DNA of 64,000 bases. It comes from a virus. Shown here piece by piece: positions 1-64,000 of this stretch. The notes below the pieces were generated by a model that was not told the origin of the DNA, did not search any database, and was given only the letters and a program-made list of their open reading frames with translations. Positions within the stretch are counted from its first letter, which is position 1. The number at the start of each line of letters is the position of its first letter. The position numbers were made by a program, and so were the translations under genes. The stretch covers positions 1 through 64,000 of the IMG/VR virus record IMGVR_UViG_3300037541_000804; one strand, written 5' to 3'.

Positions 1-520
1 TATCGTCTCCATGAAAATTGTTCCATTTAATTTTGTGGGCCGCTCTTTCTTCAAGAATTGGATCATTGGCCATTTCATCTTCTCCAGCACACGGATACAA
101 ATTGCCGTTCTCGTCATAACGAGACAAGTGAATGGTGATTCCGCCGTTCTTCTCAACCCAAGGTAGTTCGTTCGAGTAAAAGCGGGTGTCGGTCAAAATT
201 GCAACATGAGGAACTTCATTTTCGACCAAAGTTTTTTCCAGCTTTTTGATCCAATGGTCAGGGTCTTTGTTTCTCCAATAGCCAGTGCCATATGAGATTA
301 ATGTTTTTCTGATAAGCTCTTTTTCAACGGGGTCTTCTGTAAACGCGCTAACGCCAGCATTCAGTAGGAACAGTGGGTTTAACTCTTTTTTAAGTTCGTC
401 TGCGAAGGCATATTGTTTGGCCAAGATGTTTTTGGCCGCAAATTCTTTAATGAAAGCGTCTGCTAACGAATTTTTCCCAGAACGCTTACGCCCCGATACT
501 GAAACTATTTGATGAATCAT
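1..520 (-). CDS. Deoxynucleoside monophosphate kinase (3' end outside window)
   Basis: Reading leftwards from the ATG at 520-518, the frame is open to base 1 (173 codons visible). Residues 10-17 form a P-loop (GRKRSGKN) followed by SLAD, the pattern of T4 gp1-type phage dNMP kinases, which phosphorylate dNMPs to dNDPs. A later YGTGYWR segment also suits that family. Its ATG overlaps the stop of the deoxyribonucleotidase gene by four bases (517-520), so the two are probably translationally coupled in a dNTP-supply operon with ribonucleotide reductase nearby. The C-terminus is not visible. A general P-loop nucleotide kinase is the alternative. Confidence 0.8.
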   Translation of the reverse strand, partial: MIHQIVSVSGRKRSGKNSLADAFIKEFAAKNILAKQYAFADELKKELNPLFLLNAGVSAFTEDPVEKELIRKTLISYGTGYWRNKDPDHWIKKLEKTLVENEVPHVAILTDTRFYSNELPWVEKNGGITIHLSRYDENGNLYPCAGEDEMANDPILEERAAHKIKWNNFHGDD

Positions 521-1101
521 ACATTATGTGTACGAGAGCATAAAGTAGATTCTTTCAGGATTTTTTCTATTACATCATTGTAGGACAAATCCTTAGTGTT
601 CCAATTTGACGGGACGCAAACAGCATTTCCTCCCGCAGCAATGAATTCGTCGCAGTTTTTCTGCAAGTCATCAATCAGTAAAGATTCTGAATTGGCCAAA
701 AGATATTTCTTCTTCGTAAACACACAATCGCCCGTGGAAATTGATGAATCAATCTTTTCCTTTAGCCATTTTACCTTTCCCCAAACGCAATTTGACCCAT
801 CGGAGGGAGAGCTAAGTATTGTTACTGGTGCGAAACGACTTAGAAAGTCATAAAGATTTTTTGACCATGGATAAGCTGGTAATGTGTCCCAAAAATATTG
901 ATCGTTCCCTTCCACGCATTGCCAAAATTCTGCATTTGTGATTCCAAACAGAGCGGCCATATCAAATTGGCCGAAATCTACATACTCGGAAATAGTTGCA
1001 GGATTTTTTGCGCGGTATTTATTATTCAGTTTTCGGAGAGCGGCGCTAAAGAAATCCGCCAAAATTCCGTCGAGGTCACAATATACAATTTTTATTTTCA
1101 T
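517..1101 (-). CDS. 5'(3')-deoxyribonucleotidase, HAD superfamily
   Basis: A 194-aa HAD phosphatase. Residues 8-11 are DLDG, the nucleophile/acid pair of motif I. SSP near residue 97 fits motif II and LLIDD near residue 141 fits motif IV. Length and layout match phage and bacterial 5'(3')-deoxyribonucleotidases, which dephosphorylate dNMPs and balance pools; beside a dNMP kinase this could salvage or trim dNMPs released from host DNA. The start overlaps the stop of the frameshifted gene upstream (TGA at 1100-1098 inside ATGA), and the stop overlaps the next ATG, so the gene sits inside a coupled operon. The substrate is inferred from the family. Confidence 0.82.
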   Translation of the reverse strand: MKIKIVYCDLDGILADFFSAALRKLNNKYRAKNPATISEYVDFGQFDMAALFGITNAEFWQCVEGNDQYFWDTLPAYPWSKNLYDFLSRFAPVTILSSPSDGSNCVWGKVKWLKEKIDSSISTGDCVFTKKKYLLANSESLLIDDLQKNCDEFIAAGGNAVCVPSNWNTKDLSYNDVIEKILKESTLCSRTHNV

Positions 1102-1423
1102 AGCTTCAAAAAGTCAGTATCACATAGTATCTCTCCAGCGCCCAACGCTTTAAACTTCCATTGAAGTTCTGGAATATCGCCAAGCTTTTTAAAACCAGCG
1201 GGCGTTTTAACATAAACGATTTCCTTAGCAAGTTCATTGCTAAGATAATTCGCCGCTATTGGATTCAGGGTTACAAAAGACCTTTGCCTTTCAAAAAATC
1301 TAACACAAATCCCTCATCGAGAAACTCTTTATTCGCGTTTCTAAAACAACAGTACAAATGCCCGTCATTCCATAAGGGCTCCTCTACGTCATCTGGAGCG
1401 TGTAGCCAGTAGATTTTTAGCAT
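1098..1423 (-). pseudogene. Small unknown protein read in two frames (frameshift near 1273-1278)
   Basis: From the ATG at 1423-1421 a 50-codon frame begins MLKIYWLHAPDD and stops at TAA 1273-1271. The minus-1 frame is then open for 54 further codons (starting about VTLNPIAANYL) to a TGA at 1100-1098, which overlaps the next gene's ATG exactly as other genes here do. The upstream gene stops one base before 1423. Both halves therefore look like one gene of about 108 residues. One extra T in the TTTT run at 1275-1278 would restore it. A sequencing or assembly error, a real disabling mutation and programmed frameshifting are all possible. Function is unknown. Confidence 0.6.
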
Positions 1424-1424
1424 C

Positions 1425-1631
1425 TTAGAATTCAGAGTATGGCTCCCATTCCTGAGTCTCCATCTTCAACTTACGCATACACATATCCTCATCATCGAAG
1501 TCCCAAATCTTATTCGGGCCAGCAGGATAATACTGTTCTAGCTCACGCTTAAATTGCCAGAAATCTTCATGTGCGCGGCGAATCTTTTTCTGGTATTCGT
1601 CAAAGGTGGGAATGAAAGGGTCTAGGGTCAC
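1425..1631 (-). CDS. Hypothetical protein, 68 aa
   Basis: A 68-aa soluble, charged protein with a GTG start; the next in-frame codons upstream are TGC, ATA and a TAG stop, so no ATG is available. It is rich in aromatic and acidic residues (WDFDDEDM, EWEPYSEF) and has no recognisable domain. It is first in the leftward operon: its TAA is one base from the next ATG. A TAGATA hexamer at 1640-1635 lies immediately before the start and may be part of a promoter. Tight packing and a natural amino-acid mix support a real gene. Confidence 0.55.
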   Translation of the reverse strand: MTLDPFIPTFDEYQKKIRRAHEDFWQFKRELEQYYPAGPNKIWDFDDEDMCMRKLKMETQEWEPYSEF

Positions 1632-1850
1632 GCATATCTAACGTAGATTTGGCGCAAAACCTATCATCTTTTTCTTTCGGCGCAAAACTTTTTCGGGCGG
1701 GAAAGACAGAATCTCCCTTTACTTGTAAAAGTCACGAAGGCGTCGATTAGCGCGTGTACCGTACAGTTAACCGTACTCTAGACCACTATCTTAGTTTGCT
1801 TCGCAAAGTGAATAACGGCTTCCGTTCGTCCCTCACTCTAGCCTTTGAAT

Positions 1851-1873
1851 GAGAGGGCTATCGCCGCCCTCTC
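1851..1873. other. Perfect 8-bp stem-loop in the control region
   Basis: GAGAGGGC and GCCCTCTC flank a 7-base loop, giving a perfect GC-rich hairpin. No T run follows on either strand, so it does not look like a simple terminator. It could be an RNA structure or a protein site in the intergenic region. Confidence 0.5.
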
Positions 1874-2109
1874 AAACTCTCTTGGCGCTTGACAATCTTG
1901 TATCGCTTTTCTCCGAGAGGTTTCTCTATGCCCCAAGATTCTCAAGACCCTCATATTCATTCTTGGTTAACTACAAATATTAATCGGCGCATTCGTTCGT
2001 CGTTCCGACAATGCTCGCTCTGCTCGATTTTCTCCCAGTTTCCCCTTATTCCCCAAATGTTACAGTAAAACGCCCAACTTCTTTCAAAAAATCTTCAAAA
2101 ATCTTCACG

Positions 2110-2161
2110 AATGGACACTTTTTGTCCATTGGGTCGAAATCGTGGACACTTTTTGTCCATT
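2110..2161. promoter_or_regulatory. Twin operator-like dyads upstream of nrdB
   Basis: A TGGACA-CTTTTT-TGTCCA dyad occurs twice, at 2110-2130 (arms AATGGACA/TGTCCATT) and 2142-2161, centre to centre about 32 bases, roughly three helical turns. A smaller palindrome, GAGAA-TG-TTCTC, follows at 2169-2180. The repetition, symmetry and position about 100 bases before the nrdB promoter suggest binding sites for a dimeric repressor or activator. They do not match the NrdR box I know. Confidence 0.6.
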
Positions 2162-2234
2162 CATTTTTGAGAATGTTCTCATATTTGATAGAGTTTTGTC
2201 TTTTGTGGCGGGCGGAAAAAGTTGATCTTTTTGC

Positions 2235-2265
2235 TAGACTTACAGAGTTGTTCATGTAATATACT
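2235..2265 (+). promoter_or_regulatory. Promoter of nrdB
   Basis: TAGACT (2235-2240), a 16-base spacer and TAATAT (2257-2262) precede the nrdB ATG at 2273. A second possible -10, TATACT, lies at 2260-2265. Either puts the transcript start within a few bases of the ATG, so the message is leaderless or nearly so. Confidence 0.5.
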
Positions 2266-2272
2266 GAGCCGC

Positions 2273-3241
2273 ATGATTACCGAACCAAGACTCGTTTATA
2301 AACCGTTTGAATACCCCGAGGCAGAAGCATTTTGGCTAAAACAGCAACAAGTTCATTGGTTGCATACCGAAATTCCTCTCGCCCAAGACCTTAATGATTG
2401 GAAATTTAATCTTCAGCCGCACGAAAAGGAAATCATTGGCGGAATTTTAAAAGGATTTGCCCAAACAGAGACGGTTGTTGAGGATTATTGGAGCGGTATG
2501 GTCGCCCGTTGGTTTAAGAAACCAGAAATTGCCGCCATGGCCAGAACATTTGGTTCTTTCGAGACGATTCATGCGGCCAGTTATGCCCTTTTAAATGAGA
2601 CTCTTGGATTGGATAATTTTTCTGAGTTCCTTGAGGATGAGGAAACGAAAGCCAAAATCGACGCCCTCCTGAGAGTGAGTAACGCAAAAAACGATGATTG
2701 GCATTCTCGCGCTAGATCGTTGGCTATTTTTTCAGCCTTTACAGAAGGGGTCAATCTTTTCTCCTCTTTCGCTGTTCTTCTGTCTTTTAAACTGAGGAAT
2801 CTTTTAAAAGGTGTTGGCCAAATTATCGAATTCTCCGTAAGAGACGAATCTTGTCATTCGGATGGTGGGTGCTGGCTATTTAGACAACTAATGACTGAAC
2901 GGCCCGATTTAAAAACTCCAGAGCTTATCAAAGATATTGAAGAAGCGGCGCTTTCTGCTCTTAAATTAGAGTTTGACTTCATTGATAAGGTATTCTCTAA
3001 TGGAGACTTGGAAAACCTCAAGAAAGACGAACTCAAGAATTTTATGCGCCACCGAATTAATACAAAAATGGTGGACTTGGGACTCAAGCCGATTATCCCA
3101 GCATCAGAAATTGATAGCGGAGCAATTAAACAAATGAGGTGGTTTGACGCAGTGATTGCTGGGCAAATACAAACAGATTTTTTCTCGGGAAGAAATACCA
3201 ATTATTCCAAAGGCCAATATAACTGGGACGAAGCATTTTAA
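2273..3241 (+). CDS. nrdB: Class I ribonucleotide reductase beta subunit
   Basis: This 322-aa subunit houses the diiron-tyrosyl radical cofactor that activates the alpha subunit for NDP reduction. Residues 97-104 read ETIHAASY, placing the metal ligands E97 and H100 and the radical tyrosine Y104 as in E. coli NrdB. E159 and the DESCH segment (191-195) supply further ligands. The frame is open back to TTG 2222, but ATG 2273 is chosen because homology begins there and the promoter lies in between. nrdA follows two bases after the stop. The order nrdB-nrdA is the reverse of the usual bacterial operon. Confidence 0.93.
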   Translation: MITEPRLVYKPFEYPEAEAFWLKQQQVHWLHTEIPLAQDLNDWKFNLQPHEKEIIGGILKGFAQTETVVEDYWSGMVARWFKKPEIAAMARTFGSFETIHAASYALLNETLGLDNFSEFLEDEETKAKIDALLRVSNAKNDDWHSRARSLAIFSAFTEGVNLFSSFAVLLSFKLRNLLKGVGQIIEFSVRDESCHSDGGCWLFRQLMTERPDLKTPELIKDIEEAALSALKLEFDFIDKVFSNGDLENLKKDELKNFMRHRINTKMVDLGLKPIIPASEIDSGAIKQMRWFDAVIAGQIQTDFFSGRNTNYSKGQYNWDEAF

Positions 3242-3243
3242 TC

Positions 3244-4962
3244 ATGGACAACAACATAAACTCAGACATTAGTAAGTGGGAAAAGGGAAAAGATTATCCA
3301 GAATTCATGGATGATGCTGCGCTAGCAACTGTCTCAAAAGGATACCTTCTTCCAAACGAAACGCCAAAACAAGCATATAAAAGGGTGGCCCATACTGTCG
3401 CGTATAGATTACGTCGCCCAGACTTGGAGAATAAGTTCTTTAAATATATGTGGAAAGGCTGGCTATGCCCAGCTTCGCCCGTGTTATCTAACACAGGAAC
3501 AGAGAAAGGTTTGCCCATTTCTTGTTTTGGACTTGATACCCCAGATAGCATCACTGGGATTGGTCTGACGAATCTTGAAATGATGAAACTAACGTCTTCG
3601 GGCGGCGGAGTTGGTATTTCTGTATCAAGAATTAGACCAAGAGGTTCAAAGATTAACAATGGAAATGGGGTTAGCGAAGGGGTTGTTCCTTGGTGCAAAA
3701 TTTATGACTCAACTATTATAGCCACAAATCAGGGGCAAGTTCGTAGAGGGGCCGCGTCTGTAAATTTAAAAGTGAGTCATCCAGACTTTTCAGAATTTTT
3801 ACGCATTCGCCGTCCGTCTGGTGATCCAAACCGTCAATGCCTTAACCTTCATCAGTGCGCCGTTGTTGACGATGCGTTCATGAAGAAAGTTGAATCTGGG
3901 GATAAAGAGGCTCGCGATCTTTGGATTGAAATCTTGAAAACAAGAATTGAGACAGGGGAACCATATCTAATGTTTGAGGATAATGTTAATAGGGCAAATC
4001 CTTTAGCGTACAGGAAGAACAACCTCAGTGTCTCCATGACAAATATTTGTTCGGAAATTGCCCTCCACACAGATGAAGATCATTCGTTTATCTGCTGTTT
4101 GTCTAGTTTGAACATTACAAAGTGGGAGGAATGGAAAGACTCTGATTTGGTAGAAACCACAATTTATTTCTTGGACGGAGTGTTGGAAGAGTTCCTAGTA
4201 AAAACAGACGGCAAAAAATCATTTGACAGATCACATCGTTCGGCCTTAAAGGGCCGCGCTCTTGGATTGGGAGTTCTTGGATGGCACTCATTCCTTCAAC
4301 AAAAAGGATTGCCATTCGTGTCTATCGCTTCGACGGGATATACAAATAAAATCTCGGCCCAAATCAAAAATCAAGCTGAATACGCTTCTCGCAAGCTTGC
4401 AGAGGAATACGGAGAACCAGAATGGTGCAAGGGAACTGGAATGAGGAATAGTCATCTTATTGCTATCGCCCCAACGGTTTCTAATTCTACGATTGTTGGT
4501 GGCATTTCTCCTGGGGTGGAGCCTTTTCCAGCAAATTGTTGGTTGTTTAACAGCGCCAAGGGTTCGTTCATTCGTAAGAACTCAGAGCTTGAAAAGTATC
4601 TCGAAAAACGAGGACATAATACAGAAGAAGTTTGGGATTTAATCGCTCAATCAAGAGGCTCTGTGATGGACCTCCCAGAAGATGTTATCCCAACAGAAGA
4701 TAAGGAGATATTCCTTACGTTCGCCGAAATTAATCAACTTGGAATTGTGGAACAAAATATCGTTCGACAGCAACATGTAGATCAGGCGATTTCCTTGAAT
4801 CTAAAATTTGATCCAACTGACTCTCCAAAGTTCATCAATACAGTTCATTTGGCCGCTTGGAAAGGTGGAATTAAAACCCTGTATTATCTCAAGTCAGAGA
4901 GTGTCCTTCGGGCGGATATTGCGACAAGAACAAGCGAAGAGTGTTTGGGATGCGCTGGCTAA
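3244..4962 (+). CDS. nrdA: Class I ribonucleotide reductase alpha subunit, no ATP cone
   Basis: The catalytic subunit reducing NDPs to dNDPs. The active-site loop TNICSE gives N267, C269 and E271; redox cysteines are C94 (SCF) and the CC pair at 284-285; the radical-transfer tyrosine pair is at 547-548; the C-terminal shuttle pair is CLGC (567-570). At 572 residues it is shorter than E. coli NrdA (about 760) and begins directly at the catalytic barrel. With no N-terminal ATP cone it should lack overall dATP feedback inhibition, as in several phage enzymes. The frame downstream of its TAA stays open to 5163, but that belongs to the next small gene. Confidence 0.93.
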   Translation: MDNNINSDISKWEKGKDYPEFMDDAALATVSKGYLLPNETPKQAYKRVAHTVAYRLRRPDLENKFFKYMWKGWLCPASPVLSNTGTEKGLPISCFGLDTPDSITGIGLTNLEMMKLTSSGGGVGISVSRIRPRGSKINNGNGVSEGVVPWCKIYDSTIIATNQGQVRRGAASVNLKVSHPDFSEFLRIRRPSGDPNRQCLNLHQCAVVDDAFMKKVESGDKEARDLWIEILKTRIETGEPYLMFEDNVNRANPLAYRKNNLSVSMTNICSEIALHTDEDHSFICCLSSLNITKWEEWKDSDLVETTIYFLDGVLEEFLVKTDGKKSFDRSHRSALKGRALGLGVLGWHSFLQQKGLPFVSIASTGYTNKISAQIKNQAEYASRKLAEEYGEPEWCKGTGMRNSHLIAIAPTVSNSTIVGGISPGVEPFPANCWLFNSAKGSFIRKNSELEKYLEKRGHNTEEVWDLIAQSRGSVMDLPEDVIPTEDKEIFLTFAEINQLGIVEQNIVRQQHVDQAISLNLKFDPTDSPKFINTVHLAAWKGGIKTLYYLKSESVLRADIATRTSEECLGCAG

Positions 4963-4963
4963 T

Positions 4964-5163
4964 ATGAAAAATACTTTAACCTTCGACACGGAAAAGGCCC
5001 GCAAAAACGTCTAGCTTGGCTTTGTCGTCCTATAATCCATGGCATTAATAGGGATACGAATCAAAGTAAACGAGACGAAGACGACCAAGAATGCAGTTGC
5101 AACGCCAGATATTCAAACAAAGGAATGATGAATCTTATGGCGATGTACGGTTATTCTCCTTGA
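4964..5163 (+). pseudogene. Small unknown protein split by a -1 frameshift at an A5 run
   Basis: ATG 4964, one base after the nrdA stop, opens a 16-codon frame (MKNTLTFDTEKARKNV) ending at TAG 5012-5014. In the minus-1 frame the reading is open to TGA 5161-5163 and gives a natural basic, Cys-containing sequence ending near MYGYSP. A sixth A in the run at 5003-5007 would join them into a 66-aa protein. Just downstream, CTTG plus GTCGTC (5015-5018, 5024-5029) can pair with GACGACCAAG (5080-5089), so a structure-stimulated frameshift is an alternative to a sequencing error or decay. Function is unknown. Confidence 0.5.
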
Positions 5164-5188
5164 CAGGGTTGAATCCATCGCGTATTCT
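5160..5188 (+). promoter_or_regulatory. Sigma70-type promoter, leaderless gene at 5197
   Basis: TTGACA at 5160-5165, a 17-base spacer, and TATTCT at 5183-5188. The ATG of the next gene starts 9 bases after the -10, where transcription would begin. The -35 overlaps the end of the frameshifted gene before it. Confidence 0.7.
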
Positions 5189-5196
5189 TCTCCCAC

Positions 5197-5757
5197 ATGA
5201 AAGAATACAACATCGACGACAAAGTATGGATCGCCTCACACGGCCAAAAAGAAGTGCGTAAAGACTGTCCTGTTTGCTATGGGCAGCTTTTCGTAACGCT
5301 AGTATTGGGCAACGGAGACGAAATTAGGACGCCATGCGACTATTGCGGCAAAGGTTATGAAGGTCCAAAAGGTTACGTTCTAGAATATGAATATGTGGCA
5401 GAACCCCGCCAAGTCACCATCACTGATAAAACCAAGGCAGAATCCAGCGATGGAATAAAGTGCGAATACAGAAGCTATGACGCCTACTTTGACGAAGTTT
5501 TCGACACGAAAGAAGAGGCCGAAGCCAAAACCCTAGAGAATATCAAAGAACACGAAGAACAAGAACGCAAAAACATCGAATGGCGCAAATCCCATAATCA
5601 CAAAACCTACTCTTGGCATGTCGGGTACTCTTTAAAAGAAATCAAAGAAGCCAAACGAAAACTCGACTGGCATAATCAAAGAGTAATCCTTATGGGAAAG
5701 CGCTCAAAACCTGAAAAAGCCGCAAAATGTCTTTCCCAAGAAGTTGAAATTCTATGA
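5197..5757 (+). CDS. Hypothetical zinc-ribbon protein, 186 aa
   Basis: The N-terminal third carries two CxxC pairs (CPVC near residue 24 and CDYC near residue 48), a likely zinc ribbon of the DnaJ-like or rubredoxin-like type. The rest is strongly charged, with a helical Glu/Lys-rich segment from about residue 100. Such small zinc-binding proteins are common in large phages and their roles are unknown. The gene is first of a two-gene unit: its TGA overlaps the next ATG (5754-5757). The start is supported by the promoter ending nine bases before it. Confidence 0.7.
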   Translation: MKEYNIDDKVWIASHGQKEVRKDCPVCYGQLFVTLVLGNGDEIRTPCDYCGKGYEGPKGYVLEYEYVAEPRQVTITDKTKAESSDGIKCEYRSYDAYFDEVFDTKEEAEAKTLENIKEHEEQERKNIEWRKSHNHKTYSWHVGYSLKEIKEAKRKLDWHNQRVILMGKRSKPEKAAKCLSQEVEIL

Positions 5758-5942
5758 CCAAATCCGAACTCTGGCGCATCTACGTTAAGAAAAACCCCTC
5801 ATTCGAGGGTCAATCCAACATAGCCATTTCCCCGAACGGCTTAAAAAAACTATTCGACCAAACATGGGAATTCGCCCAAGAAGCGGCCAAAAGTCAAAAA
5901 CCATTTGACGCCAGCATTTTCGGTGATATGTTTCGCCGCTAA
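5754..5942 (+). CDS. Hypothetical protein, 62 aa
   Basis: A small protein coupled to the zinc-ribbon gene by an ATGA overlap. It contains a predicted helical segment (LKKLFDQTWEFAQEAA) and no recognised motif. After it, 259 bases to 6202 hold no convincing gene; a 15-codon frame at 6104-6151 and antisense frames there look fortuitous. Confidence 0.55.
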   Translation: MTKSELWRIYVKKNPSFEGQSNIAISPNGLKKLFDQTWEFAQEAAKSQKPFDASIFGDMFRR

Positions 5943-6187
5943 ATATTTCTCGGTGCGCCTCTTCTTGAAAGCGCAATTCATCGGGATTTTTAGGAAGCTG
6001 CCAAATAAACAAAACAGCCACCAATTAACCATTCAATCGCCAAGCAGTTGCAAATGCTCCGATTGGGTGGTTTTTCAGTAAAAATTCGGAGTAGAATGTT
6101 AAAATGAAAGACCAAATTAAAAAACTAAAGACAGAACTTTTGCCGCTGTGAAGATTAAAGACGATCTAAGAATTCCACCTGAAAAGA

Positions 6188-6196
6188 GTGTAACAT
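6188..6196 (+). promoter_or_regulatory. GTGTAACAT motif before the acidic-protein gene
   Basis: GTGTAAC followed by AT lies 5-7 bases before ATG 6202; TAACAT can serve as the -10. It is one of a set of GTGTAA(T/C) motifs next to starts across the window. No -35 is visible. Confidence 0.4.
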
Positions 6197-6201
6197 AACT
6201 C

Positions 6202-6717
6202 ATGGAACTCGACTTTTCCGATCAAATCAAGACCGCGAATTTTAATTTTACGCCCAAAAATCCTAAATTTGGGAGTTTCAAGCTATCAGAAAACGCCAAA
6301 AAGTTCATCGAATCCATCGCCTCCGAAACAAATAAGGAAATTCTTGTATCTGTGGCGCAAAATGCTATCCAAGCGGCCAAAAGTTTCCACCGAGTAGGGT
6401 TTTCGGACGTAGAAGTGGCTGTTGCCCGCATCTGTCGTTTCGCCAAACACGGTGATACGAAAATGCTTACAGCCAACCACGTTGATTTAGCCGATATTGA
6501 ATACGCCCTGGCCAAAGTAACCGTCGCTCAAAACAAACTTCAAGCCAGCGATTTCCTAGCTCTCGCCGAAGAAGAAATGGAAGATGAAGACGAAGATGAA
6601 GATGAAGATGAAGACGAAGATGAAGACGAAAAAGAGTGTGAATGCGAAGATTCCGAAATGAAGGAAGTTGGCGGGAAAGTCGTGTGTGGAAAATGCGGCC
6701 TCAAGAAGAAAAAGTGA
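6202..6717 (+). CDS. Acidic protein with Asp/Glu run and C-terminal Cys motif
   Basis: A 171-aa protein. Residues 1-120 are mixed and probably folded. Residues about 124-143 are an almost pure Asp/Glu run built from imperfect GATGAA/GACGAA hexamers. The tail has CEC and CGKCG motifs, a possible zinc knuckle, and ends in lysines. Such acidic runs occur in DNA-mimic and histone-like-binding proteins, but nothing more specific can be said. It stands alone with its own start signals, and the promoter of the glycan island overlaps its stop. Confidence 0.7.
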   Translation: MELDFSDQIKTANFNFTPKNPKFGSFKLSENAKKFIESIASETNKEILVSVAQNAIQAAKSFHRVGFSDVEVAVARICRFAKHGDTKMLTANHVDLADIEYALAKVTVAQNKLQASDFLALAEEEMEDEDEDEDEDEDEDEDEKECECEDSEMKEVGGKVVCGKCGLKKKK

Positions 6718-6745
6718 TAGACAGGCTCAAAACGCTCGTTAGTAT
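6718..6745 (+). promoter_or_regulatory. Promoter of the glycan island
   Basis: TAGACA (6718-6723), a 16-base spacer and TAGTAT (6740-6745). GTG 6752 begins six bases later, so transcription would start on the start codon. This supports the GTG start of the first glycosyltransferase. Confidence 0.6.
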
Positions 6746-6751
6746 AAACGA

Positions 6752-7672
6752 GTGACTAGTCTACTAGACCAAAATCTCCATCTTTGTATTCCACCCATTC
6801 GTCCTTATCAAAAGGACGAGTTGGAGCTTTCGGAAGTAGAGTTAGAAATTAAAAACGGCCAATTACTATCTTTGGGTAGAAACCCTTCTCAAGATGAATG
6901 GCGGTTTATAACTTTTATAAATCTTCTTCAAGAAACAGCTAAGAAAAACGCCTTACCGAATACGAGGTTTATCCTTAATATGTATGAGGGCGTTTACACT
7001 GACAAAACGCAGCGTTTTGCTTATACATCGAAGCCAAATAGTGGCCATATTTTAATCCCAGACGCTCATTCTCAAGAGACGCGAAATAAACTATTGGCCG
7101 TAAAAAATACAGACATTCCTTTCGGCGCTAAGCAAAAAAGAGCTATCTTCGCTGGTTCTGATACTGGAGCAAGGCGAAAAGACGGTTGGACAATGCGTTC
7201 TTTGGTTAGTCATATATATAAAGATTCACCAACAGTTTATTCCAAGATTACGGCCCTAGATGCTGACGCAGAAAAGAGATTTGGCGGCAAAATTAACCTA
7301 GACGCAATCTGCCGCCCGCCAAGCAATATTGCAAGGCAGCTTCGTTTTCAAGTCATTCTCAATATTAACGGCAACTCCACAAGCTGGGAGCGTCTTTTGT
7401 GGGCAATGGCAAGTAATTCATTGTGCGTTTTTGTCAAACCATTCGATGGCGAGGAAATGTATAGTTGGTATTATCCCCTACTAGAAATGACGGGCGTAGT
7501 GCCAATGATCGAATATGATCGTTTGGAGAAGTTTATGGAGAACGATTTCTCCACCGATTGTTGGCAACAAAAAATCGCCGACCAAAAAGTTTTTGCCAAT
7601 TATGTGTCATCGTTAGATACGCAGACAAAGTTTTTGTCAATAGTTTTAGATAAGTATGCCAAAGAGTCCTAG
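6752..7672 (+). CDS. Glycosyltransferase family 90 (CAP10/LpsA-like)
   Basis: A 306-aa protein with the GT90 signature in its second half: a basic RRKDG segment about residue 146, then the conserved INGNSTSWERLLWAMASNS block near residues 209-227. These enzymes transfer pentose or hexose residues in LPS and capsule synthesis. It is first in an island of overlapping sugar genes; its 3' end overlaps the GT2 gene by 17 bases. The GTG start is chosen because the promoter ends just before it. Donor and acceptor cannot be told from sequence. Confidence 0.75.
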   Translation: MTSLLDQNLHLCIPPIRPYQKDELELSEVELEIKNGQLLSLGRNPSQDEWRFITFINLLQETAKKNALPNTRFILNMYEGVYTDKTQRFAYTSKPNSGHILIPDAHSQETRNKLLAVKNTDIPFGAKQKRAIFAGSDTGARRKDGWTMRSLVSHIYKDSPTVYSKITALDADAEKRFGGKINLDAICRPPSNIARQLRFQVILNINGNSTSWERLLWAMASNSLCVFVKPFDGEEMYSWYYPLLEMTGVVPMIEYDRLEKFMENDFSTDCWQQKIADQKVFANYVSSLDTQTKFLSIVLDKYAKES

Positions 7673-8369
7673 ATTATCAGTTATTGTTTCTCTCTATAAT
7701 GCCGAAAAGTTTATTCGAGGCTTTATGGATAACGTAATGGAGCAACAAGGTCTTGAGGACATGCAAATACTGCTTCTTGACGCCCAAAGTTCAGATAAAA
7801 CGGCCCAAATAATTGGCGAATACAATCACCCGTCTCTCGAATATATTCTTCTAAAAGACCGTCTTTCTATTTACGAAACGTGGAATAAGGGGATTGCCTT
7901 GTCGAAAGCTCCAATCGTCTCAAATTGGAATGCTGACGATAGGCGAAAATGGAATTCTTTATATACTCAACTGTGTTTTATGGAGGCAAATCCCGAAATC
8001 GACGTTTGCTATGGGCATGTAGCATGGAGCTACAAAGCTAACGAGAAGTTTGAAGACGCCAATACTTACGACCTCTACCCGTGTTTCGATGTGACGCCTA
8101 ACACGATGATGCTAAACAATTCGCCGCACTGTATGCCAGTTTGGCGGAAATCATTACACGATAAATTCGGCCTTTTCAACTTGGAATATCCAACAGCAGC
8201 AGATTTCGACTTTTGGATGAGATGCTTAGAGGGCGGCGCAAAGTTCCAAAAGCTATACGAAACAGTTGGCCTGTATTATTATAACCCGCAGGGTCTTTCC
8301 ACAAATAACCAGTCTTCAAACATGAACGAAGGCGCAAAAATTAAAGAAAAATTTAAACACCTACTATAA
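7656..8369 (+). CDS. Glycosyltransferase family 2
   Basis: A 237-aa GT-A fold enzyme. The N-terminus LSVIVSLYNAEKFI and the LLLDAQSSDKT segment are the usual nucleotide-sugar-binding strand pair, NADD (about residue 92) is the metal-binding DxD equivalent, and a DFDFWMR motif near residue 187 marks the acceptor-side helix. It lacks membrane segments, so it acts in the cytoplasm on a soluble or membrane-associated acceptor. Its stop shares a base with the next ATG. Confidence 0.85.
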   Translation: MPKSPRLSVIVSLYNAEKFIRGFMDNVMEQQGLEDMQILLLDAQSSDKTAQIIGEYNHPSLEYILLKDRLSIYETWNKGIALSKAPIVSNWNADDRRKWNSLYTQLCFMEANPEIDVCYGHVAWSYKANEKFEDANTYDLYPCFDVTPNTMMLNNSPHCMPVWRKSLHDKFGLFNLEYPTAADFDFWMRCLEGGAKFQKLYETVGLYYYNPQGLSTNNQSSNMNEGAKIKEKFKHLL

Positions 8370-8947
8370 TGGCTTATACCGATTGGATTCCCGTCCTAGA
8401 AATCATTCAGGACAAAAAAGAAACAAGCATCCTAGAATTTGGAATCGGCGCTGGCACAAAAGCGCTGGTTGACAATTTCGAAGAAGTTTTTTCACTCGAA
8501 ATCTTGAATGACCGCGAGTGGTTTGACAAAACAGTTGACCAACTTAAAGATTATAGGAGTTACACCGCGAAATACATTGACGCGCCAGAGCTTTTCGCCG
8601 CACACGACGAATTCACCAAGTCGGCCCAACAAAATCATCGCGGTAATAATTTCCAAGCAGAACGGCCATCAAAAGCTCTTCTGGAGATTCTCGAAGAGTC
8701 TAAATCTTCTATTGACTATGGAAAATACGACGGATTCTTCGTTGACGCGGGCGTTTATCTTCGCGGCGAGATTGTGAATTTTGTCTTGCAATATAAGCCG
8801 CGCTTTGTATTGGTTCATGATACAAATGGATTTGATGATTACGGTTATAACCTTGTTACAAGCAGTGAATACGCTTACTTCGGATTTAATACTGGCGACG
8901 GAACAGGCTTATTTCTACGAAAAGAAAAGTTGACAACAAATGAGTAA
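8369..8947 (+). CDS. Class I SAM-dependent methyltransferase-like protein
   Basis: The start LEFGIGAGTKALV (about residues 22-34) matches the SAM-binding loop of class I methyltransferases, and FFVDAGVYLRGE with a later VHD suits motifs IV-V. At 192 residues it is compact. In this island it probably methylates a sugar or glycan end. Motifs are weaker than in the FkbM protein further on, so the assignment is tentative. Confidence 0.55.
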   Translation: MAYTDWIPVLEIIQDKKETSILEFGIGAGTKALVDNFEEVFSLEILNDREWFDKTVDQLKDYRSYTAKYIDAPELFAAHDEFTKSAQQNHRGNNFQAERPSKALLEILEESKSSIDYGKYDGFFVDAGVYLRGEIVNFVLQYKPRFVLVHDTNGFDDYGYNLVTSSEYAYFGFNTGDGTGLFLRKEKLTTNE

Positions 8948-9584
8948 ACTAATCTCTTTCTCTCTTTGGGGAGACAACCCAAAATACACAATCGGCGCTC
9001 TTGAAAATGCCAAACAACGGGCCGACTTTTACCCCGATTGGGAATGCGTCTTTTACGTTCACAAAGACGTTCCCCAAGAAGTCCAAAACAAACTAAGGGG
9101 ATTTAGCGGTACAAGAGTAAAAATTCTAGACGGCAAAGCAGACTGGACTTTTTCGTTGACGCGATTTCTGCCATTCGCTGACGAAGATGTAGAGTATTTT
9201 ATCTCCCGCGATTGCGATTCGCGCTTCTCTATGCGCGAGGTTTCCGCCGTGGAGCAGTGGATTGATAGCGGCGCATTGTGTCATACAATGAAAGACCATC
9301 CGTGCCACGTTAATTATCCCCTACTAGCTGGCATGACGGGTTTCAGAAATCCCGCGCCATTTGATTTTCTCGCTTTAGTTAAAGACTATGAGAACGAGGA
9401 GTACTACCACTACGACCAAGACTTCTTGCGCGATGTAATTTTGCCGTTTTATAGGCATTCGGTAGCCTTCCACCATAAAGACAATTTCCCGCTACCAAGA
9501 GAAAAAGATCGCTTTGTGGGGCAGGTGTTTGACGAATTTAACCATGTTGACCCTCATCATCTTGAGCTTTTGAAGCATGAGTAA
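8940..9584 (+). CDS. Glycosyltransferase-like protein with RDCDSR motif
   Basis: A 214-aa protein with ISRDCDSR (about residues 82-89), a DxD-type metal site, followed by RE, AVEQW, KDHPCH and a GMTGF segment. This constellation is found in a family of GT-A-like proteins seen in phages and giant viruses, usually annotated only as hypothetical or glycosyltransferase. It overlaps both neighbours by eight bases. The sugar is unknown. Confidence 0.6.
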   Translation: MSKLISFSLWGDNPKYTIGALENAKQRADFYPDWECVFYVHKDVPQEVQNKLRGFSGTRVKILDGKADWTFSLTRFLPFADEDVEYFISRDCDSRFSMREVSAVEQWIDSGALCHTMKDHPCHVNYPLLAGMTGFRNPAPFDFLALVKDYENEEYYHYDQDFLRDVILPFYRHSVAFHHKDNFPLPREKDRFVGQVFDEFNHVDPHHLELLKHE

Positions 9585-10236
9585 GTTTTGTATCTATCAT
9601 CATTTAGGGTTAGGCGACCATTTTATCTGCAATGGATTGGTTCGAGAACTGATTAAGGACCAAGATAAACCGCATCTTTTTGTGAAGCATCACAACCTTG
9701 AGACGGTATCTCAAATGTATGAGGATATAGATTTACAACTTATCGGAGTCAATAATGATCAAGATGTTATTAATCAAATAAAACTTGGCGATTTGGGAGT
9801 TCAAATTGGCTTCCACCAGTTAAATCAACACGAGCCATTCGATCAACAATTCTACAAACTTACGGGCGTTCCTTTTGAAAAACGATGGTCATCTTTCAAA
9901 GTCAATAGAGATAAGAAGAAAGAAAATAACCTAATTTATAGCCTAAATTTGCCGCCAAAATTCGCCCTCCTACACGAAGATGAGTCTCGCGGATATGTGA
10001 TTGACCGCAATAAAATCAACCTACCAATCGTTAAGCTCCGCCCGATTAGTGGATTCACAATGATTGACTGGCTTGGAGTGGCTGATTTGGCCGATGAAAT
10101 TCATGTTATTGATTCGTCGTTCATGTTTCTTCTTGACTCCGTAGAAACAAAAGTTCCGCTTTACGTTCACCGTTATTCCCGCCAAAATCCCGACTGGCAA
10201 TTGCCAACATTAAAGAAAAATTGGATCATTCTATGA
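9577..10236 (+). CDS. Glycosyltransferase family 9-like (heptosyltransferase-like)
   Basis: The N-terminus HHLGLGDHFICNGLVREL resembles the GxGD loop of GT-B heptosyltransferase/ADP-heptose family enzymes, and the C-terminal VIDSSFMFLLDS resembles their sugar-nucleotide-binding segment (usually a D(T/S) followed by a helix). At 219 residues it is shorter than typical heptosyltransferases (about 320). A heptose role would fit the PfkB heptose-kinase-like gene downstream, but this is inference. Confidence 0.5.
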   Translation: MSKFCIYHHLGLGDHFICNGLVRELIKDQDKPHLFVKHHNLETVSQMYEDIDLQLIGVNNDQDVINQIKLGDLGVQIGFHQLNQHEPFDQQFYKLTGVPFEKRWSSFKVNRDKKKENNLIYSLNLPPKFALLHEDESRGYVIDRNKINLPIVKLRPISGFTMIDWLGVADLADEIHVIDSSFMFLLDSVETKVPLYVHRYSRQNPDWQLPTLKKNWIIL

Positions 10237-11234
10237 AATCCGCCGTATTAACAGAACTCAATCAACCCTTATCTTGGGAAGACGTAGAACTAACACCTCT
10301 CAAAGCTGGCCAAGTTAAAGTCAAAATTTTAACTAGCGGACTATGCGGCGCTCAGTTAATGGAGATCGCGGGCCTAAAAGGCAATGCCAAATTTTTACCA
10401 CACTTAATGGGCCATGAAGGATGCGGAATTGTGGAGGGAATTGGAGAAGGTGTTTCTCTCAAAATCGGCCAAAAGGTTGTTATGCATTGGATGGTTGGCG
10501 CAGGCATAGATTCGCCGTTCCCCGAATACATTTTTCGCGGCAAAAAAATCTCTAGCGGCAAAGTCACAACTATTGGTGAATATTCTATTTGCTCGGAAAA
10601 TCGGTTGACGCCAGTTGGCTATGCTGTGCCAAATGAACTATGCTCTCTCTTGGGCTGTGGAATGACAACGGCCTTGGGAGCAATTAACAACGAGGCGGAA
10701 GTTAAAATCGGCGAAAACGCCCTAGTCTTGGGATGCGGCGGGTTAGGTTTGAATCTGATTCAGGGACTACGAATGGTTGGCGCAAATGAAATTGCCGTTG
10801 TTGATATTCAATACAAATCAGAACTGGCAAAAATCAATGGTGCTGACTTTTTCACATGTTTAAAAGATAAAAATCTTGCTTGCTTAGGAGACTACGATGT
10901 TATCTTTGATACAACGGGCCACTCTCCATTAATCGAAGAAGCCTTAAAACACTTGAAAGATTCGGGCCGATTCGTAATGATTGGTCAACCAAAATCCCCA
11001 ATCAGTTTGAACGGCCAAAACCTTTTTGGAACTAGCGGCAAAAGGATTATCGCCACACAGGGCGGTAAAACAAATCCAACCAAAGACATTCCTAGATACG
11101 CAAGCATGAGCGTAACTGGCCGACTCAATTACAAAAACATTGTCACCCACCATTTCTCCATGAGAGAAATCAACGATGCAGTTAGTATATTGAAGCAAGG
11201 AAACTGCGGACGAATTATTCTTCATAATGACTAA
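10233..11234 (+). CDS. Zinc-type medium-chain alcohol dehydrogenase
   Basis: A 333-aa NAD(P)-dependent dehydrogenase. The catalytic zinc ligands are in GLCG and GHEG (near residues 38 and 61). The Rossmann motif GCGGLG lies at about residue 170 with D after the second strand, suggesting NAD. The four-cysteine structural-zinc lobe of classical ADHs is missing. ATG 10233 overlaps the previous stop by four bases. The following TPP enzyme and sugar kinase suggest it oxidises or reduces a sugar or small hydroxy-ketone precursor. Confidence 0.85.
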   Translation: MKSAVLTELNQPLSWEDVELTPLKAGQVKVKILTSGLCGAQLMEIAGLKGNAKFLPHLMGHEGCGIVEGIGEGVSLKIGQKVVMHWMVGAGIDSPFPEYIFRGKKISSGKVTTIGEYSICSENRLTPVGYAVPNELCSLLGCGMTTALGAINNEAEVKIGENALVLGCGGLGLNLIQGLRMVGANEIAVVDIQYKSELAKINGADFFTCLKDKNLACLGDYDVIFDTTGHSPLIEEALKHLKDSGRFVMIGQPKSPISLNGQNLFGTSGKRIIATQGGKTNPTKDIPRYASMSVTGRLNYKNIVTHHFSMREINDAVSILKQGNCGRIILHND

Positions 11235-12420
11235 AGAGCAACTAATCAACTTCGAAAACGAAATCGCCGACTTGTATCGCGATGGCAAACTCCCATTTTT
11301 ATTCCACCTTTCAGGAGGAAACGAAGATCAACTGATTGAAATTTTCAAAGAAATCAAAGAAGGCGATTACGTTCTTTCTACTCACCGAAACCATTATCAT
11401 GCTCTTCTTCATGGTATTCCGCCCGAAGAACTGAAAGAGAAAATCCTGAATGGCCGTTCAATGTTCGTCTTTGATCGTAAGCGGAATTTCTTTACTTCGG
11501 CGATTATCGGCGGAACTCCAGCTATCGCTGCGGGGATTGCTTTAGCACTAAAAAAGAAAGGCTCCAGTCAAAAAGTCTGGTGCTTTGTCGGCGATGGCAT
11601 TGAAGATACGGGCCACCTTTGGGAAGCGGCCCGATATGTGGACGGTCACGAACTGCCATGCAATTTCATCATTGAAGATAATAATCGCTCCGTAGAAACA
11701 ACCAAAGAAGAACGATGGGGTAAAGCCACCAAACCCGAATTTCCATCTTGTGTTCGCCGTTACGAGTATAAAATTACTTGGCCACATGCCCGAACTACGG
11801 ATATGATTAATTTGGCCACTCAAGAAAAGCCAAAGACCGACAAGGAATACTTCCCCTTTCTAAAGGATGAGGGTTTGCTTTCTAATTACTTTGAACCAAG
11901 GACGGCCAAAGTTCCCTATAAGGATGCCATTCAATATTCAATGGAGAAAATTGCCTCAAAAAATGGTGTGTTTATTGGCTACAATGTCAAGAACGGCAAC
12001 GCCATGGGTTCGCTTAAAAACGTGCCAGATGAGCAAAAGATTGAAACGCCCGTTGCTGAAAACCTTATGGTAGGATTAGCCATTGGCATGTCATTTGAGG
12101 GTTATCGTCCAGTAGTGTATTTTGAGCGTCACGATTTCATGCTCGTAGCAGCAGACGCCATTGGTAATCATCTCAATTATATTGAACGAACAAGCCATGG
12201 TGAATATACTTGCCCTGTCATTTTAAAAACGGTAGTGGCAGATAGCGGCCCATTCTACTCTGGCCCAACGCATTCTCAGGATTTTAGCAGGGTATTTGAT
12301 GAATTAGTCAACTTCCCCGTTTTTGTTCCCGAAAATGGGCAGCAAGTTCTGGGATGTTATGATCTTGCGCTACAGTCAAATCGTCCATCCATGATTGTGG
12401 AAAAAAAATCCTTCCTTTAA
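11227..12420 (+). CDS. TPP-dependent transketolase/E1-like enzyme, fused alpha-beta
   Basis: A 397-aa thiamine pyrophosphate enzyme. The first half has the diphosphate-binding motif GDG...NN (about residues 119-149). The second half resembles the E1-beta pyrimidine domain: ETPVAENLMVGLAIGM with the glutamate that activates the cofactor, then FERHDFM and a DAIGNHLNYI helix. The third transketolase-type C-terminal domain is absent, so this is unusually compact compared with acetoin or pyruvate dehydrogenase E1 (alpha plus beta about 650). Next to an ADH and a PfkB kinase it may build or cleave a ketose for a special sugar. The substrate is not predictable. Confidence 0.75.
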   Translation: MTKEQLINFENEIADLYRDGKLPFLFHLSGGNEDQLIEIFKEIKEGDYVLSTHRNHYHALLHGIPPEELKEKILNGRSMFVFDRKRNFFTSAIIGGTPAIAAGIALALKKKGSSQKVWCFVGDGIEDTGHLWEAARYVDGHELPCNFIIEDNNRSVETTKEERWGKATKPEFPSCVRRYEYKITWPHARTTDMINLATQEKPKTDKEYFPFLKDEGLLSNYFEPRTAKVPYKDAIQYSMEKIASKNGVFIGYNVKNGNAMGSLKNVPDEQKIETPVAENLMVGLAIGMSFEGYRPVVYFERHDFMLVAADAIGNHLNYIERTSHGEYTCPVILKTVVADSGPFYSGPTHSQDFSRVFDELVNFPVFVPENGQQVLGCYDLALQSNRPSMIVEKKSFL

Positions 12421-12421
12421 T

Positions 12422-13147
12422 ATGAAAATCTTAGTTATCGGCGAGTCATGTAAAGATGTTTTTGTGTATTGTGATGCAAAGCGTCTTGCCCCAGACGTTC
12501 CCGTGCCAGTTCTAAACATTGTTAGGCAATCAGAAAACCCAGGAATGGCGGCAAATGTTTTTCGAATGCTTCAAAAGCTACAGCCAGATAGCTCCGCCCT
12601 TCTAACATGCGACAATTGGCAGAATATTACAAAAACCCGATTTGTGGATGAAAAAAGTAATCACCATTTTATTCGTGTTGATTCACCCCATAACTTCTTA
12701 CCACTAGATATTGATCTTGACGAGTTGAATGAATACGATATTGTAGCTATTTCAGACTACAACAAAGGATTCTTAACGGAAGAAACTATTGAAAAAATCT
12801 GTCAATACCATCCAAACGTATTTATTGATACCAAGAAGCCAATCAAAGACTTCGCCAAATCGGCCAAATATATCAAAATCAATGACTTCGAATATCAAAA
12901 CTCCAAGCATTATTTGACGCCAGAGCTTGAGGCTAAAATTATTCATACAGCAGGAGAAAACGGTTGTTATTTCAGCGGGAAACACTACGCCGTAAACAAG
13001 GTTGAAGTAAAAGATGTATCGGGCGCTGGGGATTCTTTTTTTGCCGCACTTATTGTTTCTTTTGCATCTAAAAGAGATATTGACTATGCCATTAAATTTG
13101 CGAATTCTATTGCCTCAGAAACGGTTAAACATCGCGGAGTAAGCTAG
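12422..13147 (+). CDS. PfkB-family sugar kinase, HldE/RfaE kinase-domain-like
   Basis: A 241-aa kinase. The start GESCKDVFVYC followed by RLAPDVPVPVL and NPGMAANV closely follows the heptose-7-phosphate kinase domain of HldE/RfaE. SGAGDSFF near residue 203 is the PfkB anion-hole/catalytic motif with the base aspartate. It is shorter than the E. coli domain (about 315) and lacks the nucleotidyltransferase half. It probably phosphorylates a heptose or similar sugar phosphate. ATG 12422 is chosen over an upstream in-frame ATG because it fits the family and lies two bases after the previous stop. Confidence 0.75.
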   Translation: MKILVIGESCKDVFVYCDAKRLAPDVPVPVLNIVRQSENPGMAANVFRMLQKLQPDSSALLTCDNWQNITKTRFVDEKSNHHFIRVDSPHNFLPLDIDLDELNEYDIVAISDYNKGFLTEETIEKICQYHPNVFIDTKKPIKDFAKSAKYIKINDFEYQNSKHYLTPELEAKIIHTAGENGCYFSGKHYAVNKVEVKDVSGAGDSFFAALIVSFASKRDIDYAIKFANSIASETVKHRGVS

Positions 13148-13908
13148 TGAAAATAGAAGAAATCGTCAACGGTGAAAATTTAAAATCGCTTGCGGATGTT
13201 GCTGTTGACGTTGACACGGTAGGTCAATCGCGAGATTTTGATGGGGCCAAAATAGTCTTTTGCAAGACGGACCTATTAAGCGTCTTGTTTTTAGAATTGG
13301 CCGAATTTAATGGAGAGTTGACTTTGATAACTCATTTGTCGGATTATTCCATCACAGAGAATCTTTTCAATAGTCGCCCAAAGTGTATCAAAAAATGGTT
13401 CGCCCAAAATGCTGCTTATCAGCACGAGGATTTAATTCCCGTTCCTATTGGGATTGAAAACCATAAAGGCCCAAGCAAAGGGACATGCATTGACTTAGAT
13501 TTTATTAAAAACGAGTTAGACAGTTTAAAAGACCACACAAAAGCGGGTTCAATTTACGTCAACTTTGCTGACACACACCCATCTCGCGCCGAAATCAGAA
13601 ATGTTTTGATGTGCGATCTTCGCGCAGATTTTGCCTCCAATAAAAAGTATGGAGATTACTTTAACGACTTGGCCCGACATATGTTTGTCGCTTCGCCGAG
13701 AGGCAATGGTATAGACTGTCACCGAACATGGGAGGCGCTGCTTGTTTGGTCAATCCCAATCGTAGATAGGCATTTTATGTATGACAAGTGGAATATTCCA
13801 GTGATTCAGGTTGATTATTGGAGCGATTTGGGCAACTTAAAACTTCCAAAGAACAGTTCCATGCACGCATTATATATGGATTACTGGAGGGAAAAGATTT
13901 GTGGTTAA
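13147..13908 (+). CDS. Exostosin (GT47)-like glycosyltransferase
   Basis: A 253-aa protein whose second half carries VASPRGNGIDCHRTWEALL followed by IPIV, the hallmark of the C-terminal GT-B half of exostosin-like enzymes and related phage proteins. The start is a GTG sharing a base with the previous TAG. It lacks the first GT-B half, so activity alone is uncertain. It overlaps the fucosyltransferase-like gene by eight bases. Confidence 0.65.
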   Translation: MKIEEIVNGENLKSLADVAVDVDTVGQSRDFDGAKIVFCKTDLLSVLFLELAEFNGELTLITHLSDYSITENLFNSRPKCIKKWFAQNAAYQHEDLIPVPIGIENHKGPSKGTCIDLDFIKNELDSLKDHTKAGSIYVNFADTHPSRAEIRNVLMCDLRADFASNKKYGDYFNDLARHMFVASPRGNGIDCHRTWEALLVWSIPIVDRHFMYDKWNIPVIQVDYWSDLGNLKLPKNSSMHALYMDYWREKICG

Positions 13909-14536
13909 AATCAACTATCAGGGCCGATTTGGCAACAATTTATTTCAATTTGCAGTTGCAAGGGTTATTTCTGATAACCTTAACCTAAGAATTGAAAATC
14001 CTTTGCAACAAAGCATACTTCCTTATGATGAAAGGGGCATCCCAGAAGATGAAGGGGATCGTATTGTTGTGGATGGGTTTTTTCAGACGCCTGCAATGGT
14101 GGGAAATTTTCAAAACTTAAACTTCTCGCCCGTAAAAGAAAAAGGAGGAACATTCGTTCATGTTCGACTCGGCGACCTTCTTGAGAACCACTCTCAATCT
14201 GGCAACCGATTTGCCTCTGCCGATTATTACAGAAAAGCCTTGCAAGGATCAAGCAGTGGATACATCTCTTCTGATTCGCCCGATGATCCAATCATTAAAG
14301 AGCTTTGTGCCGAATTTAATCTAGAGCTTTGCCAAGATTCGCCCGAAAATACAATTAAGTTTGGGGCCGCATTCTCAAAAAAAGTTTTGTCTCTAGGAAC
14401 GTTTTCGTGGTGGATCGGCTTTCTTGGTAATCAGAAAGAGGTGATTTGCCCGAACCCATTAAACTTTCCCAAATGGCATGGCAACATATTTCCGCCCGTT
14501 TGTTCTTTTTTGAACTGGAAATGCATTGATTCATAG
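13901..14536 (+). CDS. Alpha-1,2-fucosyltransferase-like (GT11)
   Basis: A 211-aa enzyme. GRFGNNLFQFAVAR at the N-terminus and VHVRLGD (the HxRxGD GDP-fucose motif, near residue 90) identify GT11, and LSLGTFSWWIGFL is the conserved C-terminal motif. Classical members have about 290 residues, so it is shortened in the middle. Its donor, GDP-L-fucose, would be made by the two genes at 15201 and 16114. A GTG start within the previous gene is the only reasonable one. Confidence 0.8.
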   Translation: MVKINYQGRFGNNLFQFAVARVISDNLNLRIENPLQQSILPYDERGIPEDEGDRIVVDGFFQTPAMVGNFQNLNFSPVKEKGGTFVHVRLGDLLENHSQSGNRFASADYYRKALQGSSSGYISSDSPDDPIIKELCAEFNLELCQDSPENTIKFGAAFSKKVLSLGTFSWWIGFLGNQKEVICPNPLNFPKWHGNIFPPVCSFLNWKCIDS

Positions 14537-14555
14537 CCTCGTAAGTTAGTATATT
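14526..14555 (+). promoter_or_regulatory. Internal promoter before the FkbM gene
   Basis: TTGATT (14526-14531), then TAGTAT (14547-14552) or TATATT (14550-14555) with an 18-base spacer for the latter, ten bases before ATG 14566. The only gap in the sugar island lies here, so the fucose genes can be transcribed separately. Confidence 0.5.
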
Positions 14556-14565
14556 TCAATCGCAT

Positions 14566-15204
14566 ATGCTGATTGACCTTTTACAACTTCGCGAAAAATA
14601 CCAAATCTACCCAAAAACCGTTCTCCATGTGGGAGCGCATAAAGGAGAAGAGCTTCTTTTGTATGAAACATTAGGTGTTAAAAACGTCTATTGGATAGAA
14701 GCAAACCAAAAACTTGCCGACGAACTCAGTTGTCTTGAAATGATTTGCGATTTAGAGGGACTGCCGACAAAAAGTTATATTGAATGCGCCGTCATTTCTG
14801 ACAAAGATGGCCAAGAGGTAGAATTTAATATCTCAAACAATAACCAATCCTCTTCTATTCTGGAGCTTGGAGAGCATTCAAGTCTTTTTCCAGATGTATT
14901 TTATTCTCAAAAGGAGAAGCGCACAACTTCGACAATTTCCTCCGTCTTAAAGAAGTTTGGCAATCCACAAATTGATTTTCTCAATCTTGATATTCAGGGG
15001 GCCGAACTTCTAGCCATGAAGGGATTTAAGGAATTGGCTGACGTTCAATTCGTTTACACAGAAATCAATAGTCGAGAAGTTTACAAGGGTTGTGCGTTGG
15101 TTGAGCAAATTGATGAATATCTCCTGCCACTAGGACTCATTCGGGCCGAAACGGCTTTTTGGAATGATCATCCGTGGGGAGACGCATTGTATATTAAAAA
15201 ATGA
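14566..15204 (+). CDS. FkbM-family methyltransferase
   Basis: A 212-aa SAM-dependent methyltransferase. VLHVGAHKGEE is the FkbM-type SAM loop, YWIEAN follows as motif II, and the central IDFLNLDIQGAELLAMKG matches the diagnostic DVEGxE-type block of the family. FkbM proteins O-methylate sugars or polyketides; in phages and capsule loci they usually cap glycans. Its TGA overlaps the ATG of the GDP-fucose synthase gene. Confidence 0.88.
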   Translation: MLIDLLQLREKYQIYPKTVLHVGAHKGEELLLYETLGVKNVYWIEANQKLADELSCLEMICDLEGLPTKSYIECAVISDKDGQEVEFNISNNNQSSSILELGEHSSLFPDVFYSQKEKRTTSTISSVLKKFGNPQIDFLNLDIQGAELLAMKGFKELADVQFVYTEINSREVYKGCALVEQIDEYLLPLGLIRAETAFWNDHPWGDALYIKK

Positions 15205-16121
15205 GTACATTTATCGCAGGACATAATGGAATGGTGGGTTCCGCCTTAGTAAGACTTCTTGAGGGCAAGGAAGAAATTATTGTTGGAAATAGACGAGTAC
15301 TGAATCTCGAAGATCAAAACGCGGTGGCTAGTTTTTTTGATTATTTTCGGCCAAAAAAAGTTTACCTAGCAGCGGCCAAAGTTGGCGGCATTTTGGCGAA
15401 TAGGGACTATCCTGCCGAGTTTATTCATAGCAACTTGTCAATCCAGACAAATGTAATCCACGCTTGCTATAAATACAATGTAGAAAAACTACTATTATTG
15501 GGTAGCTCTTGCATTTACCCAAAGTTTTGCCCGCAACCGATTAAGGAAGAAGCCCTTTTGACTGGACAACTTGAACCCACTAATGAAAGCTATGCCGTGG
15601 CTAAAATTGCGGGCATTAAAATGTGCGAAGCATATTACAGGCAATACGGTTGCGAGTTGGTATCCGTTATGCCGACAAATCTTTTTGGGCCGAAAGACAA
15701 TTTTGATTTAGAATCGTCTCATGTTTTGCCCGCCCTTGTGAGGAAATTCTGTGAGGCAAAAGGAGACGTTACCCTGTGGGGAGATGGTTCCGCCAAACGA
15801 GAATTCCTGCATGTTGATGACATGGCTAAAGCATGTATTCATGTGATGAACTATATTCCTGCGAAAGCAATCTACGGACAAGGAATTTCCCATCTAAACA
15901 TTGGCTCTGGCAAAGACATAACCATCAAAGAATTGGCCGAAAAGATCGCCCAAAAGACCAACTTTAAAGGCCAAATCCTTTGGGATACATCGAAACCAAA
16001 CGGCATGCCGCGAAAACTTTTAGACTCGTCAAGGCTTAATAACATGGGCTGGAAACCAGAAATCTCTTTCGATGACGGGCTGGATAAAACAATTCAATAT
16101 TTTAAAACGCTTCATGTCTAA
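15201..16121 (+). CDS. fcl: GDP-L-fucose synthase
   Basis: A 306-aa short-chain dehydrogenase doing epimerisation and NADPH reduction of GDP-4-keto-6-deoxymannose to GDP-L-fucose. The NADP loop is GHNGMVG (residues 7-13). The catalytic set is complete: S in GSSCIYP, and YAVAK with Y and K. The substrate-side KREFLHVDDMA block is the standard family signature. Length is as in E. coli WcaG (321). It overlaps the dehydratase gene by eight bases, so both steps from GDP-mannose are made together. Confidence 0.94.
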   Translation: MSTFIAGHNGMVGSALVRLLEGKEEIIVGNRRVLNLEDQNAVASFFDYFRPKKVYLAAAKVGGILANRDYPAEFIHSNLSIQTNVIHACYKYNVEKLLLLGSSCIYPKFCPQPIKEEALLTGQLEPTNESYAVAKIAGIKMCEAYYRQYGCELVSVMPTNLFGPKDNFDLESSHVLPALVRKFCEAKGDVTLWGDGSAKREFLHVDDMAKACIHVMNYIPAKAIYGQGISHLNIGSGKDITIKELAEKIAQKTNFKGQILWDTSKPNGMPRKLLDSSRLNNMGWKPEISFDDGLDKTIQYFKTLHV

Positions 16122-17163
16122 AATAGCAATCATTACTGGCGCAAATGCGATGGACTCAAAAAGTTTGGCGCGATTCCTTCAACACAAGGATTACAAGATC
16201 GTTCTTACTTATCGCAGAAACACTCTCTTCCACGAAGAAGACTGGTTTAAAGAAGTTCAAATCGAAGAACAAAATCGCTCAAAAATTGAATTCGAGCCAT
16301 GCGATATTATTGACCAAAACTCTGTTCGTGAGTGTATCAAGTCAGTTCTATTGAGACATGGAAAAGTTGACGAGCTTTATTTGATTGCGGCAATGAGCCA
16401 CGTTGGAAACTCCTTTAAGCAAAAGGAATATTCAATCATGTGCAACGGCCAAAGCTACTATTACTTCTTGGAGGCTTTGAAAGAGTTTTCGCCGAAAACA
16501 AAGACTTATGGAGCAATGACAAGCGAATTGGCTGGTAATGTTCCAAGCGGAACTCTTTTTAATGAGAATACCCCTTGGATGCCGAAAAGCCCGTATAGCC
16601 TTGGGAAACAGTTGGGAGGCTCATGGATCAAGTTTTACCGCGAATCACTTGATTCTCAGCTTTTTGCGTGTTTTGGAGTCTTATTTAATCATTCTAATTT
16701 TTATAGAACTCCTGATTTTTTTATTGCGAAAGTTGCCAAAGCGGCAGCGGCTATTGCACTTGGGAAGCAAAAGGAACTTCCTTTAGGGAACTTGAATTTT
16801 TATCGGGACGAACATTGGTCTGATTTCGGCGTAGAAATGATGTGGAAAATGCTTCAAAACGACGAACCCAAAGATTATGTCATTGGCGTTGGACGAACAT
16901 TTCATGGAGAAGAGTTTCTTGATGAGGCGTTTAATAGGGTCAATCTAAAGTGGCAAGATTTCGTAAGAAAGGACGAAACCCTTTTGCGGCCAAACGAGGT
17001 TCATCGTTTAATTTCCGATCCATCCAAGGCAGAAAAAGAGCTTGGCTGGAATCCTAATCGCATGTCATTTAAGGATCATATGGGTTACTTAGTTGACTTT
17101 TGGCTGGCAAAAGAACAAGGAAAAGAATATAAAATCCCCAACATGTGGGAAAAATATCCTTGA
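16114..17163 (+). CDS. gmd: GDP-mannose 4,6-dehydratase
   Basis: A 349-aa SDR enzyme making GDP-4-keto-6-deoxymannose, the first step to GDP-fucose. It has an N-terminal GANAMDS dinucleotide loop, MTSELAGNVP in place of the usual SSE(x)FG active-site stretch, and the YSLGK (YxxxK) pair. The NFYRDEHW segment aligns with the family's RDW motif. ATG 16114 overlaps the preceding stop; an in-frame ATG at 16072 would intrude deeply into fcl. Several residues deviate from bacterial Gmd, so activity needs proof. Confidence 0.88.
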   Translation: MSKIAIITGANAMDSKSLARFLQHKDYKIVLTYRRNTLFHEEDWFKEVQIEEQNRSKIEFEPCDIIDQNSVRECIKSVLLRHGKVDELYLIAAMSHVGNSFKQKEYSIMCNGQSYYYFLEALKEFSPKTKTYGAMTSELAGNVPSGTLFNENTPWMPKSPYSLGKQLGGSWIKFYRESLDSQLFACFGVLFNHSNFYRTPDFFIAKVAKAAAAIALGKQKELPLGNLNFYRDEHWSDFGVEMMWKMLQNDEPKDYVIGVGRTFHGEEFLDEAFNRVNLKWQDFVRKDETLLRPNEVHRLISDPSKAEKELGWNPNRMSFKDHMGYLVDFWLAKEQGKEYKIPNMWEKYP

Positions 17164-17187
17164 CAAGCTTCAATTCTGAATTAAAGT
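17160..17187 (+). promoter_or_regulatory. Promoter of the replication block
   Basis: TTGACA (17160-17165) overlaps the gmd stop, a 16-base spacer follows, and TAAAGT (17182-17187) ends five bases before ATG 17193. This is another leaderless arrangement, here with a perfect -35 and a weak -10. Confidence 0.6.
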
Positions 17188-17192
17188 GACGA

Positions 17193-17423
17193 ATGGATTT
17201 TTCACCCGTTGTTCACTTTTTCAGATGTGCCACAGAATTAATGCAAATGGCTGCGCCATGGTTGATGTGGGTTTTAACGCCGATTTGGATTGTGGCTTTG
17301 ATAATTTCTATCAAGAACATTAAAGTTTGCGACGGAGATGTGGTAATGGATATTGTTTCGACAATTTTGTTTTTCGCATTGAGCGCGTTTGGAATCTATT
17401 GTATTATTTATGGGCCGACCTAA
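17193..17423 (+). CDS. Small membrane protein, 76 aa
   Basis: Two hydrophobic helices are evident, about residues 18-40 (MAAPWLMWVLTPIWIVALII) and 52-74, separated by a short charged turn containing KVCDGD. Size and topology are compatible with a phage membrane protein such as a holin or superinfection factor, but no lysis genes are nearby and no family is recognised. It overlaps the next gene by 14 bases. Confidence 0.65.
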   Translation: MDFSPVVHFFRCATELMQMAAPWLMWVLTPIWIVALIISIKNIKVCDGDVVMDIVSTILFFALSAFGIYCIIYGPT

Positions 17424-17778
17424 GAAAATCAAAACCCCGAAACCACCAAAGCTTCCGCCGATTAACAAACACAAGTTAGTCGAACGACTTGTTGAGAAAC
17501 CGTCTCAAAACATCCGCTTCTGGCTAATCAAAGAATGTTCTATTCTTAAAAAGCTAGAAGAAAAATTCCCCCTCGCTTTCCTAAATCAACTCAAATACAG
17601 CAAGAAGTGGGCAAGTCTGGCCGTATTGTTCTGTGACGACTTAATGAAAGATTTGGAACGCCGCTACAGAGCTTATCTATACGTTCCGCCCATTCAAGAA
17701 CAGATAACTTTGGGCGAAAAATCGGGCGAAGATTTGAAAATAGAGAAAAAGAAGTCATTAAGAGAGATACTGTCATGA
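17410..17778 (+). CDS. Hypothetical basic protein, 122 aa
   Basis: Starts at ATG 17410 (MGRPKKIKTPKPPK), inside the end of the membrane-protein gene; the longer frame from 17389 is less likely. The N-terminus is Lys/Pro-rich and could bind nucleic acid, and the rest is helical with many charged residues. It is coupled to the next gene by an ATGA overlap. Position just upstream of the recombinase suggests a replication-associated role, but this is only context. Confidence 0.6.
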   Translation: MGRPKKIKTPKPPKLPPINKHKLVERLVEKPSQNIRFWLIKECSILKKLEEKFPLAFLNQLKYSKKWASLAVLFCDDLMKDLERRYRAYLYVPPIQEQITLGEKSGEDLKIEKKKSLREILS

Positions 17779-18041
17779 TTAAAACCCAAGGAAAATCCTC
17801 CATTACTATCAGCAAAACCGCTTTCTTGGACGAAATGCTGCCAGAGCCTCGGCTAGTAACTCACGACGAAGATTTGACGCAATACTCTCTAGAAAACACA
17901 GACAAACTGCTAGAACTCGTCAAAAAATTGGCCGCAAAAGTCCTGACAGAAGATGAGCTAGTTACTATTCTAGGAGACTGCCACGGATACGGAAGAAACG
18001 GCATCTCATACACTCCGAACAGCAAAGAAATCCCTCATTAA
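17775..18041 (+). CDS. Hypothetical protein, 88 aa
   Basis: An 88-aa soluble protein between two overlapping or adjacent genes. A helical Leu/Lys/Glu-rich centre (LLELVKKLAAKVLTEDEL) is flanked by less ordered ends. No family is recognised. It stops five bases before the recombinase start. Confidence 0.55.
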   Translation: MIKTQGKSSITISKTAFLDEMLPEPRLVTHDEDLTQYSLENTDKLLELVKKLAAKVLTEDELVTILGDCHGYGRNGISYTPNSKEIPH

Positions 18042-18046
18042 CGCAC

Positions 18047-19201
18047 ATGGCCACAATCAAAAAAATCCTAGAACCCGCCCCAAAAGAAGGCGCAGACGCA
18101 GCACTTAAAAAGTTCCTTAATTCAAAAGATACTGTCCACTATAACGATATTGTTCCCAAGGAAATTCCAATCTCTACTGGATCGCTAATCCTTGATAGCC
18201 AATTGAAGGTTCGTTCTGGACAGGTGATTCGCCTTGTTGGCAAGGGTGCAGAATTGGGAAAGTCGTCGCAAGCTCTTGTTTTCGCTGAAAATTACATGGA
18301 GACAATGCCGAATGCAAGAACCCTCTACGTTAAAGCGGAGGGTCGCCTATCTAAAGAACTTCAATATCGAAGTGGTCTAACATTTGTCAACACTATTGAT
18401 GAATGGGTGACTGGATCGGTTTTTGTTCTCGCATCTAATGTTGCAGATGACATTTTCGACCTAATCAAAGACCTACTAAAGAAAGCTTACGAAGCGGGCG
18501 AACACATTTGTTTCATTATTGATTCGGTGGATGGCCTCATCCTTAAAGACGATTACCAGACAAAAGGAATTGGAACAGGCGGAATGGTGGCTGGCGTTCC
18601 AAAGATTACAAAACTATTCTTTAGACACTGCGCCTTGCCAATTAATCACTATGATTCTTTATGCTTAATGACGGGCCAATATGCGGCCCAAATTAGTATC
18701 GAAAGAGGCCCATCTGCGCCCAACCAAGGAAGCTCCTCTGGCGGCTCATCCCAACAACATCAAGCAGATTATGTTCTTGATTACCAAGGAATCCGACAAG
18801 GAGATTTAATTCTTGAAGACCAAAACAATAAAACTCCCGATCCTGAAAAAAATAAAATCCTCGGAAAGGTAGCTAGAATTACCCTGAGAAAATCGGCGAG
18901 CGATGTAACTGGAAATACTTTTGAAATTGCAATCCGCAAGAGTTCGGAAACGATTAGGGGGAAGAAACAAATTTGGGTCGAGAAAGAGATAGCTGATATT
19001 ATGGTATCCTACCAAATGCTTACAAAAGGTGGTAGCTGGCTTACTTTTGCTCCTGAAATCCTAGAAGAAGTTAAAGCCGCTGGTTTGGAACTGCCCGAAA
19101 AAGTTCAAGGAATCAATAACCTTTACTCCTTGATTGAAGAGAACGAGGGCGTCAAAGACTACTTCTACGCCAAGATTAAAAAAATGATTGACGTGTCATG
19201 A
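18047..19201 (+). CDS. RecA/UvsX-like recombinase
   Basis: A 384-aa strand-exchange ATPase candidate. Residues 65-73 (GKGAELGKS) form a P-loop with the first glycine displaced by one, reminiscent of the divergent T4 UvsX loop. CFIIDSVDGL is the Walker B strand. A disordered Gly/Ser segment (GSSSGGSSQQ) sits where RecA has the DNA-binding loop L2, after LMTGQYAAQ. A C-terminal KxxR-rich region ends the core. Neighbouring nuclease, helicase and primase genes support a role in recombination-dependent replication. Its stop overlaps the nuclease ATG. Confidence 0.78.
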   Translation: MATIKKILEPAPKEGADAALKKFLNSKDTVHYNDIVPKEIPISTGSLILDSQLKVRSGQVIRLVGKGAELGKSSQALVFAENYMETMPNARTLYVKAEGRLSKELQYRSGLTFVNTIDEWVTGSVFVLASNVADDIFDLIKDLLKKAYEAGEHICFIIDSVDGLILKDDYQTKGIGTGGMVAGVPKITKLFFRHCALPINHYDSLCLMTGQYAAQISIERGPSAPNQGSSSGGSSQQHQADYVLDYQGIRQGDLILEDQNNKTPDPEKNKILGKVARITLRKSASDVTGNTFEIAIRKSSETIRGKKQIWVEKEIADIMVSYQMLTKGGSWLTFAPEILEEVKAAGLELPEKVQGINNLYSLIEENEGVKDYFYAKIKKMIDVS

Positions 19202-19611
19202 CCTTTCTTGACTTAAAAGGCCGAAAGAAGAATATAACAAATATCCGCCGTTATCTAGTTAACTGGAGTAAACCAACCCGCTCTAAGTTCCAAGACTCCG
19301 CGAAGAAGTTCTTTTATCCATATTGGAATTCGGATATTGTATTAGAGGAATGCCCTCTAGTTGGGAGTCTAATGAAATTCGACTTTGTAAACGTTTCAAA
19401 GAAAATTATCGCCGAAATTTCGGGGAGGCAACATATAGAACACGTTCCTCATTTTCACGGCAAAAATCCTGTTGGTAAATTTCTCGGCCAAATTAAAAGA
19501 GACATGAAAAAGCACGAATTCGCTGAAATGAACGACTACCAGTTGGTCGAAATTTACAGCGACAAGGAACTAACCTACGAGTTCTTTTTAGAAAAAGGAA
19601 TAGAGCTATAA
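19198..19611 (+). CDS. PD-(D/E)XK-like endonuclease
   Basis: A 137-aa protein. MKFDFVN supplies an acidic residue on one strand and IIAEISGRQH an E-x-S/G-x-QH strand, followed by a conserved PHFHGK, an RDMKKHEF helix and YQLVEIY. This follows the Vsr/PD-(D/E)XK arrangement of small nucleases. With an ATGA overlap to the recombinase and the helicase downstream, a junction resolvase or recombination-initiating nickase is likely, though a repair nuclease is possible. Confidence 0.65.
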   Translation: MTFLDLKGRKKNITNIRRYLVNWSKPTRSKFQDSAKKFFYPYWNSDIVLEECPLVGSLMKFDFVNVSKKIIAEISGRQHIEHVPHFHGKNPVGKFLGQIKRDMKKHEFAEMNDYQLVEIYSDKELTYEFFLEKGIEL

Positions 19612-19635
19612 GAAAGAACCCACCTGCCAACCCGT

Positions 19636-19641
19636 TAGTAT
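19636..19641 (+). promoter_or_regulatory. TAGTAT -10 element before the 79-aa gene
   Basis: GTTAGTAT ends five bases before ATG 19647, the same arrangement and -10 hexamer as at 6740 and 26784. No convincing -35 is present, so an activator may be needed or this may be weak. Confidence 0.4.
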
Positions 19642-19646
19642 TAGGC

Positions 19647-19886
19647 ATGGCATTCACTATTCCCCCTAGCTTTCTTGAAAAGCTCTACGAACTAACAGGC
19701 GACGGACAAAACTACAAAGGCTGCATGGTCTTTTTCACAGACGAGGATGGCTGTGTGAGACAGTATATTCGCTGTCAAAACCCTTTAACGCTTGACGCAA
19801 TGCGTAAAAAGGCCGAGACTTATCTCGTCTCTATGGACGAACAGGAATCGGTAATTGGAAGACGTGGAGATGTTGATGATGACTAA
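19647..19886 (+). CDS. Hypothetical protein, 79 aa
   Basis: A small acidic protein (ends RRGDVDDD) with one likely alpha/beta fold and no known motif. It starts five bases after a TAGTAT element and stops three bases before the helicase ATG, so it is the leader of the helicase-primase unit. Confidence 0.55.
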   Translation: MAFTIPPSFLEKLYELTGDGQNYKGCMVFFTDEDGCVRQYIRCQNPLTLDAMRKKAETYLVSMDEQESVIGRRGDVDDD

Positions 19887-19889
19887 AAT

Positions 19890-21395
19890 ATGATATTCGA
19901 CCAAAAGCTAGAACACCATCTAATTTCGGGCCTTCTTCGGAAGCCGAATGAGTATTTGACCATCCAATCGTTTTTCTCGGAGGATGACATTTACAGCGAG
20001 GATTCGTTGTTGCGGCGAACTATTTTGTCGCTCATTCGCCAAGCAGTAGAAAAGGGCGAAGGAGAATCTGTTGACGCAATGATTATTGCTCAACGGTTGG
20101 AGGGTTTGGGAATCAAGTTTGATGAGGAGATTCCAGTCGGCCAATTTGTTGAATCCTTAGCTCTTAGGAACGTTCCAGAAGGTTCCGTGTATAAAGCGGC
20201 TGTAGAGTTGAAGAAGCTAAGTTTGCGCCGAAAACTTTTAGACGCAATGGAAAGAGCGTCAGAAAAACTTAAGAAAGCTGATCGTTCCGCCTCTCTTGTC
20301 GAGCTAGAAGAAATTGTTGATAAGGAAATCAACAGCCAAATGAACGTATTTGATAGTGGTGAAAACGCGCCGTCTAATATTTACGAAAAAATGGAAAGCG
20401 TTATTGAAGAACGCGGCAATAATCCAGTTACAGATTTTGGGATGCTTGGGCCGTTCCCAACAGTGAATAAAATCTATGGTTCTCTTGTTCGAGAAGGTAA
20501 CGTGACGGTAATTTGTGCGCGTGCGAAGGGGGGTAAAAGCACTTTAGCAATGGATTATACAACTTATGTTGCTGACAAATATGATGTTGATGTTCTTCAC
20601 TTAGATAACGGAGAAATGAGCGAGCAAGAGCTAATTTTTCGCCAAGCATCATCGCTTTCGGGAGTTCCTCTTTATCTTCTTGAAACAGGTAAATGGAGAA
20701 ATGCTGGGGAAGAAATTGTCAATAAAGTGCGTTCCGTTTGGAAGCGTATTAAAAAATTGCGTTTTTATTACTACTGCGTTGGAGGAATGCCAGCGGATGA
20801 AATGGTGGCTTTTGCCAAACGCTTCTACTACAACAAAGTTGGAAGAGGAAAAAGAATGATCATCTCTTTCGACTACCTCAAAACAACAGGTCAATTAAAC
20901 GGCAATCTTACAGAATGGCAGGTTGTTGGAGAAATCGTTGATAAATTTAAGAAGCTCATCGCTAAGGAAATTGTATTCGATAATAAACCAATGGTGAGTA
21001 TGTTCACTAGCGTTCAGAGTAATCGCTCTGGCATTGTTACGAACAAGAAAAAGGAGAATATCACAGACGACGAAAGTGTTGTCAGCTTGTCAGACCGTAT
21101 TATTCAATATTGTTCTCACATGTTTCTATTGCGAAAGAAAACAATGGACGAAATTTTAGAAGATGGCGAGCAATTCGGGACTCACAAGTTAATCTGTTTT
21201 GCTGCCCGACACCTGGGAGAAGATGTTTCTGGAGAATTGGAACCAGTAAAAATTGGTGATAAACTAGAGAAAAATTGTATTTTCCTTGAGTTTTCTAACT
21301 TTAGAATCTCTGAAAAGGGAGATTTAAGAAAGTTAGCTGGGTATAAAAATTTTCCACTAGAAGAATCAAAGACGGATGATCCAACAAGTTTTTAA
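19890..21395 (+). CDS. dnaB: DnaB-like replicative helicase
   Basis: A 501-aa hexameric helicase. The N-terminal helical domain (1-150) carries LEHHLISGLL as in DnaB. The RecA-like core has the P-loop ARAKGGKST (210-218), HLDNGEMS where DnaB has its catalytic SLEMS glutamate, ISFDYL as Walker B, and SVQSNR in the sensor position. It unwinds the fork with the primase encoded two genes on. Its last codons (DDPTSF) reappear at the end of the inserted endonuclease gene, which begins inside this gene at 21376. Confidence 0.88.
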   Translation: MIFDQKLEHHLISGLLRKPNEYLTIQSFFSEDDIYSEDSLLRRTILSLIRQAVEKGEGESVDAMIIAQRLEGLGIKFDEEIPVGQFVESLALRNVPEGSVYKAAVELKKLSLRRKLLDAMERASEKLKKADRSASLVELEEIVDKEINSQMNVFDSGENAPSNIYEKMESVIEERGNNPVTDFGMLGPFPTVNKIYGSLVREGNVTVICARAKGGKSTLAMDYTTYVADKYDVDVLHLDNGEMSEQELIFRQASSLSGVPLYLLETGKWRNAGEEIVNKVRSVWKRIKKLRFYYYCVGGMPADEMVAFAKRFYYNKVGRGKRMIISFDYLKTTGQLNGNLTEWQVVGEIVDKFKKLIAKEIVFDNKPMVSMFTSVQSNRSGIVTNKKKENITDDESVVSLSDRIIQYCSHMFLLRKKTMDEILEDGEQFGTHKLICFAARHLGEDVSGELEPVKIGDKLEKNCIFLEFSNFRISEKGDLRKLAGYKNFPLEESKTDDPTSF

Positions 21396-21398
21396 CGA
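21376..21398 (+). repeat. Junction repeat, left copy (dnaB end/endonuclease start)
   Basis: The 23 bases from ATG 21376 match those from ATG 22439 at 18 positions, including an identical ACAAGTTT core. Here they hold the dnaB stop and the endonuclease start. Confidence 0.6.
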
Positions 21399-22458
21399 AA
21401 TAAGTCAGCTTTTAGACTCTGGACGAAGCATGCTTAGAATAAGCAAAGAACTCTCCGTTTCTTATTCAACAGTTAGAAGGGTTGCCATACAAAAAGGTTT
21501 GATCGCAAAGGGCAAAAGAAAATACAACGGCATCTATGATACTAATTTTCTGAATGAGATAAATTCTCCAGAGGCGGCAAGATTTTTGGGAATAATGGGT
21601 TCAGACGGAAATATTAATAAAAACATGGCGAGCTTATCGCTGGCTGTAGATGATATAAAGTACCTAGAAAATATAAAAAATCTAATTTGTCCAGACTTAA
21701 AATTGAAGGTCTATAAAAACCATCCCCATAAGGATGTAGCGCGAATAAATATTTGTCATAAAACAGTTAGGGATCAATTAAGAAAAAATGGCATAGTAGA
21801 GAGGAAAAGCTGCATCTATGATTTCCCAGACATTCCGAAGCGTCTTTATTCTTCATTTATTTTGGGTCTATATGAGGGAGATGGCTCTATTTCTCTATCC
21901 ACAACAAGAAATTTAGTAAGGTTTGGTCTTGTAGGGTGCCATTTAATCATTTTAAAGATAAAGGATTTCCTAGAAAAAGAGCTTAAGATAAGTCTCTGCG
22001 TCTCCTATCATAAAAACGTCAAGGAGTTTGGTTCTATATGCAGTATTGGCACAAAAAATAACCTAGATACGCTCAGGGTTTTAGATTTCTTATATTCCTC
22101 AGAAGTAGATTTCTTTATGGAGAGAAAGCTCAAAAAATTTCAAGATGCCCTTTATTTAAAAGATGGATTTGTGGAAAGAAGGGAGATTTTTAAACAAAAA
22201 CATTCCAAGACTATTAAAGAGGCTAACGATTTGAAATCAAAAGGTCGATCTATGTCTGAAATAGCCAAATTAATAAATAATGATTACGCGCATGTTAGAT
22301 ACCTGTTAAGATATAAAAGGTCTTCCATCGAAGAGGATAGTATTGCATATAGCGGAGATTCATTTATTCTCGCGGAAAAACTAAAAGAGAAATATAAAAA
22401 TTTGTTTGAAAAACATCTACCAGAGCGCTCCCATGCAAATGAACCCACAAGTTTCTAA
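21376..22458 (+). CDS. LAGLIDADG homing endonuclease
   Basis: A 360-aa protein. An N-terminal helix-turn-helix-like part (about 1-45, SVSYSTVRRVAIQ) is followed by two LAGLIDADG helices, ARFLGIMGSDG and FILGLYEGDG, and then a second HTH-like segment (SMSEIAKLINNDYAHVRYLL). It would cut a specific DNA site and spread by copying into cut genomes. The gene is more AT-rich than dnaB. It begins in the last 20 bases of dnaB and ends inside the start of the next gene; its last residues NEPTSF repeat the dnaB ending. See the finding on the junction duplication. Confidence 0.85.
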   Translation: MIQQVFNEISQLLDSGRSMLRISKELSVSYSTVRRVAIQKGLIAKGKRKYNGIYDTNFLNEINSPEAARFLGIMGSDGNINKNMASLSLAVDDIKYLENIKNLICPDLKLKVYKNHPHKDVARINICHKTVRDQLRKNGIVERKSCIYDFPDIPKRLYSSFILGLYEGDGSISLSTTRNLVRFGLVGCHLIILKIKDFLEKELKISLCVSYHKNVKEFGSICSIGTKNNLDTLRVLDFLYSSEVDFFMERKLKKFQDALYLKDGFVERREIFKQKHSKTIKEANDLKSKGRSMSEIAKLINNDYAHVRYLLRYKRSSIEEDSIAYSGDSFILAEKLKEKYKNLFEKHLPERSHANEPTSF

Positions 22459-22461
22459 TCA
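22439..22461 (+). repeat. Junction repeat, right copy (endonuclease end/next gene start)
   Basis: Right partner of the repeat at 21376. Here it holds the endonuclease stop and the start of the Cys-containing protein. Confidence 0.6.
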
Positions 22462-22801
22462 CTACTATCTCTACGCCAAACCAGATGAGCTACAATCTCT
22501 TGGCGTTGAAGAATTTTACGAGACGGATGTTTCCCTGCTTTCCGCCGAATTAACAGACGAACACGTTAAAAGCCTAATCCCGCACTCAGACTATTGTTAT
22601 AAATGGTTGGAAACACCCCAACCCGAAAACAACTATCGCGGCAAAGTCAAGACTTGCCCATTTTATGACAAAATGGAAAACCTTCCCGCTCAATCAAACG
22701 GCTATTGCCACTATCTGAAAGCGGGTGACTTCACAGAAAATGGCGCACATCTTTTATTTGACATGTGCAAGGAGTGTGGTATCAATGTAGAAAATGAGTG
22801 A
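22439..22801 (+). CDS. Hypothetical Cys-rich protein, 120 aa
   Basis: ATG 22439 is chosen because the duplicated sequence at 21376 also places an ATG here; ATG 22433 is two codons longer. Cysteines in CPFYD, GYCHYL and CKECG suggest zinc binding. Similar small phage proteins with a CPF/YC/KECG pattern sit beside primase and helicase genes but are uncharacterised. It overlaps the primase start by eight bases. Confidence 0.65.
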   Translation: MNPQVSNHYYLYAKPDELQSLGVEEFYETDVSLLSAELTDEHVKSLIPHSDYCYKWLETPQPENNYRGKVKTCPFYDKMENLPAQSNGYCHYLKAGDFTENGAHLLFDMCKECGINVENE

Positions 22802-23840
22802 CAAAAAACAATTCAAAACCTACCCCGCAGGCAAAGTCTGCGAGGTTCTTCAAACACTCAATTACCCACTACAAGACTTTGGCGCTTACGTTAGAACAAA
22901 AGCACTATATCGCGGCGGAGACTCCCCAAATACGCTTAAAGTTTGGAAAGAATCGGGCTGGTGCAAAGATTACGCGGAAGATAAAGGCTTTTCTCTCTAT
23001 GATCTTGTCGCTAAAACGTTGGGGACAACAAATCCAAAAACAATTCTAGAAATTATAAATTGCGAAAAACAAACCGCCATTTATAGCCCCCGCCCAAAAT
23101 TCCTTATGGCCAAAACTTTTGACCCCAAATGTTTGGAAAGACTTCTCCCGAATTACTCATTCTACGAGAAGAAAAAGATTTCGGCGGAAACCCAAAAACT
23201 TTACAAAATGGGCTACGCCACAACGGGCCAAATGTTTCAACGGTTGACTTTCCCCATTTTTGACGAACACGGGCAAATCGTTGGATTTTCGGGCCGACAC
23301 ATTTATTGGACAGAGGAATCCTCATCTCCTAAGTGGAAACATATTGGACGCAAAGAAACGTGGACGTATCCTTATAGTCTTTGGCTAGACAACTCAGAAA
23401 TCAAAGAGAATTTCGATTCTGCGCCCGAAATCTTTCTCGTTGAAAGTCATGGCGATAGCATGGCCTTAACTGAAAACCGCATTTATAACCACCTCATCAC
23501 TTTCGGCAAAGAAGTTTCATCAACAATATTAGCTTTTCTCGTCAAGCGTGATCCTCAATTTGTAATAGTTGTTGGTAATCGTGACGAAAATAACGAAGGT
23601 CAAATCGGCGCGGTTCGAGCTTTGATTAAACTATCCAGCGTTTTCCCCATTGACATGCTGCGAATCAAGCTCCCGACTCTGAACGACTTGGGCGAAATGC
23701 AAGAAAACGGCGAAAATCTAGTTGACTGGCAGAAAAACGGTGCTATCCTTTCTAAACCCGAAATTCTAGAAATTATAAACAAACACCGCGAAAAGTTCAA
23801 CGCTGAGAAATTGGCAAAGTTTTTGAAGAAATATGACTAA
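22794..23840 (+). CDS. DnaG-like primase with TOPRIM domain
   Basis: A 348-aa primase. Residues 29-75 resemble the N-terminal template-binding fold but lack the usual zinc-binding cysteine cluster. LTFPIFDEHGQIVGFSGR (151-168) is the conserved RNAP-like motif, and the TOPRIM core follows with E217 in FLVESHGDS and an NRDEN acidic cluster near 262. It makes RNA primers for the helicase encoded upstream. Its last codons, KKYD plus stop, overlap the next ATG, and a 15-base copy of this junction lies 105 bases on. Confidence 0.8.
   Translation: MSDKKQFKTYPAGKVCEVLQTLNYPLQDFGAYVRTKALYRGGDSPNTLKVWKESGWCKDYAEDKGFSLYDLVAKTLGTTNPKTILEIINCEKQTAIYSPRPKFLMAKTFDPKCLERLLPNYSFYEKKKISAETQKLYKMGYATTGQMFQRLTFPIFDEHGQIVGFSGRHIYWTEESSSPKWKHIGRKETWTYPYSLWLDNSEIKENFDSAPEIFLVESHGDSMALTENRIYNHLITFGKEVSSTILAFLVKRDPQFVIVVGNRDENNEGQIGAVRALIKLSSVFPIDMLRIKLPTLNDLGEMQENGENLVDWQKNGAILSKPEILEIINKHREKFNAEKLAKFLKKYD
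23826..23840 (+). repeat. 15-bp direct repeat, left copy
   Basis: AAGAAATATGACTAA spans the primase stop and the next start. An exact copy is at 23931-23945. Confidence 0.8.
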
Positions 23841-24237
23841 AGTTTTAAAATTCGGAACAAAAGAATACACCAAATTTGCCAAAAAGAAGCAAAAATCCTT
23901 TCGCGAAAAGGCATCTGAAATTGAGAGTAAAAGAAATATGACTAAGAAAAACCAATCTTGGCTAGATGAAAAGCTCCTAGAGGTAGAAAATTGGGGAACG
24001 CTTACTCTTCTTCAATTCCTAAGGGATAATTACAGTGGCCGAATGGAAGCCGAAAGAAACACCATTTTCAAATACGGCACCGAAAATTATCACGGCTCAA
24101 ACCTTGACACTCACGATAGAATGGTTGCCGCCGTAAATAGAGTTTGGGATCGAGAGTTCAGGAAAATTTATAAATGGATTGAAAAATCTAACCCAGAGTG
24201 GAAAAAAACTCATCAATTTGGAGAAAAACATGACTAA
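23833..24237 (+). CDS. Hypothetical protein, 134 aa (possible start at 23938)
   Basis: The first 35 residues are Lys-rich and end just before a second MTKK start at 23938, which lies in the right copy of the 15-bp repeat. The region after it (WLDEKLLEVENWGTL...) looks like an independent 99-aa phage protein with a DTHDRMVAAVNRVWDREF helix. So the ancestral gene probably starts at 23938 and the first 105 bases are an insertion that kept the frame. No function is recognised. Confidence 0.6.
   Translation: MTKVLKFGTKEYTKFAKKKQKSFREKASEIESKRNMTKKNQSWLDEKLLEVENWGTLTLLQFLRDNYSGRMEAERNTIFKYGTENYHGSNLDTHDRMVAAVNRVWDREFRKIYKWIEKSNPEWKKTHQFGEKHD
23931..23945 (+). repeat. 15-bp direct repeat, right copy
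   Basis: Exact copy of 23826-23840. In one frame it would still encode the primase ending KKYD and stop; in the used frame it provides an internal ATG at 23938. Confidence 0.8.
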
Positions 24238-24691
24238 AAACAATTACCGTATTTGGGATACTCAAGATCACTTTTTCCGAAAAAGCGTTTACGAAACCGC
24301 CAAAGATTGCTATCTATTCATTGCACAGATGGGTTATGCAACCGCATTCAACTGTTATGGCGATGAGTTAAATTTTGATGATGAAAGATTCGTCATCCAA
24401 CAACACACAGGATCAACCGACTCTGCCCAAAACCCCATCTACGAAGGTGACGTTGTTCTCTGGCACGCAGAAGATCATTTTGAGGGCGGTTACTCCTATA
24501 AAAAAATGGTTGTTGGCTGGAATCAGCGGTGTATGCAATTTCGTCTTTTTGAATTTCCAAACCAAGTCGGGAAAGCTGCGGGTGAAACATTTTGGGCCGA
24601 AGATGTGAGAGTAATTGGCCACGTTTTTGATTATGAGAACGAAGAGTGTCGGTATCACTTGGATGAGTCAGTGAAAAACTTGAGGAAATAG
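24230..24691 (+). CDS. YopX-family phage protein
   Basis: Starts at ATG 24230, overlapping the previous stop by eight bases; the frame from 24179 is a spurious extension. RIWDTQDHFF at the N-terminus and VIQQHTGSTDSAQNPIYEGDVV in the centre are the YopX signature (usually QYTGLKD..G..IYEGDI). The C-terminus has the family's VIGHVFD/E ending. YopX proteins are widespread in phages, structurally beta-rich and of unknown role. A diverged paralog is at 32409. Confidence 0.8.
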   Translation: MTKNNYRIWDTQDHFFRKSVYETAKDCYLFIAQMGYATAFNCYGDELNFDDERFVIQQHTGSTDSAQNPIYEGDVVLWHAEDHFEGGYSYKKMVVGWNQRCMQFRLFEFPNQVGKAAGETFWAEDVRVIGHVFDYENEECRYHLDESVKNLRK

Positions 24692-24693
24692 TC

Positions 24694-25029
24694 ATGAACA
24701 ATAACATCCAATTCGGATCAATAAACGTCGAAACGGGCGAATCTCAAGAGGGTTATATTGAAAACGGCCAAATGAAATTCAAACCTATGAAATGGTGGCA
24801 AAAACTCTTCTTCAAAAAACCCGAAGAAAAAGAGTTTATTGGCTCATATAAGTATGAAACAAAATTCCCATGGTCAAAGCAATGTGTGAAGCGCCAAATC
24901 GCCATGTATAAATACTTTAATCCATACACTGGTAAAATCTATAAAATAGAAGGTTCTGACGGGGAAGAAACAATTCAACTTGACGTTGGAGCTTTTCAAA
25001 ACGGCCAAATCATTCCGATTAGACAATGA
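24694..25029 (+). CDS. Hypothetical protein, 111 aa
   Basis: A soluble beta-rich protein with an aromatic, basic stretch (KWWQKLFFKK, about residues 33-42). No family is recognised. The stop overlaps the ATG of a short duplicated start (25026), which implies that the ancestral neighbour downstream was the HIRAN-nuclease gene now at 25579. Confidence 0.55.
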   Translation: MNNNIQFGSINVETGESQEGYIENGQMKFKPMKWWQKLFFKKPEEKEFIGSYKYETKFPWSKQCVKRQIAMYKYFNPYTGKIYKIEGSDGEETIQLDVGAFQNGQIIPIRQ

Positions 25030-25061
25030 ATAAAATCACCGCTTCCGTCGCTGGCATTTAA
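25026..25061 (+). pseudogene. Duplicated 11-codon start of the HIRAN-nuclease gene
   Basis: ATG 25026 encodes MNKITASVAGI then TAA. The same eleven residues start the gene at 25579. The two differ at four third-codon positions only, all synonymous. This is a scar from insertion of the two genes between 25065 and 25575. Confidence 0.75.
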
Positions 25062-25064
25062 AAT

Positions 25065-25235
25065 ATGATTGGCAAGATTAAAAACAAAATAATTCGCCGC
25101 GTGGTGTTAATTGTCACACTTCCAGTTACAATTCCACTATCTTTAGCGATCCTACTCTTTGATTCTGCCCCAGGAATTATCAAGGATATGGCGGGGGAAA
25201 TCTCAGAATGTTGGAGACGTAGTTCATTAGATTAA
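25065..25235 (+). CDS. Small single-pass membrane protein, 56 aa
   Basis: Too short for a routine ORF cut-off. A basic amphipathic start (MIGKIKNKIIRR) is followed by one hydrophobic span, about residues 13-32, and a charged tail. This plan is shared by small phage inner-membrane peptides, inserted with the positive end in the cytoplasm. It lies inside the inserted segment and is followed four bases later by its partner gene. Confidence 0.6.
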   Translation: MIGKIKNKIIRRVVLIVTLPVTIPLSLAILLFDSAPGIIKDMAGEISECWRRSSLD

Positions 25236-25239
25236 ACAT

Positions 25240-25575
25240 ATGAGCGGAAAAACCAGACCAACGAAATACGTCAATATTGATGACGACTACACCAAAAACC
25301 ATTTGCGAATCTTAATTGATTGGCTGGTTAACGAAGTCGGCTCCGCTGGCGGAGATGGGGATGCTATTTGGTATTCAGAATTTTATTGGGTCGATGACAT
25401 TCTCGCTCTCGTTCAAGAGCATAACGACAAGCAAAAATACAAGTGGCAAATCTCTTTTGACGAAGAAAAGGGCCAAATTTTTTATGGAGAACGTCAAGAG
25501 GGTCTTTTGATAACAAACAGCAAAGAAGACTTTGATAACCGCCCAAGCTGGCAACAATGTTCGGTAGTTCTTTAG
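25240..25575 (+). CDS. Hypothetical protein, 111 aa
   Basis: An acidic soluble protein with many Trp and Tyr residues (IDWLV, AIWYSEFYWVDD). No domain is recognised. It belongs to the same inserted unit as the membrane peptide and ends just before ATG 25579. Confidence 0.55.
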   Translation: MSGKTRPTKYVNIDDDYTKNHLRILIDWLVNEVGSAGGDGDAIWYSEFYWVDDILALVQEHNDKQKYKWQISFDEEKGQIFYGERQEGLLITNSKEDFDNRPSWQQCSVVL

Positions 25576-25578
25576 CCC

Positions 25579-26757
25579 ATGAATAAAATCACCGCCTCCG
25601 TCGCAGGAATCTCTTTTGCCCTAAAAGACAATCCCGCCCTCAAATACTCCGAACTCAGAGAGGGCGAAAAACTGTCAGTTATTCCCGAACCAGAGAACGA
25701 ATATGACCCTAAAGCTATCCGCCTAGAATATAATGGTAGCAAAATTGGCTACGTTCCCCGAAAAAAAGAAGGACTAGATTTCAGCATTCAAAGCTGGTGC
25801 GCCGATCACATTGACTCGGTTTCGGCGGAAATTGACCAAACTTGGTATCGAAAAGACGGCGAAATCACTTTCGAGTATAGCGAGGGTTGTGAATTGGTTG
25901 GAGTTTACGTTCGATTCGAGATTCCAATCAAAGACGAAACCGAATTTGATGACAAAATCATCACCAAACACTCGTTCAGCGAACCAGATGTAATTGTCGA
26001 TTTCAACGAGACAAAGCACATCTACAACATGCGCTGCGAAGGTGGCGTTAAAGTTCTCAAAGGCGGGACGACTTTCATCAAGAGATTTTACGATCCATTT
26101 GATGCGCCCAAAATTGCCCGCCAGTGTTCAAAATATTGGGGAGTTTCGGCCAAAGATATTGAAGAAATGTGGGCTTCAAATGGTTCTGTCAGCGCCCTCT
26201 TAGGTACAACGGTACACTTGGCTTTGGAGCACTATATCAATTACAAAGATGTAGGCAACACCATTACCACAACTCGCAAAGCCTCTGGCAAAGACGTAGA
26301 TGGGAACTACGCAATGCCAAAACACCCTTTCCTCAAGAAAACCATTGAATCACTTAACCGTCTAACCGACAAATTGGATAAAAAATACAAAGTCCAAGAA
26401 GTTGTCGCCGAAGCTCTTGTTACAGATTCGGCCACTGGTTGGGGCGGATTAGTTGACCGTCTTGCTATTCTCGACAAAGAGCGCAAAATCGCCCGCGTGC
26501 AAGACTATAAGGTGAACATTGGCGCGGAAAAAGAAGAGTCTCATAGCAAGCCAAAACAGCCATTCTCGCACCTTCCCGCGAATAAGCTAACGAAGTATGC
26601 TTTGCAGTTGAGCTTCTACTCGTCAATCCTAAAGAAGCATGGGTGGATTATTGAGGGCTTGGATGTCTTTATCTATGAGGAACGGTGGGTTCACCATTCA
26701 CTAGATTTGATTGATTTCGCGGCATATAAGGACGAGATTCAGAAAGTGGCAAAATAA
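25579..26757 (+). CDS. HIRAN domain fused to a RecB/Cas4-like PD-(D/E)XK nuclease
   Basis: A 392-aa two-domain protein. Residues 1-115 are a HIRAN domain (VAGIS..., PEPENEYDPKAIRLEYNG, IGYVPRK), known to bind 3' DNA ends in HLTF. Residues about 205-350 are a RecB-type nuclease: GTTVH (209-213), an acidic GLVDRL at about 291-295, QDYK with D309 and K311, and QLSFY (343-347). The fusion suggests a nuclease that recognises a DNA end or fork before cutting, acting with the RecA-like protein. I see no cysteines for a Cas4-type iron-sulfur cluster. Confidence 0.82.
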   Translation: MNKITASVAGISFALKDNPALKYSELREGEKLSVIPEPENEYDPKAIRLEYNGSKIGYVPRKKEGLDFSIQSWCADHIDSVSAEIDQTWYRKDGEITFEYSEGCELVGVYVRFEIPIKDETEFDDKIITKHSFSEPDVIVDFNETKHIYNMRCEGGVKVLKGGTTFIKRFYDPFDAPKIARQCSKYWGVSAKDIEEMWASNGSVSALLGTTVHLALEHYINYKDVGNTITTTRKASGKDVDGNYAMPKHPFLKKTIESLNRLTDKLDKKYKVQEVVAEALVTDSATGWGGLVDRLAILDKERKIARVQDYKVNIGAEKEESHSKPKQPFSHLPANKLTKYALQLSFYSSILKKHGWIIEGLDVFIYEERWVHHSLDLIDFAAYKDEIQKVAK

Positions 26758-26760
26758 TTG

Positions 26761-26789
26761 TTGACACGGTATGGTTTATGATTTAGTAT
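26761..26789 (+). promoter_or_regulatory. Sigma70 promoter, leaderless gene at 26796
   Basis: TTGACA (26761-26766), exactly 17 bases, TAGTAT (26784-26789), then six bases to ATG 26796. It is the cleanest example of the leaderless pattern in the window. Confidence 0.75.
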
Positions 26790-26795
26790 TGAACA

Positions 26796-27131
26796 ATGAA
26801 GAAGCCTAATCCAATTTTTGTCAGCGAACGCCTAGCCAGTGTTTATCCAGACGAACTAAGACTCACTCCCGAACAAGCTTTTCAAGCATTTGGTCTTGAA
26901 TTTCGGCCAGAGTTTCAAACTATAAGGCTAGAATTTGATGTGGACGAAGGCTATAGCGGGGATGTCTATAGACTAGAACTATTTGGTGTTCGCCCCGAAA
27001 CTCCCCAAGAAACGGAAAGACGAGAACTAGAAGCGGCCAAAATCATTGCGGCACAAAACCGAGACAAACAAAAGAAAGAAGACCGAGAGAAAAAAGAACT
27101 CGCCCGACTCAAGAAAAAATACGAAAAATGA
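26796..27131 (+). CDS. Hypothetical protein, 111 aa, charged coiled tail
   Basis: The first 70 residues look folded (beta-rich, IRLEFDVDEGYSGDVYRLELFGV). The last 40 are a highly charged Lys/Glu/Arg helix (QKKEDREKKELARLKKKYEK), probably a coiled coil or nucleic-acid contact. It leads the DNA polymerase operon and overlaps the PHP gene by an ATGA. Confidence 0.6.
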   Translation: MKKPNPIFVSERLASVYPDELRLTPEQAFQAFGLEFRPEFQTIRLEFDVDEGYSGDVYRLELFGVRPETPQETERRELEAAKIIAAQNRDKQKKEDREKKELARLKKKYEK

Positions 27132-27886
27132 TTCTGCCGATCTTCACAAGCAACTATTCTATCGGGAAAAGTTTGATTTCTCTGGAAGACCCATCGAAAG
27201 TTTCTCCAGAAGGAAGCGATAGTCTTCTCGAAATCGCCAAGACGAATAATCTTAAACAAGTCATCCTCCTAGAATCAACGTTTATCGGCTTTAAAAAGGC
27301 TTTTGATTCTTTTCAGGCGGCAGACATTCAACTAATTTTCGGCATTCGATTCAAGATTTGCAATGATCGTCTGGCGGAAGATCGCGAAAAGACCGAACAC
27401 AAAATCTGCTTGTTCGCCAAAAATGATAACGGCTGCAAAGAGTTGATGAAACTTTACTCAGCGGCCCAAACAAAGTTCGGCGGGTTCTTGGACTATTCCC
27501 TGTTGAAGGAACGCTTGACCGACAATCTTTTGGTTGTTATTCCCTTTTATGACTCATTTATACACTGCAATTCTCTTCACGGAAAACAGTGTTTGCCTGA
27601 TTTGAGTTTCTGTCAGCCAATCTTGTGGCTGGGGGATCATGGGTTGCCGTTTGATCATATTTTGCGGCGGAAAACAGTTGATTTTGCGGCCAAAAATGGC
27701 TACGAAACTCAAGAAATTCACCACATCTATTACAAAGACCGCGCAAGCATAGACGCGATGGTTACTTATAAAATCCTAACAAATCGCCAAGGCGGGAAAG
27801 CTCAAACCTTAGACAGACCAGAGCTTTCAAATTTTTCATCGGACGAATTCTGCCTACAAGGCTATCTTGAAAAACTGGAAAAATAA
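27128..27886 (+). CDS. PHP-like N-terminal piece of DNA polymerase III alpha
   Basis: A 252-aa protein that resembles only the N-terminal PHP domain of bacterial polymerase III alpha, most clearly in LFAKNDNGCKELMKLYSAA, where alpha has a LLAKNxxGYxNLxxLxS block. The metal-binding HxHSxxS motif is replaced by FTSNYS, so PHP chemistry is unlikely. The protein ends where the palm of alpha would begin, and that part is encoded at 29816. It may be a structural subunit rejoining the polymerase in trans. Confidence 0.7.
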   Translation: MILPIFTSNYSIGKSLISLEDPSKVSPEGSDSLLEIAKTNNLKQVILLESTFIGFKKAFDSFQAADIQLIFGIRFKICNDRLAEDREKTEHKICLFAKNDNGCKELMKLYSAAQTKFGGFLDYSLLKERLTDNLLVVIPFYDSFIHCNSLHGKQCLPDLSFCQPILWLGDHGLPFDHILRRKTVDFAAKNGYETQEIHHIYYKDRASIDAMVTYKILTNRQGGKAQTLDRPELSNFSSDEFCLQGYLEKLEK

Positions 27887-27887
27887 A

Positions 27888-28520
27888 ATGAACGACCTTT
27901 TGCGATTTAAATTTGATCAGAAATTCTTATTGCTAGACACTGAGACGGCAAATTTAAGCCTGACCAGCGGCCTTCCTTGGCAAATTGCTTGGTTGACTAC
28001 CAAGGGTAAATACGTCACCAACAAATTCGAGCGTAAAATCAAATGGCCTGATTATCGCGTAGCGCCCGAAATTGCCGTTTTTAACCATTTTGACGAAGCG
28101 CAATACTTGCGTGAGGCACGCGACCCTGTTGAAGTGCTTGACGAGTTTGAGAGCTATCTATACGATCCATCTTACATGAGCGTGGGAATGAATACGCTTG
28201 GTTTTGATTTTGCGATTATCAATAATTGGCGCAAAGCTTTGGGCCGAAAGACTGATTATTCTTGGCTAGACCGTCATTGGGATATTTTGGCGGTGTATCG
28301 GGCGATTCAAAGCGGCGCAAAGAGTCCGCCGAAAGATGATTTCTTGGCTTGGCAGTATTCATGGATCAATCATCGAGATAGGAAGATTAAGGCGTCACTA
28401 TCGAGTCAGTTGAAGCATTACGGGGTGCCATTTAGGGAGGAAGACCGCCACGGGGCATTGTACGATGTAGAACTGACCTTCGAGGTATTTAAGCGTCAAC
28501 TTTTTGAGCTAGATATTTAA
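27888..28520 (+). CDS. DnaQ-like 3'-5' proofreading exonuclease
   Basis: A 210-aa DEDDh exonuclease. ExoI is LLLDTET (D17, E19), ExoII NTLGFDF (D107), ExoIII HGALYDVELT (H188, D193). It removes mismatched nucleotides for the polymerase encoded downstream. ATG 27888 is used; the in-frame ATG at 27867 lies inside the preceding gene. The 3' end is overlapped by the convergent endonuclease gene for 32 bases. Confidence 0.88.
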   Translation: MNDLLRFKFDQKFLLLDTETANLSLTSGLPWQIAWLTTKGKYVTNKFERKIKWPDYRVAPEIAVFNHFDEAQYLREARDPVEVLDEFESYLYDPSYMSVGMNTLGFDFAIINNWRKALGRKTDYSWLDRHWDILAVYRAIQSGAKSPPKDDFLAWQYSWINHRDRKIKASLSSQLKHYGVPFREEDRHGALYDVELTFEVFKRQLFELDI

Positions 28521-29274
28521 CCCTAGCTTGTCGAGCCTCTTCTTCTGTATCAAACCAACCCAAGTATTTATTTTTTGGGCCATATGCCCGCCATCTTCCT
28601 TCCCCTTTATGATAACCGACACCTTTCCATTGAGAGGATACCGTAGGAAGAGACGAGATTATACTTTGACACTTATCGAACTTTCGCTTTAACCCGAACT
28701 CAAAATCATTTGGATAAAGATACTTAGATAGGCGAAACAAATCTGGGCCATATTTTATTTCTAAAACAGAACCTCGTCCACTTAAATAGCTTTTTTGAAA
28801 ATAAAAAAAGTTTTCAATTTCTAATTCATTAAGTAAAACTAAAAAATCAGACCAATCCTGTTCATAAGAACCAGCAAGAGAAAATGTTCCGCCAATTCTT
28901 CCTTTTCTTTTGTAAAAACAACCATCTGCGTCGATATAGCCAAGCCAGAAATACCTATGGTTTTCTTTTGGAATCTGAGAAAGAATTTTGCTAGGAGAAT
29001 TTATGCTTTTTAATAAAAAATCATTATTTAGCATTAAATCTATTAGGCCCCTGTTCTTTGTAAAGAAAAACCCTCCCTGAGTTCTCCTATTCTTTAATTC
29101 TTGTCTCTTAAATTGAAAAGTGGCAACTTTTTCAAAGACACTAAAAAGTGATAAAGCATCTTCTTCTACAATCCTTATGTTTGGCGTCATATACCCATCG
29201 CCACTCTTAAAACACCCATCTCCCCAGAAAAACCCAAGAAAGTAAGCCCAATATTTATCAAATACATCAACCAT
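28489..29274 (-). CDS. LAGLIDADG endonuclease with C-terminal AP2 domain
   Basis: A 261-aa mobile endonuclease. LGFFWGDG (about residues 13-20) and LGYIDADG (about 112-119) are the two LAGLIDADG helices. The last 55 residues (KGVGYHKGEGRWRAYG...LGWFDTEEEARQAR) are an AP2-type DNA-binding domain, often attached to HNH endonucleases and less often to this class. It is on the opposite strand to the polymerase genes it separates, and is clearly more AT-rich. ATG 29274 is preferred over the TTG extension to 29295, which would include the GTGTAAT motif. Confidence 0.85.
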   Translation of the reverse strand: MVDVFDKYWAYFLGFFWGDGCFKSGDGYMTPNIRIVEEDALSLFSVFEKVATFQFKRQELKNRRTQGGFFFTKNRGLIDLMLNNDFLLKSINSPSKILSQIPKENHRYFWLGYIDADGCFYKRKGRIGGTFSLAGSYEQDWSDFLVLLNELEIENFFYFQKSYLSGRGSVLEIKYGPDLFRLSKYLYPNDFEFGLKRKFDKCQSIISSLPTVSSQWKGVGYHKGEGRWRAYGPKNKYLGWFDTEEEARQARVKYLAQKVDA

Positions 29275-29284
29275 AGCATTAAGG

Positions 29285-29291
29285 ATTACAC
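29285..29291 (-). promoter_or_regulatory. GTGTAAT motif before the AP2 endonuclease
   Basis: On the minus strand GCGTGTAATCC ends about ten bases before ATG 29274. The same GCGTGTAATCC 11-mer precedes the tape measure gene. Confidence 0.4.
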
Positions 29292-29328
29292 GCAAAAATG
29301 CTTTTTACGATTTTTCCACTGAAAATAG

Positions 29329-29357
29329 TTGACGAATCAGTTAGACTAGCGTATATT
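29329..29357 (+). promoter_or_regulatory. Promoter of the polymerase unit
   Basis: TTGACG (29329-29334), 17 bases, TATATT (29352-29357), seven bases, ATG 29365. The transcript would start on or next to the start codon. Confidence 0.72.
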
Positions 29358-29364
29358 CCGTAGT

Positions 29365-29823
29365 ATGTATCCAAAATCCTACTACCCATATTCTCCAGAA
29401 TATACTGAGAAGTACCATGAAATTTCTGAATACTTTCGGCCCAAAGTAGAGGAAATCTTAAACTCCAAGCCGTCCACTTACAAAAAGTGGCGCAACCATC
29501 ACTTTCTAATTGAAGGAGACGACTCTTTCGAGCAATTCGCCAAAATTTCCAAGAAGAACGTAATCATTACCCATCGAGAAAAACTACCATTCCTCGAATA
29601 TGTTACGGAAAGACTAATGTGGTATTCTCTAGCTCACGATTATAAATCGGCAAAAATTAGCTTGAAAGATGACCTTGGTTGCGGTAAAGTAAGGTGGTCA
29701 AGCCGAATGGGACCAAAATTGGATAGTCTTTTTAATAAAGGGCCAGACGGAACAGAAGATAGAAGTTTAAAGACATTGAGAACAGAACCATTTGACGATA
29801 CGCTTTTCACAAAAGATGCTTAA
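29365..29823 (+). CDS. Hypothetical protein, 152 aa
   Basis: A Tyr-rich, basic protein (PKSYYPYSPEYTEKYHEISEYF at the start) with no recognised domain. It is cotranscribed with the polymerase large fragment, whose ATG lies inside its last codons (29816). It may be a polymerase accessory protein by position alone. Confidence 0.6.
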   Translation: MYPKSYYPYSPEYTEKYHEISEYFRPKVEEILNSKPSTYKKWRNHHFLIEGDDSFEQFAKISKKNVIITHREKLPFLEYVTERLMWYSLAHDYKSAKISLKDDLGCGKVRWSSRMGPKLDSLFNKGPDGTEDRSLKTLRTEPFDDTLFTKDA

Positions 29824-32416
29824 CTATTTCCAAAAGTATAAGAAGGTGCTCCACGCGGGAGTCATTCTTCCCTCAATTTCTATCGACCAACGCTTCTACG
29901 ACGAACTTGGGCTAAAGAATACAGTCTCAAATTACGAATTTCTCCGTCGTCTTTGCTGGAAAGGTATTCAAGATAAGGGTATCGACAAGTTGCCGAACAA
30001 GCAGGAGTACTATGATCGAATCAAAAAAGAACTAGACGTTTTCAAAGAAACCACGTTTGATAGTTATGTGCTCTTGAATTGGGACTTTCACCAATTTTGC
30101 CACAAAGAAAATATCTTAACTGGATGGGGTAGAGGTTCGGCGGCGAGTTCTCTTGTTTTGTATCTCTTAAACATTACGAGAATTGATCCGCTTGAATATA
30201 ATCTCTACTTTGAGCGATTCCTTTCTGTGGTTCGCGCCAAGAAGATTATTGATGACGACGGAACGGTTTATCTTGACGGCGGCGCTCTTTGTGACGTTGA
30301 CTCAGATATTTCATACTCCGAAAGATACAGGGTTATTGACTATCTTTACGAAAAACACAAAGGCAGAACAGCCAAAATCCTAACTCTTGGAACTCTTAGT
30401 AGCAAAGTTTGCATTACAGAGTGTTGCAAAATCGTTGGCGGCATGTCTCCAGAAGATGCCAAGCACGTTAGCGATATGATTCCGAAGAAGTTTAACATTC
30501 CTGTTTCTATCAAGGAAGCCATCGTGGAGAGTGAGAAATTTGCTATTTTCGCCGAACAAAACGAAAAGATTATCAAGGTCGCCCAAAAGCTTGAAAACCT
30601 AATCAAAAACACAGGCATTCATGCATCTGGCATTGCAATTAGCCATGAAAATATTGAAGAAACAATTCCCCTAGAGCGGTGCAAGGACGACGAGAGCGGC
30701 GAAGAAGGCGTTGTGACGGGTTTTGAAATGGGCGATGTTGGATCGTTGATTGTAAAGGTTGACGTTCTAGGATTAAAAACCCTGTCTGTTGTTAATGACA
30801 CTTGCAAAGATATTGACATAGACCCAAACAACATCCCCAAAGAAGACCCCGAAACATACAAATTCCTGCAAAACCTTGTTGCGCCACAAGGGTTATTCCA
30901 GCTAGAGACGGATGTAGGCTTCCGAGTTTGCCAGAAGGTAAGGCCGCGAGATTTACATGATTTGGCTGCAATCTTAGCGATTGCAAGGCCAGGAGCTTTG
31001 GCTTATGCTGATAAATATGCTGAATTTGTAAGGACAGGAGAAAGTCAAAGCGTTCATCCATTCTTTGATAGCGTCTTGGGGAGAACGGGGAACATCCCAA
31101 TCTTTCAAGAACAGTTGTTGGCCATGCTTAATAAGATTGGCCTATCTTTAATTGATGCTGACCGTGTTAGAAAGTGTGTTGGCAAAAAGTTAGTAGAAGA
31201 GATGAAGGAATGGCAAAGTAAAATCTATGAAACTGCCGAGAAAAATGGCCTAGATAAATCTGTTGGAGATGTTGTTTGGAGGGTTGCGGATGAGAGTAAA
31301 AATTACTCGTTCGCAGCGGGACATTCCTTCCCGTACTCTAAGCTATCTTACATTACGGCTTACTTAAAGGTTCACCATACTGTTTTCTTCTACAAGAATC
31401 TTCTACAGATGGCGACTACGGAGCAGAAACCGTTTGAAGCTATTTCGGCCATTTCTCAAGAGCTTCACCTATTCAACATCCGACTACTTCCGCCTGATTT
31501 AATTAAGAGCGACAAAGTTTTCAAGGTTGAAGGAAACAATATTCGATATGCTCTAGCTTCCGTTAAGAGTGTTAGTGATAAAACAGCAGACGCATTGGAT
31601 GTTTTTCGCGGCAAAGCTCTAACCAACAAATTTGAAATCTTCAACGAAGCAAAAGAAGCGGGCCTAAACATTGGGGCGCTCTGTTCTCTCATCCAAGCTG
31701 GCTGTTTGGATTCTTTCAACACTGATAGAAGTTTGCTCATGTTGGAGGCGCAAGTTTTCAACACCTTGACGCCTAAAGAAAAGCCTCTCGTTACAAACTA
31801 CGGCCAATCATTTAATTACGACATTTTGGCACTCTTAAAAGCAGTCGGCGAAGGCAAATTACTGAACGACAAAGGTAAACCCATTATATCTGATAGCCGC
31901 CTCAAAACCTTGCGCGAAAAATACGGGGACTACCGAAAACTCTACGATCATAACCACCAACACAGAAAATTCTGCGAATGGTTCTTTGAGAAGAAACTTC
32001 TCGGATATTCCTATACACATAACTTGCGCCAAGTCTTTAAAGACAATCAAGGATTTACACCAGTCATTGAATTGCTCTCCCTAACAGACAAAGACCGCGT
32101 GCGAATTGTTGGCACTGTCGATGATTTCGCCAAGTCTAAGAGTAAAAAGAACGACAAATCATATCTCAGAATTAACTTCTCAGACGAGGGTGGCAAAACA
32201 ACTGTCCTATTCTTCGATAAACAAAAGCTCAACAAAGACCAAAAACCCAATAGCGAAGATCACCCCGCGACCATGTTCTTTAAAGCGGCAGACTTAGAGA
32301 AGGAAGATATTATTGTTGTTGACGGCCAAAAATCAGGCGATATTGTTTTCGCCAATGAAATTAAAAAAATTGACACCCAAATCTTTAGCAAAGTATCAGA
32401 GGCAAAAAATGACTAA
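29816..32416 (+). CDS. dnaE: DNA polymerase III alpha subunit, palm to C-terminus
   Basis: An 866-aa C-family polymerase without its PHP domain. GWGRGSAASS (103-112) binds the triphosphate. The catalytic aspartates are in CDVDSD (159-164; usual form PDIDxDF) and KVDVLGL (314-320). The thumb, fingers (HxSG in IHASGIAIS, then FQLETDVG and FQEQLLAML) and a C-terminal OB-like part (RVRIVGTVDDF) can be followed in order. ATG 29816 matches the start of family similarity; the frame to 29792 is an extension. It is likely the replicative polymerase, working with the separate PHP and exonuclease proteins. Confidence 0.92.
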   Translation: MLNYFQKYKKVLHAGVILPSISIDQRFYDELGLKNTVSNYEFLRRLCWKGIQDKGIDKLPNKQEYYDRIKKELDVFKETTFDSYVLLNWDFHQFCHKENILTGWGRGSAASSLVLYLLNITRIDPLEYNLYFERFLSVVRAKKIIDDDGTVYLDGGALCDVDSDISYSERYRVIDYLYEKHKGRTAKILTLGTLSSKVCITECCKIVGGMSPEDAKHVSDMIPKKFNIPVSIKEAIVESEKFAIFAEQNEKIIKVAQKLENLIKNTGIHASGIAISHENIEETIPLERCKDDESGEEGVVTGFEMGDVGSLIVKVDVLGLKTLSVVNDTCKDIDIDPNNIPKEDPETYKFLQNLVAPQGLFQLETDVGFRVCQKVRPRDLHDLAAILAIARPGALAYADKYAEFVRTGESQSVHPFFDSVLGRTGNIPIFQEQLLAMLNKIGLSLIDADRVRKCVGKKLVEEMKEWQSKIYETAEKNGLDKSVGDVVWRVADESKNYSFAAGHSFPYSKLSYITAYLKVHHTVFFYKNLLQMATTEQKPFEAISAISQELHLFNIRLLPPDLIKSDKVFKVEGNNIRYALASVKSVSDKTADALDVFRGKALTNKFEIFNEAKEAGLNIGALCSLIQAGCLDSFNTDRSLLMLEAQVFNTLTPKEKPLVTNYGQSFNYDILALLKAVGEGKLLNDKGKPIISDSRLKTLREKYGDYRKLYDHNHQHRKFCEWFFEKKLLGYSYTHNLRQVFKDNQGFTPVIELLSLTDKDRVRIVGTVDDFAKSKSKKNDKSYLRINFSDEGGKTTVLFFDKQKLNKDQKPNSEDHPATMFFKAADLEKEDIIVVDGQKSGDIVFANEIKKIDTQIFSKVSEAKND

Positions 32417-32795
32417 AAAATTTAGAGTTTGGGACAAAGAGCTAGCTATATTCGCCGAACACGCGGAACTTCGCGATGGGATTCTAGAAGATATTTTGCT
32501 TCATCCAAAGGGAGGATTCCTTGCTATTTGGGATAACGGGGCGACTAAAATTCTGAATGAGAATAGGTTTGTGCTTGAGCAATTCACTGGTATCCTTGAT
32601 TCAGAAGGTAAAGAAATCTATGAGGGAGACATTATTTCTGGCGAATTTTACGACACGGAATATCATTGTTCAACAACGGTAGTTCATCCAGTCGTATTCA
32701 ATAACGGGGCGTTCAATATTTCTTCCAGCTTGTGGTTTAAGCCAACCTTGAAAATTCTTGGAAACATCCGCCAAAATCCCAAACTTCTAGCTTGA
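32409..32795 (+). CDS. YopX-family phage protein, second copy
   Basis: From ATG 32409, overlapping the polymerase stop, a 128-aa protein with FRVWDKE at the start and LEQFTGILDSEGKEIYEGDII in the centre, closer to the YopX consensus than the copy at 24230. The ending ILGNIRQNPKLL matches the usual family end. The coding part before 32409 in this frame is a shadow of the polymerase gene. Role unknown. Confidence 0.82.
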   Translation: MTKKFRVWDKELAIFAEHAELRDGILEDILLHPKGGFLAIWDNGATKILNENRFVLEQFTGILDSEGKEIYEGDIISGEFYDTEYHCSTTVVHPVVFNNGAFNISSSLWFKPTLKILGNIRQNPKLLA

Positions 32796-32819
32796 CTTTT
32801 CCCGCCCATTCCGTATATT
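32792..32819 (+). promoter_or_regulatory. Promoter of the Clp-like gene
   Basis: TTGACT (32792-32797) overlaps the YopX stop; 16 bases later TATATT (32814-32819) ends five bases before ATG 32825. It argues that the frame between 32792 and 32825 is promoter, not coding. Confidence 0.7.
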
Positions 32820-32824
32820 CCACC

Positions 32825-35170
32825 ATGCAGTTCGCACCCAACCTCAACCGTTTAATCCTCTTAGCTTCTCAATCTGCAAAAAAGAAAGATCAAAATCCCA
32901 ACACGCCCGAACTCTTCATCCAATTAATCAGCGGCGAAAAACACGCACGAATTCTCAGCAAACTTGGATTAAACGGCGAAGCAGTCGCCCAATCTGTTTC
33001 GCAAATCGGTATCGCCTTTCCCACAACCGTAGTTGGTGAGGACGCGAAAAAAGAATACGAAGAGGTAATAGCTTTTGCGGCCCAAATCTCCGAAAAACAC
33101 AATCACCATTTCATCGACAGCGAGCATGTAATGGTTGCGATTTTAGAAGTCGGTAATTCAATTCGCGCATGGATGGCACTTATTGAAGAGCAACAGCAAT
33201 TTCCAACCGCCCGATTTAATCAAGAATGTAACAAGCTACTTGAGTTTGACAAGCCGCCGCAAAACTCTCAATCTAACGAAGATTTTGACGATGACATGCC
33301 ACCAAACATGCAGCGTTTTTTGCACAATATTACCGCAGATATTGCTAATAGTGGCCAATCTGTTTTTGGCCGCGAAAAAGAAATCACAGAGCTATCAAAT
33401 ATTGTTACTCGTCAACGTAAAAACAACGCCTTGTTGATTGGCGATGAGGGAGTTGGCCGCAAAAGTATTTGTCGTGGTTTGGCTGAAAAAATCATGTTTG
33501 GTAATGTTCCAGACCATCTTAAATTTAAAACGGTTTACCAACTTGACTGCCAAAAACTCGTTAGTGGAACAAGCATGTTTGGTGCTATCGAACAAAGAAT
33601 CACTAGCTTGACCGATGAATTGGAAAGCGTGGCTGGAGGAGATTCGATCATCGTTATTCCGTCGCTTCCAACAAGCGTGGGCAAAAATCAAGACACGAGT
33701 TTACTAAACCTTCTAAGCCCTCTTTTTGAGAGCGATAAAATTCCAGTAATTTTAGTTTGCACCCAGCAGGAATACAAGCGCCATGAAAAAGAACTCCTTG
33801 GCTTTGAACAGATTAAAGTGTCCGAACCTTCTAAGGACGAAACGCTAAAGATTGTTCTCGGTAACATTTGGAAAATGCAGGCTCATCATATGGTGTCAAT
33901 GGATTTCGATGCCGTAAACACCGTAATCGACCTGTGCCAAAGATTTTTGCCATATCGTAAATTCCCAGAAAAAGCGCTAGACGTTTTGGATACGATTCTT
34001 GCTGATACAAAGAACAAAGCATATACCCCGCCAGAATCCATCGCCAAAATTGAAAACCAGATTACGAAAATAGCCCTATCTTGCGCTATTCAGGGGAAAT
34101 CAGAACAAGAAGCGCGAAAAAAGGTCGAAAAACTAGAAGACAAATTTCTTGCGGCCAAAGAAAGATGGGAAAGCAAGGTAATGAAAAATCCACCAATTGT
34201 TTCAGTAAAACAGGCAATTTCAGCATTCGCTGAAAAGTATAAACTAACCGAAAATCAAATCTACCAGACGCAAGGGAGTTTATTGTCGGATTTAGCGGAC
34301 GAATTCAAGAAAGAGGTTTTCGGCCAAGAACATGTGATTGATCAAGTAAGCGACGTTCTACTTTGCACAAAAGTAGGCCTACGAGACGTTACAAAACCTA
34401 TTGCAAAATTCATGTTTGCAGGTTCTAGTGGCTGCGGAAAAACGATGCTAGGCAAGAAAATCGCCAAACATTATTTCGGCGATGAAAAAGCCTACATCAA
34501 GGTTGACATGAGCGAATTCCAAGAGCGCGGCACGATTTCTGGCCTTATTGGGACAACGGCAGGATACATTGGCTATGAAAACGGCGGTCGATTGACCGAA
34601 TTCGTTAAGCATAATCCATCTTGTGTTGTGATTTTTGACGAAATCGAAAAAGCGCATCCAGACGTTCATAATCTCTTGCTGCAAATCATGGACGACGGTT
34701 GCTTGACAGACGGCGGCGGGTATAAGGTTGATTTCACTAACACAATTATTATCTTGACAACAAACCAAGGCTCCGCCGATAACAAAAGAAGCATGGGCTT
34801 TTTGAATGACAAAACCGTTCAAGGAAACTACGCCGAAAGCATTAAAAAAGCCTTCAAGCCTGAAATTATTGGCCGAATTGATGAGGTTCTAGTGTTCAAC
34901 GACATTGATGAGAAGACTTCCAAGCTAATCATCTGGGATTCTGTGAACAAAATCATTCTCGCCCTAAAAGACCAAAATATCCTATTGACAGTAGAAGAAC
35001 CCGTGGTAGATTATCTTCACAAAATCGTTAGCGAGAACCAATCTCACGCACGCGCCGTTCAATCGTCGGTGCAGAAAAACTTGACAACTCCAATTTCTAA
35101 ACTTTTAATCAAACAGCGGCCAAAAGCCATCATTGCTTCGATTGAAGGTGGGCTTATTAAGATCAACTAA
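32825..35170 (+). CDS. ClpA/ClpC-type AAA+ unfoldase with inactive first ATPase domain
   Basis: A 781-aa protein with an N-domain (1-145), two AAA+ modules and the typical D2 end. In D1 the P-loop is GDEGVGRKS (206-214), with the catalytic lysine and threonine replaced, and the Walker B strand IIVIPSL (274-281) lacks DE, so D1 should not hydrolyse ATP. D2 is canonical: GSSGCGKT (533-540), VVIFDE (601-606), pore loop GYIGYENGG (580-588), arginine finger R684. SMGF (656-659) lies where ClpA/ClpC/ClpX carry the [LIV]G[FL] loop that docks ClpP. It may direct host ClpP to chosen proteins. ATG 32825 is set by the promoter. Confidence 0.87.
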   Translation: MQFAPNLNRLILLASQSAKKKDQNPNTPELFIQLISGEKHARILSKLGLNGEAVAQSVSQIGIAFPTTVVGEDAKKEYEEVIAFAAQISEKHNHHFIDSEHVMVAILEVGNSIRAWMALIEEQQQFPTARFNQECNKLLEFDKPPQNSQSNEDFDDDMPPNMQRFLHNITADIANSGQSVFGREKEITELSNIVTRQRKNNALLIGDEGVGRKSICRGLAEKIMFGNVPDHLKFKTVYQLDCQKLVSGTSMFGAIEQRITSLTDELESVAGGDSIIVIPSLPTSVGKNQDTSLLNLLSPLFESDKIPVILVCTQQEYKRHEKELLGFEQIKVSEPSKDETLKIVLGNIWKMQAHHMVSMDFDAVNTVIDLCQRFLPYRKFPEKALDVLDTILADTKNKAYTPPESIAKIENQITKIALSCAIQGKSEQEARKKVEKLEDKFLAAKERWESKVMKNPPIVSVKQAISAFAEKYKLTENQIYQTQGSLLSDLADEFKKEVFGQEHVIDQVSDVLLCTKVGLRDVTKPIAKFMFAGSSGCGKTMLGKKIAKHYFGDEKAYIKVDMSEFQERGTISGLIGTTAGYIGYENGGRLTEFVKHNPSCVVIFDEIEKAHPDVHNLLLQIMDDGCLTDGGGYKVDFTNTIIILTTNQGSADNKRSMGFLNDKTVQGNYAESIKKAFKPEIIGRIDEVLVFNDIDEKTSKLIIWDSVNKIILALKDQNILLTVEEPVVDYLHKIVSENQSHARAVQSSVQKNLTTPISKLLIKQRPKAIIASIEGGLIKIN

Positions 35171-35171
35171 T

Positions 35172-35357
35172 ATGACAAACAAACAATTCTTGCTCTCCAA
35201 AATTGAGGATTTCTTAAATAAAGAAAAAGAAGATGGCCTTCTCGATGAAGATTTCGTCTATGAACAGCTATCTTTAGATATGACTCTTGCAGCAGAGCAC
35301 GTTTATAATGTGTGGCAAAAAACATGTTCGCATACTAGAAACCAATATGGAGATTAA
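35172..35357 (+). CDS. Hypothetical acidic protein, 61 aa
   Basis: From ATG 35172, one base after the Clp stop. It is rich in Asp, Glu and Lys with a helical profile and no recognised motif. The frame upstream of 35172 belongs to the Clp gene's shadow. Confidence 0.5.
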   Translation: MTNKQFLLSKIEDFLNKEKEDGLLDEDFVYEQLSLDMTLAAEHVYNVWQKTCSHTRNQYGD

Positions 35358-35358
35358 C

Positions 35359-35586
35359 ATGTTCGCCAAAATTAAAAAACTCTTTAAAAGCATTGGCAAA
35401 TGCTGCCGCCCAAATTGTCAAAATTCAGCAGCCGTATTTGGCACTTGCGAAGAGTGTATCCATGAAGAATGGACGCAAATGGGAGAGAGGAGAGAAGATG
35501 AAGAATGCCAAAGGCTCATAAAAGCATTTACACGGGCTATTTTAGAGCTAGAACAAGAAAAGCAACAAAAATCTGCAATACCTTAA
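35359..35586 (+). CDS. Small Cys-rich protein, 75 aa
   Basis: ATG 35359 has a clear Shine-Dalgarno GGAG six bases upstream, one of the few good sites here. CCRPNC and CEEC (residues 14-34) suggest a zinc finger, followed by a charged helix. Alternative ATG 35347 would overlap the previous stop. Confidence 0.55.
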   Translation: MFAKIKKLFKSIGKCCRPNCQNSAAVFGTCEECIHEEWTQMGERREDEECQRLIKAFTRAILELEQEKQQKSAIP

Positions 35587-35624
35587 CCTCCCAAGCGTTA
35601 ATATATTGCCTAACCTATAAACAT

Positions 35625-35822
35625 ATGCGCCCAGACTACCAACAGAGAGTAATTGACGAAAAATCGGAACTAGACGACAAAATCTCGAAACTTGGAGACT
35701 TTATTAGCTCCTCCTCCATCTTTCAAAGCCTTCCAAGCGAAGAAAAAGAACGCCTAGTTCGACAAAAATCTTGCATGGGTGAATACTCCGAAATTCTCGG
35801 AGAACGCATCTCTGCATTTTAA
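35625..35822 (+). CDS. Small helical phage protein (crAss001_48-like)
   Basis: A 65-aa protein starting MRPDYQQRVIDEKSELDDKI and ending YSEILGERISAF. The pattern YQQRVxxEKxELDxKxxKL ... MxxYxxILxxRI is a widespread small phage family, annotated by some as crAss001_48-related; its function is unknown. A TATATT (35602-35607) or TATAAA (35616-35621) before it may be the -10. Confidence 0.7.
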   Translation: MRPDYQQRVIDEKSELDDKISKLGDFISSSSIFQSLPSEEKERLVRQKSCMGEYSEILGERISAF

Positions 35823-35839
35823 ACAAAAAAAACACACAC

Positions 35840-36028
35840 ATGAACAACACAGAAACCCAAATCCGCAATACTAAAGGTCGTTTTTTCGGCGTAACCCTCA
35901 AGTCTGGAGAAACTTTCAACGCGCAACTTCGCGGCGAAACCCCCAAGACCTTCAAGCTTTTTGATCGCAACGACTATCGCCCGCGCAACGTGCTTAAGCG
36001 TTTGATCGTTGGTGTAAATTGTCGCTAA
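35840..36028 (+). CDS. Small phage protein, possible SH3-like barrel, 62 aa
   Basis: NTKGRFFGVTLKSGETFNAQLRG resembles the GRFFxVxFxKxxG core of small phage SH3-barrel proteins, and the ending RNVLKRLIVGV fits a last strand. An A8 run and CACACA precede the ATG. It is followed by a strong terminator, marking the end of the rightward early/middle block. Confidence 0.5.
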   Translation: MNNTETQIRNTKGRFFGVTLKSGETFNAQLRGETPKTFKLFDRNDYRPRNVLKRLIVGVNCR

Positions 36029-36047
36029 CTTCGTCCGACCAAGACAA

Positions 36048-36080
36048 CCCGCCGATGAGGAAACTCTCGGCGGGTTTTTT
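36048..36080 (+). terminator. Rho-independent terminator
   Basis: CCCGCCGA (36048-36055) pairs with TCGGCGGG (36067-36074); inside, GAG-GAAA-CTC forms a GNRA-capped extension; six Ts follow (36075-36080). It ends the block from the Clp-like gene onwards. Confidence 0.9.
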
Positions 36081-36082
36081 GT

Positions 36083-36088
36083 TATTAT
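36083..36088 (+). promoter_or_regulatory. TATTAT -10 before the kinase-like gene
   Basis: TATTAT ends five bases before ATG 36094, directly after the terminator's T run. A -35 would fall within the terminator stem and is not recognisable. Confidence 0.4.
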
Positions 36089-36093
36089 AGGGT

Positions 36094-37107
36094 ATGGCCG
36101 ACCTTCTCCAAAATAAAGTCTTTGTTTTCGCGCAAAATCCGACACCCTCAGAGTCGGAAATCTATTTTTTGGACATTGTGGCCGAAAACGCCAGTCTCGG
36201 GAGAATTTGCGGACATGAAATCGTCTCCTACAGCGATAACTATGACGTTTACAAGATTCAAAGTACTCTCGGCCCAAAGATCGTCAAACTATCGCTAGAC
36301 CCCGAATTCAATTTTGAGAACGATGCACAACCATTAAACGGGCCGAAAACATTCTCTATTGTCAAAGCAGACATTGGCGTTCAAGTCGTGGCCAAAATTG
36401 AAGATTTTATCGCTGCCCCAAGTTTGGCAGAAATCGGCGAATCAAACATCAACTCAGCATGGCCATTAGTTGTTAAGGCTATAATTAATAATTCCAAAGA
36501 GACTCACAGTAGAAGTCTAAAAGACCACCTAAAAGCCCTGTTCAAGCAAACATCCTTGGACGAAAACAAAAACCTAGACGTTTTAGTAAAAACCAATAGC
36601 TCCAACTACCAGCTAATCAAAAAAGGCGCAGAAGAGCTTAAAAAAGAAGTCGAACAACTTTATAAGACATGGCATTCCGTCGATACTCTCATTAACGGCA
36701 ATATCTCATCTGACAATTTGTTTCTAGACAGAAACAATGCTTACATTTCGTCGTGGGGCAAATCGTATTCGGCCCATGTTTTTCTTGAACTTGCGGCCCT
36801 AAAAATGAACATCGACATGCCGCAGTCAACAGAATACGACATGTTTAACGAGCTAAAAAGACAATCATCTAGCGAGAATACATGGGAAGACTATATCCAG
36901 TGTAAAACTTTTGTGGCTTCTTATAAGTTTTTGGAATGCGTCTTTTCTTTCATCAAAGAGACTTTTCTTTTTGAAGGCAAGAGGAGAGATGAGTTGCTAA
37001 AATTGTCGTCTTATTTTTGCCGAAATTTGGGTCTTTTCAACAATTTGGCGGGCTTTAGAAAAAACCAAGAAGAGCTTTTGAAGCTTTTTAGCTCACCAGT
37101 CGTTTAA
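36094..37107 (+). CDS. Degenerate aminoglycoside-phosphotransferase/kinase-like protein
   Basis: A 337-aa protein. A central LINGNISSDNLFLDRNNAYISSWGKSY follows the spacing of the APH/choline-kinase catalytic loop (LxHGDxxxxNxLxD...xIDW), but the catalytic His and Asp are Asn and Ile and the metal Asp is Ser. It may be a pseudokinase-like fold; nothing else is recognised and the similarity rests on this loop. It stands alone, and its stop overlaps the stop of the convergent fibre gene. Such proteins occur near structural genes of some large phages. Confidence 0.45.
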   Translation: MADLLQNKVFVFAQNPTPSESEIYFLDIVAENASLGRICGHEIVSYSDNYDVYKIQSTLGPKIVKLSLDPEFNFENDAQPLNGPKTFSIVKADIGVQVVAKIEDFIAAPSLAEIGESNINSAWPLVVKAIINNSKETHSRSLKDHLKALFKQTSLDENKNLDVLVKTNSSNYQLIKKGAEELKKEVEQLYKTWHSVDTLINGNISSDNLFLDRNNAYISSWGKSYSAHVFLELAALKMNIDMPQSTEYDMFNELKRQSSSENTWEDYIQCKTFVASYKFLECVFSFIKETFLFEGKRRDELLKLSSYFCRNLGLFNNLAGFRKNQEELLKLFSSPVV

Positions 37108-37901
37108 GTCCAGCCAGTTAAGTGCGTGCGGCCCCAAGCATTGGTTCCAGTGCAAATGTAAAGATGGCCACTTCCAACGGCAAATTGACCCCTAGTGCCA
37201 ATTGCGCCAGTTCCAGTTGGAATTCCAGTGCCAGAAATAAACAATCGGCCAATTGTAGAATCTCCAATAACGCTAGAGTTGCCAGATACGGTCAAATTAG
37301 ATGCTACGGAAGCGCTTTGGTCAACAATTAAATCATCCGTTTGAACAAATCCGCCGAAATAAGCATTCTTAAATTGGCTAGACAAAGAGCCAAGATCATA
37401 AAGATTGTTGGTTTTCGGCAAAAAGTGCGTGGCAATGTTTTTCGGCAAAAAGTCTCCAGTTACCGTAAAGTTGCCAGTTACGTTCAAGTTCCCCGTAATG
37501 GTTGAGTTAGACCCAACAGAAAGACTTCCGCCGATTGTAGTTGAACCACTAACAGACAAGCCAGTTGCAACGGTTAAGTTTTCGTCAACAATTAGCGTAT
37601 CAAACCAGCCTGTTCCGTCGCAATAAACATTTCGCCATTCTTTCGAGGTTGATCCAAGATTATAGAGGTTGTCAGTTTTTGGCTCTAGCGTTCCAACAAC
37701 GTCTCCTGTAATCGCAAAATCCCCACCAACATTTACATTATTTAGGAAAAACGCCGAGTCATAAAACGTCTTAACGCCCGAAATCGGCTGTTCGCCAGTG
37801 TTACGCACAAGGCCAGTGCCCCAAACAATTAAAGCATAATAAGCGCCCGAAGTCGCTTGATCCAATTGTAAACCAGAAAGATGAAAAACACGAGAAGCCA
37901 T
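37104..37901 (-). CDS. Tail fibre-like protein with NLYxLGS repeats
   Basis: A 265-aa structural protein. Two copies of TDNLYNLGSTSKEWRNVY / TNNLYDLGSLSSQFKNAY, a common phage fibre motif, alternate with Gly/Ser/Thr-rich beta repeats (SVSGSTTIGGSLSVGS). It starts with SGAYYALIVWGTGLVRN and ends GTNAWGRTHLTGW, modules shared with the proteins at 37903 and 38756. It is the last gene of the leftward tail operon. Probably a baseplate or fibre component. Confidence 0.75.
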   Translation of the reverse strand: MASRVFHLSGLQLDQATSGAYYALIVWGTGLVRNTGEQPISGVKTFYDSAFFLNNVNVGGDFAITGDVVGTLEPKTDNLYNLGSTSKEWRNVYCDGTGWFDTLIVDENLTVATGLSVSGSTTIGGSLSVGSNSTITGNLNVTGNFTVTGDFLPKNIATHFLPKTNNLYDLGSLSSQFKNAYFGGFVQTDDLIVDQSASVASNLTVSGNSSVIGDSTIGRLFISGTGIPTGTGAIGTRGQFAVGSGHLYICTGTNAWGRTHLTGWT

Positions 37902-37902
37902 A

Positions 37903-38124
37903 CTACCAAGAGGAGAGAAGAATTCGGCCCCATTGATTGGTGCCAGTTGGGGTTAAAAAGTAAGCGCCACTAACGGAGGCTGTTCCAACAGCGCCGAAAG
38001 CTGCTTGGCTAGTTGGTGGAGCGACATATCGAAAAAGACCTGTCCCAGCTACAACCAAAGCCTCATACGCGCCAGAGATGGCTCTGTCAGCTTGTTCAGC
38101 GGTGTTGTAGAGAGTGTAATCCAT
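37903..38124 (-). CDS. Small structural protein with GTGL and NQWGR modules, 73 aa
   Basis: It consists almost only of the two modules also present in its neighbours: SGAYEALVVAGTGLFR at residues 17-32 and GTNQWGRILLSSW at the end. A linker of about 28 residues joins them. Its ATG overlaps the stop of the collar gene. Likely a fibre or tail-tip accessory protein. Confidence 0.65.
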   Translation of the reverse strand: MDYTLYNTAEQADRAISGAYEALVVAGTGLFRYVAPPTSQAAFGAVGTASVSGAYFLTPTGTNQWGRILLSSW

Positions 38125-38753
38125 TAAAGTTTAATTATTTTATTGCAGACAATAGAAGGTTGAATATTATTATGGGCCGTATCGCTACCAAACCCGCCGC
38201 CCAATTGAGTCGTCGAAGGAAAGCCAACGACTGTGGAAAATACGTTATAGTCTCCGCCAGTAGCCACTGATACGTTGTCTCCAACATCATGAGAGTGAGC
38301 GGCAACAGATGGAAGTTCTGCCTCTGTTAAAACATGTGTTTCTTCACCAATTTGATCGCCAAGAGTTGCAAAAGTTGAAGCGTCTTTACCGACAGATACT
38401 CGGCCATTTAAATTAGGCAAGGTGATGGTTTTATGTGCGGCAAAATCACTCGCTGCTGAACCGCCCCTTCCGCTAGAAACTGGAGCTTGCGCATTTGCTA
38501 GACTATTCCAGAGAAGCGTAAATAACTGCTCCGTATCAGCATTAGCTCTACCTGTCGCTCCAGAACTAGCGTTACCGATAGTTTGGCCGTTGGCTAAAAC
38601 CCATCCGTTTGGCGCAGAAGAACCCCAATAGTCGATCATCATACCCGTACTCACAAGAGAGGCGTAAAGTTCTGCGAAATTTGCATTAACCTTCTCAAAC
38701 CCCTGATAAAGAAGGTCTGTTTGGGTGGATGTGTCAATAGTTTGTTGAGCCAT
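38124..38753 (-). CDS. Phage tail collar domain protein
   Basis: A 209-aa protein. Residues 40-58 (DYWGSSAPNGWVLANGQTI) are the diagnostic tail-collar (Collar/DUF) motif, followed by LFTLLWNSLANAQAP and TITLPNLNGRVSVGKD. Such domains form short fibres or fibre tips with receptor contact. The C-terminal AHSHDVGDN resembles metal-binding HxH motifs of fibre tips. It sits between two GTGL/QWGR family genes. Confidence 0.88.
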   Translation of the reverse strand: MAQQTIDTSTQTDLLYQGFEKVNANFAELYASLVSTGMMIDYWGSSAPNGWVLANGQTIGNASSGATGRANADTEQLFTLLWNSLANAQAPVSSGRGGSAASDFAAHKTITLPNLNGRVSVGKDASTFATLGDQIGEETHVLTEAELPSVAAHSHDVGDNVSVATGGDYNVFSTVVGFPSTTQLGGGFGSDTAHNNIQPSIVCNKIIKL

Positions 38754-38755
38754 AT

Positions 38756-39058
38756 TTAAGACGCCGAAGCGTTACAGTAGATTGCATTATTATTGCAATA
38801 ATATTCCGAGTTATTGCAGTATATAGGTTGAGAAAACTTGGAGATTTGAGTTCTTCCCCACTGATTATTTCCAGTGCATGCATAAAAATAATCGCCACTA
38901 AAAGCAACATTATAGCCAGAAATTCCAGCAGAAGTTGATGAAACTGGGGGATTGACGACTCGGATGAGTCCAGTTCCCTCAAGAATTAGGGAATTATACG
39001 CGGTGAAAATGGCTAGTTGAGCCAGTCCCATTGATTGTGTGAGCGCGTAGTAATCCAT
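38756..39058 (-). CDS. Small structural protein with GTGL and NQWGR modules, 100 aa
   Basis: Paralog of the 37903 protein: AYNSLILEGTGLIR at the N-terminus and GDYFYACTGNNQWGRTQISKF in the centre, with an Asn/Cys/Tyr-rich tail (NNSEYYCNNNAIYCNAS) that has no counterpart. The genes at 37104, 37903 and 38756 surround the collar gene and probably assemble with it. Confidence 0.65.
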   Translation of the reverse strand: MDYYALTQSMGLAQLAIFTAYNSLILEGTGLIRVVNPPVSSTSAGISGYNVAFSGDYFYACTGNNQWGRTQISKFSQPIYCNNSEYYCNNNAIYCNASAS

Positions 39059-39072
39059 AGTCCTTTATTTTA

Positions 39073-39079
39073 ATTACAC
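39073..39079 (-). promoter_or_regulatory. GTGTAAT motif before the 38756-39058 gene
   Basis: GGTGTAATTAAAATAAA on the minus strand, 14 bases before ATG 39058. It could drive the collar and fibre genes separately from the genes upstream. Confidence 0.4.
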
Positions 39080-39080
39080 C

Positions 39081-40976
39081 TTAGCCGTTAATTAAAACCC
39101 CTACACCAGTAGAATATTCTCCATAGTAATCTGGAGAAGCTTTGAAAGCTCTTAACGTATATTGGTAATAATTACCTCCATCAAGAGGAGTGTCAACATA
39201 TGAATTTGTGAATGAAGCGCCAGCATAAATATCGTCCCTATAAATTTGTATAAAATCATGGCTAGTCTCATCAATCGTCCAGCTTATATTTGCGGCATGT
39301 CCAACGTCATTAGCTATTAAATTATAAGGAACTCCAAGAGGCTCAACGTATGTTGCATAAATCACTTCTGAATTTTCAGAAACCGCTTGGCCATTATTCG
39401 CAACAACATAATAATAATGTACGGCATCTTCCTGCGGAATTGACGCATTGTAAAACAAATTAGAAGTATTTGAAACATTCACCCACGGGCCTCCATCTCC
39501 ACCTATACAGCGATATACAGAAAAGCTCGTATATGGACCGTCTTGAAGCCAGTTCAAGACGGCGTTTCCACCTATAGCAGCTTCTCCGTCTGTAAAATAC
39601 AATCCATAAGGAGCGCTTATAGGAAGAGAACATGTCTGATTAGCTCCCTGTCTCACAAAATTATCCACAGTACACATAATATACCCATCAGCAGAAAGCA
39701 TTGTCTGAACCTCACAACCATCAGTGTAAGCGCGGCAAAATGGGTCTGTGATCAAATGATAGCCATCCGACGAAACTAACCTCTTCAAATCGCTTGACCT
39801 CAACAAAAAATCATCAAAAGAAGTAGTTTCGCCCTGCTTATAGGAAAACCCTTTGTTTTCAGAAGCGGCGAAATCAAATTGGGCGCTAAATTCATACAGC
39901 CCGTTAACAGAAAGTGAATCTCTTTTTTCGCGCAAAACGCAATCGTCAAATTTCAACCAACGGTTTTTAACAATGTGGCCCGTCTCATTTAATGCGGCGA
40001 AACTGTCGGAAGATAATCCAGACAAATACTCATCTTGAGGATCGCGGTGGTAAATTTCAATTGTTTGTTTTGATTCATTTCTCATCAAAGCGTCAAACGA
40101 ACCCGTCGAATAGTCCGAAACAAGCCCATTAATAGAAATAGACCCCTGAACGGGTAATTTAACATCTCTCCCATAAACATGATCGCTGCCGAACCCATAA
40201 GAGTTTTCCCTATCTATAGATAAGGATATTTCCATATTTTGAATATGTGCGTCATTCCAAGAATCTAGCCTCTGGTTTGGAATTTGAAGATTGTCAAAAG
40301 ACGGCCTGAATCTGGCGCTCCAAATATTGGGAACTACTCCAGTTAAATTGCCAGTTGGCAGCCTATGAACTTGCAATGGATTCAAGAATATAGTCGCCGC
40401 ATCTCCAGTCGTTCCACTTTCAAGGTTGATCGCTGGAATTTGCATATAATTGCCAGCCAAAGTTTCCGAGGTGATATTCGATGCCACAATTTGGCAGGTT
40501 GTTTTCGCCAATTGGCCGACATTATAGCTTTGAGAAGCGTTTGTCAGGTAACAGTTACCCAAAGAAACAACATTCACTCCGCTAAAGGAATTTGCGTCCT
40601 TGATTTGTTTAATCAGATCGTAACCCTGCAAATCGGAGAAGAAAAGATAACCATTGAAGGAAAAATCATTAACGCCCGTAAAAACTTGCTGATAATTGCC
40701 AGACGGACGATAAATCATTCCAATTAAAGAATCAGAATCAAAATCCTGTCGCGAAAGATAGCTCAAATTAGCAATAATATCGGGCGAAAAGTTGACCTCA
40801 TCAACGCCGTAATTTTGGGAGCCAATTTGCCTAGACTGAGTTCTCGCTGGCGACGTGGAAAAATCCACATTCTCCATAAGGCTCAAGAAATACAGCCCAA
40901 GACGCTCCCCCGTAACAAACGCTGGAGAGGAATCGACTGCAAATAGGCAGGAGTTGCTTTTTATAAAGTTGGGCAT
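39081..40976 (-). CDS. Tail-tube-like protein with two C-terminal fibronectin III-like domains
   Basis: A 631-aa protein. The first 400 residues follow the plan of the tail tube protein at 56721: a GNCYLTNASQSYNVGQLAKTT segment aligns with GNCFLSNYSVEAAVGGFPTV there, and later PVQGSISINGL and the closing LYEFSAQFDFAAS strands recur. From about residue 456 two FN3-like repeats follow (each near 88 residues, with VLNWLQDG/ISWTIDE and YYYVVA/YYQYTLRAF strands). A decorated tube or distal tail protein is likely. ATG 40976 is used; a GTG lies one codon earlier. Confidence 0.65.
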   Translation of the reverse strand: MPNFIKSNSCLFAVDSSPAFVTGERLGLYFLSLMENVDFSTSPARTQSRQIGSQNYGVDEVNFSPDIIANLSYLSRQDFDSDSLIGMIYRPSGNYQQVFTGVNDFSFNGYLFFSDLQGYDLIKQIKDANSFSGVNVVSLGNCYLTNASQSYNVGQLAKTTCQIVASNITSETLAGNYMQIPAINLESGTTGDAATIFLNPLQVHRLPTGNLTGVVPNIWSARFRPSFDNLQIPNQRLDSWNDAHIQNMEISLSIDRENSYGFGSDHVYGRDVKLPVQGSISINGLVSDYSTGSFDALMRNESKQTIEIYHRDPQDEYLSGLSSDSFAALNETGHIVKNRWLKFDDCVLREKRDSLSVNGLYEFSAQFDFAASENKGFSYKQGETTSFDDFLLRSSDLKRLVSSDGYHLITDPFCRAYTDGCEVQTMLSADGYIMCTVDNFVRQGANQTCSLPISAPYGLYFTDGEAAIGGNAVLNWLQDGPYTSFSVYRCIGGDGGPWVNVSNTSNLFYNASIPQEDAVHYYYVVANNGQAVSENSEVIYATYVEPLGVPYNLIANDVGHAANISWTIDETSHDFIQIYRDDIYAGASFTNSYVDTPLDGGNYYQYTLRAFKASPDYYGEYSTGVGVLING

Positions 40977-40985
40977 CACTAATAG

Positions 40986-41828
40986 TTACATTTTTTCCAA
41001 GATAACCTCAGAAAGCCACTTGTTTAAATCGGACTGTTTCTCTCCAATAGTCCTATAGTGTTCTAAAGCTTCAAAAATAGGCATATCTGTTTCCAGCATG
41101 GCTCTAATATGGTTTTTAAATTTATTTTCGCGAGTTGGCCGATAAGGAGCACCATTAGGGCGTCTGAACCTATGCAACCAAGAAAATTTACTCAAACACA
41201 TTGTTTTCCTGCCTGCCTGCCTGAATTTTTCATGGACAAAAAATTCCTCACCCCCAAAACCCTTACATTTACTAGGAAACCCCACCCAAGCATTCTTCTT
41301 GCATGCGAAAACACCCATTCCTTGGGCGGGAATCTCAAAAGACTTTTCACTCTTAACTCTTTCATCATACGCCCATTGGCCAAACATCCCGCTTCCCCAT
41401 GTTGGTTTTAAATGGGTAGCAATCACTTTCATATCATCAGATAAGAGCGGCCCTTGTATCAAGTTGCCACCATCTTCGCCGCTTTCAAAAAAAGAAATTA
41501 AAGATTGAATAGCGTTGGGCGCGAACAAAACATGACAGTCGCAAACTAATACATTATCCGATTTTGCGTGAAAAAACACGTCTTCTTTAGCAAAAGCCCC
41601 GCGAGAGTTGTCTAATTTTATATATTTGATGTTTTTATCGGTCGCACAGAAAGCCGCCGTTTCCTTTCCCTCCTTAGATTCTGGATTGTTGTCTATAACA
41701 ATAATCTCGCAATTTGCCAGCGCTTCCGCGTGATACATTTTCAATGACTGAATGGTAAAATAAACACCATTAAAGTCGTCAAAAGTGACCATTCCGATAG
41801 ACAGACTAGGGGTAGATGCAGGAGCCAT
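40986..41828 (-). CDS. Glycosyltransferase family 2, embedded in tail genes
   Basis: A 280-aa GT-A enzyme: SLSIGMVTFDDFNGVYFTIQSL at the start, IIVIDNNPE, VLVCDCHVLF in the DxD position, and GFGGEEFFVHEKFRQAG, the ED-type catalytic motif of GT2/GT27-like enzymes. Its gene starts 23 bases inside the end of the Thr-rich adhesin gene and is surrounded by virion genes, so the natural substrate could be the adhesin itself. GTG 41834 is an alternative start. Confidence 0.8.
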   Translation of the reverse strand: MAPASTPSLSIGMVTFDDFNGVYFTIQSLKMYHAEALANCEIIVIDNNPESKEGKETAAFCATDKNIKYIKLDNSRGAFAKEDVFFHAKSDNVLVCDCHVLFAPNAIQSLISFFESGEDGGNLIQGPLLSDDMKVIATHLKPTWGSGMFGQWAYDERVKSEKSFEIPAQGMGVFACKKNAWVGFPSKCKGFGGEEFFVHEKFRQAGRKTMCLSKFSWLHRFRRPNGAPYRPTRENKFKNHIRAMLETDMPIFEALEHYRTIGEKQSDLNKWLSEVILEKM

Positions 41829-43821
41829 CGTCACATGTTGCTAGAGGATCATGATTTAAGGCGTTAGAGTCCATGCATCCATATATGCAAGGGTCGGATG
41901 TTGTTGTGCTAGTTGTAGTAGTAGTGCTAGTGCTAGTTGTAGTAGTAGTAGTGGTAGTCGGAGGTTCCGTAGTCTCCTGGGGACATTCTCCCGTTCCTCC
42001 AAACGATCCTTTGCCGCAACAAGTTCTATTAAATATATAGTAAGTAGTTCCATCAGCAACATAGACTATAGAATTGCCAGAAACAGATGTGTTGGAGTAA
42101 TTAATCTTAGTTATCAAATCCAACGACTCTGCATCCGACAAAACATCTTCTATTGAAGGGGCGTTACATGCGTCATGAGCGGTAGAGCCTAGTCCCATAG
42201 TGACAAAATAACCTGTTGGGTTAATTATTGGAGCTAAGGTCGTTGTGGCTTCAATATATGGATCGTAATTGTAGGTTGCGCTCCACGCCCTTCCAGTCAG
42301 TCCCGTTACAAAAGAATAGGCAGAATTAGAAATTTCGCCATTTCCTTGCATGTCAGCAATGCCACTAAATAATCCGCCACTATATAAAACCCCAAAAGTT
42401 TCGTTAATATAAGACCCACTAATAAAATTACCCGTGGCATACAAACCAGTAATTTGCGGGGAGTTGGCAATGTTTAAATATGTTGCGCTGTTGTTTTGTA
42501 TTTGAATCTTTCTCAAATTAGGTTTTTCACGCAAATCAAACCCACCTACATTATTGTTATTGTAATTGAAATCAACCAAACTAGGCGCGTAATACAAATT
42601 CGCCACGCCAATAGAGTTGTCGCTCATGTTTAAATGAGTCAAATTTTTGGCAATATCGTATCTTGATTTGATGATAGATTGGCCCGTGCCCGTTAATCCA
42701 ACAATTGGCCCAAAAAGCTTTAGCGTGTTAGCGTGCCCAGTATTGCCCCACGGAATGTTCAAATTTGGGAAAGAAATTAACTGTTTTAAATCGCCCGTCT
42801 GATAGAAACAATATCCTGAACCAGTCACCGAAAGATTTAGCTGAGACTGCCCACTCTGTTGCGTGATAGAAATTGACGGGGAACCTTTTTCTTCAACACC
42901 AAGAGGGTCTTCCATCAAAGACAAGGTTAAGTTATTGCTTTCTTTAGCGTTCCATTGGTGGCCCCAGCTTGCACAAGTAAACAATTTCGGGCGATTGTAG
43001 ATTTCGGGGAATTGATGTTTGAATCTTTTGTAACCTAATTTTGATTCGGCGAAATGGAGAAGAGATTTTGTTTTCTTGTCGGAAATATTTTTGTAAGAAA
43101 TGTCGATGGACTCAAAAGAGTGGATGTTCTTTTGGTCATTGATTCTTTGGGCGAAAGAAGCTTTGAACTCCGACTTTTTCACCATCGGAGCTTGGTTGAC
43201 AGAAAAGCCTTCGTTCGAGTCTTCGAACAAATTGGTTGTCCAGTTTTGGCCCGTCGATAAAGGATTATTGGACAAGCTTGACGTGTGATCTTCGAGAGAG
43301 TAGAACCAATTGTTTGTAGGCTCTTCCACATCATGTTCGAACCATACAATGTCGTATTTGTTGTAGGATTGGTTTGGTTGCCATGCTCTAAACTCATGTG
43401 AGACAAAACTTTGGCCGCTCCAGTTTAAACACGGAGCATTTCTCTCCACATGAAAATCTAAAGCAAGGCCATATTTACCATTGCTAGCAGAGTCCAGCCC
43501 CCCAAGAGAATCAATTGTCCCGCTAAGGGTTTTGTAAATATTGGAAGAATCGCTAAACGTAAAAATACCCGTTCCACTTTGGCTTTCATAAAAGTTAATT
43601 AGTTTTTGTGCATCGTTCTCCCGTAAAGAAAACTTTAAGGCGAACTTTCCAACAATACTATTTAATCCAAGAGGCGCGATAGACTGGATTCTATCGGAGG
43701 ACAAGACGTAATTGTTTCTTGCCTCGAATTGAACCGACGATCCGTATTCGGGCGAATATGTCAATCCCGTTAGTAATTCAATACCCGAAATATTTCTGTC
43801 TCTATCGTAAAAAAGGCTCAT
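41806..43821 (-). CDS. Tail adhesin: minor-tail N-domain, leucine-rich repeats, Thr-rich linker, Cys knot-like tip
   Basis: A 671-aa protein. Residues 1-110 resemble phage minor tail proteins that attach to the tail tip (YGSSVQFEARNNYVL, ...ENDAQKLINFYESQSGTGIFTF). Residues about 390-480 are leucine-rich-type repeats (LTHLNMSDNSIG, LVDFNYNNNNVG, LRKIQIQNNS). Then a run of about 25 residues almost wholly Thr and Ser, and a C-terminal CIYGCMDSNALNHDPL...DDGSC motif with paired cysteines, a module known from Bacteroidetes secreted proteins and aquatic phages. This plan suggests a receptor-binding protein on a flexible stalk. Confidence 0.72.
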   Translation of the reverse strand: MSLFYDRDRNISGIELLTGLTYSPEYGSSVQFEARNNYVLSSDRIQSIAPLGLNSIVGKFALKFSLRENDAQKLINFYESQSGTGIFTFSDSSNIYKTLSGTIDSLGGLDSASNGKYGLALDFHVERNAPCLNWSGQSFVSHEFRAWQPNQSYNKYDIVWFEHDVEEPTNNWFYSLEDHTSSLSNNPLSTGQNWTTNLFEDSNEGFSVNQAPMVKKSEFKASFAQRINDQKNIHSFESIDISYKNISDKKTKSLLHFAESKLGYKRFKHQFPEIYNRPKLFTCASWGHQWNAKESNNLTLSLMEDPLGVEEKGSPSISITQQSGQSQLNLSVTGSGYCFYQTGDLKQLISFPNLNIPWGNTGHANTLKLFGPIVGLTGTGQSIIKSRYDIAKNLTHLNMSDNSIGVANLYYAPSLVDFNYNNNNVGGFDLREKPNLRKIQIQNNSATYLNIANSPQITGLYATGNFISGSYINETFGVLYSGGLFSGIADMQGNGEISNSAYSFVTGLTGRAWSATYNYDPYIEATTTLAPIINPTGYFVTMGLGSTAHDACNAPSIEDVLSDAESLDLITKINYSNTSVSGNSIVYVADGTTYYIFNRTCCGKGSFGGTGECPQETTEPPTTTTTTTTSTSTTTTTSTTTSDPCIYGCMDSNALNHDPLATCDDGSCIYP

Positions 43822-44618
43822 TCTAAGTATCCTTGATATTGAAGAGTTACAGACAACGGCGCGTCAACCGTTCCTTCAATTTGTTGATTATAGATTTGAG
43901 CATTGGAAACGGGCAGGGTCATTATTGTTTGCGACAAATCTCTGTTCTTTATATTAATAGTAAAATTTGGCGCGGAAACATATCTGACAAAATTATTTAA
44001 ATCCAAAGCCGAAAACCCGCCAACATCAAAGGTGGCGGAAGCGGTTATATTTATAGCTCCGTTTTGTTCTACAATATCTGGGAAAAGATTCGGCCCAACT
44101 GAATATCTCGCCCTTCTAGGGACTTCAAGAGAGTAGTCAAAGCTTTTGATACGGTTAGAATTGCCATAATCGTTGGATATTTCCATGCTTCTCGGCGACG
44201 GCACAAAAATATCAGGATGCGTCACTCCAGTATGAGTTGCCGCGCCGCTTTTCATTTCGCCGTAAACAGAAAACCCACAAGAAACACTTGGCACTTGCCC
44301 AACAGAGCACGATACAGAATAGTTATTTAAATATCCCGACTCGAACCCATATTGACTCTGGCCATAGGAAAAAACGCCCGAAAAACAAGATTCCCCTGTA
44401 AAAGAGACTACTGGATCAGCATAGATTAACGATCTGGTTAAACTCACGCGCCCAACAGACGGCGAAACTTTTGCGTGTCCAAAATTTTTGCGCCCAAGAG
44501 TTTGAAAGCTGCCAACGCCAAAATCCGTTTCAAAATTAACGCTAGAAACGCCCGACAAATCATAACCATTGAATCGAAATGATTGCCCGTAGTTGAGGAT
44601 TGAAGTGGTTTTGGACAT
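43818..44618 (-). CDS. Tail-tube-fold paralog, 266 aa
   Basis: SGYLNNYSVSCSVGQVPSVSCGFSVYGEM corresponds to the GNCFLSNYSVEAAVGGFPTVSVSFDAS part of the tube protein at 56721, and a later half of beta strands ends PLSVTLQYQGYLE. Positioned right after the tape measure gene, it is probably the distal tail or tail-tip initiator on which the tube polymerises. Its ATG shares a base with the tape measure stop and its stop overlaps the next ATG. Confidence 0.65.
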   Translation of the reverse strand: MSKTTSILNYGQSFRFNGYDLSGVSSVNFETDFGVGSFQTLGRKNFGHAKVSPSVGRVSLTRSLIYADPVVSFTGESCFSGVFSYGQSQYGFESGYLNNYSVSCSVGQVPSVSCGFSVYGEMKSGAATHTGVTHPDIFVPSPRSMEISNDYGNSNRIKSFDYSLEVPRRARYSVGPNLFPDIVEQNGAINITASATFDVGGFSALDLNNFVRYVSAPNFTINIKNRDLSQTIMTLPVSNAQIYNQQIEGTVDAPLSVTLQYQGYLE

Positions 44619-47600
44619 TATCTTTTGCTAAGAACGCCTCCAGGTCTTTGTTCCAATTGAATAACTTGCACAACTGCGCTGCGAAGTTTTTCGGCTAGCA
44701 TTTTGTTGTTTTGGTCGCCGCCGCCTTCTTCGGAAGACTTTTCGCCGTCTTTGGAAACGGTTACGTTGACGGTGACATTACTTGCGCCGATGGTTTTTTC
44801 AATGAGTTCGTCAAGTTTTGCGGCAATCATTGAATCGTCGCCCTCGGAAGAAGGAACGCCGCCGTTATTCATTGAATAAAGGTTGGAATAACCAATTTTC
44901 TTGGCAGCAGAGGAGTTGATCATAAACTCTCCCTTGCTGGCCATGATAGGAACAGTGTCGCCCGAACCAGAGATTGCGCCGCCAGAATTTCTTCCGTAAG
45001 GGGTATAGCTAGCTGACGGGAAAAGTGGATTTTCATAGTCTCCAAATCCTCTGCGGGGAGGCTGTGTAGAGCGATTGATTAGAGAACCAAAATTCCTACC
45101 AGAATAAATTCCCAAAATATCACTTCCAAAATTTAAATAATCAAACGAACTCGGCCTATAGGAATTAGTAACACCGCCAGAATAAGACGGCGCACTTCTA
45201 AATGGAATGCCGAAATTCGAAGATGAGTTAAAATAATTAGATGAAGAACCCCTGTATGACGAAGAACCAGCGCTAACACCAGAAATATTTGGCCTTTCCG
45301 AGACGCCTCTAATTGATCCGCCGCTATATTGAGTATTGCCAAGACTATTTGCGTTTTTACCAGCCGAATTGGCTTTATATCCAGAAGTAGCACCACCAAC
45401 TGCTGCGACGGCGAGGGAAATCCAGAATTGTCTTCTTTCTTCTTTTTTAGCCTTCTCCTTGGCGGCGCGAGCTTCTTCAAGTTGACGGTAATATTCCGCC
45501 AACTCTTCTTGGTATTGTTTCTCTTGGCCGAGTTGATCAACGTATAGGCCGAAAGCTTGGTCTTTAGCGTCTTGAGTAGCTTGAACAATAGGGGAGTCGC
45601 CGAAACGATTAAAGCTAGATAGTCTAAGGCTTTCTGGCTCAAGAGAAACCATTCCAGCGCCACCCATTAGTGAACGGCGAACATCTTGACCGCCAGAAGT
45701 GGCCGTTTGTGTGGCGAAATCTAGTAGGTTTTCTTTGCCAGTGATGTTTCCTTGACCGCGAACCCCAGGCGCGAAATAGCCACCTTGAGCCATTTGACCT
45801 ACGGAACCGCTGTTTAGTGCTTCGAAGAATTGCGAGCCGTATTTTTGGACGCTCTTTTTATTGACAACATATTCGCCACCCATAAGAAGAGTTGGCACGT
45901 CATCTTTAGTGCCAGAACCACCTGTCACTTGACCGCCAGAAGCTCTTTTTGTAAATGCGCCTAAAACACTAGAAATAACACCGCCACCCGAACCGCCCTG
46001 TCCGAAAAGAGCGTTGGTTGCAATTTTCGCCAAATTATCAAGCGCTGCATCGCGCAATTTATTCGCAAAAGCAAGAGCTACGTCCAAAAGGGATTCTTTT
46101 AAGCTACCAGTTCTAGAAACCGCTGCTTGCATTGCCCCAACAAGACCGTCTTTAAATCCTTCCGTAGCCGTTTTGCCGAAAGTGCTGCCAAAGTTATTAA
46201 CTTCATCTTGCATCCCGCTAAGAGACTCGCGAACGCCGAATCCGAACGAGCGGCGTTTTTCGAGGTTTGCATTAATAGCATTTTCTATAGCCAACTGTTT
46301 TTCGGCGGCAGACAAATCGCTGTTTCGAATAGCAAAAATTTGCTGATTCAATTCAAGCTCTGTCTCAAGATTTAAGCGTTCGACTTTACTCGCGGCTGTG
46401 GCAATGTCAAACTGTTGCTGACGAATAGCGTTTTGTTCCGATAAAGAGGACACTAAATCAGAACCAGACTTTCCTTGAACAGCGTCAAAAGATTGTTCGC
46501 CGATTAAGCCGCTGACAATAGAGGATTTGTCGGTAGCTTGGAGAAGATTAAATTGGTTTTGAGCGCGACTTTGACCCAATCCTCTAGAAAATTCCAATAG
46601 AGAATCTTGAAATTCTTGACGGGCATCCTTTGTTAATCCAATCTGAGACGTTTCGATATTCAAAGCGTCAATATTTGCATTAATAGCCTCAAGCTCTATA
46701 TCTCTTGAATTATTAAGGTCTTCAATGGCGCGTCTTTTGGTTCTTTCGTCTTGAATTGTAGAGTCTATTTCGAGCCTCTGGGCTTCTGTCGATTTTAGAA
46801 GTTCATCTCTTGATTTGTTAAGCTCTTGAACTTGAAGTCCAGCCAAATCTCTTTGAGACTGCTCTCTTTGGAGTGTCCCTAGTTGAGGATTGTTGGATTG
46901 AGCTTGTAAACGAGTGATGTTTCCTTGGATTTTGGCCCTGTCTAGGGCTATGGTATTCAAGGAAGATTTGGCAGCTTCAATTGCTGGCACAAGTTTTTGA
47001 ATAGCGTTAAATTCCTGTTGGCGGATTCTCGTGTTATCCGTTATAGACTTGATGTTAGCCTTGATTTCTGTTTCTTGGACGCCAAATTGCTCGATAACTT
47101 TAGTTATGCGGGCGTTACCTTCTAGGGTTGAAAATTCTTTGCCTTCTCCAGAGTTTTTCTTGATTTTTTCAATTTCATTCTTGGATTCGACTTCTGCTTT
47201 TTTCAGAGCCGCTTCGTAAATACTTTTTTGAATATTGGAGATTTGATTTTCAATATCATTTTTCGCAACACTAGACAAGGACGAACTCGTTGATAAAGAT
47301 TCAAGACCTTTAATTTTAGCCTCAAGAGACGCCGTGGATGAATCGAAAGCTAGAAGTTCAATTTCTCTTTGGACATCGAGAAATTTATCAATAGATTCTT
47401 GCGAGAATTTTTCAGAGCGGAAATTCCCTAATTGTCCAGCTTTGGCCGTCTTTTTTTCTGAAATATTAAAGAATCTTTGTCCAAATGTAGCCGTAAGCTC
47501 GCCCGCACGACCCGATTCAGCGGCGCGTTTAATTGGTTCGATATTTTTGGCAATGTTTTCAAGAAACAACTTATAAACTTCGTCTTGGAGCTTGTCTAAA

Positions 47601-50600
47601 CCAGAGGATTTTATGTCTTCGGCTCCAATTTTGGAAACGCCCTTTGAAGCGAGAAATTCTCGCAAGCCTTCTTCTGTTTGATTTGATAAGAGTTGCAGGT
47701 TTTCTTTGATAACCGTAGTTATCGAGGAATTTATATTACCAAGAGTTTCTTCAACTTCCACGACTCCGCCAGCTCCTTGCCCGCCAAATCCTATTTTGTT
47801 AACGGTGCCAGTTTTTGTGGCAGATATAAGATTATCTAATCTTTTTCCCAAAAGTTCATTGGAGATTTGAGATTGGTCTTTGCCTTCGGTATTAATGCCA
47901 GCAGCTTTTGCTTCGCGCTCTTTTCTAGCGTCCGAGAGTTTGGATTGGAAGCTGCCTTGAATTTCTTTTGGGGTGCGAAGAATAGCTTTGCCAGATGCAT
48001 CAAATAAAGATTCTGCATTATCTTTAAACGCTTGTGCTGATTTTTCAGCTTCAACGGTCAATCCGCCGAACGCCTCCTTAAGTCTTTGAAATCCGCTTTT
48101 ACCCGTCACAACTTGAACTGCTTCGTTTAAAACCGTAAGGGCGAGTGCTCCTTGGCCAATAACTGGTAGAAACTTAAGTAATCCGCCGCCGAAGGCCAGA
48201 AGACTGCCTGTTGCTTTTTTAAGCGCTCCGCCAGCGCCTCCACTAGCACCACCTAAAAGACTCCCAAGTTTTTCCGCTAATTTTCCCCCGCCAAGATTAG
48301 ACGCATTTACCCCGCCAAGTTGATTTAGCCCTTGAAATGCAAAAGCTGATATAGCGATTTTGGAAATTAAATCGGCATATTTTTCCGTTTCTTTTGAGCC
48401 TCGCAAAAAGGATGCCGATAAACCGTCAAGTACGCTTGTGGCAATTACCGCTTTGATGGCTAGCTTTTGAAGAGCTTCTGGGTCAACTGTTTTGCTAGCT
48501 ACGGCTAGTGAAGATTGGGGGATTCTTGAATCTACGCCAGCAATGCCAGATTTGAATCCGCCACCACTCTTGACGCCAAGAGATTCTCTTCTTGCGGCTA
48601 AAGATTCTCCATATAAAGCTTGAAGCTTTGCTTTTCTTTCTTGTTCTTGTAGGGATTTTTTTTCATTTTCTCTACGATATTTTTGAGCAGAGCCTTCAAC
48701 GCCAAATGAATTTGATGGGGAGCTAAGGTTCCCGCCATCAAAAAACGTATTGGCCGAACCTACGTTACCATAAATAGAATTAGAAGACACTCTTTGTCTT
48801 TGAGCAGCTCCTACCCCGAAAACGTCAGCAGTGCTATTTAAATTACCACCATTAAAGGAAGTATTGGCCGACCCAATATTGCCATAAATATTAGACGAAG
48901 GATTTGCTCTGCGTCTAGCTTCTGCTTCACCAGCGGCCACATCAAACCCATTAGAGCTTGCCTCCGCCAAGAGTTTAACTCTTTCAGAAGCTACTTTTAA
49001 TGAATTTGCATATTTTTCAGTTGAAGAAACAACAAGCTGTATGGACTTTTCATTTAAGTCAAAAGACCGAATAACAACCGTAGCAGCATCTACGATTTGT
49101 TCAATTGTTTGGCCTAAGTCAACAAGGAGTTGAACTTGATTTTCTAACCCCACCTCAAGGTTATCCGCCGTTGTGAATTTTCCAGAAGAATTCTTGAGTC
49201 TTTGGCCCTTCAAGAATCCGCTAGCGGCTCTTTGACCCATCATGTCTTGATTTAAAACACCGAACTTGCCGCCGCCAAGATTAACAACACTTTCAGAAGA
49301 ATTAGCTACCATTAAACCCTTATTTCCCCCACCAAGAGGAAAATTGGGCATAACTACAACCTTAGAATTGGAGCTTGCGCCACCAATTCCTTTCTTAATA
49401 TCATTCATTTCACCAGAAACGAGGTCTGGCAAATAACCTTCGGCGCTTCTTAAACCTTTCTTGGAGAGTGTTGGGCCAGCTTCACCAACTCTGAGTCCAG
49501 AATTATAAACCGAACCAGAAACAATTTGAGAAACGGCGCTAACTTGTTTGGCGTAAACAGCCTGTTTGGCCCATTCAGCGGAAATTTGTTTAGCGAGATT
49601 TAATCGGGCCGATTCGCTGGTTAAAAGTGTACTTAAATTTGCGCCAGATTGTTGAATGTAAGCGGCGATACTTTTTTGAATGGCCGCTTGCTCCTGACCC
49701 GCCGCGTTTAAGCCCAAAAACGTCTTGCCAGCGTTAATCGCGAAAGTCGCAAAGTTTACGCCGATTTTGCCAATTGCAATAGCAATCGCTCCGAAAACCG
49801 CTGGCGAAAATAAGCTACCGCCAAGGAAGCTACCTATTTTCTGAATACTTTGGCTGAAAAGGTCTGTCCCCTCAAGAATACTTTGAAGAAAGTCGCCCGT
49901 GTCAATAAGTGAATCTAAAAGACTAGAAAGAGGATTTTTTACGCCGATTTTCCCAGCCGAATTTAAAATTTCTTCTAATTGAACGCCCAGGGTATTAAAT
50001 TTAGCAGACAAGATTTCGGCCAAAGTTGCATTAGCGGCCAAAGCGTTATCTTTCGCGCCCTCAGATGTTCCGAGAATTTTATCATAAATAGACCTTTGCT
50101 TATTCAATTCCTGTAAACCTTGTCCAGCTAATGCGGCGGCAGCATTGACTTGATAAAGGCCAGAAATATCTTTGAAGATGTTAATCTGTTGATCTTTCGG
50201 CAAATCCTTGATAGCGTTGCCGAGATTACGCATGATTTCAATCGCGGGAATAAGATTTCCAACTTCATCACGCACCTTAATTACGCCGCCTTGAAAAGTT
50301 TCCAAAAACTTGATAGAATCTTCATCATATAAGCGCGTAAAGATAGACTTGAGTGAGTTACCAATTTGAGAACCACCACGCGCCGTAATTTCTTGAAGAG
50401 TTGCAATCGAAGCAATAGTTTGGTCAATATTTTGGCCAGTCAACTGTGCAACGGAAGCTGAACGCTGCAAACCTTCAATTAAATCAACAAGAGAAACAGC
50501 AGCAGCATTATCAACAGCTACGAGTTTGTTAATTACTGTCGTTGAGTCAATGCCTGACTGCTTGAAAGCGTTAAGAGTTGAAGTCAAACCATCAACGGCA

Positions 50601-51142
50601 GTTTTATATTCGACACCAGAAATTCTCGAAAGGATTAACGCATCGCGAGTTCTCTTTAGCGTTTCTTGAACACCAAGACCTTGACGGGAAAATTCTAGCG
50701 CCGCTTTTGAAGTGATTTCAAAGCTTTGGCCAGTGAGTTTGGCCGTTTGGAAAATCTGCTTGCCGAACTGTTCAATGCTAATTCCAGCCTTCGAGAAGTT
50801 ATCGCCAGCGACAACAGCAATTTGTGTCATGGCTTTTTCTACATCAGCGGTAGTTTTGACAAGCGCTAAAAATGAGCGCCGCATACCTTCGATAACACCA
50901 ACGGCAGTTCCGAACGCCAATACGCGAGCATTGGCCGCTTCCATCGACTTTGTAAACTGATCTGCATCATGACGAATTCGGCCAAGAGCCGCGCTGCCAG
51001 CTTTTAATCCAGACGAATCAAAGCCGCCAATCTTAATTTTTTGAAACGAAGAACTAATCTTGTCAACCAAGACCTTAGCTTTCGCCTCTGCTTGGCGAAT
51101 TTCAAGATCAACGCTTGCTGGTATTTTAAGATTTTCGGCCAT
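44618..51142 (-). CDS. Tail tape measure protein
   Basis: A 2174-aa protein, the largest gene here. Residues about 80-330 are a TP901-type tape measure core (FSKAGISIEQFGKQIF, SFEITSKAALEFSRQG). Long helical and coiled-coil stretches fill the centre, with a glycine-rich hydrophobic segment near residue 980. The end has two copies of a Gly-rich GGxxxGxGTxDxVPxLxxxGExxxN motif, typical of tape measure C-termini. An internal repeat of about 36 residues (SANTSFNGGNL / SANTFFDGGNL) lies near 48700-48900. At about 0.15 nm per residue it predicts a tail near 0.3 micrometre. Confidence 0.93.
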   Translation of the reverse strand: MAENLKIPASVDLEIRQAEAKAKVLVDKISSSFQKIKIGGFDSSGLKAGSAALGRIRHDADQFTKSMEAANARVLAFGTAVGVIEGMRRSFLALVKTTADVEKAMTQIAVVAGDNFSKAGISIEQFGKQIFQTAKLTGQSFEITSKAALEFSRQGLGVQETLKRTRDALILSRISGVEYKTAVDGLTSTLNAFKQSGIDSTTVINKLVAVDNAAAVSLVDLIEGLQRSASVAQLTGQNIDQTIASIATLQEITARGGSQIGNSLKSIFTRLYDEDSIKFLETFQGGVIKVRDEVGNLIPAIEIMRNLGNAIKDLPKDQQINIFKDISGLYQVNAAAALAGQGLQELNKQRSIYDKILGTSEGAKDNALAANATLAEILSAKFNTLGVQLEEILNSAGKIGVKNPLSSLLDSLIDTGDFLQSILEGTDLFSQSIQKIGSFLGGSLFSPAVFGAIAIAIGKIGVNFATFAINAGKTFLGLNAAGQEQAAIQKSIAAYIQQSGANLSTLLTSESARLNLAKQISAEWAKQAVYAKQVSAVSQIVSGSVYNSGLRVGEAGPTLSKKGLRSAEGYLPDLVSGEMNDIKKGIGGASSNSKVVVMPNFPLGGGNKGLMVANSSESVVNLGGGKFGVLNQDMMGQRAASGFLKGQRLKNSSGKFTTADNLEVGLENQVQLLVDLGQTIEQIVDAATVVIRSFDLNEKSIQLVVSSTEKYANSLKVASERVKLLAEASSNGFDVAAGEAEARRRANPSSNIYGNIGSANTSFNGGNLNSTADVFGVGAAQRQRVSSNSIYGNVGSANTFFDGGNLSSPSNSFGVEGSAQKYRRENEKKSLQEQERKAKLQALYGESLAARRESLGVKSGGGFKSGIAGVDSRIPQSSLAVASKTVDPEALQKLAIKAVIATSVLDGLSASFLRGSKETEKYADLISKIAISAFAFQGLNQLGGVNASNLGGGKLAEKLGSLLGGASGGAGGALKKATGSLLAFGGGLLKFLPVIGQGALALTVLNEAVQVVTGKSGFQRLKEAFGGLTVEAEKSAQAFKDNAESLFDASGKAILRTPKEIQGSFQSKLSDARKEREAKAAGINTEGKDQSQISNELLGKRLDNLISATKTGTVNKIGFGGQGAGGVVEVEETLGNINSSITTVIKENLQLLSNQTEEGLREFLASKGVSKIGAEDIKSSGLDKLQDEVYKLFLENIAKNIEPIKRAAESGRAGELTATFGQRFFNISEKKTAKAGQLGNFRSEKFSQESIDKFLDVQREIELLAFDSSTASLEAKIKGLESLSTSSSLSSVAKNDIENQISNIQKSIYEAALKKAEVESKNEIEKIKKNSGEGKEFSTLEGNARITKVIEQFGVQETEIKANIKSITDNTRIRQQEFNAIQKLVPAIEAAKSSLNTIALDRAKIQGNITRLQAQSNNPQLGTLQREQSQRDLAGLQVQELNKSRDELLKSTEAQRLEIDSTIQDERTKRRAIEDLNNSRDIELEAINANIDALNIETSQIGLTKDARQEFQDSLLEFSRGLGQSRAQNQFNLLQATDKSSIVSGLIGEQSFDAVQGKSGSDLVSSLSEQNAIRQQQFDIATAASKVERLNLETELELNQQIFAIRNSDLSAAEKQLAIENAINANLEKRRSFGFGVRESLSGMQDEVNNFGSTFGKTATEGFKDGLVGAMQAAVSRTGSLKESLLDVALAFANKLRDAALDNLAKIATNALFGQGGSGGGVISSVLGAFTKRASGGQVTGGSGTKDDVPTLLMGGEYVVNKKSVQKYGSQFFEALNSGSVGQMAQGGYFAPGVRGQGNITGKENLLDFATQTATSGGQDVRRSLMGGAGMVSLEPESLRLSSFNRFGDSPIVQATQDAKDQAFGLYVDQLGQEKQYQEELAEYYRQLEEARAAKEKAKKEERRQFWISLAVAAVGGATSGYKANSAGKNANSLGNTQYSGGSIRGVSERPNISGVSAGSSSYRGSSSNYFNSSSNFGIPFRSAPSYSGGVTNSYRPSSFDYLNFGSDILGIYSGRNFGSLINRSTQPPRRGFGDYENPLFPSASYTPYGRNSGGAISGSGDTVPIMASKGEFMINSSAAKKIGYSNLYSMNNGGVPSSEGDDSMIAAKLDELIEKTIGASNVTVNVTVSKDGEKSSEEGGGDQNNKMLAEKLRSAVVQVIQLEQRPGGVLSKR

Positions 51143-51159
51143 ATTCCTCTATCAAGAGG

Positions 51160-51166
51160 ATTACAC
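51160..51166 (-). promoter_or_regulatory. GTGTAAT motif and hairpin before the tape measure gene
   Basis: On the minus strand GCGTGTAATCC is followed by a CCTCT-TGAT-AGAGG hairpin (51144-51157) and then ATG 51142. The AGAGGA of the hairpin doubles as a Shine-Dalgarno, so the structure could regulate translation. Confidence 0.45.
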
Positions 51167-51168
51167 GC

Positions 51169-52140
51169 TTACTTGGACAATAAATTAGCCATTTGCGTGG
51201 AGTCCATTTTGCCGCCGTTTTTCTTCAATTCTTCGGCCAAATCTATCTTTTTAGCTGTAGGATCGTAGTATTCCAAGTCTTCTTTTGTCGCGCCGACAAC
51301 ACCAACAGTTGAGTGTTTGCTTCCTTTTGTTGGGTTTTTGTCTCTTTTCTTTTGAGTTTCAACAAAATCGAGTAGTTCTTTTGGCGATTTTCTTATGGAG
51401 TCGGGAATGTTTTCGACATTTTGCAAGATATTTAGGAACATTCTGCCGTAAGCTAGCATCTTTAGTTGATAAATACTCAAAGAAACAACCGAACGGCCAA
51501 AAAAGTCAAACGGTTTCTCTACTTGCGACAAATATAGGGAAAAAGCATCGCTTAACACTGCCTCTTGGATTTTCTCGTCCGTCATTCTGTCCGTCAAGCC
51601 GTAGTATTCTTTCATAAACGGCGAAAGGTCGTCAATTTGATTAAAATCTTCCTGCGAGTATTTCAATTCCCGACATTCCCTATCGGAATACAGGATATTA
51701 CGAATAAACTCTTCATTGGAGAACGAAACAGCATAATCTTCCGCCGTTTTTCCAAAGGGCGCGATGGTGCAAATCAATTCGCGCCGCTTGTTCAAAATTA
51801 CGTTTAGCTCTTTAGCTTGGGCGTCGATTGTTTTTTGAGTTGAGTCTTTTTGGCTTTTTAGTTCTAAGGCTTTTTTAGTATTAGAAAGAGTTTCGATGTA
51901 GCTTTTCTTTTCCTCAATATCAAGTTCGTCCTTGTCCGTCCAGAGGTTGCTCTTTTTTAGCCGCTCAAGGCATTCTTTCTCTGTCGGGACGGATTTTAAG
52001 GCTATCTTTTTTTGCTTTTCGAAAGCATCCGCCAAAACCTTTTGATCACGCAAATTGATATGGCGCAAGTAAACGGCCCCATCCAAAATAGGAGTGAGGC
52101 CGTCAAATATTTCGCAAATTAATGGCGAAAAATCACTCAT
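51169..52140 (-). CDS. Tail assembly chaperone-position protein, 323 aa
   Basis: A helical, Lys/Glu-rich protein with coiled-coil character (about residues 60-130) and no recognised signature. It lies immediately upstream of the tape measure gene, where tailed phages encode the tail assembly chaperones, and overlaps the preceding gene by eight bases. I saw no classical slippery heptamer at the junction, so a programmed frameshift is not supported. ATG 52140 is preferred over the in-frame extension to 52155. Confidence 0.5.
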   Translation of the reverse strand: MSDFSPLICEIFDGLTPILDGAVYLRHINLRDQKVLADAFEKQKKIALKSVPTEKECLERLKKSNLWTDKDELDIEEKKSYIETLSNTKKALELKSQKDSTQKTIDAQAKELNVILNKRRELICTIAPFGKTAEDYAVSFSNEEFIRNILYSDRECRELKYSQEDFNQIDDLSPFMKEYYGLTDRMTDEKIQEAVLSDAFSLYLSQVEKPFDFFGRSVVSLSIYQLKMLAYGRMFLNILQNVENIPDSIRKSPKELLDFVETQKKRDKNPTKGSKHSTVGVVGATKEDLEYYDPTAKKIDLAEELKKNGGKMDSTQMANLLSK

Positions 52141-52903
52141 CAGACTTCTCTTCAACCTTTTCGTCCACCTTCTCGATGCTTGTCATACGAGAGGCGAATT
52201 CTTCGGCGGTAATACCCATATTGTAGGCATAAAGGGCGCTGGTTAGGGCGATTTTTTCTTTTGCGGCGGAATAAACAGGTGTTGGGGCTTCCTCTAGTTC
52301 AAAGTAGAACTTTTCCTGATCTTCAAAGTTTGCACCTTCGAACATTTTTTGCGGCTCATCATTTTCGCGTTGGAAGTAGATGAAATTGACGGCAAACCAA
52401 GTGGTAAGATCGGTTTCAGCTTTAGATTCGGCGGTCAAAGCAAAGAGAGATGTTTTGTACTGGTGGAGTTCAATGATCTGATTCTGCAAGAGGGAGAATT
52501 CGTCCTTTAGTTTTTTGATCTTTTGCTTGACGGCTTTCTTGGGTTGAGTGCCAGCGACAATCAGTTCTTCTTGGACTTCGTAGAGGCGGGTCTGGACTTT
52601 GGCCAATTCTTTAGAGCTAGAATCGGAGATGAGTCCGCCGTTGTCAGAATACTTGTTCAAAAGCATGGCCCGCGTCATGAGTTTCTTCTCTTGAATGTAA
52701 TAGTTTACGCGCATAGCGTAAAACAGTTCGGCCTCGCGGGTGTCAATTCGAGATGGTTTCTTGAATAGGAACTTTACAGGAGATTCGACCGTTTCGGTTG
52801 TTTCGACAATAGCTTCCTTGCCGTCAACGGTTTGGGGCTTTTTGACCTGCTTTTCGGTCTTTTCGGTGACGGTGAATTCGTATAGGGGAGTGATTTTGGC
52901 CAT
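52133..52903 (-). CDS. Tail assembly chaperone-position protein, 256 aa
   Basis: A charged protein of beta then helical character. Residues 43-90 (VKFLFKKPSRIDTREAELFYAMRVNYYIQEKKLMTRA) look like a conserved core, and the acidic end (EKVDEKVEEKSDE) is disordered. Its position, two genes before the tape measure, suggests tail assembly chaperone or related function. TAATATTAATAAACC precedes the ATG and holds possible -10 elements 6-9 bases away. Confidence 0.5.
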   Translation of the reverse strand: MAKITPLYEFTVTEKTEKQVKKPQTVDGKEAIVETTETVESPVKFLFKKPSRIDTREAELFYAMRVNYYIQEKKLMTRAMLLNKYSDNGGLISDSSSKELAKVQTRLYEVQEELIVAGTQPKKAVKQKIKKLKDEFSLLQNQIIELHQYKTSLFALTAESKAETDLTTWFAVNFIYFQRENDEPQKMFEGANFEDQEKFYFELEEAPTPVYSAAKEKIALTSALYAYNMGITAEEFASRMTSIEKVDEKVEEKSDE

Positions 52904-52922
52904 GGTTTATTAATATTAACGT

Positions 52923-53207
52923 TTAAAGACAGAAAGACACTTCATAATTATCTATTTCTAAATCAGACTCACGAATAACATCGTTGCCCGAATCTAGGAT
53001 TTTCTTACGAAGGCGTTGGTATTTCTCTTTTGAGAATGGATTTCCTACGACGAGAATAGGTATATATTCTTTTGGTAACTTATCGAGAAGATTTCCATAA
53101 AACTCATCATGCGAAGCCTTGACTTCTCCTAGAATTTCTAAGTATTCTTTGAATAACGCGGTAATAAAACGACGCTGCCTTTTTTGAAGAGAGTCCTTTG
53201 CTTGCAT
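52923..53207 (-). CDS. Hypothetical protein, 94 aa
   Basis: ATG 53207 is chosen; the frame extends to a TTG at 53243, but that stretch contains the GTGTAAC motif. The protein is basic at the start (KDSLQKRQRRF), helical, with a PKEYIPILVVGNPFSK segment, and is probably the first gene of the leftward tail operon. Function unknown. Confidence 0.55.
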   Translation of the reverse strand: MQAKDSLQKRQRRFITALFKEYLEILGEVKASHDEFYGNLLDKLPKEYIPILVVGNPFSKEKYQRLRKKILDSGNDVIRESDLEIDNYEVSFCL

Positions 53208-53232
53208 GTGGAAATCCTTAATCCTGAAAAGC

Positions 53233-53255
53233 GTTACACGCAAAAGGGGTGTAAT
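53233..53255. promoter_or_regulatory. Divergent GTGTAA motifs (inverted repeat)
   Basis: GTTACAC (53233-53239) and GTGTAAT (53249-53255) form an inverted repeat with a nine-base gap, one copy facing the tail operon on the minus strand and one facing right. The right copy is seven bases before an ATG (53263) whose frame (MARKENILL) stops after nine codons at the edge of the TnpB element. Confidence 0.5.
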
Positions 53256-53349
53256 TCCTTATATGGCACGCAAAGAAAACATCCTCCTTTAGGTGAAGGA
53301 TGAATTTCCGCTAAATATTTAACAATTATCGAAGATTTTGATAAATCCA

Positions 53350-53358
53350 GTGTAATAT
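53350..53358 (+). promoter_or_regulatory. GTGTAATAT motif before tnpB
   Basis: GTG-TAATAT, with TAATAT (53353-53358) as -10 and seven bases to GTG 53366, giving a leaderless start. It resembles the element before 54711. Confidence 0.45.
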
Positions 53359-53365
53359 ATGATGA

Positions 53366-54532
53366 GTGACGCATTGTGCTTACAAATTCCGCATCTATCC
53401 AACGCCAGAACAGGAAACTGTTTTGCGGCAGACAATCGGCTGCTGCCGATTTGTCTATAACTGGGCGCTGGCTCAGCGGCGCGAGGCGTGGGTAACAAGC
53501 AAGAAAAGCGTTTCTTACAATGCAACGTCTAAAGGTTTGACGGAATTGAAGGAATCGCCCGAGAAAGCGTGGCTCAACAGCGTCTCAAGCGTTTGCTTGC
53601 AACAAAGTTTGCGCAATCTTGATTCGGCGTTTGTAAACTTCTTTAAGAAACGAGCTTGCTATCCAGTTTTTAAAACACGAAAGAATGGTGGAAACGCACG
53701 TTTTCTAGACAACGCCTTCCGAATTGACGGAAACAATCTTTTTCTTGCTAAAATTAAAACGCCTCTCAAAGTTATTTGGTCGCGCAAACTCTCTGGAGAG
53801 CCAAGTCAGTGTGTTGTTTCGCAAAACGCCAGCGGTCAATGGTTTGCCAGCCTTCTATGTGAAGAGGAAATCTCTAAGCTCCCGCACTCCGACAAAAGGA
53901 TCGGTATCGACTTGGGAATCGAAACATTCGCGTCAACGAGTGACGGGCAGAAGTTTGGACAACCAAAGCGTATTCGTCGCTTGCGCCAAAAATTGGTTCG
54001 CTTACAACGATTGCATTCTCGCAAGCAGAAGGGTTCTAAGAACCGCGAAAAGGCTAGGCTTAAAGTTGCCCGCCTTCATCAGCATATCGCCGACACGCGA
54101 AACGATTTTCTCCACAAACTATCCACCAAGCTCATTCGTGAAAACCAAACGATTGCGCTAGAGGATTTGGCCGTTAAAAACATGGTTAAGAACCGCAAAC
54201 TTTCTCGACGTATAAGCGAGCAAGGCTGGCGGAGTTTCCGAACTATGCTTGAATATAAGGCTGAGTGGTATGGGAGAGAACTACTCATCGTAGATCGCTG
54301 GTTCCCAAGTAGCAAGACTTGTTCTTGTTGCGGGAGAAAAGCCGATCTTTCTTTGAAAGATCGCAAATGGACATGCGAATGTGGGGCCACGCATGACCGA
54401 GACATTAACGCCGCCAAGAATATCCTCGCCGCTGGACAAGCGGTGCCATTTGCCTGTGGAGCAGACGCAAGACCATCGAAGGACTACGTTCTTCGGGGCA
54501 GTCCGCAACGAAGCAGGAAACCCAAGGCGTGA
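53366..54532 (+). CDS. tnpB: TnpB RNA-guided nuclease
   Basis: A 388-aa protein with all TnpB hallmarks: YKFRIYPTPEQ at the start, WED-like and helical domains, RuvC-I D182 (GIDLGIETFAS), RuvC-II E266 (IALEDLAVKNM), zinc finger cysteines at 319/322 and 337/339, and RuvC-III D346 (HDRDINAAKNI). It is therefore likely active: guided by the omega RNA from its 3' end, it cuts DNA next to a short motif and favours retention of the element. GTG 53366 is the start, since a stop precedes it in frame. Confidence 0.95.
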   Translation: MTHCAYKFRIYPTPEQETVLRQTIGCCRFVYNWALAQRREAWVTSKKSVSYNATSKGLTELKESPEKAWLNSVSSVCLQQSLRNLDSAFVNFFKKRACYPVFKTRKNGGNARFLDNAFRIDGNNLFLAKIKTPLKVIWSRKLSGEPSQCVVSQNASGQWFASLLCEEEISKLPHSDKRIGIDLGIETFASTSDGQKFGQPKRIRRLRQKLVRLQRLHSRKQKGSKNREKARLKVARLHQHIADTRNDFLHKLSTKLIRENQTIALEDLAVKNMVKNRKLSRRISEQGWRSFRTMLEYKAEWYGRELLIVDRWFPSSKTCSCCGRKADLSLKDRKWTCECGATHDRDINAAKNILAAGQAVPFACGADARPSKDYVLRGSPQRSRKPKA

Positions 54533-54539
54533 GCCAAGG

Positions 54540-54572
54540 AATTCACGCCGTTCACGGCGGGGAGTATGTCAA
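54540..54572 (+). ncRNA. 3' end of the TnpB guide (omega) RNA
   Basis: The scaffold end is the hairpin 54546-54559 and GGGGAGTATGTCAA. The 5' extent lies within tnpB and cannot be placed from sequence. The guide would be the bases after 54572, beginning TTAACACAGGCTCAAAAG, which resemble the start of the gene at 54711. Confidence 0.6.
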
Positions 54573-54590
54573 TTAACACAGGCTCAAAAG
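54573..54590 (+). pseudogene. Remnant LTQAQK of a neck-gene start next to TnpB
   Basis: TTA ACA CAG GCT CAA AAG encodes LTQAQK, also residues 6-11 of the gene at 54711, where the codons are CTG ACA CAA GCT CAA AAA: only synonymous third- or first-base changes. The remainder to 54710 shows no further clear match and no gene. Confidence 0.6.
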
Positions 54591-54696
54591 GGATGCGATT
54601 AGTAGTCTTGTGAAGAAGAAGAGTAATTTGTAATCATTTCGGCTATTTCTAGCTTTAGATAAGGGTCGGTATTGGGGAGGCGCAACTTTACTTAAA

Positions 54697-54705
54697 GTGT
54701 AATAA
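54697..54705 (+). promoter_or_regulatory. GTGTAATAA motif before the neck genes
   Basis: GTG-TAATAA ends five bases before ATG 54711, suggesting a leaderless late transcript. No -35 is recognisable. Confidence 0.5.
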
Positions 54706-54710
54706 ATAAC

Positions 54711-55172
54711 ATGGCTATTAGCTACCTGACACAAGCTCAAAAAAACACAATCAGCGGCCTCATAGACTCGATCCATTTAACGTTTGCAGTTGATGTTACC
54801 GCTTTTCAAATAAGTAAGAAAGCCGCTTTAACCGCCGACCCAAGTTTCAACTCAATTTACCGCCAAAACTCAGCGCAAGTTTCTTCCACGGAGCGTTCTT
54901 TAACGTTCAAAGCTCGTATTCGCTACTTAAAAATGGGAGAGGAGCTAATGACAGAATCAGACGGCTCAAATGCTACGAGCATTCAAGGGAGAGTTATTTT
55001 GCCCGTTGGCAGCGTGAAAATGAAAGTGGATAACACTGCTCACGAATTCTTAGAAACGGCCAAACGTGTGGAGATTAGCGGCAAAAGATTCATTGTTAAT
55101 GGCCATGCTCGGGCTATCGGGATGTTCGACAAGTCCCAATACTGGGAATACTTTTTAACGCCAACAGATTAA
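54711..55172 (+). CDS. Head-tail connector-like protein, 153 aa
   Basis: A small protein with a helical start (SYLTQAQKNTISGLIDSIH) and a beta-rich C-terminal part (GRVILPVGSVKMKVDNTAHEFL...KRFIVNGHAR). Size, late-type promoter and order before two further structural genes and the tube protein match head-closure or neck proteins, but the assignment is by position. Its stop shares a base with the next ATG. Confidence 0.45.
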   Translation: MAISYLTQAQKNTISGLIDSIHLTFAVDVTAFQISKKAALTADPSFNSIYRQNSAQVSSTERSLTFKARIRYLKMGEELMTESDGSNATSIQGRVILPVGSVKMKVDNTAHEFLETAKRVEISGKRFIVNGHARAIGMFDKSQYWEYFLTPTD

Positions 55173-55813
55173 TGGCTCGAAAGTTATCCATCAAACGAAT
55201 CAGTGACTTTATCCGCCGCAAAGTAACGGAAAGCAAAATCGTTCAATTTGCCCTACGAAAAACTATAGAAGCTCGAATCCGTCCTCTTTTCAACCAAATT
55301 CGCCAAGAGATGCTAGAAGAATTTGATAACCACCCAATTACAGAAGAAATCGACATGGGGCCAAAATTCGGCTACGAGTCAAGGTTTTTGGGCGGGTATG
55401 GAGACTTGTTTTCTTTCATAGGTTTTGAGAGAGATGATAATCCAACGAAACCAATTCGAGAGATATTTCGCGGTCTAAGACTGTATTCTGTAACCTCAAA
55501 AGGTCTTGATCACGTTTATGAAGTAAGAAACTATCCTACCGCACAAGATATTTTCCGTATTACACCAATGCCGTGGAAAAAGGGCGCATCTTGGGCCGAA
55601 GGTATTGAAAAAGGCATCTCTGGCTTGGGAAGATACTTAAATATTGAATATCAACAAGGCCGCTCTCAGGCTGGTATCCAAGTAAAAACCAAGAAAAACT
55701 TTCGCCCCGCCTTCCAAACAGCTCCTTATATCACTGAAATAATAAAAAAATATCGCGCCAGATTCTTGGAAATTTCCAATCTAAAATTGCTCGGCATCCC
55801 TAAAACTCCATGA
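55172..55813 (+). CDS. Neck or tail-completion protein, 213 aa
   Basis: A basic protein with a helical N-terminus (RKLSIKRISDFIRRKV) and a central GYGDLFSFIGFERDDNPTKPIREI segment that recalls neck/tail-completion proteins of several large phages. It is coupled on both sides (stop overlaps the next ATG). Tentative. Confidence 0.45.
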   Translation: MARKLSIKRISDFIRRKVTESKIVQFALRKTIEARIRPLFNQIRQEMLEEFDNHPITEEIDMGPKFGYESRFLGGYGDLFSFIGFERDDNPTKPIREIFRGLRLYSVTSKGLDHVYEVRNYPTAQDIFRITPMPWKKGASWAEGIEKGISGLGRYLNIEYQQGRSQAGIQVKTKKNFRPAFQTAPYITEIIKKYRARFLEISNLKLLGIPKTP

Positions 55814-56670
55814 TTCTTCCTCAATTTATTCACAAAGTTACCTCGTCTTTTTATCTTTGGGCGGATCATATTCTCTTGGATAGAGGCCAAGCTTACACAA
55901 ATACAACTGGCGCTTTTACCAATTATACGGACGAAAGACTACCAGATGCGTTTGAAGCGTTTGGTTGCCCACATAAAGAGTGGGTTGCGGATTCTTCTGT
56001 GTCTGGCGCGGTTGTGCCGTCTGGGTTTTATGTCGGCGGGTCTTTTCGAGCTAGGGCCGATTCGTTCAACCTTGATTTTATTAATGGGCGCGTAATTACA
56101 AGCGGGATTAGCACGTCTCAGTCAATTACTGGTTCGTATTCCGTAAAGGACTTCAACATCTATGCCACAAATCAGGACGAGGAAAGTTTAATTGTTGAAA
56201 TGTGCGAAAATTATTCAGCGCAATACAATTCTATTGGCACGGACATTTCCACGCCGTATCTTGCGCCGTATTCCCAAAAAGTTCCCGCGATTTTCATCAA
56301 TACACAAACACAAGAAAACGTTCCTTTTGCTTTGGGCGGAACAGACAATTCTCAAGTTCGCGTCAACATGACGATTTTTTCTAAAACACCCTATGAACTA
56401 GATGGCGTATTAGGACTTTTCGCAGACACAAGTGACGAAGTTTTCAAAGAGTTGCCCCTAGAATCGGCCCCTATGACCGAATGGGGAGAGATTAAAAACG
56501 GCAATTATAATTACAATAATTTGGTAGCCGCAAGCGGAATCTCCAACATATCTATTGATTCCGTCAAAACAAGCAAAGTTTCCGACTCTCTAAAGAGAAG
56601 CTTGAAGACTGAACTGTATATTGGTTTCGCCGATTTTGAACTTTCCCAACCAAGAAACCCTAGAGTTTAA
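55810..56670 (+). CDS. Structural protein upstream of the tube, 286 aa
   Basis: A mostly beta protein with a tyrosine-rich N-terminus and repeated SGISTSQSITGSYSVKDF-type strands. In this position a tail terminator or sheath-like/collar protein is expected; 286 residues is too short for a normal contractile sheath. No signature is recognised. Confidence 0.5.
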   Translation: MILPQFIHKVTSSFYLWADHILLDRGQAYTNTTGAFTNYTDERLPDAFEAFGCPHKEWVADSSVSGAVVPSGFYVGGSFRARADSFNLDFINGRVITSGISTSQSITGSYSVKDFNIYATNQDEESLIVEMCENYSAQYNSIGTDISTPYLAPYSQKVPAIFINTQTQENVPFALGGTDNSQVRVNMTIFSKTPYELDGVLGLFADTSDEVFKELPLESAPMTEWGEIKNGNYNYNNLVAASGISNISIDSVKTSKVSDSLKRSLKTELYIGFADFELSQPRNPRV

Positions 56671-56688
56671 AGTTTTCAGTAAATTTTG

Positions 56689-56695
56689 GTGTAAC
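56689..56695 (+). promoter_or_regulatory. GTGTAAC motif before the tail tube gene
   Basis: GGTGTAACAACTAATAAC precedes ATG 56721 by 25 bases. Separate transcription would suit the high demand for tube subunits. Confidence 0.45.
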
Positions 56696-56720
56696 AACTA
56701 ATAACTCTTTCTAAAACTAT

Positions 56721-57845
56721 ATGGCAAAAAATCGTTCCCTCTATAATGCTCTTGGCGTCTATGCCTCCCAATTCGTCACTAGTACTGGTAGCGGCCAGCA
56801 TGTTCAACTAAAGCGCGTTCAAAGCGTTGGTCACTCGTCTGAAATTAATCGTACAGACGTTCTACAACTTGGAGATTTAGCCAGAATTGGAGCTATTGTA
56901 ACCTCTCCTCCTACTGTTTCTGCTGATTTGACCTATCTTCTTTCTGACGGGGCTGTAGAAAAAGCCCTTGGCTTCTACGTTCAAAATCCAAGCTCTCTTG
57001 GCGAAGCAAACTTTGCATCTGGTCAGATGGTTTCTTCTAGCGGCCTCAATTTGTTCGTTGTAGAAGGATCAGAAGGTTTCGATTTGAATCGTGAAACATC
57101 TCTCTCTGGGAAAGCAATCGTAGCTCTTGGAAACTGTTTCCTTTCAAATTACTCCGTAGAAGCTGCTGTCGGCGGATTCCCAACGGTGTCCGTTTCCTTT
57201 GATGCATCCAACAAACTTGCCGATTCATACTACCACTTGGGAGCAATCACTGGAACTCAAAACCCAGCCGTAGATATTGTTAATGGTCAACCAATTTCCT
57301 CCGCTACTGGCGTTCGCCTACCAATCCCGACTACTGGAGATGGCGCTATTGCACTTCGCCCAGGAGACGTGACGATTTCCTTTGGCACTCTTACTGGAAC
57401 TTCTGCGACTAAAGCCTCTGCTTTCAGCGCATTAGAAGGTGCGGATGGTCTTCGCGTTCAAAGCGTTTCTCTTTCTCTCCCTCTGTCTAGAACCCCAATC
57501 GAACAACTTGGTTCTCGCTTCCCATTTGCGCGTCCTGTTGATTTCCCAATCACAGCATCCCTCTCTGTATCCGCTCTAGCCAATGAGCAAGTTAAACGTA
57601 ATCTCGCTTCAATGCTTGATGACGTTTCCACTAGCGATATTACCATTGTAATTAACCAACCAGATGGTTCTGGAGGCGTTCGTTACGTTCTAAAAGGCGC
57701 TCAATTTGACAGCGAAAGTTCTTCTATTGATATTGGTTCGAATCGCACCGTTGATCTTAGCTTCTCCGCTCAAGTTGGTGGCCCAAATACCACTAATGTT
57801 GGCGTGTTTATGAGTGGGAGTCACAATGGAGCAGTATTCGCCTAA
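56721..57845 (+). CDS. Major tail tube protein
   Basis: A 374-aa beta-rich protein (residue 1 MAKNRSLYNALGVYASQF). The central GNCFLSNYSVEAAVGGFPTVSVSFDASN and later DFPITASLSVSALANEQ and RTVDLSFSAQVGG strands match the architecture of tail tube proteins and are echoed by the proteins at 39081 and 43818. It has its own GTGTAAC element upstream and a strong terminator downstream, as expected for an abundant virion protein. A major capsid protein is excluded by size and pattern. Confidence 0.65.
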   Translation: MAKNRSLYNALGVYASQFVTSTGSGQHVQLKRVQSVGHSSEINRTDVLQLGDLARIGAIVTSPPTVSADLTYLLSDGAVEKALGFYVQNPSSLGEANFASGQMVSSSGLNLFVVEGSEGFDLNRETSLSGKAIVALGNCFLSNYSVEAAVGGFPTVSVSFDASNKLADSYYHLGAITGTQNPAVDIVNGQPISSATGVRLPIPTTGDGAIALRPGDVTISFGTLTGTSATKASAFSALEGADGLRVQSVSLSLPLSRTPIEQLGSRFPFARPVDFPITASLSVSALANEQVKRNLASMLDDVSTSDITIVINQPDGSGGVRYVLKGAQFDSESSSIDIGSNRTVDLSFSAQVGGPNTTNVGVFMSGSHNGAVFA

Positions 57846-57900
57846 TTAACCTTTAAAGGCCGCATTAGCCTAAAAACTAGCGGCTAAACTCCTTAACAAA

Positions 57901-57930
57901 AAAGCCCGCCGATTTGGCGGGCTTTTTCTT
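57901..57930. terminator. Bidirectional terminator
   Basis: AAAGCCCGCC and GGCGGGCTTT (57901-57910, 57916-57925) flank GATTT, with T runs on both strands. It separates the convergent tube gene and the leftward fibre operon. A second stem, GCCGC/GCGGC, lies at 57859-57884. Confidence 0.9.
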
Positions 57931-57938
57931 TGGCCGAA

Positions 57939-58391
57939 TTAGCTAGACAATTGGTCCCAAAGGCTTTTGTAATACATCCCATACCCCAGCATAATTTGCC
58001 GAAACCGTAGGGTTGTTATGGAATGTTTCGCGCCAGACTTGTCGGCAATAACTTGGCTTGTGTCATTGCTAATCAAACCTAGAGACAATGCTTCTTGCAC
58101 CAGGGTTAACATTTGAGTGAATGCGTTTCTGTCAGATTCAGCCAAACCAAGAACAAAGCCTTCTGGCTCAACTTGATAACCCTTGGACACTAATGGATTT
58201 GAATGGATGTTTCCATTTTCGACAAACATTTGAATAGCATCATCTAAAGAGTCTGCCCAAATCCAACCATCCACTGGATACTCATATGAATCTTTATCAG
58301 CCACTACCAGCATGTAGCCAGGGCCATCCACTATATTTGGGGCAAATAAAATTTGCGTTTCGTCTTTTTTGTAAAATCCTGCGTTGTTCAT
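57939..58391 (-). CDS. Fibre-associated protein, DUF4376-like C-terminus
   Basis: A 150-aa protein. The C-terminal half (RNAFTQMLTLVQEALSLGLI...HSITTLRFRQIMLGYGMYYKSLWDQ) resembles domains at the ends of phage fibre-associated and assembly proteins such as DUF4376. The N-terminal half is beta-rich. It ends the leftward fibre operon, five bases after the large repeat fibre gene; a fibre chaperone or tip is likely. Confidence 0.55.
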   Translation of the reverse strand: MNNAGFYKKDETQILFAPNIVDGPGYMLVVADKDSYEYPVDGWIWADSLDDAIQMFVENGNIHSNPLVSKGYQVEPEGFVLGLAESDRNAFTQMLTLVQEALSLGLISNDTSQVIADKSGAKHSITTLRFRQIMLGYGMYYKSLWDQLSS

Positions 58392-58395
58392 AAAA

Positions 58396-60750
58396 TTAAC
58401 CTGTTACTGCGAACCCTTTGAGAATAGCTTTGTATGTGCCTAGCAAGCGAAACGCTAGTGTCTGTGCTGAACCACCAGCCATGGGTCTTGACATGGTGAC
58501 GCTTGTATTAGGCACAATGCTAACAATGGTTGAATTGTATTTCGCTGTTCCAGAGCCATTGGTTGTTAATGGTAATGCTGCTCCACCCAATGTGCTAGCT
58601 ACTTGAAAATTATCAGCAGCAGCATTAACCACAAAATAAATTGTATTAATTACAATGCCCGTTGTTGTGGTGATGACTGAGAAAGCAACTTCATTTCCAT
58701 CGCTCAATCCATGTGCTGTAAGATTTACTAAATCACCAGCATCAGTAAATGTTACTGCTCGTCCTGTTGTGAGACTAGTATTGGTTCCAGTGACTTGCAT
58801 ACCAGCAGATAATCCAGTGGTGCTAGCCATTGTGATGGTTGTAGAACCAGCAGCAGGTGTTCCAGTTAATGAGACTGGTGTTGGAGCACCCCAGGTATTT
58901 GATATAGTTAAGGTTCTTGTTGCTCCTACGAGTGCTGTTCCTAAATTTGTAAAGATTGTTTCAAGCGCATCTTTTGCAAGTTTGCATTGGCTAAAAGATG
59001 CAGTAACTCTTAAATTAGTAGCATTAAAAGTAGCCAAGCTAAAGCAGTTAGTGAGTGTTAAACCACCAACTAAATTCAAATTCATGGCAGGAATTTCAGT
59101 TAAGCTATAACAGTAATAAAACGCGTTTGTCATATCAGTTGCAGCAACTGTATTAAACGCAGGAATAGTCATTAAACTGACACAGCTATTAAATGCAGAA
59201 CTAAATGAAGTCACTTTAATGGTATTAAATAATGGTATCACTTTTAAAGCATAACAGCTAAGAAACATACTGTCAAAAGTAGTAACATTTGCTGTATTAA
59301 ACAAAGGTACAGATGATAAGCTATAACAGTTGCGGAACATGCCACCCGTGCTTGTAACTGCACTGGTATTAAATAATGGAACTGTTACTAAACTATGGCA
59401 ATTTAGGAACATGCTACTCATGTTTGTGACTGCTACAGTATTAAATAAAGGAACTGTTTTCAAACTAATACAGGATGAAAACATAGTGCTCATGTTTGTT
59501 ACTTTAACAGTATTCATTAATCCAACATTAATTAATGAATAACAGCCACTAAACATGCTATCCATGCTTAATACATTAGCCGCATTAAATGCTGGAACAT
59601 TTTGCAGTGCATAGCAATTTGTGAACATGGATGCCATAGTGGTAGCAGTGATAGTATTAAACAACGGTACAGTTTCTAAAACATAACAATTTGTAAACAT
59701 ATTGCCCATCTGCGTCACCGCTACAGTATTGAATAATGGTACTGACACTAGGCTATGGCAGTTTATAAACATGCTACTCACATCTGTTACCCTAACTGTA
59801 TTAAATAAAGGAACTGTTTTAAGGGAGTAACAAACCTGAAACATTTGACTCATAATAGTACAGCTACGAGTATCATATAGCGGTACACTCACCAATGAAT
59901 AACATTGGTAAAACATAGTTCTCATAGTTGTCACTGCTGCTGTATTAAATAGTGGAGCTACTGATAAACTACGACAATCATAAAACATTGATTCAGTAGT
60001 AAGCAAACCTGATAAATTTGCATTAGAACTGAATCTAACATCTAATAAACACCAACAGAAAGCAAACATACCTGATGTGGTTGTTACTGCTGCTGTTACA
60101 CCAACATCAACAAGCAACAAACTATACATGCTGTATAGTAAATTTGCAAAACTGGTTAATGTGCCTGTATTGATAAAATTAATGTATCTGCAACGTCTGG
60201 GATATATAGTAGATGAACCGTTTATTGTCCCAATTGTTAATGATGTTAGATTTGGAGCAGAAAGATATATTTCGTGTATGGGTTGACTATAATAGTTAAC
60301 CGACAACATGGAAGAGTGGCTGGTCTGAAGATTTACAGATGTTATATTTGCTCCTCCTTGTGGTGTTATAATCACCCATGCTTGCTTAAACCCATCAGAT
60401 GTTAAAGTGGAATTGGTTGGATCAAATGTTGCAAAATCATAGGAGTATTGTGCTGCTGTACCAGATGAGACGTTTTGTGGTGCTGTTCCATCTCCCCAAT
60501 CAACTGTATAGTTGCCTGCAATGGTAAAAGCTAGATAATTAGATGAATCATTTGATATAAAAACCAACAACGCAATCTTCTGTTCTGCGCTAGAGATAAC
60601 AGGAGGTGTAAGCAAATCGGTGGGACGATCTGTGCTAGTTGAAGCCGCAATGGGTTTTTTTAGATTATTAAATCTATTATACCCCATGAAAGAGGATGAG
60701 ATGATTTTATCCGCAGACGTTGCTGCTTTCTGGCCGTATCTGATGCTCAT
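58396..60750 (-). CDS. BspA-type leucine-rich repeat fibre protein
   Basis: A 784-aa surface protein. Residues about 70-110 contain FTIAGNYTVDWGDGT, a PKD-like strand pair. Residues 261-548 are twelve tandem 24-residue repeats of the form SLxxVPLFNTxxVTxMxxMF..CY, the BspA/DUF285 type that stacks into a solenoid. Residues about 610-760 contain LTAHGLSDGNEV, an element common in phage structural domains. BspA repeats bind proteins and glycans in bacterial adhesins, so receptor recognition is likely. CpG is strikingly rare here compared with both neighbours. Confidence 0.82.
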   Translation of the reverse strand: MSIRYGQKAATSADKIISSSFMGYNRFNNLKKPIAASTSTDRPTDLLTPPVISSAEQKIALLVFISNDSSNYLAFTIAGNYTVDWGDGTAPQNVSSGTAAQYSYDFATFDPTNSTLTSDGFKQAWVIITPQGGANITSVNLQTSHSSMLSVNYYSQPIHEIYLSAPNLTSLTIGTINGSSTIYPRRCRYINFINTGTLTSFANLLYSMYSLLLVDVGVTAAVTTTSGMFAFCWCLLDVRFSSNANLSGLLTTESMFYDCRSLSVAPLFNTAAVTTMRTMFYQCYSLVSVPLYDTRSCTIMSQMFQVCYSLKTVPLFNTVRVTDVSSMFINCHSLVSVPLFNTVAVTQMGNMFTNCYVLETVPLFNTITATTMASMFTNCYALQNVPAFNAANVLSMDSMFSGCYSLINVGLMNTVKVTNMSTMFSSCISLKTVPLFNTVAVTNMSSMFLNCHSLVTVPLFNTSAVTSTGGMFRNCYSLSSVPLFNTANVTTFDSMFLSCYALKVIPLFNTIKVTSFSSAFNSCVSLMTIPAFNTVAATDMTNAFYYCYSLTEIPAMNLNLVGGLTLTNCFSLATFNATNLRVTASFSQCKLAKDALETIFTNLGTALVGATRTLTISNTWGAPTPVSLTGTPAAGSTTITMASTTGLSAGMQVTGTNTSLTTGRAVTFTDAGDLVNLTAHGLSDGNEVAFSVITTTTGIVINTIYFVVNAAADNFQVASTLGGAALPLTTNGSGTAKYNSTIVSIVPNTSVTMSRPMAGGSAQTLAFRLLGTYKAILKGFAVTG
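59107..59970 (-). repeat. Twelve tandem 72-bp repeats
   Basis: They encode the 24-residue solenoid units of the BspA-like protein. Copies are diverged (for example VAPLFNTAAVTTM, VPLFNTVRVTDV, VPAFNAANVLSM), so they are old rather than freshly expanded. Recombination among them could change receptor range. Confidence 0.88.
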
Positions 60751-60752
60751 AA

Positions 60753-61118
60753 TTATGCAGTGATTCTGTTGACGTAACCATAAACATTGATTCCGCTCGC
60801 TACTGAACTCAAACCATAAACAACGCTAGCAGTTGATCCGCTTCCCTCTAAAACAAAACCAGGAGATACTAATATCGGACCAGCGTAAGCTTGAACATTA
60901 ATTGGACCAAGAATATTTGTCGCGCCAGTCAAACCCCAATAGACAGTCAAAAGAGCATCTGAGGCTCCAGTGTTATTGGCGTATAGCCAAATTTCATCAA
61001 GGTCAGTAGCGTTGTTTTGAGTGGCATGTACTTGAACGCCTGGAACTCCAGTGGAGGTCAATAAAATACCAGCGCCAATTGCTGTTTGAGATAGTGGGAT
61101 TTTTGAATAAGAAGGCAT
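60753..61118 (-). CDS. Small structural protein, 121 aa
   Basis: A beta-rich protein with an Ala/Gly/Thr/Val composition, LYANNTGASDALLTVYWG in the centre and SVVYGLSSVASGINVYGYVNRI at the end. Between two fibre genes, separated by one or two bases, it is probably a fibre tip, decoration or attachment protein. Confidence 0.6.
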   Translation of the reverse strand: MPSYSKIPLSQTAIGAGILLTSTGVPGVQVHATQNNATDLDEIWLYANNTGASDALLTVYWGLTGATNILGPINVQAYAGPILVSPGFVLEGSGSTASVVYGLSSVASGINVYGYVNRITA

Positions 61119-61119
61119 A

Positions 61120-64000
61120 TTATGCGAACATTGAAATTGAAATAACTAAATTGGAATCATTAACATTAATGCTTCCGCCACCGCCACCGCCACCAGTTCC
61201 AGCATTATCCGCAAAAGAACCAGTGACAGTTGAGCCATCTCTTTGAAAAAGAGTAATAAACTTAGTGGTGTCGCCAGTGATAGTCATGCCAGTGATGGCA
61301 TCATTAAAACCAGTAATAGCATAACCACTGATTGATTGGCCGTTGCTCAAACCGTAATAGCGGCCATCTGCCGCGCCCGTGGTCAGGAACGCGCCCGTGA
61401 GCGCGGAAGCGGCAAACGCTCCAGTTTGTGAGGATGTAATAAACGAACCAGTATTTGAGGCCAAAGCATAAGCTGAAATTCCTGATACATCTCCAGTATT
61501 AATTTGACGAGCAAACCAAGAGCCGCTGCTCGAATTATACATCAGCGTATCATTAGAACTTGCATTCTTGGCATAAACCCGATGCAGTTCTTCAATTTCG
61601 AAACCATTTTGAGGTTTAACATAAACTTTACCGTTGTTTGATTGAGAACGTAAAACAACGCCCAAATAAACAAGATGATTGTTGCCATAAGGTTTGTTGC
61701 CAGTGCCAAAAATAATATCTCCAGTTGTGCCAAGCCACATTGGATCGCCAGCCGTAGCAGCGCTCGTATTAAATCCCTCTAAGATTCCTTCTGATACAAT
61801 ATAGCCAAAGTCATTAGAGTTTAGGTTTTGAGCTAAAAGGCCAATGGTTCTCGAAGAGGTTCGTTCTCCAGTATTTGACGCTCTTTTAATTAATGGGTTT
61901 TCTCCATTGGCTCCGCCAATATAGACTGGTTGACCCTTATACAAGGCAAAGGATTCATCGTTTTTACCATATAATTGTATACCTTCAAGAAGGGTCCCAC
62001 TGGTTAAAAAACTCCCCGTCTGTTCTGTTGTAACGAAAGTTCCCGTCGCAGATTGTAGATTAGCAATTAATCCGCTATGATAGCCGCTTATTCCTGTAGC
62101 AAAGGTAATAGTGGCATACGAGGATAGATCAACCCCAGTAATAAACCCAGAAGGATTATTAATCGGATAAAATTGCCCAGTTTGAGAGGAAGTTATAAAA
62201 ACACCCGTTGTAGAGTTGATACCGTTAATCTGCCCCTGCAAATGGCCGCTAACGCCAGTAACGTATCCAGTTGACGCTAAATTTGAAACATCTGCCGCGA
62301 CAAGATAAGACGAGGGATTACTTGATAATGGATAATACCTAGCATCTCCCGCTCCCGTGGTTAAAAACCCACCAGTTTGAGAAGCGGTAACGTAACTTCC
62401 AATTGGTTGATAACCAGTCAAAAATCCAGTCGATCCAGACACGGTAATTGTAGAACCAGCGACAGTGACGGAGTTGTTTCCCGCTCCAGCCACGGTAATG
62501 GTTCCCGAAAGACCATTAAGGGTTCCAACGCCAGCGCTACTGGCTGAAATCAATGACGCAAGATAACCGCTGACACCAGTGACGTAGCCCGTAGTTGCAT
62601 AACTAGAAAGATCAACGCCAGTGATGTAATTCGCTGGGTTAGAAGCTGCATAAAATTGGCCCGTTTGACCAGTCGTAACGAAGTTTCCAGTTTGAGAATT
62701 TATTGCAGATACTTGCGTTTGTAAATGCCCAGAAACTCCTGTTACATAAGGAACTGTTGCATAATTAGACAGGTTTACTCCAGTAATGTATCCACTAGGA
62801 TTAGAATTGAGTGGGTAAAAAAGATTAGAATACGAGCCAGTATTAGATTGAAGCGCGTATCGAACATCTCCCGCTCCCGTAGTTAGAAATGATCCCGTAT
62901 TGGCCGAAAGAGAAAACTGTCCAGTAACAGATTCGATAGCCGAAATTTGAATGTCCAAATAACCACTTATTCCAGTAACGAATGGTATCGTCGCATAGTT
63001 AGATAAATCAACACCCGTGATGAAGCCTCCAGTGCCATTTTGTATTGAAGTAATTTGTCCCTGGAGATGCCCGCTTACGCCAGTGACGTACGATTGAGTT
63101 GCGTACGTTGATAAATCGGCGGAAACCAAAAACCCGCTAGGGTTTCCCGTCAATGGATAAAACGCTCCAGTATATGCCCCAGTGGCAGATTGTAGAGTGT
63201 ATCTGTTGTCGCCCGCACCAGTTGTTAAGAACGCGCCAGTATTAGACGCCAAGGCAAACAATCCTGTGACACCCTCAACACTAGACAGGCGAGTGTTTAA
63301 GATGCCCGTCGCGGATTGTAGGTTAGAAATTAACCCACTGTGATAGCCGCTAACTCCTGTAACAAAAGCTATTGTGGCGTACTGAGATAGATCAACACCA
63401 GTAATATATCCAGAGGGATTATTGATTGGATAAAACTGACCAGTCTGAGAAGATGTTATAAAAACACCCGTCGCGGAATTAATATTATTGATCTGACCCT
63501 GTAAATATCCGCTAACGCCAGTGACATATCCTGTTGACGCTAGGCTTGAAATGTCCGCTGCAACAAGATAAGATAGTGGGTTGCTTGATAGCGGGTAATA
63601 CCTTGAATCGCCCGCTCCTGTGGTTAAAAATCCACCAGTTTGCGAAGTGGTGACATAATTACCAACTGGTTGATAACCTGTCAAAAATCCAGTCGCTCCA
63701 GACACCGTGATGGTAGAGCCAGCGACAGAGACGGTATTGTTGCCCGCTCCTGCGAGGGTTAATGATCCAGATAATCCATTAAGAGTTCTAACACCCGCGC
63801 TACTAGCCGAAATCAACGACGCAAGATAGCCGCTAACGCCAGTCACATAGCCAGTAGTTGCGTAATTAGAAAGATCAACTCCAGTAATGTAATTCGCTGG
63901 ATTAGACGCCGCATAAAACTGACCCGTCTGGCCAGTTGTAATGAAATTACCGCTTTGGGAGTTTATTGCGGAAATTTGCGCTTGCAAATAACCAGAAACT
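61120..64000 (-). CDS. Giant repetitive tail fibre protein (5' end outside window)
   Basis: At least 959 residues are visible and the frame is open to base 64000 with no start needed; the beginning is missing. The sequence is built from TGYVTGVSGYLxxQIxxINSxTG, FxTxGQTGxFxxxxNP and GAGDxRYYPLSSNP modules, a triple-beta-helix-like or coiled fibre pattern. Near residue 630 it changes to a single-copy domain (LYKGQPVYIGGANGENPLI, GLLAQNLNSNDFGYIVSEGI), known from fibre proteins, before a poly-Gly and final VISISMFA end. It is the long fibre of the virion. Confidence 0.83.
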   Translation of the reverse strand, partial: VSGYLQAQISAINSQSGNFITTGQTGQFYAASNPANYITGVDLSNYATTGYVTGVSGYLASLISASSAGVRTLNGLSGSLTLAGAGNNTVSVAGSTITVSGATGFLTGYQPVGNYVTTSQTGGFLTTGAGDSRYYPLSSNPLSYLVAADISSLASTGYVTGVSGYLQGQINNINSATGVFITSSQTGQFYPINNPSGYITGVDLSQYATIAFVTGVSGYHSGLISNLQSATGILNTRLSSVEGVTGLFALASNTGAFLTTGAGDNRYTLQSATGAYTGAFYPLTGNPSGFLVSADLSTYATQSYVTGVSGHLQGQITSIQNGTGGFITGVDLSNYATIPFVTGISGYLDIQISAIESVTGQFSLSANTGSFLTTGAGDVRYALQSNTGSYSNLFYPLNSNPSGYITGVNLSNYATVPYVTGVSGHLQTQVSAINSQTGNFVTTGQTGQFYAASNPANYITGVDLSSYATTGYVTGVSGYLASLISASSAGVGTLNGLSGTITVAGAGNNSVTVAGSTITVSGSTGFLTGYQPIGSYVTASQTGGFLTTGAGDARYYPLSSNPSSYLVAADVSNLASTGYVTGVSGHLQGQINGINSTTGVFITSSQTGQFYPINNPSGFITGVDLSSYATITFATGISGYHSGLIANLQSATGTFVTTEQTGSFLTSGTLLEGIQLYGKNDESFALYKGQPVYIGGANGENPLIKRASNTGERTSSRTIGLLAQNLNSNDFGYIVSEGILEGFNTSAATAGDPMWLGTTGDIIFGTGNKPYGNNHLVYLGVVLRSQSNNGKVYVKPQNGFEIEELHRVYAKNASSNDTLMYNSSSGSWFARQINTGDVSGISAYALASNTGSFITSSQTGAFAASALTGAFLTTGAADGRYYGLSNGQSISGYAITGFNDAITGMTITGDTTKFITLFQRDGSTVTGSFADNAGTGGGGGGGSINVNDSNLVISISMFA
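62040..62727 (-). repeat. Long fibre repeat, copy 2
   Basis: Matches 63303-63990 at a constant offset of 1263 bases (421 codons), for example CCCGTCGC at 62042 and 63305 and GTTC(C/T)AACNCC at 62522 and 63785. The copies are mostly synonymous variants. Confidence 0.75.
63303..63990 (-). repeat. Long fibre repeat, copy 1
   Basis: Partner of 62040-62727. Between the copies lie shorter, related modules, so the whole fibre shaft evolved by nested duplication. Confidence 0.75.

Follow-up and report, generated by a model that had tools for sequence, protein, structure and literature searches.

Cut-off gene ends and diverged intact ends beside homing endonuclease and TnpB genes in a phage genome

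Three selfish DNA-cutting elements, in a phage with a 165-kb genome and in one of its relatives, lie beside a cut-off gene end, with a diverged intact end keeping the affected gene whole. Two of them, a LAGLIDADG endonuclease behind dnaB and a TnpB element inside a gene start, are in the window analysed here (64,000 nucleotides of IMG/VR virus record IMGVR_UViG_3300037541_000804); the third is an HNH endonuclease in the relative G010. We consider it probable that where a homing nuclease breaks the coding end of a gene, a replacement for that end accompanies it. A preliminary description had listed four insertions in the window, each with a recoded second copy of a gene border. All four repeats exist; those at dnaB and TnpB are backed by empty sites in relatives, the one at a HIRAN gene is statistically strong and unexplained, and the one on the primase side is at chance level.

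The end of dnaB and the endonuclease HEG1

The dnaB locus has the following parts.
19890-21395, plus strand: dnaB-like replicative helicase (PF03796, E=2.5e-11)
about 21270-21395, plus strand: diverged dnaB replacement tail, the last ~40 codons (comparison with G001, codon usage)
21376-22458, plus strand: HEG1, an HTH and LAGLIDADG homing endonuclease ORF (phrog_4645 endonuclease, E=9e-31)
22420-22458, plus strand: displaced native dnaB 3' end (PERSHANEPTSF, then stop), now the HEG1 C-terminus (match to dnaB of G001 and G002)
22439-22801, plus strand: ORF starting at the ATG of the native dnaB/primase junction, missing from relatives at this place

HEG1 adjoins the intact dnaB directly on its 3' side, starting within the dnaB stop overlap and ending in the displaced native tail. 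Its LAGLIDADG motifs, FLGIMGSDG and LGLYEGDGS, were recognized by eye in the sequence, and its match to PF14528 (E=0.003) is short of the cut-off. The DNA repeat (21376-21395 versus 22439-22458, 17/20 identical) is unremarkable by itself, as it scores 12.5 and a score of at least 13 occurs at 38 of 484 gene borders. Two of its codons alter the residue, and the differences are hence not all silent.

The native identity of the displaced end comes from relatives. In G001 dnaB abuts primase, and its tail LERSHSNEPTSF matches the HEG1 C-terminus, as does the dnaB C-terminus of G002, LEKSHSNEPTSF; the protein scores are 56-60, versus maxima of 48 and 50 in cross-junction controls. The dnaB-primase site is empty in G001 and G003 and holds a 37-bp spacer in G002, and the absence of HEG1 from the dnaB locus of all three constitutes a presence/absence polymorphism. 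As empty-site relatives have matching dnaB tails, the remnant is the native dnaB end. Relatives of HEG1 were found neither in IMG/VR, using exact peptide patterns, nor in 19 relative records.

Compared with G001 in codon windows, dnaB is 93-100% identical in amino acids nearly throughout to about codon 450, and then 87, 80, 40 and 67%. The divergence is confined to the last about 40-50 codons, not to 20 bp, and on this comparison dnaB is a chimera of a G001-like body and a diverged replacement end. The DnaB C-terminus varies naturally within the family, so that part of the divergence could be ordinary. Codon usage separates the two ends: with HEG1 excluded from training, the replacement tail is endonuclease-like, falling in the top 0.8% of 40-codon core windows and unequalled among 89 core C-termini (GC3 of 0.22 versus 0.39), and the displaced native tail is core-like. 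This lends indirect support to the idea that the replacement end may have moved between genomes with HEG1, and the dnaB locus fits the earlier suggestion of mobile cargo bringing a rescue copy.

In phages of Brevibacillus and Alicyclobacillus, relatives of HEG1 sit between DNA polymerase pieces, which would be in line with an intron- or intein-borne endonuclease within a spliced dnaB. This seems very improbable here, as there is no Rfam match within 19-56 kb, dnaB is open to its own stop, the ORFs are contiguous, and HEG1 codes all the way between the dnaB stop overlap and the native tail, which leaves an intron core no space.

Gene starts interrupted by TnpB and by an HNH endonuclease

At 53-55 kb a gene start, rather than a gene end, is cut off.
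53263-53268, plus strand: ATGGCA, the first two native codons of the TnpB-interrupted gene (joined flanks versus the L011 empty site)
53269-54572, plus strand: TnpB-only IS200/IS605-type element with tnpB at 53366-54532 and end hairpins (PF01385, PF07282, PF12323)
54573-54612, plus strand: leftover piece of the original start (LTQAQK, frameshift, DAISSLV; L011 comparison)
54711-55172, plus strand: intact gene with a differently coded start (CTGACACAAGCTCAAAAA), 61% amino acid identity to L011

The element boundaries were set by alignment to two more genomic copies (111273 and 115514); the right end reads ...ATGTCAA. In its TnpB domains, its hairpin ends (read in the sequence) and its lack of TnpA it resembles other TnpB-only IS200/IS605 elements, but it differs in its position, within the start of a gene that has another start, coded differently, further downstream. 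When joined, the left flank (53151-53268) and the right flank from 54573 align unbroken through the L011 empty site with a score of 59.5, which places TnpB two codons inside the original gene start. The left part alone scores 52.5 against a shuffle maximum of 13.5; the right part alone, at 15.0 against 14.5, is barely above shuffles. The repeat (54573-54590, encoding LTQAQK, versus 54726-54743) is identical at 14 of 18 positions, and all four differences are synonymous (p about 0.002 under random substitution), although the 18-mer on its own is short and unremarkable among gene borders.

If the usual TnpB arrangement applies, the gene-start remnant would be the guide target. By analogy with the family, a right-flank guide RNA would direct TnpB to cleave the empty allele, and the second start of the 54711 gene differs from the flank 20-mer by 6 mismatches, at positions 1, 3, 9 and 18-20. 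In this reading TnpB entered the native start of this tail gene two codons in, and the gene is now served by the second start, for which there is a separate upstream region. Alternatively, the start fragment could already have been dead after an earlier gene replacement, and TnpB later landed in neutral DNA. This is a serious possibility for this site, falling a little short of an even chance: the codon usage of the replacement start is core-like and its upstream region is its own, and other TnpB copies of these phages are intergenic or beside HNH-like sequence, without border copies. Against it, the fragment still had its native frame and promoter position when TnpB inserted, and a single frameshift is its sole visible decay.

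An unbiased scan of relatives gave a further case, with a score of 156 against a control maximum of 50. In G010, an HNH homing endonuclease (phrog_655, E=1e-47) is preceded by a native 5' fragment of 39 codons and followed by a diverged, intact copy of the gene to which this fragment belongs. The arrangement mirrors, at the start of a gene, what is seen at the end of dnaB. The intact copy has core-like codon usage, as does the replacement start at 54711, so that these two may or may not have travelled with the nuclease.

A candidate mechanism and its counterparts

In the mechanism we propose, the end that an element severs would be supplied in an intact, diverged version, which arrives with the element or is copied along with it. 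The target gene would become a chimera of old body and new end, presumably no longer cleavable, and the old end would remain beyond the nuclease, on its far side. At dnaB, the unit would comprise the replacement tail and the LAGLIDADG gene, in the geometry of the yeast WHO elements. We infer that the native allele was cleaved, that the replacement resists cleavage and that events took this order; the replacement would have come with the nuclease and not by separate recombination, least certainly so for TnpB. More tentatively, and somewhat less likely than not, nucleases of three kinds unrelated to one another (LAGLIDADG, HNH and TnpB) may be phage 'home-and-rescue' drives, spreading via the ends of needed genes and supplying a cleavage-resistant form of each end destroyed, with chimeric core genes and stepwise end replacement as the outcome.

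The WHO model, described for FBA1 in Torulaspora and Lachancea yeasts, has the same end state as dnaB and HEG1: an intact target with a diverged 3' end, a LAGLIDADG-type endonuclease gene following it, the old 3' end beyond the endonuclease, and presence/absence polymorphism (PMC7282813). Unlike WHO, the host genome here is that of a phage, the target is dnaB and the HEG1 ORF continues in frame into the displaced end; there are also 5'-end (G010) and TnpB versions, and cleavage and resistance are deduced from sequence. In fungal mitochondria, mobile ORFs with duplicated C-terminal gene ends (Glomus atp6, atp9, cox2 and nad3; Allomyces atp6) likewise bring a replacement C-terminal coding end, with the native end downstream; for atp6 the native end is nearer to relatives (91% versus 64% identity). 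These differ from the phage cases in being mitochondrial and C-terminal only, and in having hybrid transcripts proven by RT-PCR (PMC3630166). The T4-like free-standing homing endonucleases Seg and Mob also lie between essential phage genes and exchange flanking alleles; the portions of these accounts considered here deal with introns, split genes and the exchange of flanks, and not with a native end displaced by a replacement (PMC2988022, PMC10448857).

We found no description in the literature of gene-end replacement by nucleases in phages. If true, this would show a route by which free-standing homing nucleases can enter the coding sequence of genes that a phage needs, with no splicing element involved. 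It would also account for the mosaic ends of core genes such as dnaB, and would provide a phage setting for a strategy hitherto described from fungal mitochondria and the nuclei of yeasts. If TnpB is causal at its site, the strategy would widen to an RNA-guided nuclease. End replacement makes a testable prediction: the native end should be cut and the replacement end spared.

HIRAN locus, primase side and survey of junctions

The two remaining repeats involve the following features.
23826-23840 and 23931-23945, plus strand: exact 15-mer AAGAAATATGACTAA, DNA repeat on the primase side
25019-25061, plus strand: first of the two HIRAN gene starts, cut off (MNKITASVAGI, then stop), overlapping the upstream gene's stop (repeat match)
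25065-25575, plus strand: two-gene insert, encoding a small putative membrane protein and a 111-aa protein
25579-26757, plus strand: intact HIRAN and Cas4/RecB-type exonuclease gene with a differently coded start (PF08797, E=1.6e-7; PF12705, E=0.0014)

The HIRAN gene has tblastn matches to phage Cas4/RecB-like exonucleases. Its repeat (25019-25057 versus 25572-25610, 34/39, score 26.5) is the best among the 484 gene borders of the genome, all reversed-query controls being below 15, and all four of its coding differences are silent (p about 0.003 if substitutions were random). All coding differences are silent at HIRAN and TnpB, and not at dnaB. Profile searches found no nuclease domain in the two-gene insert. 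Neither an empty site nor a close relative was found in IMG/VR by protein or degenerate start pattern, or via the upstream gene, genome contigs, phage records or 19 relative records, and PolIII and primase scans gave no record covering the region. With the same scar geometry and no nuclease, this locus may reflect ordinary modular exchange.

The primase-side score of 15 is matched by 14 of 484 borders and 4 of 393 interior points, which makes this pair indistinguishable from chance, and we rejected it as an insertion scar; 'ATGACTAA' stop/start overlaps recur around it, also at 24230. That all the short repeats are chance matches, aided by such overlaps, is scarcely credible: it holds for the primase side, and the dnaB 20-mer and TnpB 18-mer are unremarkable alone, but it is refuted for dnaB and TnpB by the empty-site relatives, in which the remnants are native ends, and for HIRAN by a score above every reversed-query control.

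Our survey comprised about 41 distinct junctions differing in length from relatives. Border copies were present at 3 of 12 nuclease-bearing junctions versus 0 of 29 others (p=0.021, with labels assigned by us, partly by sequence motifs, and only two or three empty-site comparisons); counting HIRAN as a nuclease-free positive weakens this to p=0.07. As 38 of these junctions, including 9 of the 12 with a nuclease, have no border copy, the proposed common rule for insertions fails, and the scar accompanies nucleases interrupting a coding end, not insertions in general.

Modular exchange between diverged phages, with one junction homologous and the other illegitimate, intact genes selected and nucleases as bystanders at borders, would account for the HIRAN locus. 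It would also suit the near-identical phages G001 and G002, which are 100% identical just upstream yet have swapped dnaB alleles (~65% nt) with no endonuclease there, and nuclease genes are known at phage exchange boundaries (PMC10448857). As a general explanation it seems unlikely, given the lack of border copies at the 29 nuclease-free junctions and the endonuclease-like codon usage of the dnaB replacement tail. Nuclease-driven recombination between diverged phages, as raised in the preliminary description, agrees with a subset only, namely G010 with its core-like diverged allele and the dnaB locus with its allele swap.

Among 12 homing-endonuclease sites in other phages no credible border copy was found, in a test blind to short cases like dnaB, which an own-versus-own comparison scores at 38 only and would hence miss. 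Three scan matches were dismissed: G010 51142/51169 (tape-measure start mis-extrapolated), G001 138077/138096 (plain intergenic flank of a TnpB) and one in Salmonella phage SS9 (stop-containing antisense frames and a weak match in DNA). A LAGLIDADG insert at 28489 has no border duplicates, and both ends of a 142-aa gene now belong to a GIY-YIG-like/NUMOD3 endonuclease (155552-156286), with no replacement.

The border repeats as DNA

The virus record from which the window is taken (its bases 1-64000) has 165,329 bases and a G+C of 0.416. Among phage records the best matches of its DnaB lie below 30% identity, so that none of the named phages seen is a close relative; closer are the uncultivated contigs G001 (dnaB 94%), G002, G003 and G004, and in the tail region G010 and L011. 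A preliminary description had proposed that insertions at four sites (dnaB, primase-side, HIRAN and TnpB) each leave a second copy of a gene border through a shared process. We confirmed all four repeats by local alignment, but when we scanned 484 gene borders and, as controls, 393 interior points and reversed queries, only the HIRAN pair (score 26.5) was exceptional as DNA. The score level of the exact primase-side 15-mer was reached at 14 of the 484 borders and at 4 of the 393 interior points, and judging the dnaB and TnpB repeats requires relatives. The observation is partly confirmed and its interpretation partly supported.

Probable replacement of gene ends beside endonucleases

In G001 and G003 the primase gene directly follows dnaB, and in G002 37 bp separate the two; in the window they are separated by a 360-codon endonuclease ORF (HEG1) and a 120-aa ORF of unassigned function. 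The dnaB C-termini of relatives (LERSHSNEPTSF in G001, LEKSHSNEPTSF in G002) align to the C-terminus of HEG1 (PERSHANEPTSF) with scores of 56-60, against cross-junction control maxima of 48 and 50, while window dnaB ends in EESKTDDPTSF. Between about codons 15 and 450, nearly all codon windows of window dnaB are 93-100% identical to G001; past that point the values fall to 87, 80, 40 and 67%. Since the dnaB C-terminus is variable across the family, codon usage was tested, with HEG1 excluded from the training set. In likeness to endonuclease genes the last 40 dnaB codons exceed 99.2% of the 40-codon core windows and 89/89 core C-termini (GC3 0.22, versus 0.39 for the rest), and the displaced native tail has core-like usage. 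Codon usage thus favours the view that the window dnaB tail has lived together with the endonuclease.

G001 and G002 are 100% identical just upstream of dnaB, ~65% (nucleotides) within it and ~90% at the primase start (stretches L044, L050): dnaB alleles are swapped there with no endonuclease at present. In G002 (L050, ~394-431, minus) the stretch between dnaB and the real primase start holds a near-copy of that start (TGACGAAAAACAATTC versus TGACAAAAAACAATTC); it is short and may be chance.

We compared 45 junctions, about 41 of them distinct, with a difference of 100 bp or more between phage and relative, and searched the inserts for copies of gene ends from either relative. This yielded one new strong border-copy case, the G010 HNH site.

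Features of the G010 HNH site (stretch L047)
2711-2827, minus-strand gene: native 5' fragment, 39 codons
1893-2708: HNH homing endonuclease (phrog_655, E=1e-47)
1343-1840, minus: intact, diverged gene copy

The 39-codon fragment is much closer to the gene of G000, the whole record, than is the start of the intact copy. The latter has core-like codon usage, and a diverged phage allele is therefore its simplest source.

In the end state of the model for the yeast WHO elements, the endonuclease gene has on one side a chimeric target that is resistant and on the other a fragment of the 3' end that the recipient had before (PMC7282813), and the dnaB arrangement corresponds to this end state. It is also the arrangement of the mobile endonuclease ORFs of Glomus mitochondria, in which the native ends are closer to relatives (PMC3630166). 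Passages of two papers on phage endonucleases (PMC10448857, PMC2988022) deal with splitting, introns and flanking exchange, and not with the replacement-end arrangement. No phage description of a dnaB-type arrangement was found in the open-licence literature searched.

The TnpB and HIRAN sites

When joined, the TnpB flanks align continuously to the empty site of L011 (MA|LTQAQK..DAISSLV) with one later frameshift; the left flank contributes most of this alignment, and the right flank alone is marginally above shuffles. An intact second start, which may have arrived with TnpB and has its own upstream region, lies about 100 bp downstream, and in LTQAQK every difference between the two starts is silent. 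In the TnpB family the right flank serves as guide. If it is so used here, the putative guide would match the original start and mismatch the second at positions 1, 3, 9 and 18-20 of 20. No border copy accompanies the genome's two other TnpB copies or those of G001 and G004. One TnpB copy (G000 111273-112433) has a right flank that runs into HNH endonuclease-like sequence, a mobile element beside or within another. The gap that separates the TnpB remnant from the intact gene contains an open frame (window 54602-54688, minus), KLRLPNTDPYLKLEIAEMITNYSSSSQDY, with no match among the loci compared.

The HIRAN site shares the geometry of the cases above, and the coding differences of its repeat are 100% silent. 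The insert encodes a 111-aa protein that matched no family and a 56-aa ORF read by eye, and the gene after it encodes a HIRAN and Cas4/RecB-type exonuclease. No relative with an empty site was found in IMG/VR, the relatives' records or the genome contigs searched, and ordinary exchange would explain the repeat as well as any other cause.

Distribution of border copies

Border copies occur at 3/12 nuclease-bearing junctions and 0/29 others, as labelled from motifs and Pfam (p=0.021; p=0.068 with HIRAN counted as a non-nuclease positive). No credible copy emerged at 12 endonuclease sites of other phages, T4-like ones among them, by a test that gave dnaB itself a score of only 38, within controls. 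A GIY-YIG-like/NUMOD3 endonuclease (G000 155552-156286; L038:11552-12286, minus) took both ends of a 142-aa G001 gene with no rescue: its ORF starts MQLDFSEKEN and stops EITEEDEESC, the G001 gene reads MELDFSAQIR...EITEEGEESC, and apart from those ends the gene is missing in G000. This case fits the post hoc idea that only needed genes keep the replacement.

The window has another LAGLIDADG endonuclease (28489-29295, minus), which carries an AP2-like domain and overlaps an exonuclease gene at the latter's 3' end; it has no border copy. An exact 19-bp repeat, TGTCAAGCGGCCAAATCAC, lies between small genes at G000 97328-97346 and 97545-97563 (L035) and is possibly a regulatory site.
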